From contig DWYZ01000093.1 in the NCBI GenBank assembly GCA_019118425.1, positions 1 through 32,316 on the forward strand: a stretch of 32,316 nucleotides of DNA, in the 5' to 3' direction. Origin of the DNA: Candidatus Blautia faecavium (GTDB taxonomy: Bacteria; Bacillota; Clostridia; Lachnospirales; Lachnospiraceae). This document shows, piece after piece, positions 1 through 32,316 of this stretch. The position numbers were made by a program, and so were the translations under genes. The notes under the pieces were generated by a model. That model was not told the DNA's origin and searched no databases. It saw only the letters and a list, made by a program, of their open reading frames with translations. How positions within the stretch are numbered: position 1 is the stretch's first letter; each line of letters starts with the position of its first letter.

Positions 1-64
1 CACTGTCTTTTTTATTTGCTATACAAATATTTCTGTGCTATCATGCTAAATAAATAGATACTAA

Positions 65-277
65 ATGCAGATAAACGGAATCTATTCTTTTATGCCACTT
101 AAAGATTTATTTCTGGTCCTAAAAGAATATCCCAATATTTATTTCCTTTTTACCCTAAGAATATGCGGACAGAAATTATATGGTAAATCATCTGCGAAGG
201 CACGGCAGCACCTGATAGGAGGAGCCGCCGGAATCTGCACGGATATGATCACACAAAAAAAGCCGTTAGAAAAATGA
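65..277 (+). pseudogene. Possible 3' remnant of an unidentified gene (weak)
   Basis: A 70-codon open frame with no visible ribosome-binding site and a stop codon directly before its first ATG. Its last 20 or so residues, which include GGAAGICTD, vaguely resemble the C-terminal strand of glycerophosphodiester phosphodiesterases (G-x-x-GI-x-TD), but the N-terminal part looks random. It could be a decayed gene end or simply the untranslated region in front of the FadR-type regulator. The rest of positions 1-326 holds nothing I recognise. Confidence 0.15.
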
Positions 278-326
278 TTGAGTGTACAGTCAAAATTTTT
301 ATAAACAAATACAGGATGGAAAGCAT

Positions 327-1040
327 ATGTTTAAAGAAGTAAAGAAAGAAAACGCATTTCATGACATATTAAACCAAATTTTAGAGCAGATTCAGAATGG
401 AACCCTTAATCCGGGAGATGCTCTCCCTACAGAGCGGAATATGGCGGAAGCCATGCATATCTCCAGGCCCATACTCAGAGAGGCGCTCCGTGCATTGGAA
501 CTGCTTGGGATACTTACTTCTGTCCGCGGTGGAGGAAATTATGTTTCTAAGGATATAGAGCATTGCCTCATTGGTCCTCTTTCTATTTTATTCCGGTTAA
601 ATAACAGCAGTGTCCTTCAGGCGCAGGAACTGCGTTCCGCCCTTGAATGCAGGGCTGTAATGCTTGCCGCTGAAAAATGTACCCCTGTAGACGCCGCCGA
701 ACTTCAGCTATATATTGCAAAGCTTGACGCTGAAGAAAATGAAAAGCTCCGTGCGGATCTTGACCGGGATCTCCATATGAAAATTGGAAAAATGGCTGAA
801 AATCCTATGATATTCAGTGTCCTCTCCGCCTCCTCCCAGCTCACGGAAAACATTATAAGCGGGATCCGTTCGTACATCATGCAGAAAAACCATACCTCTT
901 CTGATGTAGACGAACAACATAGAAAGCTTGTAGACGCCATCACCCATCATCAAACCGCATTGGCTGGACAATATATGCAGGAACACATGGCAACAATAGA
1001 AAAATATATCAATGAACTCATGGAATTAAATAAATTATAA
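327..1040 (+). CDS. FadR-subfamily GntR transcriptional regulator (FCD domain)
   Basis: DNA-binding regulator of 237 residues, probably controlling the downstream dehydrogenase and malic enzyme genes. Residues 10-75 form the GntR winged helix, with the typical PGDALPTER and SRPILREALRALE segments. Residues 95-230 form an all-helical FCD ligand domain; Asp146, His150, His198 and His220 are in the places where this family binds a metal that helps hold a small carboxylate. I chose the ATG at 327 because an AGGATGGA-type ribosome site precedes it; a GTG at 282 would add 15 unlikely residues. Known relatives (PdhR, LldR, FadR) answer to pyruvate, lactate or acyl-CoA, so an organic-acid signal is likely here, but the ligand cannot be read from sequence. 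A strong terminator follows, so the next two genes use their own promoter. Confidence 0.9.
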   Translation: MFKEVKKENAFHDILNQILEQIQNGTLNPGDALPTERNMAEAMHISRPILREALRALELLGILTSVRGGGNYVSKDIEHCLIGPLSILFRLNNSSVLQAQELRSALECRAVMLAAEKCTPVDAAELQLYIAKLDAEENEKLRADLDRDLHMKIGKMAENPMIFSVLSASSQLTENIISGIRSYIMQKNHTSSDVDEQHRKLVDAITHHQTALAGQYMQEHMATIEKYINELMELNKL

Positions 1041-1055
1041 ATCATGTCCCTTTTC

Positions 1056-1086
1056 AAAGACTGTCGTAAAAGCGACAGTCTTTTTT
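1056..1086 (+). terminator. Rho-independent terminator of the FadR-type regulator
   Basis: Eight-base-pair stem GACTGTCG / CGACAGTC with a 6-nt loop, extended by AAA/TTT pairing and ending in six T. It starts 16 nt after the stop codon of the regulator and separates it from the promoter at 1106. Confidence 0.9.
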
Positions 1087-1105
1087 ATAGAAAAAAATTT
1101 TTCTC

Positions 1106-1133
1106 TTGTATTTGGTTTTATTTGTGGTATACT
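1106..1133 (+). promoter_or_regulatory. Sigma-A type promoter of the dehydrogenase-malic enzyme operon
   Basis: A -35 box TTGTAT (1106-1111) and a -10 box TATACT (1128-1133) are separated by 16 nt. Transcription would start near 1140, just before the operator at 1144. The stretch TTGGTTTTATTTG inside the spacer (from 1112) keeps one half of the same operator motif. Confidence 0.65.
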
Positions 1134-1143
1134 TAATTAAAAA

Positions 1144-1156
1144 TTGGTTTTACCAA
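1144..1156. promoter_or_regulatory. FadR-family operator TTGGTTTTACCAA
   Basis: A perfect inverted repeat, TTGGT-TTT-ACCAA. This is the TGGT-N3-ACCA core known for PdhR/LldR/FadR-type regulators of the FCD group. It lies at about +5 to +17 of the predicted transcript and 37 nt before the dehydrogenase start codon, a position suited to repression. The likely binder is the regulator encoded at 327-1040. Confidence 0.75.
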
Positions 1157-1193
1157 CATTGATCATAGTATAGCCAAAGAAAAGGAGGACATT

Positions 1194-2324
1194 ATGGAAG
1201 ATGTAAAATGGAGTTATGAAACATTAAACCGCTTTTGCCAGGATGTATTTCGAAAATTTGGTTTTTCTGAGGAAGACAGCAAAACGATCAAGGATGTTTT
1301 GCTTCTCGCCGATCTATATGGAATTGAAAGCCATGGAATGCAGAGAATGGTTCGTTATCATAAAGGAATCGAAAAGGGAACGATCCATGTAGATGCAAAA
1401 CCGGAAATCGTATTTGAGACTCCCATTTCTGCTGTTGTTGACGGACATGATGGAATGGGACAGCTGATTGCGTCTTTTTCTATGAAGAAGGCTATCGAAA
1501 AGGCCCTGACAACCGGTATCGGCATCGTCACTGTAAGAAATTCCAATCACTTCGGCATCGCCGGATATTATGCCAAAATGGCAAGCGAGCAAGGGCTGTT
1601 TGGAATGGCATGCACCAATTCCGAGGCGATCATGGTTCCTACTTTTGGGCGCAAAGCTATGCTTGGCTCTAATCCTATAGCTTTCGCCATGCCGGCTGAT
1701 CCCTATCCATTTCTTTTTGATTGTTCCACCACCGTTGTGACAAGAGGAAAACTGGAAATGTATAATAAAATGGACAAGCCTCTTCCCCAGGGTTGGGCTT
1801 TAGATGAAAACGGCCGCGAATGTACGGATGCTCCAAGAGTGCTTTCAAATATCGTAGCAAAAAACGGCGGCGGGATCATGCCTCTTGGCGGAAATAAAGA
1901 AAAAACCGGAAGCCATAAAGGATATGGCTATGGAATGGTGTGCGAACTGTTCAGTTCTATCCTATCTCTTGGCATCACTTCAGATAAATGCTGTACATTT
2001 AAAGATAAAACTGGTATCTGTCATGGTTTTCTCGCTATGGATCCTAGGATTTTCGGGGATAAGGAAGCGATCAAAAAACATCTCTCCGAATACCTGGAAA
2101 CGCTGCGGGAAAGTCCGAAAGCAGATGGAGCAGATAAAATTTATACCCATGGTGAAAAAGAAATCCTGGCGGAAAAAGATCGAAGGGAAAATGGAATACC
2201 TGTTAACGGCAATACTATGATCGAACTGGCAGATCTTTGTTCTTATCTGTCTCTTGATTTTGACAGCTACTTTAAAGACTATAAGCTTCCCACAAAAAGC
2301 GACTGTTTTACAGGAAATTATTAA
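1194..2324 (+). CDS. Ldh2-family NAD(P)-dependent malate/L-lactate (2-hydroxyacid) dehydrogenase
   Basis: Oxidoreductase of the type-2 malate/lactate dehydrogenase family, 376 residues, slightly longer than the usual 330-360. Family marks are the SHG motif with His47, SNHFG with the likely catalytic His119, GSNPIAFA at 158-165 and SHKGYG at 240-245. Members act on malate, lactate, ureidoglycolate, sulfolactate or diketogulonate, and the substrate cannot be read off directly. Because the next gene, 18 nt downstream, is a malic enzyme, malate/oxaloacetate chemistry is the best guess. It is the first gene after a promoter plus FadR-type operator, so it is probably induced by an organic acid. The start follows an excellent AAAGGAGG ribosome site. 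Confidence 0.88.
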   Translation: MEDVKWSYETLNRFCQDVFRKFGFSEEDSKTIKDVLLLADLYGIESHGMQRMVRYHKGIEKGTIHVDAKPEIVFETPISAVVDGHDGMGQLIASFSMKKAIEKALTTGIGIVTVRNSNHFGIAGYYAKMASEQGLFGMACTNSEAIMVPTFGRKAMLGSNPIAFAMPADPYPFLFDCSTTVVTRGKLEMYNKMDKPLPQGWALDENGRECTDAPRVLSNIVAKNGGGIMPLGGNKEKTGSHKGYGYGMVCELFSSILSLGITSDKCCTFKDKTGICHGFLAMDPRIFGDKEAIKKHLSEYLETLRESPKADGADKIYTHGEKEILAEKDRRENGIPVNGNTMIELADLCSYLSLDFDSYFKDYKLPTKSDCFTGNY

Positions 2325-2342
2325 AAGAAAGGATGAAAAGCA

Positions 2343-3518
2343 ATGGATTACGCAAAAGAATCACTAAAACTTCACAGAAAATGGAAAGGAAAGATCGGTA
2401 TTGTCTCTAAAGTCCCAGTGGAGACAAAGGATGACCTTTCTTTGGCCTATACTCCCGGCGTTGCCCAGCCATGTCTGGAAATCCAGAAGGACATCAGTCA
2501 GTCCTATGAACTGACAGGGCGTTCTAATATGTGCCTGGTAGTTACTGATGGTTCCGCAGTTCTTGGTCTGGGGGACATTGGACCGGAAGCAGGAATGCCG
2601 GTGATGGAAGGAAAATGTGTCTTATTCAAAGAATTCGGAAATGTAGATGCCTTCCCTCTGTGCATTAAATCCAAAGATGTGGAGGAAATCGTTAATACGA
2701 TCTACCTGATTTCTGGTTCCTTCGGGGGTGTCAATCTGGAAGACATTTCCGCTCCCAGATGCTTTGAAATTGAAAGAAAGCTGAAAGAAAAATGCGATAT
2801 TCCTATCTTTCATGATGACCAGCACGGCACAGCCATTATCACTCTTGCCGGACTGACCAATGCCTTAAAGGTAGTAGGAAAGAAAAAAGAAGACGTAAAA
2901 GTGGTAACTTCCGGCGCCGGAGCCGCAGCTGTTTCCATTGTTAAGCTTTTATTGTCAGCCGGCTTTAAAGATATCACCATGTGTGACCGTTCCGGCGCGA
3001 TCTACAGCGGCCGTGAAAAAGGAATGAACTGGATCAAAGAAGAAATGGCTCAGGTAACAAACCTGGAAAAGAAACAGGGAACGCTGGCTGATATGCTCAA
3101 AGGAGCAGATGTCTTTATCGGCGTATCCGCACCTGGACAAGTTACAAAGGAAATGGTAGAAACCATGAATAAAGACGCTATTATCTTTGCCTGCGCTAAT
3201 CCTACTCCGGAAATATTCCCGGATGAAGCAAAAGCCGGAGGAGCAAAAGTCGTATCCACCGGAAGAAGCGATTTTCCGAATCAGATCAATAATGTACTGG
3301 CATTCCCAGGAGTATTCCGCGGGGCTTTCGATGTACGTGCCAAAGATATCAATGAAGAAATGAAAATGGCCGCTGCCAAAGCATTAGCGGATCTGATCAG
3401 CGATGAAGAACTGACCCCGGATTATATTATTCCAAAAGCATTTGATAAAAGAGTTGGACCTGCTGTTGCAAAAGCTGTCGCAGAAGCGGCAAGAAAAACT
3501 GGCGTTGCCAGGATTTAA
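2343..3518 (+). CDS. NAD(P)-dependent malic enzyme (short bacterial form)
   Basis: Oxidative decarboxylation of malate to pyruvate and CO2, producing NAD(P)H. The 391 residues match the small bacterial form (B. subtilis YtsJ type), without the phosphotransacetylase tail of E. coli MaeB. Catalytic Tyr36 (AYTPGV) and Lys91 (EGKCVLFK) are present. Metal ligands are Glu133-Asp134 (LEDISAPRC) and the Asp pair in FHDDQHGTA (158-159). The Rossmann fold shows GAGAAA at 191-196, and GRSDFPNQINN follows near residue 310. It shares a transcript with the Ldh2-family enzyme, so malate entering the cell could be sent to pyruvate, or malate could be interconverted with oxaloacetate by the partner. The cofactor preference is not certain. 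Confidence 0.95.
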   Translation: MDYAKESLKLHRKWKGKIGIVSKVPVETKDDLSLAYTPGVAQPCLEIQKDISQSYELTGRSNMCLVVTDGSAVLGLGDIGPEAGMPVMEGKCVLFKEFGNVDAFPLCIKSKDVEEIVNTIYLISGSFGGVNLEDISAPRCFEIERKLKEKCDIPIFHDDQHGTAIITLAGLTNALKVVGKKKEDVKVVTSGAGAAAVSIVKLLLSAGFKDITMCDRSGAIYSGREKGMNWIKEEMAQVTNLEKKQGTLADMLKGADVFIGVSAPGQVTKEMVETMNKDAIIFACANPTPEIFPDEAKAGGAKVVSTGRSDFPNQINNVLAFPGVFRGAFDVRAKDINEEMKMAAAKALADLISDEELTPDYIIPKAFDKRVGPAVAKAVAEAARKTGVARI

Positions 3519-3531
3519 TCTCTCTTTCTAA

Positions 3532-3579
3532 AAAATGAAGTGATTCTGTAGGAATTTATTTCCAGAATCACTTCATTTT
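3532..3579. terminator. Bidirectional terminator between malic enzyme and methyltransferase genes
   Basis: A perfect 17-bp stem (3532-3548 paired with 3563-3579) around a 14-nt loop. A-rich and T-rich stem ends give a T tract in either direction. It separates the rightward malic enzyme gene from the leftward methyltransferase gene and probably ends both transcripts. Confidence 0.92.
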
Positions 3580-3606
3580 TCTTTTCCAATGTAAGTAAAA
3601 CTACTT

Positions 3607-4209
3607 CTATTTCATTCCGGTCACACAGATCATCTGCCCTGGGCCATGACTGGTCTTTATTGCCTGAAACCCGGCTTTTTTCAGCAGTTCTTCCAATTCT
3701 TCCGGGCGATAGATCCGCATAAATCCATCCACAGGAGGCCAGTCGCATTGTTCCGGATCACTGCCTTCATTAAGGATGGCAAAAACGCCCTGGTGTTTCA
3801 ATACACGGAAAATTTCCTTAAAAGCTCCGTCTATATCCGGCCAAAAATATACGGTTTCTACAGCTGTCACCAGATCATATGTGTCTTCCGCGAAAGGCAG
3901 CTTTGCTACATCCGCCTGGCAGATATTGCATCTGCTTCCCAGATCTTTTTTATTTAATTCTTCAGACTGACGGACGCTGACTTGTGAATAATCTATTCCG
4001 TCAATCACACTGTCCGCTGAAAGATTCAGCATTTCTGCAATAGTGGCGCCGCCGCCGCAGCCTACATCCAGGATCCGCATGTCGGGTCTCCAGGACAGCA
4101 ACGGCAGTCCGAAATCCCGCAGCGGTCCATGGCTTCGATTCATCCTTTCCAGCATTTTTTCTCCGCTTTTTCCTTCCGGGCGGGCCGGATTCTCTCTTTC
4201 TTTTGTCAT
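3607..4209 (-). CDS. Class I SAM-dependent methyltransferase
   Basis: Soluble methyltransferase of 200 residues with a Rossmann-like core. Motif I is ILDVGCGGG (46-54), the acidic end of the second strand is in GIDYS, the adenine-binding motif is QADVAKLPF near residue 100, and the post-motif LVTAVETVYFWPD follows. This belongs to the broad Methyltransf_11/25 group, close to UbiE/COQ5-like enzymes. The substrate, a small molecule or lipid-like compound, is not predictable. It is a single-gene transcript, convergent with the malic enzyme gene and divergent from the P-loop gene. About 320 bases to its right hold only promoter and leader sequence. Confidence 0.85.
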   Translation of the reverse strand: MTKERENPARPEGKSGEKMLERMNRSHGPLRDFGLPLLSWRPDMRILDVGCGGGATIAEMLNLSADSVIDGIDYSQVSVRQSEELNKKDLGSRCNICQADVAKLPFAEDTYDLVTAVETVYFWPDIDGAFKEIFRVLKHQGVFAILNEGSDPEQCDWPPVDGFMRIYRPEELEELLKKAGFQAIKTSHGPGQMICVTGMK

Positions 4210-4353
4210 ATTTTTTCCGCATCCTTTCTTTTTCCCGCTTTATTATACTATACGCCAGAGCATACCGCAAACCGATTTTAATGTCTTATTTTATTTATTC
4301 TGCCCGTTTCATTTAGAATTTCAAATTATAGGCCGGATCTTCTTCCCTTTCTC

Positions 4354-4382
4354 TTGAAATCCCTTTTCCCTGGTGATAATAT
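4354..4382 (+). promoter_or_regulatory. Probable promoter of the P-loop gene
   Basis: TTGAAA (4354-4359) and TAATAT (4377-4382) are 17 nt apart, close to the sigma-A consensus. The predicted transcript starts near 4389, directly at the left arm of an inverted repeat (AAGTACA at 4390, TGTACTT at 4448; AACAGCC at 4399, GGCTGTT at 4429). The leader would fold before reaching the gene. Confidence 0.5.
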
Positions 4383-4528
4383 AAACAAAAAGTACAGAAA
4401 CAGCCTAAGATATTCGGTTAGATAAGATGGCTGTTATTCCCCCTTTTTGTACTTATAAAATCCATAGAGGAATGGAAAAACAGATTTATATTAAAGAAAG
4501 GAGCCGGCACTTCCGCCGTGAGAATGCT

Positions 4529-5116
4529 ATGAAAAAAATGATACTTGTTACTTCTCCCCCGGCATGCGGGAAGACCTATATTTCAAAACAGCTTGCCAAA
4601 AATCTCAAACATGTGGTCTATCTTGACAAAGATACTTTAATCCCCTTGTCCAATCGTGTATTTGCTGCTGCCGGCGAAGAAATAAACCGCAGTTCAAAAT
4701 TTTTTGAAGAAAATATACGTGACTATGAATATGAAGCGATCGTCGATATTGGTGTGGAGGCATTGGAGTACGACGATATCGTTCTGATCAACGCGCCCTT
4801 TACAAAGGAAGTACACAGCGAAGAAACTCTGGAGCGATTCCGTACAAAGCTCCGTAAAAAAGACGCCAAGCTGGTCATTATCTGGGTTGTGACAGACCCG
4901 GAAGTATGTCATGAGAGAATGATCGCGAGAAACTCTGAACGTGATACCTGGAAACTGGAACATTGGAAAGAATACATAAAAACAGTGGATTTTTCAATCC
5001 CTGTGCCCCTGAAGAAGCTGGATGCAGGTCATGACCTGATACTTTTCCATAATTCCTCCGACGCAGAATTCAAAGAATCTATGGAAGCGATCCTTCCTCA
5101 GCTGGAGGAAGATTAA
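4529..5116 (+). CDS. P-loop NTPase, kinase-like ATP-binding protein
   Basis: Nucleotide-binding protein of 195 residues from the proposed start. A Walker A sequence, SPPACGKTY, lies at residues 9-17, followed by a hydrophobic strand and VYLDKDTL, typical of AAA_33 or zeta-like small-molecule kinases. A lid-like segment rich in Arg (CHERMIARNSERD) follows near residue 130. The target molecule is unknown. The start is uncertain: the ATG at 4529 gives the usual MKKMILVTSPP beginning, but the nearest purine-rich site, AAAGGAG, is about 26 nt upstream. An in-frame ATG at 4472 or 4427 would add 19 or 34 residues with no family look. It stands alone between the methyltransferase gene and a mobile-element scar. 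Confidence 0.75.
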   Translation: MKKMILVTSPPACGKTYISKQLAKNLKHVVYLDKDTLIPLSNRVFAAAGEEINRSSKFFEENIRDYEYEAIVDIGVEALEYDDIVLINAPFTKEVHSEETLERFRTKLRKKDAKLVIIWVVTDPEVCHERMIARNSERDTWKLEHWKEYIKTVDFSIPVPLKKLDAGHDLILFHNSSDAEFKESMEAILPQLEED

Positions 5117-5137
5117 ACAGAAACGACCATACCAAAG

Positions 5138-5210
5138 AGTTATGCAAAGTTCAAAAGAGTCTATACTCTATAAAGTCTGCAAGGTATAGGCTCTTACTTT
5201 GCATAATAAC
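5138..5210. repeat. 73-nt imperfect inverted repeat at the edge of the element scar
   Basis: AGTTATGCAAAGT (5138-5150) pairs with ACTTTGCATAATAAC (5196-5210). Inner blocks AGAGT..TATAC (5156-5166) pair with GTATA..CTCT (5184-5194), leaving a loop of about 17 nt. It lies between the stop codon of the P-loop gene and the truncated parA. It may end both converging transcripts, although it has no U tract, or it may be the folded end of an inserted element. Confidence 0.65.
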
Positions 5211-5267
5211 TTACTTTTCATAACCCACGCCGCCTTTCTGATTAGCGATTGCGATAATTCTGCACAT
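5211..5267 (-). pseudogene. Truncated parA (Soj-like partition ATPase), first 15 codons only
   Basis: The frame begins MCRIIAIANQKGGVG, which is the exact start of a ParA/Soj ATPase up to the deviant Walker A lysine (normally KGGVGKTT). It then diverts to Tyr-Glu-Lys and a stop, giving 18 codons in total. The break falls inside the P-loop, so the product cannot bind ATP. It follows the DUF3970-like gene with a 9-nt gap, as expected for an intact plasmid or integrative-element operon. I read it as the leftover 5' end of parA after a deletion that removed the rest of the element. The right break is near 5223 and the 73-nt palindrome starts at 5210. Confidence 0.7.
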
Positions 5268-5276
5268 AATTTCTAC

Positions 5277-5453
5277 CTACCTTTCATCCTTTTCTGTTCT
5301 TTCAATCTCTGCATATGAGCGATAATATCTGTTTGTCCCTTTATTAGAGAATATTTCAGATACCTGGAGGACCCGTATTTCCGGATATTTCTCCAGCAGC
5401 CGTTTAAACCAGCAAATATCCTTTTCTGTATCTTGCAGCCTAATCTTCAGCAT
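5277..5453 (-). CDS. DUF3970-like small protein of mobile elements
   Basis: A 58-residue protein beginning MLKIRLQDTEKDICWF, with VSEIFSNKGTNRYYRSYAEI in the middle. This agrees with my memory of the DUF3970 (YvzF-like) family, whose members share LKIRLQGT...W and a SNKGTN-YYR motif. The function is unknown. Its ATG overlaps the stop of the preceding 88-residue gene (TATGCTGAAGATTAG), so the two are translationally coupled. The next frame downstream is the truncated parA. The usual home of such genes is on plasmids and integrative elements next to parA/parB, which supports a mobile origin. No membrane segment is seen. Confidence 0.7.
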   Translation of the reverse strand: MLKIRLQDTEKDICWFKRLLEKYPEIRVLQVSEIFSNKGTNRYYRSYAEIERTEKDER

Positions 5454-5706
5454 AAAACATATCCTCCCAGTCTACATAGCAGCAGCGATCTGAATATCGA
5501 GTTTTAATTGCTTCCAAAAATCTCTGACATCTCTTATGCAGAATAATATTGCTTACAAAATAAAGCCATGTTTCAACCGATTTTTCTTTGTAAAATCTGA
5601 CGCGGATATAGTGAAAGATAGATGATATAAAATTTTCGTGTTCCTTATTCTTAAAGATAGTGTTTCTTTCCTGATTATTCTCTGCTCCTATCGCTGCGTT
5701 TGCCAT
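5440..5706 (-). CDS. Unrecognised 88-residue protein of the element scar
   Basis: I do not recognise a family with confidence. The protein is basic and aromatic-rich. A short acidic N-terminus (MANAAIGAENNQERN) leads to NTIFKNKEHENF, faintly like the start of DUF6075-type element proteins. Hydrophobic and basic helices follow, and the acidic tail is YVDWEDMFYAED. A very good AGGAGG site lies 5 nt before the ATG. The gene overlaps the following DUF3970-like gene by 14 nt. Three TTGAGTA motifs lie upstream, so the operon was probably under repressor control in the parent element. The base composition is more AT-rich than that of flanking housekeeping genes. Confidence 0.65.
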   Translation of the reverse strand: MANAAIGAENNQERNTIFKNKEHENFISSIFHYIRVRFYKEKSVETWLYFVSNIILHKRCQRFLEAIKTRYSDRCCYVDWEDMFYAED

Positions 5707-5757
5707 AACGACCTCCTGATAATTACATTTTTGCTTTGATTCTTACTTGCTGATAAC

Positions 5758-5824
5758 TTGAGTAAACTTCGCCGAATATTGTGATTCTTGTTTTACTCAA
5801 TTTTGCGACTTGAGTAATACTCAA
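5758..5824. promoter_or_regulatory. Cluster of TTGAGTA operator motifs before the element genes
   Basis: A perfect 15-bp palindrome, TTGAGTAATACTCAA, lies at 5810-5824. The same half-sites also appear separately as TTGAGTA (5758-5764) and, inverted, TACTCAA (5794-5800). Read on the minus strand, one copy could serve as a -35 box of the leftward operon. This looks like the operator region of an element-borne repressor that is now missing. Confidence 0.55.
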
Positions 5825-5890
5825 TTTGAAGTGATTATAGACAATTTCAGGCGGTCTCCAGCGATATTTCAACCATTACCTTTTAGCAAC

Positions 5891-5954
5891 AAAAAAAAGC
5901 CCCGAAAACCTTATAATCACTAGAAAACACTGTGTTTATAAGGCTCTCAGGGCC
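5891..5954 (-). terminator. Terminator of rpsB-tsf
   Basis: On the minus strand a long stem forms between the region ending CCTTATAA and TTATAAGG, with GGCCC/GGGGC at its base. It is followed by eight T (A 5891-5898 on the plus strand). It lies just after the tsf stop codon. Confidence 0.9.
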
Positions 5955-5991
5955 TCAAAATACTTATATTAAATTTAAAGAAAAATTTGCA

Positions 5992-6930
5992 TTACATTCC
6001 CATCTGCTTTGCAACTTCCTCAGCAAAGTTCTCTTCTTTTTTCTCGATACCTTCGCCAGTCTCGTAACGAACGAAGCCTTTGATGGTAATCTTAGCGTTG
6101 TTCTCTTTTGCAACCTGCTCTACGTATTTGCCTACGGACTGTTTTCCGTCTTCTGCTTTTACATAGGTCTGGTCAAGAAGGCAGATTTCCTTCAGCTCTT
6201 TCTTGATACGTCCCTCGATCATGCCTTTGATAACCTTTTCCGGTTTCTGGGATTCTTTCGGATCGTTCTGGATCTGAGCCATAAGGATTTCTTTTTCATG
6301 TGCGATATAGTCAGCGCTTACTTCGCTGTCGCTTGTGTACAGAGGCTTCAGAGCTGCAACCTGCATTGCCACGTTCTTAGCCATCTCTTTCACTGCATCG
6401 TTCACTACATCTGTCTCAACGTCTACAAGAACACCGATCTTTCCGCCCATATGGATGTAGGAAGCAACGAAACCATTGTCCTCTGTCACCTGCTGGAATC
6501 TGCGGATGTTCATGTTCTCACCAATCACTGCAATCTGTGCTGCCAGAGCTTCTTTTACAGTCTTCGTGCTGTCCAGTGCCCATGGCTCGGCAAGAAAGGC
6601 GTCAATATCTGCTGCTGTAGTTGTCAGTGCCTGTGCAGCAACATCTGCAACGTAGTTCTGGAATTTTTCATTTTTAGCTACGAAGTCTGTCTCTGCGTTT
6701 ACTTCTACAACAACTGCCTTCTTTCCGTCCTCAGCAACAAGAGCCTTGCAAAGGCCTTCTGCTGCAACACGGCTTGCTTTTTTCTGTGCGGTAGCAAGAC
6801 CTTTTTCACGAAGGAATTCTACTGCTTTATCCATATCGCCTTCTGTAGCTGTAAGAGCTTTCTTACAATCCATCATTCCGGCGCCGGTCATTTCTCTTAA
6901 TTCTTTTACCTGTGCTGCTGTAATAGCCAT
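5992..6930 (-). CDS. tsf: Translation elongation factor Ts
   Basis: Guanine-nucleotide exchange factor that releases GDP from EF-Tu in the cytoplasm. The N-terminal UBA-like helices start MAITAAQVKELREMTGAG, and the TGAGMMDCKKAL signature (about 15-26) contacts EF-Tu. Two dimerisation subdomains follow; TDFVAKNEKF is the second family signature near residue 80. At 312 residues it is a little longer than E. coli or Bacillus EF-Ts, as is usual in Lachnospiraceae. The ATG at 6930 is chosen over the one at 6936 because AGGAGG sits 8 nt before it but only 2 nt before the other. It is co-transcribed with rpsB, 82 nt upstream, and ends at a strong terminator. Confidence 0.97.
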   Translation of the reverse strand: MAITAAQVKELREMTGAGMMDCKKALTATEGDMDKAVEFLREKGLATAQKKASRVAAEGLCKALVAEDGKKAVVVEVNAETDFVAKNEKFQNYVADVAAQALTTTAADIDAFLAEPWALDSTKTVKEALAAQIAVIGENMNIRRFQQVTEDNGFVASYIHMGGKIGVLVDVETDVVNDAVKEMAKNVAMQVAALKPLYTSDSEVSADYIAHEKEILMAQIQNDPKESQKPEKVIKGMIEGRIKKELKEICLLDQTYVKAEDGKQSVGKYVEQVAKENNAKITIKGFVRYETGEGIEKKEENFAEEVAKQMGM

Positions 6931-7012
6931 TTTCATTTCCTCCTGAACGATTTAAACGCTTACAGCGCGCTGCATAAGCAGCACGCCCAGCGTGATTTTC
7001 TGGTTTAGATAT

Positions 7013-7771
7013 TTATTCCTCTGTTACCTCTTCTGCTTCCTCAGAGAATTCTTCAGATTCAGCCTCGATCTCTCCATCTGCTTCTGTAACACCCTGATTT
7101 GCTTCGATAACAGCATCTGCCATCTTGGAAACGATCAGTTTTACGGCACGGATCGCATCGTCATTTCCCGGGATCACATAGTCCAGTTCTTCCGGATCAC
7201 AGTTGGTATCGCAGATACCGATCAGCGGAATTCCCAGTGTATGTGCTTCCTGAACACAGATTCTTTCCTTCTTCGGGTCTACGATGAAGATTGCATCCGG
7301 GATACGCTTCATTTCTTTGATACCGCCAAGGTTCTTCTGAAGCTTGGACATTTCTTTTCTTAACTCAATGACTTCTTTCTTTGGAAGGACTTCAAAAGTT
7401 CCGTCAGCTTCCATAGCCTCGATCTCTTTCAATCTCTGGATACGGCTCTGGATGGTCTTGAAGTTAGTCAGCATACCGCCTAACCATCTTTCATTTACGT
7501 AGAACTGTCCGCAGCGCTCTGCTTCTGTCTTGATCGCATCCTGTGCCTGCTTCTTGGTTCCTACGAATAAGATGTTTCCGCCGTTTGCAACGATATCAGC
7601 GATAGCATTGTACGCATCGTCAACCATGCCTACAGACTGCTGTAAGTCGATGATATAGATACCGTTTCTCTCTGTGTAGATGTATGGAGCCATTTTAGGG
7701 TTCCATCTTCTTGTCTGATGTCCGAAATGAACACCTGCTTCCAAAAGCTGTTTCATTGAAATAACACTCAT
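7013..7771 (-). CDS. rpsB: 30S ribosomal protein S2
   Basis: Structural protein of the small subunit, 252 residues. The N-terminus [27 protein letters not shown] and the signature regions [10 protein letters not shown] and LVDPKKE-like ([14 protein letters not shown]) are typical. The C-terminal 20 or so residues form a very acidic tail ([19 protein letters not shown]), a common variable extension. The start follows AAGGAG by about 8 nt. The promoter is at 7916-7945, leaving a leader of about 140 nt. That leader contains a GAAAGC/GCTTTC stem and further GC-rich hairpins; S2 operons are autoregulated in other bacteria, so this leader may be a control site, but that is inference. Confidence 0.97.
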
Positions 7772-7915
7772 CTTTTTTTCTCCTTTTTGGTTAGATTCTT
7801 CCCTGCAGATCATTTTCTATCCGGACCTGCCGCACACCGTCAGGCACCATCCATAAGAATCTCTGCACGTGCTTACTCTGAAAGCCGCAGTTATGCCGCT
7901 TTCACCAACTTTTGC

Positions 7916-7945
7916 ATTATAGCATAAGAAAACCCTCCATGTAAA
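7916..7945 (-). promoter_or_regulatory. Promoter of rpsB-tsf
   Basis: On the minus strand, TTTACA (7945-7940) and a consensus TATAAT (7921-7916) are 18 nt apart. The -35 box falls in the loop of the radA terminator hairpin and the spacer overlaps the stem, so termination of radA and initiation at rpsB share DNA. Confidence 0.75.
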
Positions 7946-7956
7946 GAGGGTTTTCT
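7927..7956. terminator. Terminator hairpin downstream of radA
   Basis: Eleven-base-pair stem AGAAAACCCTC / GAGGGTTTTCT with an 8-nt loop. The A/T-rich flank gives T-rich RNA on the minus strand. It lies 57 nt after the radA stop codon. Confidence 0.8.
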
Positions 7957-8012
7957 AAAAAAACGTATTTTGCCTGAATTTCCGGCAGTATACACGAAAA
8001 GCCAAATTATTT

Positions 8013-9389
8013 TTACCGTTTTTTCATGATATAAGAAATCGCATCTTGTATCCTGGACACATACACCATCTCTATCCCTGGGTTCTTTCCTACCGATGTA
8101 CGGCAGACCTCTGGAAGGATCACTGTATGAAAGCCCAGCTTTTTCGCTTCGGTCACCCGCTGGCCCGCCATACTCACTGCTCTCACTTCTCCGCTTAAGC
8201 CCACCTCTCCAAAGGCGAGCACGCTGTCCGGAATCACGATATCCTTGAAGCTGGATACAACCGCCAGAGAGATGGCAAGGTCAATGGCCGGCTCTGTCAT
8301 GCGCATTCCTCCTGCAATATTTACATAGGCATCCGAGGAAGCCAAATGCACACCCACCTTTTTTTCAAGAACCGCCATGAGCAGATTTACCCTGTTAAAA
8401 TCTGTTCCCACAGCCGTCCTTCTGGGAATGCCGAAATTGCTCTGGCAGACCAGCGCCTGTATCTCCACAAGGATGGGCCTGGTTCCTTCTAAAGAGCAGG
8501 AAACAACGGAGCCTGAGCTGTCCGTAGGTTTCCCATTCAGCATAAACTCCGAAGGATTTTTCACTTCTTCAAGTCCGGTGTTTTGCATTTCAAAAACACC
8601 GATCTCATTGGTAGAGCCAAAACGATTCTTTACTGCCCGAAGGATCCGGTAAGATGCATGCCTGTCCCCTTCGAAATAAAGGACGGTATCCACCATATGC
8701 TCCAATACTCTCGGGCCCGCCACATTTCCTTCCTTAGTCACATGACCTACGATAAAAATGGAGATTCCCATTCCTTTGGCAATCTGCATCAGGATATTCG
8801 TGGATTCTCTCACCTGAGAAACACTCCCCGGGGCAGAACTCACCTCTTCATGAAACATAGTCTGGATGGAATCGATCACCACCATGTCCGGCTTACGCCG
8901 ATTCAGCACCTCCCGGATCACTTCCAGATTCGTCTCACATAAAAGCTCCAGATTCTCATTAAAGCTTCCGATTCTGTCTGCCCGAAGCTTAATCTGGCGT
9001 AAGGATTCCTCCCCGGAAATATAAAGAACCTTCGCTCCCCCAAGGGCAAGGTTCCTGCATACCTGCAAAAGAAGGGTAGATTTCCCGATACCGGGATCTC
9101 CCCCTACTAAAACCAGAGACCCGGGAACGATACCGCCCCCGAGCACTCTGTCAAGTTCACCTATGTTCGTGGTCTGCCTTTCATCTTGGGACAGGCGGAT
9201 GTCTTTTAATAAAACAGGCTCCTGCCTTTTTTCGTAAGTCTTCGCTGTGCCGGATGTCTTCTTAACAATGGACACCGTCTCCTCCACAAAGGAATTCCAT
9301 GCTTTACATCCCGGACACTGTCCCATCCATTTCGCAGATTCGTATCCGCATTCCTGGCAGAAAAAAACAGTTTTTTTATTTTTCAGCAT
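8013..9389 (-). CDS. radA: DNA repair/recombination protein RadA
   Basis: DnaB-type helicase that drives branch migration in homologous recombination. The 458 residues contain all family parts: a four-Cys zinc finger (Cys11, 14, 25, 28), a RecA-like ATPase with Walker A GGDPGIGKST near residue 96, the RadA-specific KNRFG motif at 254-258, and a C-terminal Lon-protease-like domain (AGGMRMTEPAIDLA). Its ATG overlaps the stop of the 137-residue gene (ATGCTGA), so translation is coupled. In many Firmicutes radA follows clpC at the ctsR locus; here the order clpC, small gene, radA is kept although the small gene has its own promoter. Confidence 0.97.
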   Translation of the reverse strand: MLKNKKTVFFCQECGYESAKWMGQCPGCKAWNSFVEETVSIVKKTSGTAKTYEKRQEPVLLKDIRLSQDERQTTNIGELDRVLGGGIVPGSLVLVGGDPGIGKSTLLLQVCRNLALGGAKVLYISGEESLRQIKLRADRIGSFNENLELLCETNLEVIREVLNRRKPDMVVIDSIQTMFHEEVSSAPGSVSQVRESTNILMQIAKGMGISIFIVGHVTKEGNVAGPRVLEHMVDTVLYFEGDRHASYRILRAVKNRFGSTNEIGVFEMQNTGLEEVKNPSEFMLNGKPTDSSGSVVSCSLEGTRPILVEIQALVCQSNFGIPRRTAVGTDFNRVNLLMAVLEKKVGVHLASSDAYVNIAGGMRMTEPAIDLAISLAVVSSFKDIVIPDSVLAFGEVGLSGEVRAVSMAGQRVTEAKKLGFHTVILPEVCRTSVGKNPGIEMVYVSRIQDAISYIMKKR

Positions 9390-9796
9390 TTTATGATCTT
9401 CACTTCTACCTGGGCTGCGTTTCCCAGCTCTGCGCTAAAGGAAAGCTTTCCTCCAAGATTCGTTTTCATTTTACCTGTGTCGGCTCCGTTAATGAATACC
9501 TCGTATTCTGTATCTCCTTCCATTTCCACTGTGATCTGGGCATCTTCCGGTCCTTCCACAGTAAAGCTCATACTGGAGCCGTCCTGCGCAAGATGAAACA
9601 CAGAAGTCCCCGGAACAGATTCGTATACGAACATTCCATTTCTTTCCAGCTTAGTGATCTCATTGAAGGTTTTTACTTTATACATATCGCCCTGATGCTG
9701 GTAATCGGATAACTTGGACTTCGCTGAAAGCTCGTAATCTCCGAAGCTTATCGTTCCATCTGCCTCTGTGCGAATGAGTTCCTTAACTACTGCCAT
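9383..9796 (-). CDS. Conserved beta-rich protein between clpC and radA, function unknown
   Basis: A 137-residue soluble protein that begins MAVVKELIRTEADGTISFGDYEL and is rich in alternating polar/hydrophobic strands. The middle reads KVKTFNEITKLERNGMFVYESVPGT, and a C-terminal immunoglobulin-like or jelly-roll segment contains YEVFINGADTGKMKTNLGGKL. From memory, relatives in Lachnospiraceae genomes carry the label 'endosialidase'; nothing here supports sialidase activity, since there are no Asp-boxes and no signal peptide. It has its own promoter and is coupled to radA by a 7-nt overlap. A role with nucleic acids or envelope cannot be told apart from sequence. Confidence 0.8.
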   Translation of the reverse strand: MAVVKELIRTEADGTISFGDYELSAKSKLSDYQHQGDMYKVKTFNEITKLERNGMFVYESVPGTSVFHLAQDGSSMSFTVEGPEDAQITVEMEGDTEYEVFINGADTGKMKTNLGGKLSFSAELGNAAQVEVKIIKC

Positions 9797-9864
9797 GATC
9801 TTATGTCCTCCCTAAGACTTTCTCTTGTTTTCCGTATTTAATTGGTTATTTTTTTGTATCCCTA

Positions 9865-9893
9865 ATTATATAATAAATCCTATATTTTGACCA
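9865..9893 (-). promoter_or_regulatory. Promoter of the 137-residue gene and radA
   Basis: On the minus strand, TGGTCA (9893-9888) and a consensus TATAAT (9870-9865) are 17 nt apart. The leader is about 60 nt and ends in a GGGAGGA ribosome site before the ATG at 9796. Confidence 0.6.
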
Positions 9894-9954
9894 GAGTCTT
9901 GGGCCATTTTTAATATCTTTTTTAGAAATGGCACAGAGAAGCAATTTATTTTTC

Positions 9955-9981
9955 GTTACTAATCACACGATGACCAGTAAC
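9955..9981. repeat. Dispersed repeat, hairpin-only copy (downstream of clpC)
   Basis: A 27-nt inverted repeat whose GTTACT and AGTAAC ends match the first module of the repeat family at 20102, 23866, 26143, 30347 and 31360. It touches the clpC stop codon. No clear second or third module follows. Confidence 0.75.
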
Positions 9982-12443
9982 TATTTTTCTTCTCTGGACG
10001 TGACAAAACGGATTTCTTTTTTATGAAGCTGCACAGTCACCGTATCTCCCTGTTTGATCTTCCCTGCCAGGATTTCATTCGCCATAGCATCCTCGATCTG
10101 ATTCTGGATGGCGCGCCTTAAAGGACGGGCGCCATACTTACTGTCAAATCCAGACTGGGCAAGATGCTCCTTCACCGCGTTCGTCACCTTAAGTTCTATA
10201 TCCATCTGCTCCCTGCAGCGCTTCTGAAGCTGCTTTAGCAGGATGGTAACGATCTTCTTGATGTGCTCCTTGTTCAGGGCATGGAACACCATGATCTCGT
10301 CAATACGGTTTAAAAATTCCGGTTTAAACATGCGGCGCACTTCTTCCATAACGCCGGCTTTCATCCGCTCATAATCCTGTTTTTCATCTTCATTGGAAAT
10401 GAACCCCAGCCGCTTCGGTTCAATGATGGCCTGGGCTCCTGCATTGGAAGTCATGATGATGATCGTCTGTTTAAAGTCTACCTTTCGTCCATGAGCGTCT
10501 GTGATATGTCCATCGTCCAGTACCTGAAGGAGAATATTAAATACATCCGGATGCGCTTTCTCGATCTCGTCAAACAAAAGCACACTATACGGGTTTCGGC
10601 GTACCTTTTCGCTGAGCTGTCCGCCTTCATCATATCCCACATATCCGGGCGGCGAACCGATCAGCTTAGATACACTGTGTTTTTCCATATATTCAGACAT
10701 ATCCACACGTATCATTGCCTGCTCGCTGCCGAACACAGCTTCTGCAAGAGCCTTGGAGAGCTCGGTTTTTCCCACACCAGTAGGTCCTAAAAACAAGAAA
10801 GAACCTATCGGGCGGTTGGGGTCTTTTAATCCTACCCTTCCTCTTTTAACTGCCTGGGCCACTGCCCTTACCGCTTCGTCCTGTCCAATCACACGTTTAT
10901 GCAGTTCTTTCTCCAGATGGGCGAGGCGCTTCGTCTCCCCCTCTGTCAGCTTCTGCACTGGTATCTTAGTCCAGTCTGATACAATATCCGCCACGGAAGT
11001 CTCTGTGACAGTCAACGGTTTTTTCTTATTTTTCCGTTCGCAGCGCGCCTTTTGTTTTTCTATCTCTTTGTGTAGTTCCCCCTGACGCGCCTGTATTTCT
11101 CTTGCCTTTTCAAGATCCGCCTCACGGATGGCATCCTCTTTTTCTTTCAGCAGGGATTTAAGCTCCTGATCCAAAGCGTCCAGCTCCGGCGTGGATTTAT
11201 AGCCTGCGAGCTGCACCTTAGAAGAGGCCTCGTCAATGATATCAATGGCCTTATCCGGCAGAAACCGGTCATTTATATAACGCACTGACATTTTTACCGC
11301 AGCCTCAAGAGCCTCATCCTCTATCTTTACTCCGTGATGCTCTTCGTAGTAAGGCCGCAGGCCCTTCAGGATCTCCACCGCTTCCTCTTCCGTAGGCTCT
11401 TCTACCATAACCGGCTGGAAACGCCGTTCTAAAGCCGCATCCTTTTCAATATACTTCCTGTACTCTTCCAGAGTAGTAGCGCCGATCAGCTGTATCTCTC
11501 CTCTGGAAAGGGAAGGCTTTAAAATATTAGACGCATCCAAAGCTCCTTCCGCTCCTCCTGCACCAATGATGGTGTGAAGTTCATCAATAAAGAGAAGTAT
11601 ACCCTGATGCTCCCGTACCTCCTGTACTACATTTCGAATCCTTTCTTCGAATTCTCCGCGGTATTTGCTGCCAGCCACCATTCCGGAAAGATCCAGAACC
11701 ACCACTCTTTTATCTTTAACCGTATCCGGCACCATTCCTAAAACAATACGCTGGGCAAGTCCTTCCGCGATAGCGGTCTTTCCTACCCCCGGCTCTCCTA
11801 CAAGGCAGGGATTATTTTTGGTCCTGCGGCTTAGTATCTGTATCAGCCTGGCAATCTCTTTTTCTCTTCCCACTACCGGATCCAGCTTTCCTTCCCTGGC
11901 CATCTGCGTCAGGTCACGGCTGTACTGGTCAAGGGCGGGCGTGCCGGAAGCTCTTTTATTTCTTCCTGCTTTGGCGTTTTGAAATTCTTCGGTAATGGCC
12001 TCTCCGTCCATACCCATAGCGGATAAAACCGCTGCGTAAAGTTTCTGGATCTGCGCCCCCATAGTATATAAAAGTCTTGTGGCAACACAGTCCGTCTCTT
12101 TCAGCATAGCCAAAAGCAGATGCTCCGTACCTGCCTGGGCTTCGTGAAAGGATTCCGCCTCCCTGGCTGCTCCTTCCAGGATCTTTCTGGCTCTGGGACT
12201 ATATCCGGGAGTCCGTTCGGCAAGCAGAGTATCCGGAGGGGCGATCAGCTGATCGATCAGCGCCTCCAGGCGTTCTTCCTCCAGTCCGAACTCTTCCAGG
12301 ATCTTTCCGGCAGTGCCTTCCTTTTCCTTCATCAAACCTATTAAGATATGTTCAGTTCCCACATAATTGTGTTTCAGCGACTGTGCGGCTTTTTTCGCCA
12401 GCTCAAGGGCAGTTTCTGCCTGTCTGGTAAATTTTTCCTGCAT
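9981..12443 (-). CDS. clpC: ClpC, AAA+ unfoldase of the Clp protease
   Basis: HSP100 chaperone that unfolds proteins and feeds them to ClpP. The 820 residues contain two Clp-N repeats (1-145), the first AAA+ module with Walker A GEPGVGKT at 216-223 and the [11 protein letters not shown] segment, and a coiled-coil middle domain with a UVR-like motif ([15 protein letters not shown]). The second AAA+ module has [16 protein letters not shown] near residue 555. An LGF tripeptide (KRLGFISNE) occupies the ClpP-docking loop, and the D2-small domain follows. The middle domain identifies ClpC rather than ClpB. Unusually, ctsR, mcsA and mcsB are absent upstream and a YtrA-like GntR regulator sits 9 nt before it, so heat control may differ from the Bacillus arrangement. 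Confidence 0.97.
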
Positions 12444-12452
12444 AGTGTCCTC

Positions 12453-12830
12453 CTATCTGTCTATATAATATTCATCGAATATATTGTCAATGAGCTGATG
12501 CACTTCGTCCCTAGTCACATTCTTGCAGCATCCTCTTGCAAGAGCGACCAAAAGATTCTGCTTCATCTCCTCGAGCGCCTTTATCTTATCCGCATCAATG
12601 GATATGACAGCACCTCGTCTGCGGTCTATACTGACAAACCCCTCCTGGCGCAAAAGAGAATATGCCTTGTTTACCGTATGCATATTGATCCCTATGGTTT
12701 CTGCAAGCTGCCGCACCGATGGCAGCGGATCCCCCTCTCTCAGTCTGGATGTGGCTATTCCCATGATGATCTGATTTGTGAGCTGAATATAAATCGCTTC
12801 CTCACTGTTAAAATCTATTTTTATGACCAT
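12453..12830 (-). CDS. YtrA/YhcF-like GntR-family regulator
   Basis: Short transcription factor of 125 residues. The N-terminal winged helix contains IYIQLTNQIIMGIATSRLREGDPLPSVRQLAETIGINMHTVNKAY and the wing EGFVSIDRRRGAVIS. Only a short C-terminal helical tail follows, as in the YtrA subfamily, which lacks a large ligand domain. GGAGG lies 7 nt before the ATG at 12830; upstream in-frame codons look non-coding. It is the first gene of a two-gene unit with clpC. Two palindromes in front of it probably bind this protein, giving autorepression that would also set ClpC levels. YtrA-type proteins usually control ABC transporters, so the link to clpC is notable. Confidence 0.88.
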   Translation of the reverse strand: MVIKIDFNSEEAIYIQLTNQIIMGIATSRLREGDPLPSVRQLAETIGINMHTVNKAYSLLRQEGFVSIDRRRGAVISIDADKIKALEEMKQNLLVALARGCCKNVTRDEVHQLIDNIFDEYYIDR

Positions 12831-12861
12831 ACGGCAACCTCCTCCGTTGTTTCTTAAGTAA

Positions 12862-12876
12862 TGCACATAATGTGCA
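12862..12876. promoter_or_regulatory. Palindrome TGCACATAATGTGCA, probable GntR operator
   Basis: A perfect 15-bp palindrome 32 nt before the start codon of the GntR regulator. It is close to, but distinct from, the second palindrome at 12926-12952. Confidence 0.55.
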
Positions 12877-12886
12877 ATATCGGATC

Positions 12887-12935
12887 CCCGCAGCCACGCA
12901 GCAAAGGCATGATCTGGATCTGACATGCAACTATG
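12887..12935. repeat. Possible diverged third-module copy of the dispersed repeat
   Basis: Aligned without gaps to 23948-23996, about 35 of 49 bases agree, including CCACGCAGCA, TGACAT and CTATG, and most differences are transitions. It lies in the leader of the GntR-clpC unit. Chance similarity is not excluded. Confidence 0.35.
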
Positions 12936-12952
12936 TTATACATATAGTAGCA
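12926..12952. promoter_or_regulatory. Second palindrome over the GntR-clpC promoter
   Basis: TGCAACTAT (12926-12934) and ATAGTAGCA (12944-12952) form an inverted repeat with one mismatch. On the minus strand it covers a TATAAC -10-like box, with TTGATT as a weak -35 further up. It is a likely repressor site. Confidence 0.5.
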
Positions 12953-13017
12953 CATAATCAAAGTTTTGCAAGAAAAAATTTTTTCCTGTTTTTATCTTTC
13001 CAGCTTTTTTCTAAAAG

Positions 13018-13043
13018 AACAGGGCGGCTTCTGCCGCCCTGTT
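13018..13043 (-). terminator. Terminator downstream of mntP
   Basis: Eleven-base-pair GC-rich stem AACAGGGCGGC / GCCGCCCTGTT with a 4-nt loop, followed on the minus strand by CTTTT. It begins right after the mntP stop codon. Confidence 0.88.
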
Positions 13044-13044
13044 T

Positions 13045-13605
13045 TCAGCCTAATATTCCCAAATGTTCCAGAAGTATTTTTAATCCGATGAGAATCAGGA
13101 TCACGCCGCCTGCAATCTGTGCCTTTGCCCGAAAACGGCTTCCGAACACATTTCCGATCTTGATCCCTGCCACACCGAATACAAAGGTAGTACACCCAAT
13201 AAAGATCACGGCCGTGACGATATTTACCCTCAGAAAAGCAAAGGTCACTCCCACTGCAAGGGCGTCAATACTTGTTGCCACCGCAAGAAGAAGCATGGTC
13301 TTTACATCGAAGGAATCATCCAGGGATTCCCCTTCTCCCAATGCCTCCCGTATCATATTGATACCGATGATGGCAAGCAGCACAAAGGCGATCCAGTGAT
13401 CCACATTTACGATCACATTCTCAAACTGGCTTCCCAAAAGATAACCGATAGCCGGCATAAGTGCCTGGAATCCGCCGAAATATACGCCTGCCAGAATGGC
13501 ATTTTTCCATTTCATTTTCGGCATGGAAAGGCCCTTACAAATAGATACGGCAAAAGCATCCATAGATAATCCTACTGCAATCAGAAATAACTCTACAAAT
13601 CCCAC
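13045..13605 (-). CDS. mntP: MntP-type manganese efflux pump
   Basis: Integral membrane exporter of Mn(II), 186 residues, with six hydrophobic helices arranged as two repeats. Each repeat carries an intramembrane acidic signature: [14 protein letters not shown] near residues 12-25 (Asp16) and [13 protein letters not shown] near residue 110. The start is a GTG at 13605 preceded by a G-rich ribosome site. It follows the SseB-like gene by 14 nt and ends at a terminator, so it is the last gene of the alkD-like, SseB-like, mntP unit. No yybP-ykoY manganese riboswitch is visible, as there is no room for one in front of it. Confidence 0.93.
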
Positions 13606-13619
13606 TGCTGTCCCCCCTG

Positions 13620-14381
13620 CTACCCGATGATCTTCTTAACCTGATCTCTGTTCAGTACCAGATTAAAGCCCATAGGATTTACCACATAAGCAGCGGCATT
13701 TTCCAGCATTACATCCATCAGCTTGGTAAAGGGAAGCTTGGCCACGCGCATTTTCTTTCCCTTAGTAAATTTTTCAAGTTCCATTACATCAGAAAAGATC
13801 GGCTGAAGGATCTGATCTTTTTTATCTTTCAAGAAAGGAATATTGATCTTTTTCGGATCTTCCTCGCTTACATTCATTACCATTAAATATTCGGATTTAC
13901 GGAGATTTACCAGAAGCTCTTCTTCCATCTCCCTCATATTTTTACGTTCTTCATTTTTTATCGGCCGGCGCAGCTCCTGCATGAAATAGATTCCGGAAAG
14001 CTGCAGGGTAGGGTTTAAGAGCGGTCTTTTTTCCGGTTCCAGCTTGCTTAAGTCCTGCTTCGCTATATCCGTAAGCTCCACCTCGCAGGATTCTTCTCCA
14101 TCCACCCACAGAACAGTATTTACTCCAATGGCATATAAAGTTCCGTAGAATCTGGGATAATCTTTCTTTTCATAGCGCATGCCCATTAAAAGGATCTTAT
14201 TTTCCGCGCATTTCTTTCCATACTCCTTGATCCCTTCCTCTGTGGAAAATACCCATGCCTGATCGTTGTAGGTTTCTTCGTCGCAGGTCACATACGGAAG
14301 TCTCGTTGCTTGTGAATATGCGACAAACACAAAATCTCTGTTCTGCAGCTCCTTCACTGCCTGTTCCTTACTTATTCCCAT
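13620..14381 (-). CDS. SseB-domain protein
   Basis: Cytoplasmic protein of 253 residues. The N-terminal half (about 5-110) is a mixed alpha/beta region with [18 protein letters not shown] and [20 protein letters not shown]. The C-terminal part (about 150-253) shows the SseB N-domain pattern: [41 protein letters not shown], then [25 protein letters not shown]. Such proteins are common in Clostridia and their role is unclear; the E. coli SseB name comes from rhodanese-linked serine sensitivity. The ATG at 14381 follows GAGAGGAT and overlaps the end of the alkD-like gene by the last few bases, so the genes are coupled. Upstream in-frame residues are antisense-like and were left out. Confidence 0.82.
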
Positions 14382-14386
14382 TTTCT

Positions 14387-15103
14387 TTATCCTCTCTGTC
14401 TCATTTCTTTTATGATCGTTTTCATATCTTTGCTTACCCGGTAGGATTCTGTGATCTTCTGCAGGGATTTCCTGTAAGTAAATTCCTCCAGACCATGCTC
14501 TCCTCTCAAATATGCCAGCATCTCCTTGGGAAATGCCACGAAATATACGGATATAGCCCACGCTGCTCCCATTTTCGCGTAGTAGCCATCCTGGTGAATA
14601 CGCTTCAGTCTTTCTATAGCCTTTTCACGGTACTCTTCCTTCACGAAGTGGCAAAGAAGCATAACTGCCGCGAATCTGGCATGATACTCTTCCTCGGAAT
14701 CAAAATACGGTTCCAAAAAATCCCAGTACATCTCCTGGTATTTATCCGCATCTTTCAGCGTATTGCAGAAAGTGTCGCATACAGCCCAATTATGAATGTC
14801 CTTTATAAAAGTCTTAACATAATCCAGTTTTTTTTCCGCATCCATCTTGCTGTAGGCCAGCACCAGCCCCCGCACCATAGTCTCTTCGTAATAGACATCC
14901 TCTGCCTTGTCAAACCATTCTTCCCAGTCGTTCCCAGCCAGTTCTCTGGCAAGCGCGCGCATTTTCGGAAGTCTTACTCCCAGAATGTTTTCTTCCCCCG
15001 GAACCAATTGGCTGTGAAACGCCCTGTATTCCGGCTCCGCAAGGTCCATAAGCCGCTGTCGGACCATCTCTGCGGTGATTTCTTCTTTTTCCATAGCTTT
15101 CAT
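14387..15103 (-). CDS. DNA alkylation repair protein (AlkD-like HEAT-repeat glycosylase)
   Basis: Base-excision glycosylase that removes positively charged alkylated bases. The 238 residues form tandem HEAT-like helices, as in Bacillus AlkC/AlkD. Trp106 and Asp110 in HNWAVCDTFC keep the Trp-x3-Asp spacing of the AlkD catalytic site; Tyr/Trp-rich stretches (KMGAAWAISVYFVAFP) line the DNA face. Neither candidate ATG (15103 or 15094) has a clear ribosome site. The bases just before are occupied by a perfect palindrome that may control the gene. It heads the unit leading to the SseB-like gene and mntP. Confidence 0.88.
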   Translation of the reverse strand: MKAMEKEEITAEMVRQRLMDLAEPEYRAFHSQLVPGEENILGVRLPKMRALARELAGNDWEEWFDKAEDVYYEETMVRGLVLAYSKMDAEKKLDYVKTFIKDIHNWAVCDTFCNTLKDADKYQEMYWDFLEPYFDSEEEYHARFAAVMLLCHFVKEEYREKAIERLKRIHQDGYYAKMGAAWAISVYFVAFPKEMLAYLRGEHGLEEFTYRKSLQKITESYRVSKDMKTIIKEMRQRG

Positions 15104-15114
15104 TTGTTGTAGCT

Positions 15115-15164
15115 GGTTACATGTAACCTTTGTTCGTTTTGGAACAGCAAGTACGACATGTAAC
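15115..15164. promoter_or_regulatory. Paired ACATGTAAC sites in front of the AlkD-like gene
   Basis: A perfect 14-bp palindrome, GGTTACATGTAACC (15115-15128), ends the leader 12 nt before the start codon. The core ACATGTAAC recurs at 15156-15164, 37 bp away. Between them lies GTTCGTTTTGGAAC (15132-15145). The arrangement suggests a repressor with two sites. It does not match the Gram-positive LexA box (GAAC-N4-GTTC). Confidence 0.5.
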
Positions 15165-15244
15165 GTTTATTCTCCTGTTGATCGTTTCAAATGCCTTTAC
15201 AGCAAATGCTTTTTTTATTTTATTATAAAACCTTCTAAAAGTAA

Positions 15245-15277
15245 AGAGAAAGGACTGCCCTTGAGCGGTCCTTCTCT
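15245..15277 (-). terminator. Terminator downstream of fprA
   Basis: AGAGAAAGGAC (15245-15255) pairs with GTCCTTCTCT (15268-15277) with one bulge. On the minus strand it is followed by a T-rich stretch. It lies 8 nt after the fprA stop codon. Confidence 0.8.
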
Positions 15278-15285
15278 ATAAGTTT

Positions 15286-16479
15286 TTATTTTGTAAGAAA
15301 TTCTACGATTCCGTCTATAGCTTCCATCTGATCCTGCTTTAACGCGGACTTCACCGTAAGGGTATCTTCGTAGATCTCCATATTTTTCATCTGCGAAAGT
15401 ATCTCCTTCATCTGCTTTCCTGCAGATACGGCCCAGGTTCCATTTTCCATTACAGCTACTTTGCGGTTCTGCAGATTATGTGCTTTAAGCTCTGTGAGCA
15501 GAGTCTCCATCTTCGGGAAAATACCCGCATTATAGGTAGGGGAAGCGAAAACAATGCGGTCGCAGCGGAAGGCCTCCGCCAGCAGATAAGAAGGATCTGT
15601 CACTGAGACATCATAAACCGCAATATTCTTTTCTCCCTTATCCCCAAGCTTTCCAGCCAGTACGTTTACTGCATTCTCCGTATTCCCATAAATGGAAGCA
15701 TAAAGGATCAGCACTGCATGGTCCTCAGGAGTATAAGTGCTCCACTTCTGGTACTTTTCAATAAACCATCCCAGATTTTCTCTCCAGACAGGACCGTGCA
15801 GAGGGCAGATGACCGCGATATCCAAAGCAGACGCCTTCTTTAACGCAGCCTGCACCTGAGTACCGTATTTACCAACAATATTGGTCAGATATCTTCTTGC
15901 CTCAGCAAGCCACTCCTCTTCAAAATTCACCTCATCCGCAAACAGATTCCCGTTTAATGCCCCAAAGGTGCCGAAAGCGTCCGCGCTGAAAAGCACCTTG
16001 TCATAGGCGTCATAAGTAACCATCGCCTCCGGCCAGTGAACCATAGGGATCATGGCAAAGGCAAGCGTATGCTTACCTGTGTTTAAGGTATCCCCTTCCT
16101 TGATCACTACTGCGCGTGAATCCACATCAAAGCTAAAAAACTGCTTTATCATGGCAAATGTCTTTGCATTTCCCACGATCTTCACATTCGGATACCGAAG
16201 CACCACTTCTCCTAAAGTAGCGCAGTGATCCGGCTCCATATGATTTATGATCACATAATCCAGGTTCCGCCCGGAAAGTACATGCTCCAGATTTTCAAAA
16301 AACTGTCCGCTCACCGCTTTATCCACTGTATCCAAAAGAACGGTTTTTTCATCTAAAAGCACATAGGAATTATAAGACACCCCTTTAGGAATAGGGTAAA
16401 TATTTTCAAACAAGGCCAGCCTTCTGTCACTGGCGCCGACCCAGTATAAATCTTCCGTCACATTTTTCACACAGTACAT
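15286..16479 (-). CDS. fprA: A-type flavoprotein (flavodiiron protein, FprA)
   Basis: Oxygen- and/or NO-reducing enzyme of anaerobes that converts O2 to water using reduced flavin. Residues 1-245 are the metallo-beta-lactamase-like domain. The di-iron ligands are His80, Glu82, Asp84 and His85 (HMEPDHCATLGE), His148 (HWP), Asp167 (SADAFG) and His228 (PLHGPVWR). Residues 255-397 are the flavodoxin domain, with the FMN phosphate loop ASIYGNTENA. The 397-residue length is the plain two-domain form with no rubredoxin tail. It starts 17 nt after purD, with no terminator between, so it appears to be the last gene of the purine unit. Oxygen protection of Fe-S biosynthetic enzymes is a plausible reason. 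Confidence 0.95.
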   Translation of the reverse strand: MYCVKNVTEDLYWVGASDRRLALFENIYPIPKGVSYNSYVLLDEKTVLLDTVDKAVSGQFFENLEHVLSGRNLDYVIINHMEPDHCATLGEVVLRYPNVKIVGNAKTFAMIKQFFSFDVDSRAVVIKEGDTLNTGKHTLAFAMIPMVHWPEAMVTYDAYDKVLFSADAFGTFGALNGNLFADEVNFEEEWLAEARRYLTNIVGKYGTQVQAALKKASALDIAVICPLHGPVWRENLGWFIEKYQKWSTYTPEDHAVLILYASIYGNTENAVNVLAGKLGDKGEKNIAVYDVSVTDPSYLLAEAFRCDRIVFASPTYNAGIFPKMETLLTELKAHNLQNRKVAVMENGTWAVSAGKQMKEILSQMKNMEIYEDTLTVKSALKQDQMEAIDGIVEFLTK

Positions 16480-16496
16480 CGCTGTTCTTCCTCCTT

Positions 16497-17771
16497 CTAT
16501 GCCTCGTCAATCGCTTTGCCAATGTCATGGCGCATATATTTATTTGCAAAAGACACCCAATTCGTGGCGTCATAAGCATTTTTTCTTGCCTCTTTTAAAT
16601 CTTTTCCTTTGGCTGTGATCCCAAGGACACGGCCTCCGTTGGTAACGATCTTCCCATCCTGGAACTTTGTTCCCGCATGGAAGCAGTAATAACCGTCTTT
16701 GTCCTTAAAGTTTTCCAGTCCTTCGATGGGATATCCCTTTTCATACTTCACAGGATAGCCGTCGCTTGCCAAAACCACACACACAGCTGCATTCTCTTCG
16801 AATACAAGATCCACCTGGTCCAGCCTTCCTTCCACGCAGGCTTCCATCACTTCGATCATGTCTGTTTTCATTCTGGGAAGAACCACCTGTGCCTCCGGAT
16901 CCCCGAATCTTGCGTTGTATTCCAATACCTTGGGGCCCTCATTGGTAAGCATCAGTCCGAAAAAGATAATTCCCACAAAAGGTCTCCCCTCAGCGGCCAT
17001 AGCGTCCACGGTAGGCTGATATATATGTTTCCGGCAGTATTCGTCTATCTCTCTGGTGTAGAAAGGACTTGGAGAAAAGGTTCCCATTCCTCCTGTGTTC
17101 AGTCCCTGGTCTCCATCCTTGGCACGCTTATGATCCTGGGCGGAGGTCATAGGCTTAATGGTCTTTCCATCCACAAAGGAAAGTACCGAAACCTCCCGTC
17201 CAGTCATAAATTCTTCTATAACCATAGTATTTCCCGCGCTGCCAAATTTTTTATCTTCCATGATCTCTTTCACCCCGGCCTTTGCCTCTTCCAGGGTATT
17301 GCAGATCAAAACTCCCTTTCCAAGAGCAAGTCCGTCCGCTTTTAATACAATGGGAAATTTCGCCTCTGTCTCCAGATACGCAAGAGCCTTGGCAGGATCG
17401 TCAAAATTCTCATACGCTGCAGTAGGAATATGATATTTCTTCATCAGATCTTTGGAAAATGCCTTGGAACCCTCTAAAATTGCCGCGTTTTTTCTAGGCC
17501 CGAACACCTTAAGGCCCCGCTCTTCAAATACATCCACTATGCCTCCCACCAAAGGATCGTCCATGCCGATGATAGTCAGGTCGATCGCCTTTTCCTGGGC
17601 AAAATCTGCCAGACGCTCAAATTCCATAGCACCGATATCCACACATTCCGCATACTGGGCAATCCCTGCATTTCCAGGGGCACAGTAAATTTTATCCACC
17701 TTTGCGCTTTTTGCCGCGCTCCAGGCGATGGCATGCTCTCTGCCGCCGCTGCCTACAATCAATACCTTCAT
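16497..17771 (-). CDS. purD: Phosphoribosylamine-glycine ligase
   Basis: Second step of IMP synthesis: phosphoribosylamine plus glycine and ATP to GAR. The 424 residues contain the N-terminal MKVLIVGSGGREHA, then the ATP-grasp core (PIVLKADGLALGKGV near residue 140). The family signature RFGDPEAQ lies in a segment with VLEYNARFGDPEAQVVLPR, and the C-terminal PurD domain follows. The ATG at 17771 is preceded by AAAGAGG; the seven upstream in-frame codons include that ribosome site and are not translated. A 72-nt gap from purN holds two hairpins that resemble the gap before pyrK. Confidence 0.97.
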   Translation of the reverse strand: MKVLIVGSGGREHAIAWSAAKSAKVDKIYCAPGNAGIAQYAECVDIGAMEFERLADFAQEKAIDLTIIGMDDPLVGGIVDVFEERGLKVFGPRKNAAILEGSKAFSKDLMKKYHIPTAAYENFDDPAKALAYLETEAKFPIVLKADGLALGKGVLICNTLEEAKAGVKEIMEDKKFGSAGNTMVIEEFMTGREVSVLSFVDGKTIKPMTSAQDHKRAKDGDQGLNTGGMGTFSPSPFYTREIDEYCRKHIYQPTVDAMAAEGRPFVGIIFFGLMLTNEGPKVLEYNARFGDPEAQVVLPRMKTDMIEVMEACVEGRLDQVDLVFEENAAVCVVLASDGYPVKYEKGYPIEGLENFKDKDGYYCFHAGTKFQDGKIVTNGGRVLGITAKGKDLKEARKNAYDATNWVSFANKYMRHDIGKAIDEA

Positions 17772-17843
17772 TTTTACCTCTTTCTGACGCATTCGGCTGC
17801 GTCAATAATGGTAGATTTGGAAGTTTACTTCCAAACTTACTCC
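17772..17843 (-). repeat. Intercistronic hairpin pair before purD, similar to that before pyrK
   Basis: The plus strand contains the perfect inverted repeat TTTGGAAGT-TT-ACTTCCAAA (17816-17835) and a TGACGCA...TGCGTCA stem (17785-17804). On the minus strand both this gap and 27961-28028 have TTTGGAAGT soon after the stop codon and GCGTCAGAA directly before the ribosome site. Confidence 0.6.
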
Positions 17844-18470
17844 TTAATCTTCTATTGAAACCTTTCCGTCCGTAACTGTTACCTTTCCATTGGCGATCAG
17901 GTCAATGGCCCTGGGAAGAATCACCCACTCCGCCTGCTCCATAACCCGCTGCTGAAGGATTTTAGGCGTATCTTCCGCTTTTACCTCCACTGCTTTTTGT
18001 AAGATAATAGGGCCGGTGTCTGTACCAGTATCTACAAAGTGTACAGTTGCTCCCGTCACCTTTACTCCTCTCTTTAAGGCTGCCTCATGCACATGAAGGC
18101 CGTAGTAGCCGACCCCGCAGAAAGAAGGGATCAGAGAGGGGTGTATATTAATGATCCTGTTTGGAAATGCCTCCACAATAACCGGAGGAATCGCCACCAA
18201 AAATCCTGCCAGGACCACAAGATCCACCTGATTTTCCCTAAGGCAGTTCAGCAGTGCCCTGTGAAATTCCTCCCGGTCCGTATACTGGCGCGGCGAAATG
18301 CACAGGGCGTTTATGCCGTGCTTTTTTGCCCGTTCCAGGGCATAGGCTCCCTGATTATTGCTGATGACCACTTCTATTCTGGCATTGGTGACCTCTCCTT
18401 TTTCGATAGAATCCAGGACTGCCTGAAGATTTGTCCCTCCGCCGGACACTAAAACACCAAGCCTTAACAT
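17844..18470 (-). CDS. purN: Phosphoribosylglycinamide formyltransferase
   Basis: Transfers a formyl group from 10-formyl-tetrahydrofolate to GAR, giving FGAR. The 208 residues begin [20 protein letters not shown], the substrate-phosphate loop. The catalytic signature follows: [31 protein letters not shown] with the Asn-x-His motif, then [17 protein letters not shown] with the active-site Asp. Residue [17 protein letters not shown] keeps the family shape. Its ATG overlaps the purM stop by 7 nt (ATGTTAA), so translation is coupled. Confidence 0.97.
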
Positions 18471-19489
18471 AGGGTCACTCCTTTTTCTCCTGCCTCAATA
18501 TGCCCTACCACATAAGGAGTCTCTCCCGCAGCCTCAATGGCTTTCATGGTCTTTTCCACATCTGCGGGATTTACTGCCAGGATCATTCCAAGGCCCATAT
18601 TGTAGGTATTATACATCATTTTTTCTTCAATTCCGCCTTTTTCCGCCAAAAGCTTGAATATCGGAAGCACCGGATAGCTGTCTTTTTCCACTACAGCCCT
18701 AGTTCCTTCTTTCAGCATACGGGGAATATTTTCATAGAAACCTCCGCCGGTGATATGGCTGCATCCGTGAATGGAAACCCCGGCTTCTTTTATGCTCTTT
18801 AAAGCCTTCACATAAATCTTGGTGGGAGCCAGCAGGGCCTCTCCTAAAGTCGCCTGGAGCTCCTCATAATAAGTATCCAAAGATTCCTTCGTCATCTCGA
18901 AAACCTTGCGCACAAGAGAAAAACCATTGCTGTGCACGCCGGAGGACGCCATACCGATCAATACATCGCCAGCCGTCACCGCTTCTCCTGTGATCAGATC
19001 TTTTTTATCTACCACGCCTACAGCGAACCCTGCCAGGTCGTATTCGTCAACCGGGTAAAAGCCAGGCATCTCCGCGGTTTCTCCGCCGATCAGGGCAGCT
19101 CCCGACTGGCTGCAGCCTTCTGCCACACCTTTTACGATCTCCGCGATCTTCTCCGGATAGTTCTTTCCGCAGGCAATGTAATCCAGGAAAAATAAAGGTT
19201 CTCCCCCTGCGCAGGCAATATCGTTCACGCACATCGCCACGCAGTCGATTCCTACTGTATCATGCTTATCCATAAGAAAAGCCAGCTTAAGCTTGGTCCC
19301 TACTCCATCCGTTCCGGAAACCAGGGTAGGCTCCTCCATATTTTTAAAAGCGCTCATGGAAAAAGCTCCGGAAAAACCGCCGATTCCTCCCAGCACTTCC
19401 GGTCTCATGGTTTTTGCAATGTGCTCCTTCATAAGCTCCACTGACTTATATCCTGCTTCAATATCCACACCAGCATTCTTGTAATCCAT
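18464..19489 (-). CDS. purM: Phosphoribosylformylglycinamidine cyclo-ligase (AIR synthetase)
   Basis: ATP-dependent closure of FGAM to AIR, the imidazole ring step. The 341 residues are standard. Seen motifs are [15 protein letters not shown] (nucleotide and substrate site), [35 protein letters not shown] and [15 protein letters not shown]. It follows purE by 18 nt and overlaps purN by 7 nt, in the middle of the purine run. Confidence 0.97.
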
Positions 19490-19507
19490 AATATCCTCCC
19501 ATAAACA

Positions 19508-20008
19508 TTAATATTCCTTATATCCGACTTCCTGCAATCTCGCGTCTTTCGCTTCCACCTGCTCTTTTAACTCCTGGCTGTATGCCTTCAGCCGGGTCAG
19601 AAGCTCCGGATCTGAAGTAGCAAGGATCTTCGCTGCCAAAAGGCCGGCATTCGCCCCGCCGTTGATAGCTACCGTGGCAACAGGGATACCGGAAGGCATC
19701 TGCACGATAGAATAGAGAGAATCTCTCCCCCCAAGAGAAGTGGTGTGCATAGGAATTCCAATAACAGGCATCGGGAAAATAGCTGCGCACATGCCTGGCA
19801 GATGAGCTGCCATCCCGGCTCCGGCAATGATCACCTTAAATCCTTTTTCTTCCGCAGTTTTCGCATACTCAAAAAATACATCCGGTTCTCTGTGGGCAGA
19901 GATGATCTTCATCTCAAAATCAATTCCCAGTTTCTCCAGAATTTCCGCCGCTTTTCTCATAACCGGCATGTCTGAATCACTACCCATTACAATTCCTACT
20001 TTTGCCAT
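19508..20008 (-). CDS. purE: N5-carboxyaminoimidazole ribonucleotide mutase
   Basis: Moves the carboxyl group of N5-CAIR to give CAIR in purine synthesis (class I PurE). The 166 residues begin MAKVGIVMGSDSDMPVM, the phosphate-binding loop. SAHREPD holds the catalytic His, and GAGMAAHLPGMCAAIFPMPVIGIP completes the octamer core. It is the first gene of the purine run and has its own near-consensus promoter. No purK is present in the window. Confidence 0.97.
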   Translation of the reverse strand: MAKVGIVMGSDSDMPVMRKAAEILEKLGIDFEMKIISAHREPDVFFEYAKTAEEKGFKVIIAGAGMAAHLPGMCAAIFPMPVIGIPMHTTSLGGRDSLYSIVQMPSGIPVATVAINGGANAGLLAAKILATSDPELLTRLKAYSQELKEQVEAKDARLQEVGYKEY

Positions 20009-20057
20009 AGCTTTTCTCCTTTATGTTTATTTATTTTATTTCATTCTCTAATCGTAG

Positions 20058-20086
20058 ATTCTACTAAGATTCCCTTTTTCTGTCAA
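20058..20086 (-). promoter_or_regulatory. Promoter of the purine run
   Basis: On the minus strand, a consensus TTGACA (20086-20081) and TAGAAT (20063-20058) are separated by 17 nt. The leader to purE is about 43 nt, too short for a purine riboswitch. A repeat copy lies just upstream. Confidence 0.75.
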
Positions 20087-20101
20087 TATGTTACTATTAA
20101 G

Positions 20102-20165
20102 GTTACTGGTCGCCGTTTGACCAGTAACGGGAAATTTGGCATTTTAAATTCTCTTCGCGAAGCCA
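20102..20165 (+). repeat. Dispersed repeat, two-module copy (between aminopeptidase and purE)
   Basis: A 27-nt hairpin (20102-20128) with a perfect 10-bp stem, GTTACTGGTC / GACCAGTAAC. It is followed by the core GGAAATTTGGCATTTTAAA and a TTCGCGAA-centred stretch ending at the stop codon of the aminopeptidase gene. The third module is missing. Confidence 0.8.
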
Positions 20166-20170
20166 AAATC

Positions 20171-22219
20171 TTAGTTTTCAAAAGGAAGGTTCAATTCCTC
20201 TGTCCCCGGAAGGACGAAGCGGCCATTCTCAATAATGGAAACCATCTCCCCTTCCTCATCGATCACCCGGATACTGCCCAACTCTTCATAGGGAATAGTA
20301 ATATCTGTATGGCACCCATAATAAGCCAGGCTCAAATCCTCTTTTCGAAGACTGGAAATCTCGTTATCCCTAGCTATGATCTCTCTGCCGTCCGGATTAA
20401 ATACCGGCGTATCTTCCGCCCAGCTGTAGCAGGTGTCTCCCACAGCAAAATGAGGCCCCATCTTCTCTGCGATAAGGATCGGAAGCTTGTCCGCGATATT
20501 ATACTTTTTAGCCGCTACATAAGCTGTGGTGTTGGTGCCGATGGCAAACTCTCCCATAGGGATTTTTTCGTGATGGTGCAGGATATTGTCCTCTATATAT
20601 TTCCTGTTTTCTTCCTCATCCGGGAAATTTTCACAGGAATAGTCAATGACCTGTCCGCAGTCAAAGACCAGCTTGAGATCCTTGAACTGCAGGCCGTTTA
20701 GATAAACCTTTTTCACATGGAGCGTTCCCCCTGTACCCGCCAGGACCGGTGAGGTAAAAACTTCTCCCACCGGAATATTTACATCCGCCACGCAGTTTTC
20801 AAAATTCGTCTGTTTTTCAGGATCTGTAAGAGTGTGAAGATGAATAAGAAGGTCTGTTTCATTTCCGTCTTTTCCCTTTACCTCCACCCATTCACAGGTG
20901 TCTAAGGTTTCTATGATGGTCTGCTGGATCCGTTCGTAGAGCTTATAGTCCAGGGTATTGATCTTCACGATCTCCTGGAAAATCTCCGGGAAATTTTCTC
21001 CTATCTCCGGCACCGGATAGGCGATGATGGTAAAGCTTCTTTCATCCCCCTTAATATAACGGTTTACGATCTGACCGGATTCATTGTCCATCTCTACCAT
21101 AAGTTTTTGCTGTGCCTCACTAAGTGACCAGGCGTCCTTTTTACTCTCCGGTGAGAATGGTGCCTCCCCGAAAGTTTCGATACATGCCGGGCCCCCGTGG
21201 ACTTCTGCGAGCTCCTTATGCTTTTCATAAGCCGTCTGCATTGCGCGGAGCTTTCTTTTTATGAAATCCCCATCCAAAAACAAGGCACAGTCCTGCCTGT
21301 GGTCATAATCATACTGAGGATTGGGATTTCCTCCCGTAAAGCCTACTCTTGCCTGGCCCTTTTTATTTATGACGTGGGAAGCATGACGGTAGATCACCGG
21401 CTTAAGCCCCATCTCCTGAAACTTAAGCACCGCTGCTCTTACCATTCTCTCAAAGCCTAGCTGATAACGGATGTTTACTGTCTTTTTCTTTGTGATATCC
21501 TTTCTTCCATTGACAAAGCCGATCCGATACCCTTCCGTATAGGTACGGGCCATACTGTCTATCTGTTCCTGGGAAAGCGTATTTAAAAACTGAGCTACTC
21601 CTGTCTCATTGTCAGACACATATTCTCCATACCAGTACAGATATCTCAAGTCCGTAAGATCTGCCTCCATTACAATCTTAAGGGCAAAATCCTGCTCCGG
21701 GTCAATTCCCTCCAGGATTCTTTGTTCTACCATGTCCTGACAGTAATCATTTACATAGGAGGAAAGGATATCCTGTACTGTTTTCACTTCCGGAAGCTCC
21801 TCTGCACAAAACTCCCCGTAAATTTCTAAAAACAATTCCATAGAAACCAGAAGGTCCCACCATTTTTTTTCATATGCATAGGGAATCGCACCCCGCAGTT
21901 CCCCATATAAGAAAGTAAAGACCGGTCCGTATTCCCCTAATTTTTCCGCGGCATAAGAAGGATTTCCATAAGAAGTGCTGTAATTCTCAGGGAATAATTC
22001 CTGATAAAGCTCCCTGTTGCGCTTCTCAAGCTCTGAAAGCTCTGTCTTCCGTATATCTGTCTCAATCAGGTCCACCGTCTTTTGCAAAAAGTCTGCCGTT
22101 CTCTGGAAAAAATCCAGAAAAGGCGGCTTTACCTCTGTCTCTTCTTTCATCTCCCTGATCCTTTCCTTGGCCAGGGTATACCGTTCCATGATCCATTCGT
22201 CCACTGTCTTTGTCTCCAT
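20171..22219 (-). CDS. M29-type metallo-aminopeptidase with long N-terminal extension
   Basis: Cytoplasmic peptidase of 682 residues. The C-terminal 370 or so residues follow the M29 (AmpS/PepS) pattern. Metal ligands and catalytic residues appear at Glu486 (VGEVFTSP), Glu557 (MGEFAIGTN), His590 and Tyr598 (HFAVGDTCY), and His637 and Asp639 (CHTDITIPY). M29 enzymes are normally about 400 residues; here about 300 extra residues precede the fold, rich in helices and aromatic residues and not recognised by me. No signal peptide is seen. It follows the HD gene by 16 nt and is the last gene of the group starting at 23841. A weak ribosome site precedes the ATG. Confidence 0.8.
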   Translation of the reverse strand: METKTVDEWIMERYTLAKERIREMKEETEVKPPFLDFFQRTADFLQKTVDLIETDIRKTELSELEKRNRELYQELFPENYSTSYGNPSYAAEKLGEYGPVFTFLYGELRGAIPYAYEKKWWDLLVSMELFLEIYGEFCAEELPEVKTVQDILSSYVNDYCQDMVEQRILEGIDPEQDFALKIVMEADLTDLRYLYWYGEYVSDNETGVAQFLNTLSQEQIDSMARTYTEGYRIGFVNGRKDITKKKTVNIRYQLGFERMVRAAVLKFQEMGLKPVIYRHASHVINKKGQARVGFTGGNPNPQYDYDHRQDCALFLDGDFIKRKLRAMQTAYEKHKELAEVHGGPACIETFGEAPFSPESKKDAWSLSEAQQKLMVEMDNESGQIVNRYIKGDERSFTIIAYPVPEIGENFPEIFQEIVKINTLDYKLYERIQQTIIETLDTCEWVEVKGKDGNETDLLIHLHTLTDPEKQTNFENCVADVNIPVGEVFTSPVLAGTGGTLHVKKVYLNGLQFKDLKLVFDCGQVIDYSCENFPDEEENRKYIEDNILHHHEKIPMGEFAIGTNTTAYVAAKKYNIADKLPILIAEKMGPHFAVGDTCYSWAEDTPVFNPDGREIIARDNEISSLRKEDLSLAYYGCHTDITIPYEELGSIRVIDEEGEMVSIIENGRFVLPGTEELNLPFEN

Positions 22220-22235
22220 TTCTTTTCAGCATAGT

Positions 22236-22838
22236 TTATGAGCGTTCGCCCATATCGTCAATAATATGTCCTTTTTCCACATGCTTCTGGATAAGCGCTT
22301 CCATATATTCCCAGATAGCGGCTGATCCTTCTTTCGTATGCTCGTTTCTTTTATAGATTTGGCTCTTTTTCACCCGATGTTCCGCCCAGCTTTTTCCGTC
22401 TGAAGCATCGTTTAAAAAAAGGGGCTGGCTGTTATCCAGCATGTGAGCGTATTTCGCCTCCGGCGTTTCGTACGCCTCGAATTCTTCCCACAGCGCCTTA
22501 AGCCACTTCCCCTGATCAGATGGCAACAGCCCGAAAATGCGGTCTGCCGCCTTGGTTTCCCTTTCTCTTTTTGTGGCCGCGCCGGCCTCATCGTAAGCAT
22601 AGGTGTCTCCTGCATCGATCTCCACAAGATCATGGATCAGCACCATAGACACCACCTTGGACAGATCTATCTCTTCCTGGGCATATTCCTTTAAAAGAAC
22701 CGCCATTAAAGCCAGATGCCAGGAGTGCTCCGCGTCATTCTCCTTCCTCCTTCCATCCGCCAAATAGGTCTGCCTCACAATATTTTTCACCTTATCCACT
22801 TCCAGGATAAATTCCATCTGTTTTTTTAATCTTTCCAT
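22236..22838 (-). CDS. HD-domain phosphohydrolase (YfbR-like)
   Basis: Metal-dependent phosphohydrolase of 200 residues. The HD-domain ligands are His38 (NDAEHSWHLALMA), His69-Asp70 (LIHDLVEIDAGDT) and Asp135 (HMLDNSQPL). The arrangement is that of HD_3/YfbR-type proteins, which include 5'-deoxynucleotidases, so a nucleotide or nucleoside-phosphate substrate is likely. Near the C-terminus lie KKSQIYKRNEHT and a helical tail. A GGAGG site precedes the start; spacing to neighbours is short (15-17 nt), suggesting one transcript with the DUF6142-like gene and the aminopeptidase gene. Confidence 0.88.
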   Translation of the reverse strand: MERLKKQMEFILEVDKVKNIVRQTYLADGRRKENDAEHSWHLALMAVLLKEYAQEEIDLSKVVSMVLIHDLVEIDAGDTYAYDEAGAATKRERETKAADRIFGLLPSDQGKWLKALWEEFEAYETPEAKYAHMLDNSQPLFLNDASDGKSWAEHRVKKSQIYKRNEHTKEGSAAIWEYMEALIQKHVEKGHIIDDMGERS

Positions 22839-22853
22839 TCTTTCCTCCTAACT

Positions 22854-23168
22854 TTACAAGCCCATTAAAAAAAAGCAAAGCCAGCCTATCATCACGATTC
22901 CATTTACAATGGAACCTATGATGCTGGTCCGGTGCATACGCTTTTCCTCAGAAAAGCTTGCCAGACCCATAATAAAACCATAAATGGAAAGCAGGGCCGC
23001 AAACAGACTGATCCCCCCTACAACAAACCCATATCCCCCTTCCAGGATAAAGGATGTCAGCACTGCCGCCGCAAAAAGTATCACCGATGCAGCGGCAAGG
23101 CCTACGGAGAGTTTTCCCTTCGCCGCCTCTTTTTTCTTTGCGAATGCATATCTATATCTTCTTGCCAT
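22854..23168 (-). CDS. Small membrane protein, DUF6142-like
   Basis: A 104-residue protein with a basic N-terminus (MARRYRYAFAKKKEAAKG) and three hydrophobic segments at about 20-42, 46-70 and 82-103. It matches my memory of the DUF6142 family of Lachnospiraceae, whose function is unknown. It overlaps the VanZ gene end by 17 nt, so the two are coupled. Confidence 0.7.
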   Translation of the reverse strand: MARRYRYAFAKKKEAAKGKLSVGLAAASVILFAAAVLTSFILEGGYGFVVGGISLFAALLSIYGFIMGLASFSEEKRMHRTSIIGSIVNGIVMIGWLCFFLMGL

Positions 23169-23625
23169 AATATTTTCTCCTCAGGTAATCGCAGACTGCA
23201 AAGGCCAGATACCCCAGCGCCGCGCCAAGCGTATTTAAAATCAGATCATCCACATCAAAACAGCCCACCTTCGTCACAAGCTGTATGGTTTCCACACATA
23301 AACTCAGGCCAAAGCCGGAAAGAATGATCAAAAAACCGCTTCTAAGTCCATTGTGGATCACCGGAAGAATAAAACCATAGGGAATAAACCCCAGGACATT
23401 CCCGATCAGATTTGTAAAAAGAGCGAATACTCCCAATTGTTCCCGGTATATCCAAAATCTCCTGATTTCCACAAAAGGAACCAGATTATACCGGTACTCC
23501 CTCTCAGCCTCTGCCACTCGTCCATATCCTTCTGAAAAGAAAAGCAGATACATAAGAAGCAGTACATAGATAACAAAAAGGAATACCCCTGTTTTTCTGA
23601 TGATGCGTTTCGTTTCTTTCTTCAA
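23152..23625 (-). CDS. VanZ-family membrane protein
   Basis: Integral membrane protein of 157 residues with four hydrophobic segments. VanZ family marks are the N-terminal basic/hydrophobic helix, NLVPFVEIRRFW after the first segment, NLIGNVLGFIPYGFILP in the second, and TKVGCFDVDDLILNTLGAALGY near the end. The namesake gives low-level teicoplanin resistance, but most chromosomal relatives have no known role and this one has no resistance genes around it. The start is TTG at 23625 with a GGGGAGA site in front. A 30-bp perfect palindrome lies 25 nt upstream. Confidence 0.9.
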   Translation of the reverse strand: MKKETKRIIRKTGVFLFVIYVLLLMYLLFFSEGYGRVAEAEREYRYNLVPFVEIRRFWIYREQLGVFALFTNLIGNVLGFIPYGFILPVIHNGLRSGFLIILSGFGLSLCVETIQLVTKVGCFDVDDLILNTLGAALGYLAFAVCDYLRRKYYGKKI

Positions 23626-23650
23626 TATTCTCCCCTATTTCAAGCCGCCC

Positions 23651-23680
23651 AGAAGCCACAGGAGATCTCCTGTGGCTTCT
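23651..23680. repeat. 30-bp perfect palindrome between the 50-residue gene and VanZ
   Basis: Fifteen bases (AGAAGCCACAGGAGA) followed at once by their exact reverse complement. In RNA it forms a very stable hairpin. There is no T tract on the minus strand, so it is not a typical terminator. Confidence 0.8.
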
Positions 23681-23688
23681 GAACCCTT

Positions 23689-23841
23689 TTATAACAATAT
23701 ATCCGTCTTTCTTTTTATGAGCTTCGCGCCGTTGACGATCATAAGGATCCCTGCAACAATTCCCGTCACAAGAACAATAATACCAAGTGCAAGATTGCAC
23801 GCTCCGGACTTGGACATGGTTTTATAAATCTTTTCATTCAT
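23689..23841 (-). CDS. 50-residue single-pass membrane peptide
   Basis: Small gene, well supported by a GGAGG site 8 nt before the ATG. The product starts MNEKIYKTMSKSGACNLALG and has one hydrophobic helix (about 16-38, with IIVLVTGIVAGILMIVNGA). It ends in a basic tail, KLIKRKTDILL. A positive C-terminus suggests the tail stays in the cytoplasm. No family is recognised with certainty. It sits between the repeat at 23866 and the 30-bp palindrome. Confidence 0.72.
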   Translation of the reverse strand: MNEKIYKTMSKSGACNLALGIIVLVTGIVAGILMIVNGAKLIKRKTDILL

Positions 23842-23865
23842 GTACCGATCCTCCTTTTATGGTTA

Positions 23866-23996
23866 GTTACTGGTCACACATTGACCAGCAACGGGCAATT
23901 TGGCATTTAAAATCCGCTTTAGTCAAATTGCCTGTTGAATCATCTGGCCCGTAACCACGCAGCAGGTGCGTGGTTCGGGTGTGACATATATCTATG
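23866..23996 (+). repeat. Dispersed repeat, full three-module copy (after pyrE)
   Basis: Module 1 is a 27-nt hairpin (23866-23892). Module 2 is GGCAATTTG (23894-23902) pairing with CAAATTGCC (23924-23932). Module 3 is a stem with AACCACGCA / TGCGTGGTT around a 5-nt loop (23948-23979), with the tail GTGACATATA. It starts 1 nt after the pyrE stop codon (read on the minus strand) and fills the gap to the 50-residue gene. Confidence 0.88.
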
Positions 23997-23997
23997 A

Positions 23998-24672
23998 TTA
24001 TTCTGCGCCATATTGCTGGTAATATGCGTCAATCGCCCCTTTAAGCGTATCGTCGATGATAACTTTCCCCTTATATTCTTTATTATAGAGATGCTCCACC
24101 ACCTCAGCCATGGTTACAATGGCGGTGGTGCGAAGGCCGTAAGTCTCTTCTATCTCTTTTAAGGCGCTTTTCGTGCCCTGCCCCCGCTCCATACGGTCTA
24201 CAGATACTACCAGACCCACTGGCTGTACCTCTCCCTGTGCCTTTATGATCGGAAGAGTTTCCTGAATAGAAGTTCCCGCTGTAGTCACATCTTCAATGAT
24301 GACCACCTTATCCCCATCCTCAATAGGACTTCCCAAAAGAATTCCTTTGTCTCCGTGATCCTTTACTTCTTTACGGTTAGAACAATAGCGGATGTCTTTT
24401 CCGTATTCTTCGCTGATAGCCATGGTCGCTGCGACAGTAAGGGGGATTCCCTTGTAGGCCGGTCCGAATAAAACGTCAAAATCCAGGCCGAATTTGCTCT
24501 CAATGGCCTTTGCGTAATACTGCCCCAGCTTACGCAGCTGAGCGCCGGTACGATAAAAACCGGTATTTACAAAAAACGGCGTCTTTCTTCCAGATTTCGT
24601 AACAAAATCTCCGAACTTCAATACATTGCAGTCGATCATAAATTCAATAAATTCTTTTTTATACTGCTCCAT
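23998..24672 (-). CDS. pyrE: Orotate phosphoribosyltransferase
   Basis: Joins orotate and PRPP to give orotidine 5'-phosphate. The 224 residues contain the PRPP loop VVIIEDVTTAGTS (about 123-135), the substrate region KSGRKTPFFVNTG near the start and FGPAYKGIPL at 69-78. It stands apart from the other pyr genes, with its own promoter at 24765-24793 and a leader of about 86 nt; the secreted hydrolase lies between it and pyrD. A repeat copy follows right after the stop codon. Confidence 0.97.
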   Translation of the reverse strand: MEQYKKEFIEFMIDCNVLKFGDFVTKSGRKTPFFVNTGFYRTGAQLRKLGQYYAKAIESKFGLDFDVLFGPAYKGIPLTVAATMAISEEYGKDIRYCSNRKEVKDHGDKGILLGSPIEDGDKVVIIEDVTTAGTSIQETLPIIKAQGEVQPVGLVVSVDRMERGQGTKSALKEIEETYGLRTTAIVTMAEVVEHLYNKEYKGKVIIDDTLKGAIDAYYQQYGAE

Positions 24673-24764
24673 CTTTCTAAAACCTCCTGTATTTGTGGGC
24701 GCATCCCCGATTTTTTCTCTGTATTCTTATATAAACAGCCTTGCACCAAAACTTTTTCCTTTCA

Positions 24765-24793
24765 ATTCTACCATAAGTTTTCTACATTTTCAA
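24765..24793 (-). promoter_or_regulatory. Promoter of pyrE
   Basis: On the minus strand, TTGAAA (24793-24788) and TAGAAT (24770-24765) are 17 nt apart. The leader of about 86 nt shows no clear attenuator. The stretch 24794-24914 holds only the upstream gene's terminator. Confidence 0.7.
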
Positions 24794-24846
24794 TTGAGGC
24801 TGTTTAAAACTTTTCATCAGAAACGCCCTAAAGGTTCCGAAAGAAA

Positions 24847-24893
24847 CGAACGGCGCCTGCCGTCTCCTTATAAAAGGAGCGGGCAAACGCCGT
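24847..24893 (-). terminator. Terminator of the secreted hydrolase gene
   Basis: CGGCG..TGCCG..CTCCTT pairs with AAGGAG.CGGGCA..CGCCG around a 4-nt loop, with small internal bulges. It lies 21 nt after the stop codon. T-rich sequence follows on the minus strand only weakly. Confidence 0.7.
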
Positions 24894-24914
24894 TTGATTT
24901 TTTCCTCTTACTGC

Positions 24915-25904
24915 TTATTCCATATTTTCTTCCCAAAAATCCACCGCATTCTCAAGCCATCCTTCCGCCACGGTTTCCTCTCCCAGCCCGAATCCATGGG
25001 GAAGGCCTTCAAAAACCTCCACCTGCGCAGGCGTACCGTTCTCCTGGATCCTGCTGATGTAATCCTCCACAGTACGGTAATAGGCAATCCCATCGCTGGT
25101 TCCCACACAGGCGTAAGTGGGCGGCTCATTTCCTGTCACATCAGAAAGCCCGGTATACTCCATAACCACTGCCGCCGGGGCAGGATAAGCATCCTCTCCA
25201 AAGGCTTCCGTACCATATGAGCCAAGCCATGCCGCCATCCTGGCTCCTGCCGATCCACCCCAGAGGGAATAGTCTGTCACATCCACATCCAGCTCTTCCT
25301 GATTTTCAAAGATAAAAGCGATCGCCCTGGCCAGATCCTCACAGGCAGTCTGCGCGCCTGGACGGTAGATCAGCACGAAGGCATTGTAGCCTTTTTTTGA
25401 CAGTTCCAATGCCTGGGGAAAGCTGTCGTGCATAGCAGCCACATAGGCAAAACCTCCCCCTGCATTTACCACTGCGAATTTCTCTCCGGGATCTCCGCGG
25501 AAGAAAAACAATCCCGTATTTTCCTTATCCGGATCCTCCGCTTTTTCTTCCTCTGTGTAAATATCATAAAAAATCTGCTCTCCCTCTTCCGCCTGTTCTT
25601 TCATATAATTCACGATCTCCACAGTACGTTCGGGATTTACATAATTGTACCAGGTAAGGATATCTCCCACATCCTTTAACTCCAGATCCGGATCTATCGT
25701 CTTGTCTGCCGGAAAGATCAGCCTTCCGAACCCCTCGAAATCCGGGTCTTCGATCACATCCATCACTTTTGTGTTTTCGGTCACGCCTGTCATCTCCTCT
25801 GCATACACCGGCCTGCCCCCTCCTGCCAGAGCAAGAAGGATAAGAAAGCAGGACGGCAGCAATCCTTTTCTTTTTATCTGATCAAATATTTTCCCAAGTT
25901 TCAT
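24915..25904 (-). CDS. Secreted alpha/beta hydrolase (esterase/lipase-like)
   Basis: Probable extracytoplasmic esterase of 329 residues. A signal peptide is clear: basic KIFDQIKRKG, hydrophobic LLPSCFLILLALAGGG, cleavage after VYA at about residue 35; no lipobox Cys is placed for a lipoprotein. The hydrolase core has an oxyanion-like NAGGG near 147-151, the nucleophile Ser218 in GGSAG, Asp271 in GTSDGIAYY and His303 in LPHGFG. The spacing fits the BD-FAE/esterase group. I chose the ATG at 25904, 6 nt from GGAGG; the ATG at 25907 is too close. It is a single-gene transcript. Confidence 0.82.
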   Translation of the reverse strand: MKLGKIFDQIKRKGLLPSCFLILLALAGGGRPVYAEEMTGVTENTKVMDVIEDPDFEGFGRLIFPADKTIDPDLELKDVGDILTWYNYVNPERTVEIVNYMKEQAEEGEQIFYDIYTEEEKAEDPDKENTGLFFFRGDPGEKFAVVNAGGGFAYVAAMHDSFPQALELSKKGYNAFVLIYRPGAQTACEDLARAIAFIFENQEELDVDVTDYSLWGGSAGARMAAWLGSYGTEAFGEDAYPAPAAVVMEYTGLSDVTGNEPPTYACVGTSDGIAYYRTVEDYISRIQENGTPAQVEVFEGLPHGFGLGEETVAEGWLENAVDFWEENME

Positions 25905-25948
25905 CATACACCTCCGTTTTTGGTCCACACCATTTTAAACTTTCCCCT

Positions 25949-25977
25949 ATTATAAAGCAGATAATTTTCCAGTTGAA
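25949..25977 (-). promoter_or_regulatory. Promoter of the secreted hydrolase gene
   Basis: On the minus strand, TTCAAC (25977-25972) and a consensus TATAAT (25954-25949) are 17 nt apart. The 25978-26077 stretch above it shows nothing further. Confidence 0.65.
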
Positions 25978-26077
25978 GAAACAATAAGTTCTTGTGTTAA
26001 TACCTTGGGGTTCTAAGTCATTTTATCCAAAACAGTTCTCATCAGAAATACTCTCGTCCCATGCTTGTCTGTCAAGT

Positions 26078-26114
26078 AAAAAACGGCGCTGGTTCTCTTT
26101 CCAACGCCGTTTTA
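26078..26114 (-). terminator. Terminator of the pyr operon
   Basis: On the minus strand, AAAACGGCGTTGG pairs with CCAGCGCCGTTTT around an 8-nt loop and is followed by T's. It lies beyond the repeat copy that follows pyrD. Confidence 0.88.
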
Positions 26115-26142
26115 CCTGATTTTCCTTAATCGTTTTTGTCTT

Positions 26143-26271
26143 GTTACTGGCCACACGGTGACTAGTAACGGCAATTTGGCATTTAAAGTTCGCTTCGCTT
26201 TAGTCAAATTGCCTGTTGAATCATGCTGGACCGTAACTACGCAGCAAGTGCGTGGTTCAGGTGTGACATAT
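26143..26271 (+). repeat. Dispersed repeat, full three-module copy (after pyrD)
   Basis: Hairpin 1 is at 26143-26169 (GTTACT / AGTAAC ends). Module 2 is GGCAATTTG (26170-26178) pairing with CAAATTGCC (26205-26213). Module 3 has AACTACGCA / TGCGTGGTT with a GCAAG loop and the tail GTGACATATA. It lies between the pyrD stop codon and the pyr terminator, so it is transcribed at the operon end. Confidence 0.88.
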
Positions 26272-26275
26272 AACT

Positions 26276-27181
26276 TTATCTTACTGTTCCGATCAATTCC
26301 TGAATGTCTTCCACCTGCTCCTTTTCCATGAATTCCCGGATTCCTTTTACCACTTCCACGGTAGCGTAAGGATTAAAGAAATTTGCCGTTCCTACCGACA
26401 CGGCTGTGGCTCCTGCCATGATAAACTCCAGTGCATCCTCTGCTGTGGATATCCCGCCCATACCGATGATCGGAAGGGAGACTGCGTTTGCCACCTGATA
26501 GACCATGCGCACTGCCACAGGTTTTACCGCCGGTCCGGACATTCCGCCGGTTTTATTGGCAAGGGCAAAGGTTCTTTTATGGATATCGATCTTCATCCCT
26601 GTAATGGTGTTTATAAGAGACAGTACGTCCGCGCCCCCCTCCTGGGCAGCCCTGGCCATCTCTGTGATATCTGTCACATTTGGACTAAGCTTCATGATAA
26701 CCGGCTGCTTCGCATATTTTTTTACCTCTTTGGTAATGGCAAGAAGGGCCGCAGGGTCCTGTCCGAAAGCAATCCCGCCCTCTTTTACATTAGGACAGGA
26801 TACGTTGATCTCCAGCATATCTACCGGTTCATCGCCCAGGCGTTCCACCACTTCACAGTAATCCTTCGTACTTTTTCCGCATACATTGACAATGATCTTT
26901 GTATCAAACTTTTTTAAAAAGGGGATATCCCTTTTGCAGAATACGTCTATGCCGGGATTCTGAAGACCAATGGCGTTCAGCATGCCGCCCCAGGTCTCAG
27001 CCACACGGGGAACAGGATTCCCTGGCCAGGGTACATTAGCCACTCCCTTAGTCACTACGGCTCCGAGGCTGTTCAGATCCACAAACTCACTGTATTCTTC
27101 TCCGGAGCCAAAGGTACCGGAGGCTGTCATGACCGGATTTTTCAGCTGCACACCAGCTAAATTTACGCTCATCTTACTCAT
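26276..27181 (-). CDS. pyrD: Dihydroorotate dehydrogenase, class 1B catalytic subunit
   Basis: FMN enzyme oxidising dihydroorotate to orotate; class 1B forms a complex with PyrK and uses NAD. The 301 residues show the FMN site (MTASGTFGSG, VVTKGV with Lys45), LNAIGLQNPG, the active-site Cys129 in INVSCPNVKEGG (Cys rather than Ser marks class 1) and MGGISTAEDALEFIMAGATAVSVGTANF. The ATG at 27181 follows GGAGG by 7 nt and overlaps the pyrK stop (ATGA). The residues encoded further upstream belong to pyrK in another frame. Confidence 0.96.
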   Translation of the reverse strand: MSKMSVNLAGVQLKNPVMTASGTFGSGEEYSEFVDLNSLGAVVTKGVANVPWPGNPVPRVAETWGGMLNAIGLQNPGIDVFCKRDIPFLKKFDTKIIVNVCGKSTKDYCEVVERLGDEPVDMLEINVSCPNVKEGGIAFGQDPAALLAITKEVKKYAKQPVIMKLSPNVTDITEMARAAQEGGADVLSLINTITGMKIDIHKRTFALANKTGGMSGPAVKPVAVRMVYQVANAVSLPIIGMGGISTAEDALEFIMAGATAVSVGTANFFNPYATVEVVKGIREFMEKEQVEDIQELIGTVR

Positions 27182-27960
27182 AGCTCTACCTCCGTGCTTA
27201 AAAATACCGGACCGTCCTTGCACACGCGTTTATTGTGCACATGGGAATGGGCGTCTACATCCTTGGATCTGCACACACAGGCAAGGCAGGCGCCTACACC
27301 GCAGGCCATACGTTCCTCCATAGAAATCCAGCAGGGGATTCCCTTTTCCAGAGCATACGCCTTTAAGGCCCGAAGCATGGGCGCAGGGCCGCAAGCAAAG
27401 ATCAGATCCGCTTCCAGATGATTTTCCCGGATGGCATCCAGTACATTTCCTTTGGTTCCGGCGCTTCCGTCCTCTGTGGCAACGTATACCTTTCCGTAAA
27501 GTTCGAATTCTTTATTTAAAAACAGCTCGTCCCTGTAGCCCAGGATAATCTGTTTTTCTCCCTGGAATTGTTTCGCTGTTTCCAGCATAGGGGGAATACC
27601 GATTCCTCCTCCTATTAAAAAGACCTTTTTCCCCTTCCCTTCCTCTAACGGGAAGCCGTTTCCTAAAGGTCCAAGGGTTTCTATCGCCACCTTTGCATGA
27701 AGGCGGGAAAAGCCCTCTGTCCCGGTGTTTTTTCCTGTAACTCTGTATACCAGGCGAAGGGACTTCTGTTCTTTATCAATCTCACAGATACTGATGGGAC
27801 GGGGAAGCAGTTTGCTTCCATCCCTGGTATATAGAGAGACAAATTGTCCGGGACGGGCGTTCTGTGCTATTTTTTCAGTTTCCAGCCACATGCTGTATAT
27901 ATCTGTGCCGATACATTCCTGGCTGATGATCCTGCAGCTTTCTTTCGTCTTTTCCTGCAT
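27178..27960 (-). CDS. pyrK: Dihydroorotate dehydrogenase electron-transfer subunit
   Basis: Carries electrons from PyrD to NAD through FAD and a [2Fe-2S] cluster. The 260 residues have an N-terminal FAD barrel (LLPRPISICE), the NAD domain (FLIGGGIGIPPMLETAK) and a C-terminal cluster loop. The loop ligands are Cys220, Cys225, Cys228 (MACGVGACLACVC) and Cys247 (VCKDGPVF). Start at 27960, with GGAGG close upstream. The 68-nt gap from pyrF contains hairpins like those before purD. Its stop overlaps the pyrD start. Confidence 0.96.
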   Translation of the reverse strand: MQEKTKESCRIISQECIGTDIYSMWLETEKIAQNARPGQFVSLYTRDGSKLLPRPISICEIDKEQKSLRLVYRVTGKNTGTEGFSRLHAKVAIETLGPLGNGFPLEEGKGKKVFLIGGGIGIPPMLETAKQFQGEKQIILGYRDELFLNKEFELYGKVYVATEDGSAGTKGNVLDAIRENHLEADLIFACGPAPMLRALKAYALEKGIPCWISMEERMACGVGACLACVCRSKDVDAHSHVHNKRVCKDGPVFLSTEVEL

Positions 27961-28028
27961 TTTTTCCTCCTTCTGACGCAGCTTACTCACGGAGTACGTT
28001 GGCTGCGCCAAACTTCCAAAATCTCCTC
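27961..28028 (-). repeat. Intercistronic hairpin before pyrK, similar to that before purD
   Basis: The minus strand has TTTTGGAAGTTTGG soon after the pyrF stop, GGCGCAGCC pairing loosely with AGCTGCGTC around a loop, and GCGTCAGAAGGAGG just before the start. The purD gap (17772-17843) has the same landmarks in the same order. Confidence 0.6.
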
Positions 28029-28955
28029 CTAGCGGCTGGACAGAGCGTGATCAATGTCCTCGATCATGTCTTTTACTGCCATACGGGATGCTTCCCCATA
28101 ATTTTCTTCACCTGCAGAAGCATATTTTTCCTGTTTATATGCGGCAATGATCCCTCTGGAAGAATTCACAATAGCCCCAAGTCCATCCTCATTGAAGAAA
28201 TGGACCAGATCTGCTCCTTTTCCTCCCTGGGCGCCGTATCCCGGTACCAGGATAAAGGTCTTTGGCATAATCTTGCGAAGCACCTTGCCCATCTCCGGAT
28301 AGGTTGCTCCCACTACTGCCCCTACATAGCTGTAGCTGCCGCCCATATGCTCTTCTCCCCACTGGGCAACTTTTTCTCCTACCCACTCATAAAGAGGGCG
28401 TCCGTCAATCATGCGGTCCTGGAACTCTCCGCTTGAAGGATTAGAGGTTTTTACCAGAATGAACAGGCCTTTCTTTTCTTCCTTACAAACATCTATAAAG
28501 GGCTTTACTCCATCAGATCCAAGATAAGGATTTACCGTAGCAAAATCTTCGTCAAATCCGGCATAAGATCTGCTTCCCACCTGGACATGTCCCAGATGTC
28601 CCACTGCATACGCTGCTGAAGTGGAACCGATATCTCCCCTCTTAATGTCGCCGATCACAATAAGATCTTTTTCTTTACAATAATCAATCGTCTTTTTATA
28701 TGCCATAAGTCCCGGAATGCCGAACTGTTCATACATAGCAATCTGCGGCTTCACCGCCGGGATCAGGTCGCAGGTGGCATCCACGATTCCTTTATTAAAC
28801 TGCCAGATGGCTTCTGCCGCGCCCTCCAAAGTCTCTCCGTACTCTTTAAAAGCACGTTCCAAAATCTGAGACGGAATGTAGCTAAGCATAGGATCCAGTC
28901 CTACCACTATGGGCGCATTTGTCTTTTTGATCTTGTCAATCAATTTGTTGATCAT
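28029..28955 (-). CDS. pyrF: Orotidine 5'-phosphate decarboxylase (long subfamily)
   Basis: Last step of UMP synthesis. The 308 residues match the longer PyrF subfamily of Clostridia and mycobacteria rather than the 240-residue type. Motifs are IVVGLDPML (16-24), the catalytic tetrad region IGDIKRGDIGST (Asp103, Lys105, Asp108) and the phosphate loop LVPGYGAQGGKG. GGAGG lies 7 nt before the ATG. It is second in pyrC-F-K-D. Confidence 0.97.
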   Translation of the reverse strand: MINKLIDKIKKTNAPIVVGLDPMLSYIPSQILERAFKEYGETLEGAAEAIWQFNKGIVDATCDLIPAVKPQIAMYEQFGIPGLMAYKKTIDYCKEKDLIVIGDIKRGDIGSTSAAYAVGHLGHVQVGSRSYAGFDEDFATVNPYLGSDGVKPFIDVCKEEKKGLFILVKTSNPSSGEFQDRMIDGRPLYEWVGEKVAQWGEEHMGGSYSYVGAVVGATYPEMGKVLRKIMPKTFILVPGYGAQGGKGADLVHFFNEDGLGAIVNSSRGIIAAYKQEKYASAGEENYGEASRMAVKDMIEDIDHALSSR

Positions 28956-29004
28956 AAGGTTTTCCTCCGGATTTCGTTTGTATTTTTATTTTATATCTTG
29001 TCTT

Positions 29005-30294
29005 TCAGGCGTTTTCGTATGCAATCTTACTGTCGCAGATAGTATACAGAACCTTGCCCTTTACCTTTTTGCCATGGAAAGGCGTGTTTTTCCCTTTAGA
29101 GGCGAAGGCATTTTTGTCAATGGCATATTCATCTTCCACATTGACTACGATCACATCTGCCGGATGTCCCTCCTGAAGGGTTCCGCTATCAAGTCTTAAG
29201 ATCTGCGCAGGGTTCCAGCACATTTTTTCTACCATCTGAAGAGGTGTAAGGATACCTTTTTCCACAAGCTCTGTGTACGTAAGCGCAAGGCTGGTCTCAA
29301 GCCCTACGATCCCAAAAGCTGTATTTCTCATAGAACCGGTCTTATCTTTCGCCGTATGGGGAGCGTGATCTGTGCTGATCACTTTAATATACCCTTCCTT
29401 TAATCCCTTTATCAGGGCATCCACATCTTCCCTGGCGCGCAGGGGCGGATTCATCTTATAATTGGGATCATCTCTCGGGATATCGTCTGATGTAAGGGTA
29501 AAATGGTGTGGGCAGACTTCCGCTGTGATCTGCTTTCCAAGTCCCGCCTCTTCTACATACTTCATCATCTTTGCCACTCCTCTTGTGGAACAATGGCACA
29601 GATGCAGACGAGCCCCTGTCTCCACAGCAAGCAGGATGTCTCTCGCTGCAATAACATCCTCTACAGAATTGCAGATTCCCGGCAGGCGGAGACGTTCTGC
29701 GTTTTTATCCTCGTTCATACACCCATTTCCCCGCAGATCGATATCCTCACAGTGGGCAAACACCGGAATCCCACATTCTGCCGCGATCTTCATGGCATCT
29801 TTATAAACGCGGCTGTTCATCACTGACTTTCCGTCCTCAGAAAGAGCCGGTATCCCTGCCCTGGCCATTCCCCAGATATCTGCCAGTTCTGTTCCATTCT
29901 CGCCTTTCGTAATGGCTCCGGCCTGCAGGACATGGATGCCGGAAACCTGAGCCGCTTTATTATGAACATAATTTACCCTGTCTGGATTATCAATGACAGG
30001 GCTGGTGTTCGGCATTGCCACTACAGTGGTCACTCCGCCATGTGCTGCCGCTTGAGAACCTGTTTCGATATCCTCCTTATCCGTCTGTCCCGGATCACGC
30101 AAATGCACATGCAAGTCAATGATGCCAGGCATGACGAGACATCCTGCGGCGTCTATCACCCGATCCGCCAGCTCCTCCATCTCAATGTGTTCTCCTATCT
30201 TCCGGATCACTCCATCTTCCACATACACATCGCCTGTCATGTCCGTATTTGTGGCCGCATCAAGAATACGGCCTCCGCGAATCAGAATACCCAT
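29005..30294 (-). CDS. pyrC: Dihydroorotase (class I)
   Basis: Zn-dependent ring closure of carbamoyl aspartate to dihydroorotate. The 429 residues fit class I. Metal ligands are His62 and His64 (DLHVHLRDPGQ), Asp153 (LSEDG, the bridging residue in class I), His181 (FAHCED) and His234 (LCHCSTRG); Asp309 (STDHAPHT) is the catalytic Asp. AAGGAG precedes the ATG at 30294 by about 9 nt; upstream in-frame codons run into the repeat-bearing leader. It is the first gene of the pyr operon, with a TTGACT-17-TATGAT promoter. Confidence 0.96.
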   Translation of the reverse strand: MGILIRGGRILDAATNTDMTGDVYVEDGVIRKIGEHIEMEELADRVIDAAGCLVMPGIIDLHVHLRDPGQTDKEDIETGSQAAAHGGVTTVVAMPNTSPVIDNPDRVNYVHNKAAQVSGIHVLQAGAITKGENGTELADIWGMARAGIPALSEDGKSVMNSRVYKDAMKIAAECGIPVFAHCEDIDLRGNGCMNEDKNAERLRLPGICNSVEDVIAARDILLAVETGARLHLCHCSTRGVAKMMKYVEEAGLGKQITAEVCPHHFTLTSDDIPRDDPNYKMNPPLRAREDVDALIKGLKEGYIKVISTDHAPHTAKDKTGSMRNTAFGIVGLETSLALTYTELVEKGILTPLQMVEKMCWNPAQILRLDSGTLQEGHPADVIVVNVEDEYAIDKNAFASKGKNTPFHGKKVKGKVLYTICDSKIAYENA

Positions 30295-30329
30295 GTCAAC
30301 ATACTCCTTCCAGATATTATTTTTTCCCT

Positions 30330-30373
30330 TAAATGCCAAATTTCCAGTTACTGTTCACCACGAGACCAGTAAG
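30330..30373 (-). repeat. Dispersed repeat, two-module copy in reverse orientation (pyr leader)
   Basis: On the minus strand, a 27-nt hairpin (30373-30347; arms match the family with a few changes) is followed by GGAAATTTGGCATTTAA, the same core as in the other copies. It lies inside the 5' leader of pyrC, between promoter and ribosome site, opposite in direction to the copies at 20102, 23866 and 26143. Confidence 0.8.
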
Positions 30374-30399
30374 TGTTTCTTTTTGGCTGATATGAATTT

Positions 30400-30428
30400 A
30401 TCATACACGAAAACCCCTGTTTAGTCAA
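30400..30428 (-). promoter_or_regulatory. Promoter of the pyr operon
   Basis: On the minus strand, TTGACT (30428-30423) and TATGAT (30405-30400) are 17 nt apart. Transcription would begin near 30393, giving a leader of about 100 nt that contains the repeat copy. The stretch 30429-30560 holds nothing I recognise. Confidence 0.75.
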
Positions 30429-30564
30429 ACCTTCCCGTCAATATCCTCTCCTCTTTTTCTTACTTAAACAATGCAATCTTCCTTTTCCGCTAATCCATTG
30501 TTTTCTCCTGTTTCGCCTTAAATGACTATTCTTCATTTTTTCGTCCAAACAATTCAGAATAACC

Positions 30565-30593
30565 TTGACAATTTATTTTCACAGATATATAAT
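30565..30593 (+). promoter_or_regulatory. Consensus promoter of the cold-shock gene
   Basis: Perfect TTGACA (30565-30570) and TATAAT (30588-30593) with a 17-nt spacer. The leader of about 134 nt is AT-rich and can pair AAATCAC (from 30624) with GTGATTTTTT (from 30675). Confidence 0.9.
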
Positions 30594-30733
30594 CAGAATA
30601 TAACCTATATTGTTTAATACAAAATCACTAGTTTTTAGAGATTATATATTACATGATATAGTCTGTAAAATCTGGTGATTTTTTATCGTCAGAGAACATT
30701 TTAATCTTTTTTTATTTTTATGGAGGTAACATC

Positions 30734-30934
30734 ATGAACAATGGAACTGTAAAGTGGTTCAATGCAGAAAAAGGATATGGTTTTATCACAGGCGAAGACG
30801 GAGCAGATGTTTTCGTACACTTTTCTGCAATTAACGGAGAAGGCTTTAAGTCTCTTGACGAAGGTCAGGCCGTAACTTACGACTTAACAGAAGGCGCTCG
30901 TGGAATGCAGGCTGCTAACGTTACTAAATTATAA
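30734..30934 (+). CDS. Cold-shock protein (CspA family)
   Basis: RNA-binding chaperone of 66 residues, a single five-stranded cold-shock domain. RNP1 is KGYGFI and RNP2 is VFVHF; the N-terminal [18 protein letters not shown] is typical. A GGAGG site lies 8 nt before the ATG. With a perfect promoter and a long AT-rich leader it is likely to be abundantly made and controlled after transcription, as for other csp genes. It is the only plus-strand gene in the right half and ends at a strong terminator. Confidence 0.97.
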
Positions 30935-30981
30935 GAGTATCCCCAAGGGAGACCTTAGCCGCATCACCAATTAACAAACAC

Positions 30982-31009
30982 AAAAATCCCCGGTTTTCCG
31001 GGGATTTTT
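30982..31009 (+). terminator. Terminator of the cold-shock gene
   Basis: Twelve-base-pair stem AAAAATCCCCGG / CCGGGGATTTTT with a TTTT loop and a T-rich end. Its symmetry would let it also end the leftward transcript of the 84-residue gene. Confidence 0.92.
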
Positions 31010-31072
31010 ATGTGGGTAGATTCTCCCTTCAGGAAACAGCCGATTTCCTTGGAGGAGAATTTTTATATTTTT

Positions 31073-31327
31073 TTATTCTGCCGTATCCTGGGAAAGAGAG
31101 GAAAGGTAATTATCCAGCGCGCTGGTGTCCATAACGGTTTGAAGCACTGTCGCCTCCTGCCCCTCTGTAGCCTTATCATATACAGAGTAACCAATCCAGC
31201 ATACGATTACAAGACCAACAATCAATGCCGCCAGCTTTTCCAGCCTTAAAGCCATCTTTTCTTTTTTCATGATTTTATCGCGGTTTGCTTTTTTCTTCTT
31301 ATATTCATCTACTTTTTTCTGGCTCAT
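31073..31327 (-). CDS. Small single-pass membrane protein of unknown function
   Basis: An 84-residue protein. A very basic N-terminus (MSQKKVDEYKKKKANRDKIMKKEK) is followed by one hydrophobic helix at about 32-48 (LAALIVGLVIVCWIGYSVY) and an acidic C-terminal part ending SSLSQDTAE. By the positive-inside rule the tail faces outside. The ATG at 31327 has AAGGAG about 7 nt upstream; further upstream in-frame codons cover a promoter-like TATAAT (31429-31424) and a repeat-like hairpin and are not coding. No family is recognised. Confidence 0.7.
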   Translation of the reverse strand: MSQKKVDEYKKKKANRDKIMKKEKMALRLEKLAALIVGLVIVCWIGYSVYDKATEGQEATVLQTVMDTSALDNYLSSLSQDTAE

Positions 31328-31359
31328 GATCAATCTCCTTTTGTACCCATAATAAAGTC

Positions 31360-31382
31360 TTACCAGCCATACGGTGACCAGT
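31360..31382. repeat. Decayed hairpin copy of the dispersed repeat
   Basis: Read on the minus strand, ACTGGTCACCGTATGGCTGG with the following TAA matches the corresponding part of the copy at 26143 with about four changes in 23 bases. It lies in the leader of the 84-residue gene. Confidence 0.5.
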
Positions 31383-31455
31383 CCCTGAGAGCTGCCAAAA
31401 ACAGCGGCCCATAAGATAAAATTATTATAGCACAATCTCTTCCCAAAGAAAAGAG

Positions 31456-32295
31456 TTAAACCACAACGATTATTCCGCCGTCATTAGCATACATACTGCT
31501 GACGCCAGCTGTATCAAGGACGACTATCTTCTTGGGATTCAATCTCTCCTGAAGGGCCTCTTTAATAAGCTGGGCGCGGGATGCACAATTGCAGTGGGAA
31601 ATCGCCAGGATCTTATCCTTGCTGTCCACTGTTTTTTCCACAACATATTCTACCATTTTTACAAGGGCCTTATTCATTCCTCTGGCCTGGTCAAGCTGGC
31701 AGATGGTCCCTTCGTCTGTGGAAGCCATAACCGGCTTTATCTTTAAAGCGGATGCAACCAATGCCTTCACCTTGCTTAGGCGTCCGTTTTTTCTTAATGT
31801 CTCCAGGTTTTCCAGGACGAAAAAGGTATTCTGCTGGGAAATATAAGCTTCCACCTCTTCCACCACTTCTTCAAAGGACTTGCCGGCCTCCTCGCATTCC
31901 TGAATCTTCATTCCGATCAAAGTCTCTCCCACAGAGGCGGAACGGGAATTAAAAATATGAATCTTTTTATCAGGCTGATCTTCTAAAAGAAGGCTCTTCC
32001 CTAATACCGCGCTGTTATAGGAACCGCTTAACTCTGCGGATAGTGTTACGCAATATACATGCTCTGCGTCACAGGTAAATGCCCGCATATATCTTTCTGG
32101 AGAAGGGCAGGCAGATTTCGGACATTCCGGACAGGCGGCTACTTTCTGCAAAAATTCTTTCTGGTTAAAGGCAGCATCGTCAATGATGCTTTCTCCTCCT
32201 ACTGTAAGAGTCAGAGGTACGGATTCAATGCGTTCATCCTGTTTCCATTCATCTAAAAGCTCTCCGCAACTATCTATAACAATTTTATAACTCAA
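31456..32295 (-). CDS. DegV-family fatty-acid-binding protein
   Basis: Protein of 279 residues with the two-domain DegV fold that binds a single fatty acid; FakB proteins of this family hand the acid to the kinase FakA. Motifs are IVIDSCGELL near the start, PSPERYMRAF, the ligand-loop TLSAELSGSYNSA and NSRSASVGE in the first half, then ENLETLRKNGRLSK and KIKPVMASTDEG in the second. The start is TTG at 32295 with a GAGG site in front. Only 21 bases remain to the right edge, so its promoter is not visible. No fakA is present. Confidence 0.92.
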   Translation of the reverse strand: MSYKIVIDSCGELLDEWKQDERIESVPLTLTVGGESIIDDAAFNQKEFLQKVAACPECPKSACPSPERYMRAFTCDAEHVYCVTLSAELSGSYNSAVLGKSLLLEDQPDKKIHIFNSRSASVGETLIGMKIQECEEAGKSFEEVVEEVEAYISQQNTFFVLENLETLRKNGRLSKVKALVASALKIKPVMASTDEGTICQLDQARGMNKALVKMVEYVVEKTVDSKDKILAISHCNCASRAQLIKEALQERLNPKKIVVLDTAGVSSMYANDGGIIVVV

Positions 32296-32316
32296 TTATA
32301 TCGTCCTCTTTTCTAT

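Follow-up and report, generated by a model that had tools for sequence, protein, structure and literature searches.

The small dispersed repeats of cyanobacteria are very small mobile hairpins, about the size of the shortest (solo) form of the element described here, and the RUP repeats of pneumococcus are MITE-like. Among published accounts, each cited for the part of it drawn on here, PMC3116915 mentions the cyanobacterial repeats and describes REP/REPIN sequences, which resemble our element in being extragenic, palindromic, multicopy and present in both orientations, and whose singlets have likewise been interpreted as what is left of a larger unit. Like our element, the pneumococcal BOX and RUP (review PMC10969869; PMC3049150) are modular small interspersed repeats, and the bacterial MITEs MITEPsy1 (PMC3189936) and QMITE2 (review PMC10969869) share with it a short, gene-less, multicopy form, inverted repeats, target duplications and a mostly intergenic position. 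A likeness at the ends is found in the ISBst12 group, whose member ISDge4 is bounded by GTGACTACTCAGCA/GTAACTGCTCAGCA and shows an 8-bp repeat (PMC12898284), the common features being ends of the form GT(T/A)ACTG.TCA(C/G) and an 8-bp target duplication.

The window, meaning the whole stretch of 32,316 nucleotides from Candidatus Blautia faecavium that was analysed, had been described in an earlier note as holding six copies with a common 27-nt hairpin and a modular make-up. Our results agree with this description, since the motif is present at 6/6 of those places and complete, truncated and solo copies were found, and they add a seventh fragment absent from that list:

9955..9981, strand not assigned: clean solo 27-bp form, left palindrome only, flanked at 9947-9954 and 9982-9989 by TATTTTTC, an exact 8-bp duplication; meets the stop codon (9981-9983, ORF list) of a clpC-like gene
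12887..12931, + strand: right-end fragment, hairpin 3 plus right terminal repeat (the seventh fragment)
20102..20188, + strand: truncated copy, left palindrome plus hairpin 2, without hairpin 3 or right end; extends to 20167 by BLAST and to 20188 by covariance model
23866..23992, + strand: complete element of 127 bp with its left hairpin at 23866-23892; the target duplications, TATGGTTA at 23858-23865 and TATGATTA at 23993-24000, are 7/8 identical; stop codon of a pyrE-like gene (23998-24000, ORF list) inside the right duplication
26143..26274, + strand: complete element of 132 bp with its left hairpin at 26143-26169; the target duplications, TTTGTCTT at 26135-26142 and TTTATCTT at 26275-26282, are 7/8 identical; stop codon of a pyrD-like gene (26276-26278, ORF list) inside the right duplication
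30329..30373, - strand: truncated copy, palindrome 30347-30373 plus core, upstream of a pyrC-like gene
31359..31385, strand not assigned: decayed solo palindrome, 7/24 arm bases changed, duplication not visible

Over the arms of the 27-nt palindrome (24 bases), mismatches number 2 in the copies at 20102, 23866 and 26143, 3 in those at 9955 and 30347 and 7 in that at 31359, and 20 dinucleotide shuffles of the window gave 0 27-mers with up to 7 arm mismatches (forward strand). The match at 12887-12931 covers 45 bp at 75.6% to the consensus (E 0.001 in a search of the window alone), and the copies at 20102 and 30347 end within or after the second module.

These repeats are a new variety of MITE, one with a structured interior. 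The intact form, about 127-133 bp and without room for a transposase gene, has terminal inverted repeats GTTACTGGTCAC on the left and GTTACATGTCAC on the right (GTTACTGTTCACAC in relatives); the repeats GTTACTGGTCACAC and GTTACATGTCACAC agree at 12/14 positions, and the terminal repeats vary between GTTAC and GTAAC types while the interior stays. Around the element lies an 8-bp target duplication, whose second base is usually A and whose seventh is usually T. With ends chosen without regard to duplication, 27/34 copies in the host genome matched at 7-8 of the 8 flanking bases (about 1.06 expected), and six shifted offsets used as a control gave duplications in 0/34; a wider set gave 52/68, the duplication itself having been used there when choosing ends. 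In the palindrome locus list, L109 and L139 are one site counted twice, of class 'neither'. Gene-less, short and multicopy, with inverted repeats and a fixed 8-bp duplication, the element has several of the features by which MITEs are recognised, and its terminal repeats and duplications bear out the part of the earlier interpretation that called it mobile and MITE-like. The interiors of the two complete copies in the window have a G+C of 0.45 and 0.48 against 0.454 for the window, and so do not show the AT-richness that is typical of MITEs, though not strictly defining. Neither an empty site nor movement of the element was seen.

The possibility that the repeats were a local duplication only is refuted by the many copies found genome-wide. 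The core AATTTGGCATTTAA occurs exactly 26 times (reversed control 0), and the palindrome, at up to 2 mismatches, gives 64 forward and 66 reverse matches (control 0), counts that overlap because palindrome matches appear on both strands. At least 40 matches to the full element have E<=1e-19, from a search of the host genome in which 40 of 135 candidates were scored, and copies are spread over many host contigs. Beyond the host, a covariance model of the interior matches 45/397 Lachnospiraceae genomes, and the interior is conserved in at least 41 genera of the family. Plasmids searched with two element types and phages searched with the element of the host gave no match, while the Murimonas-type element gave partial matches in 5 phage records and viral contigs contained one matching stretch. 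Rfam returned no match on the element in the whole window at the gathering threshold, in window positions 23600-26600 up to E 5, or in loci L135, L122, L103, L091 and L105 up to E 1, nor was the element described in the literature searched. This element group of the Lachnospiraceae is apparently large and undescribed in print.

The earlier note had also suggested looking for a transposase with matching ends. Single-ORF IS66-like (ISBst12-like) transposons in other members of the Lachnospiraceae agree with the element in their ends and in duplication length, and a transposase of these ISs is therefore likely, judging from the sequences, to be what moves it; none was detected in the host genome (a draft, 91.7% complete) or in the Murimonas genomes. 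The ISs found are about 2.0-2.4 kb, and exact 8-bp duplications surround L192, L194 and L199, a clean duplication being absent in four others checked (L190, L191, L193, L198). PF03050, the IS66 DDE domain, scores over the cut-off in L189, L192, L194 and L206, and the NCBIfam transpos_IS66 match falls below the cut-off of that model (137 vs 180 bits); L192 and L194 have one long ORF of 558-581 aa, with small ORFs possible besides. IS and MITE have only about 12-16 end bases in common. Among 20 genomes with the palindrome, an intact transposase was found only in G111, partial ones in G426 and fragments in four; IS66-like proteins (E<=1e-15) occur in 3/20 of these genomes, where about 1 would be expected by our arithmetic, and in 2/45 genomes matched by the interior model, where about 2.3 would be. 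Co-occurrence of mover and elements is thus weak and not clear. Other candidates were rejected: IS256 transposases (PF00872) matched in 4/8 genomes, and their 11 loci had no matching end pair; strong IS66 copies (PF03050, L180-L186) had no matching ends within the flanks examined; and a 1.4-kb end-like pair in Murimonas (G310 C1:237406-238827) encloses ORFs that, in our reading, are not transposase-like. A search of 33 loci for the element interior inside IS66-like ISs gave two weak matches only (E 0.047 and 0.14).

The 27-nt hairpin is the left end of the element, in which the terminal repeat lies opposite its own inverted copy. Because of this arrangement the internal arm and the right end form a direct repeat within the element, about 12 bp long, with its two copies about 100 bp apart. 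Slippage between these direct repeats would delete the interior and leave a 27-bp palindrome within the old target duplication, in parallel with the solo LTR left by an LTR element. A duplication at 7-8 of 8 bases was found at 19/81 non-full palindromes (0.36 expected). It is improbable, in our estimation, that the 27-bp palindrome is itself mobile through two back-to-back terminal repeats and that longer forms are composites: exact duplications at 9/81 non-full palindromes (0.17 expected) would suit such a unit, as would solos with an exact duplication where the genome has one listed palindrome (L106 in G368, L114 in G397), but 27 bp is very short for the pairing of two transposon ends, and 6/14 solos of the host genome, read by hand, contain right-end letters and therefore derive from full copies. 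Murimonas, moreover, has graded internal deletions from 27 to 143 bp that retain ends and duplications, with intermediate forms of 40, 42, 59, 61 and 106 bp. The solo hairpins are best read as internal deletions of the full element, and the modules come from such deletions and not from the mixing of independent parts. The earlier suggestion of REP-like sequences, in which REP/REPIN units would be moved by RAYT, a Y1 transposase, fits the many short extragenic palindromes in both orientations. To our knowledge, however, Y1 (REP/RAYT) transposition is not expected to make target duplications, and the 8-bp duplications at exact ends disfavour that reading, as do ends common to DDE-type ISs and a palindrome that forms one of the ends of a larger element; we consider it extremely improbable.

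Position relative to genes bears on another proposal, that the repeats serve the host at the ends of genes, in regulation or RNA processing, and are not a parasite. When copies were counted against stop codons, as had been suggested, 19/45 host copies lay within 15 bp of one (P 5e-5 vs positions spread uniformly over the gap concerned, 0.0014 with avoidance of starts allowed for), the 45 being those left of 50 after two copies in C237 and one each in C302, C134 and C200 were dropped for a missing flank, a position inside an ORF or overlap with an ORF start. This proximity agrees with a host element, but full copies between co-directional genes show no sense bias (7 sense vs 15 antisense, hand count), which speaks against an RNA processing signal as their primary nature, and a terminator-like structure, whose T-tract was considered and rejected as the target, is present at 4/50 sites only (raw count, no control). 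The full element of this species was found in 1/61 genomes, the host itself, and in 0/36 others of the genus, so conserved host use is unlikely and the proposal as a whole very improbable. The full element folds into three hairpins, the interior consisting of a bulged hairpin 2, a TGAATCA-type connector and a hairpin 3 with a GCAAG-type loop, and this interior is conserved as a structure: 24/26 base pairs of the model show double changes, 94.3% of cells are paired and covariation is 0.81 vs 0.18 in shuffles, while the measure 'further standard pair types' is no higher than in shuffles (480/500 at least as high). A structured role is likely. That the fold is a working RNA or single-stranded-DNA module, which the element needs in order to be recognised, to be mobilised or to reside safely at the ends of genes, is a real possibility but less probable than not. 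Templated repair of imperfect palindromes at replication, changing both arms in the absence of selection on the fold, is an unlikely source of the covariation, although not a negligible one. The left hairpin stays paired where it diverges from the right end (L223, L229, L246 and L247, in comparisons over 24 loci and also over 28/30 interior-model loci, host and G285 left out), as either process predicts, but unpaired columns are better conserved than paired ones (0.75 vs 0.62), and repair does not account for loop, bulge and connector letters persisting across genera. A pseudoknot between the connector and the hairpin-3 loop was sought by eye and not upheld.

The best explanation overall is, with high probability, a MITE of about 130 bp with IS66-type ends that is moved in trans, gives rise to solos by deletion and has a structured interior. 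An IS66-family DDE transposase of the ISBst12-like group would act on it in trans, cutting at the GTTAC/GTAAC ends and inserting with an 8-bp stagger, and surviving insertions would be mainly intergenic, often near stop codons. In the least certain step, the fold, whether in RNA or in single-stranded DNA, would be kept since the element depends on it.

Our results thus point to a bacterial MITE superfamily, not found described, in a major gut family, with a candidate mover in ISBst12, a little-studied group of IS66. They also indicate that a very small repeat can be what deletion has left of a larger element, still within its target duplications, an origin that may account for other tiny palindromic repeats. 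With the covariation, selection for a nucleic-acid fold in a gene-less transposon becomes open to testing, and an element with a functional interior fold, if that is true, would be a structured DNA parasite of a new type. As far as the cited parts of those accounts describe them, MITEPsy1 and QMITE2 differ from our element, which has a self-paired hairpin as one end, an interior whose structure is conserved from genus to genus, deletion forms of very small size and ends matching IS66/ISBst12-like ISs. ISBst12-group members are autonomous ISs and have only the terminal repeats in common with it. BOX and RUP differ in sequence, host, ends and duplication. Unlike REP/REPIN, within the same limits of the source, the element has 8-bp duplications, DDE-type ends and no doublet of equal palindromes, and unlike the small dispersed repeats of cyanobacteria, its small form is explained as the remnant of a 130-bp element.

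Alignment of 30 copies with their flanks shows that one element of ~130 bp emerges, with the following parts.

Parts of the element, from the alignment of 30 copies
Part 1: left palindrome GTTACTGGTCACACGGTGACCAGTAAC
Part 2: hairpin GGGCAATTTGGC...GCCAAATTGCC, followed by a connector
Part 3: hairpin around ACGCAGCAAGTGCGT
Part 4: right end GGTGTGACATGTAAC

The element termini are inverted repeats (GTTACTGGTCACAC / GTTACATGTCACAC), and 8-bp direct repeats lie directly outside them. In 34 copies from the host genome, whose right end was picked from sequence only and with the duplication ignored, the direct repeats matched at 8/8 positions in 19, 7/8 in 8, 6/8 in 5 and 3/8 in 2. Cross-pairing the flanks of different copies gives an expectation of 0.5 at 8/8 and 0.5 at 7/8, and shifting the right flank by 1-3 bases in both directions left at least 7 matches in 0 of 34. 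A wider set of 68, for which the duplication was used in picking the element end, had exact duplications in 36 and 7/8 in 16. Full host copies with a 7-8/8 duplication carry A at position 2 (22/29) and T at position 7 (22/29). This 8-bp pattern is the mark left by a staggered-cut (DDE-type) insertion. The earlier note proposed a mobile or recombining REP/MITE-like element, and of these it is the MITE that the terminal inverted repeats and duplications uphold.

The 27-nt palindrome is present at all six places in the window from which the family had been described, with 2-3 of the 24 arm bases mismatched at five. The copy at 31359 has 7 mismatches in 24, a level (7 or fewer) reached in 0 of 20 dinucleotide-shuffled windows. 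A seventh piece, at 12887-12931, is a right end of the element. The window is contig C295, and the host genome comprises 3.5 Mb in 318 contigs; its named relatives belong to the Lachnospiraceae. Genome-wide, the core occurs exactly 26 times (reversed control 0), the palindrome, allowing at most 2 mismatches, matches 64 times forward and 66 times in reverse (control 0), and the full element has at least 40 matches at E<=1e-19 (best 40 of 135 candidates). Therefore, this is a genome-wide family, and local duplication only, the outcome against which the earlier note had set its proposal, was not borne out.

With ORFs called mechanically, 49 of 50 host copies with at least 6/8 duplication bases lie outside ORFs of at least 90 aa. 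A stop codon is found within 15 bp in 19 of the 45 usable copies, against 9.2 expected for uniform placement in the same gap (P 5e-5) and 11.6 when starts are avoided (P 0.0014), and a start codon in 2 of 45 against 8.2 expected. In the window, duplications contain or adjoin the stop codons of clpC-, pyrE- and pyrD-like genes, names assigned by reading translations without a database. Full copies between co-directional genes, counted by hand, were sense in 7 and antisense in 15. At 30291-30339 of the window, the TTG start (30339) of a mechanically called pyrC-like ORF sits within a truncated element; the true start is likely further inside the gene, and annotation may count element DNA as coding there.

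Classification of 149 palindromes in the stretches analysed (one site counted twice) gave 68 full elements, 24 solos with at least 6/8 duplication bases, two of which have 6 arm mismatches and are possibly chance, and 57 that were neither. Exact duplications flank 9 of the 81 non-full palindromes against 0.17 expected, and the window solo at 9955 is flanked on both sides by TATTTTTC. In the full element, a direct repeat is formed by GTGACCAGTAAC in the internal arm and GTGACATGTAAC at the right end. It consists of two 5-bp blocks that are the same in both copies, separated by two letters that differ, and slippage between the arm and the end would delete the interior, leaving a solo. Of 14 host solos read by hand, the letters are those of the right end in 6 and those of the internal arm in 5, and 3 could not be assigned; such a split is expected if slippage occurs in either 5-bp block. 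Transposition of the 27-bp palindrome itself, on the other hand, would yield internal-arm letters only and does not predict the 6 solos with right-end letters. The modular make-up described previously stands, and we read the modules as internal deletions, comparable to solo LTRs. The "nearly precise excision" of Tn10 is a parallel to the deletion that leaves a solo. Murimonas (G310) has forms of 27, 40, 42, 59, 61, 106 and 142-143 bp that retain the ends and duplications (6-8/8). Forms of 61 bp occur at different sites with similar junctions near TCGCG (L125, L163 and L167 in Murimonas, L154 in a viral contig), reflecting repeated deletion or, alternatively, a 61-bp form mobile in its own right.

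Of 61 genomes, the host alone matched the full element of its species; the 36 other genomes of its genus had none. Matches to the palindrome come from 20 of 397 Lachnospiraceae genomes and from 15 GTDB genome stretches, among them Murimonas intestini DSM 26524, an Eisenbergiella MAG and the rumen MAG RUG12263, and at many of these loci it is the left end of a ~130-157-bp element with an 8-bp duplication. Two interior designs were recognized.

Interior designs
Type A: window, G285, G438, RUG12263 and others
Type B, three-way junction: Murimonas, G170, G340, G420 and G005; apparently also G111 (one cut copy)

Most Murimonas copies have a type B interior and GTTAC ends. The 139-bp element at L165:213-351 (C3:349012-349150) differs in combining a type A interior with GTAAC-type ends, and its 8-bp duplication is exact. 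Parts of the Murimonas-type element, covering 25-33% of the query at 86-95% identity, are also present in five human fecal sequences deposited as "Bacteriophage sp." without annotation (MT836813.1, MT838670.1, MT839053.1, MT839183.1 and MT839976.1), and phage carriage is perhaps a route of its spread.

RNAalifold found double changes in 16 of 30 pairs among 20 type A elements and in 8 of 43 pairs among 15 type B elements. R1, a covariance model of the type A interior built from 13 sequences, was run on the 397 genomes and matched 45 genomes in 41 genera at E<=0.001 (~0.4 false genomes expected), with copy numbers per genome being lower bounds (best 9 candidates at most). The structure test drew on 36 sources, of which L118 gave no match; the 35 matches obtained come, with few exceptions, from different genomes. 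In their alignment, which was fitted to R1 and is biased in its favour, 94.3% of cells were paired (60.7% shuffled, 27-40% slid), double changes occurred in 24 of 26 pairs (shuffled mean 19.7) and in 299 cells against 84, and the covariation score was 0.81 against 0.18. Further pair types were weakly above shuffles on the 35-match alignment and not above them on the 13-sequence set, and conservation was higher in unpaired columns (0.75) than in paired ones (0.62).

Among 28 R1 loci, terminal repeats of at least 9/12 were found in 25 (best of 40 positions, a few being chance) and, with ends picked without the duplication, 17 had 7-8/8 duplications against 0.7 expected; their ends are of GTTAC, GTAAC or GTATC types. 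At L223, L229, L246 and L247 the left arm departs from the right end yet pairs with its own inner arm, and therefore the end hairpin is kept as a hairpin, either by selection or by templated correction. At 26188-26205 of the window and in many other host copies, hairpin 2 has TTCGCTTCGCTTTAG in place of TTCGCTTCGCGAAG in its inner stem, which would allow the bulge AAAG to pair with CTTT, a possible re-pairing of this stem in the host species.

Rfam has no family matching an element, and the open-licence literature, as far as its texts were available, held nothing recognised as a description of them under their end sequences, Lachnospiraceae MITEs or structured RNAs, IS66 with MITE, or ISBst12. 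The available part of a prokaryotic MITE review has no mention of IS66 (PMC10969869). We class the element among the MITEs, as a new structured variant whose fold may have a function.

IS256 transposases were considered as mover and did not fit. The IS66-domain match L189 has terminal repeats GTTACTTTTCACGGGGTGGGGAA, and a search with its protein recovered relatives from 20 of the 397 genomes (E<=1e-15).

Ends of IS66-like ISs
L192 (left end), L196 (both ends): GTTACTGTTCACACCC
L199: GTTACAGTTCACACCC
L194: GTTACCATTCACGGGG
L191: GTTACTGTTCAGGGGG
L202, L204, L206, L208: GTAAC-type

Exact 8-bp duplications flank L192, L194 and L199; a clean one was not found at L190, L191, L193 and L198, and L196 starts at the end of its contig. 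Longer terminal repeats of the form TTCACGGGGTG, a small palindrome in the position of the MITE's end hairpin, are seen at L190:304-330, L191:1297-1320 and L194:899-920.

Evidence against an IS66-like mover comes from a profile search, in which only G111 of the 20 palindrome genomes had an intact transposase copy; G426 had partial ones, G005, G340, G368 and G420 had fragments, and none was found in the other 14, including the host and Murimonas. With a cut-off of E<=1e-15, 3 of these 20 genomes carry the protein (~1 expected), as do 2 of the 45 genomes matched by the interior model (~2.3 expected). In G005, of the host's genus, 44 residues encoded at L215:1501-1632 match the transposase profile (E 5.7e-18) and may be what remains of a lost mover. 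We infer past or cross-mobilisation by an IS66-like transposase that would be mostly lost or escaping recognition.

According to the available part of its description, ISDge4 ends in GTGACTACTCAGCA/GTAACTGCTCAGCA with an 8-bp repeat, was observed to transpose, and was assigned by its authors to the single-ORF ISBst12 group of IS66 (PMC12898284). Although the IS66-like ISs have only ~12-16 bp in common with the element, they and ISDge4 are a close fit to it in their ends and in the 8-bp length of the duplication.
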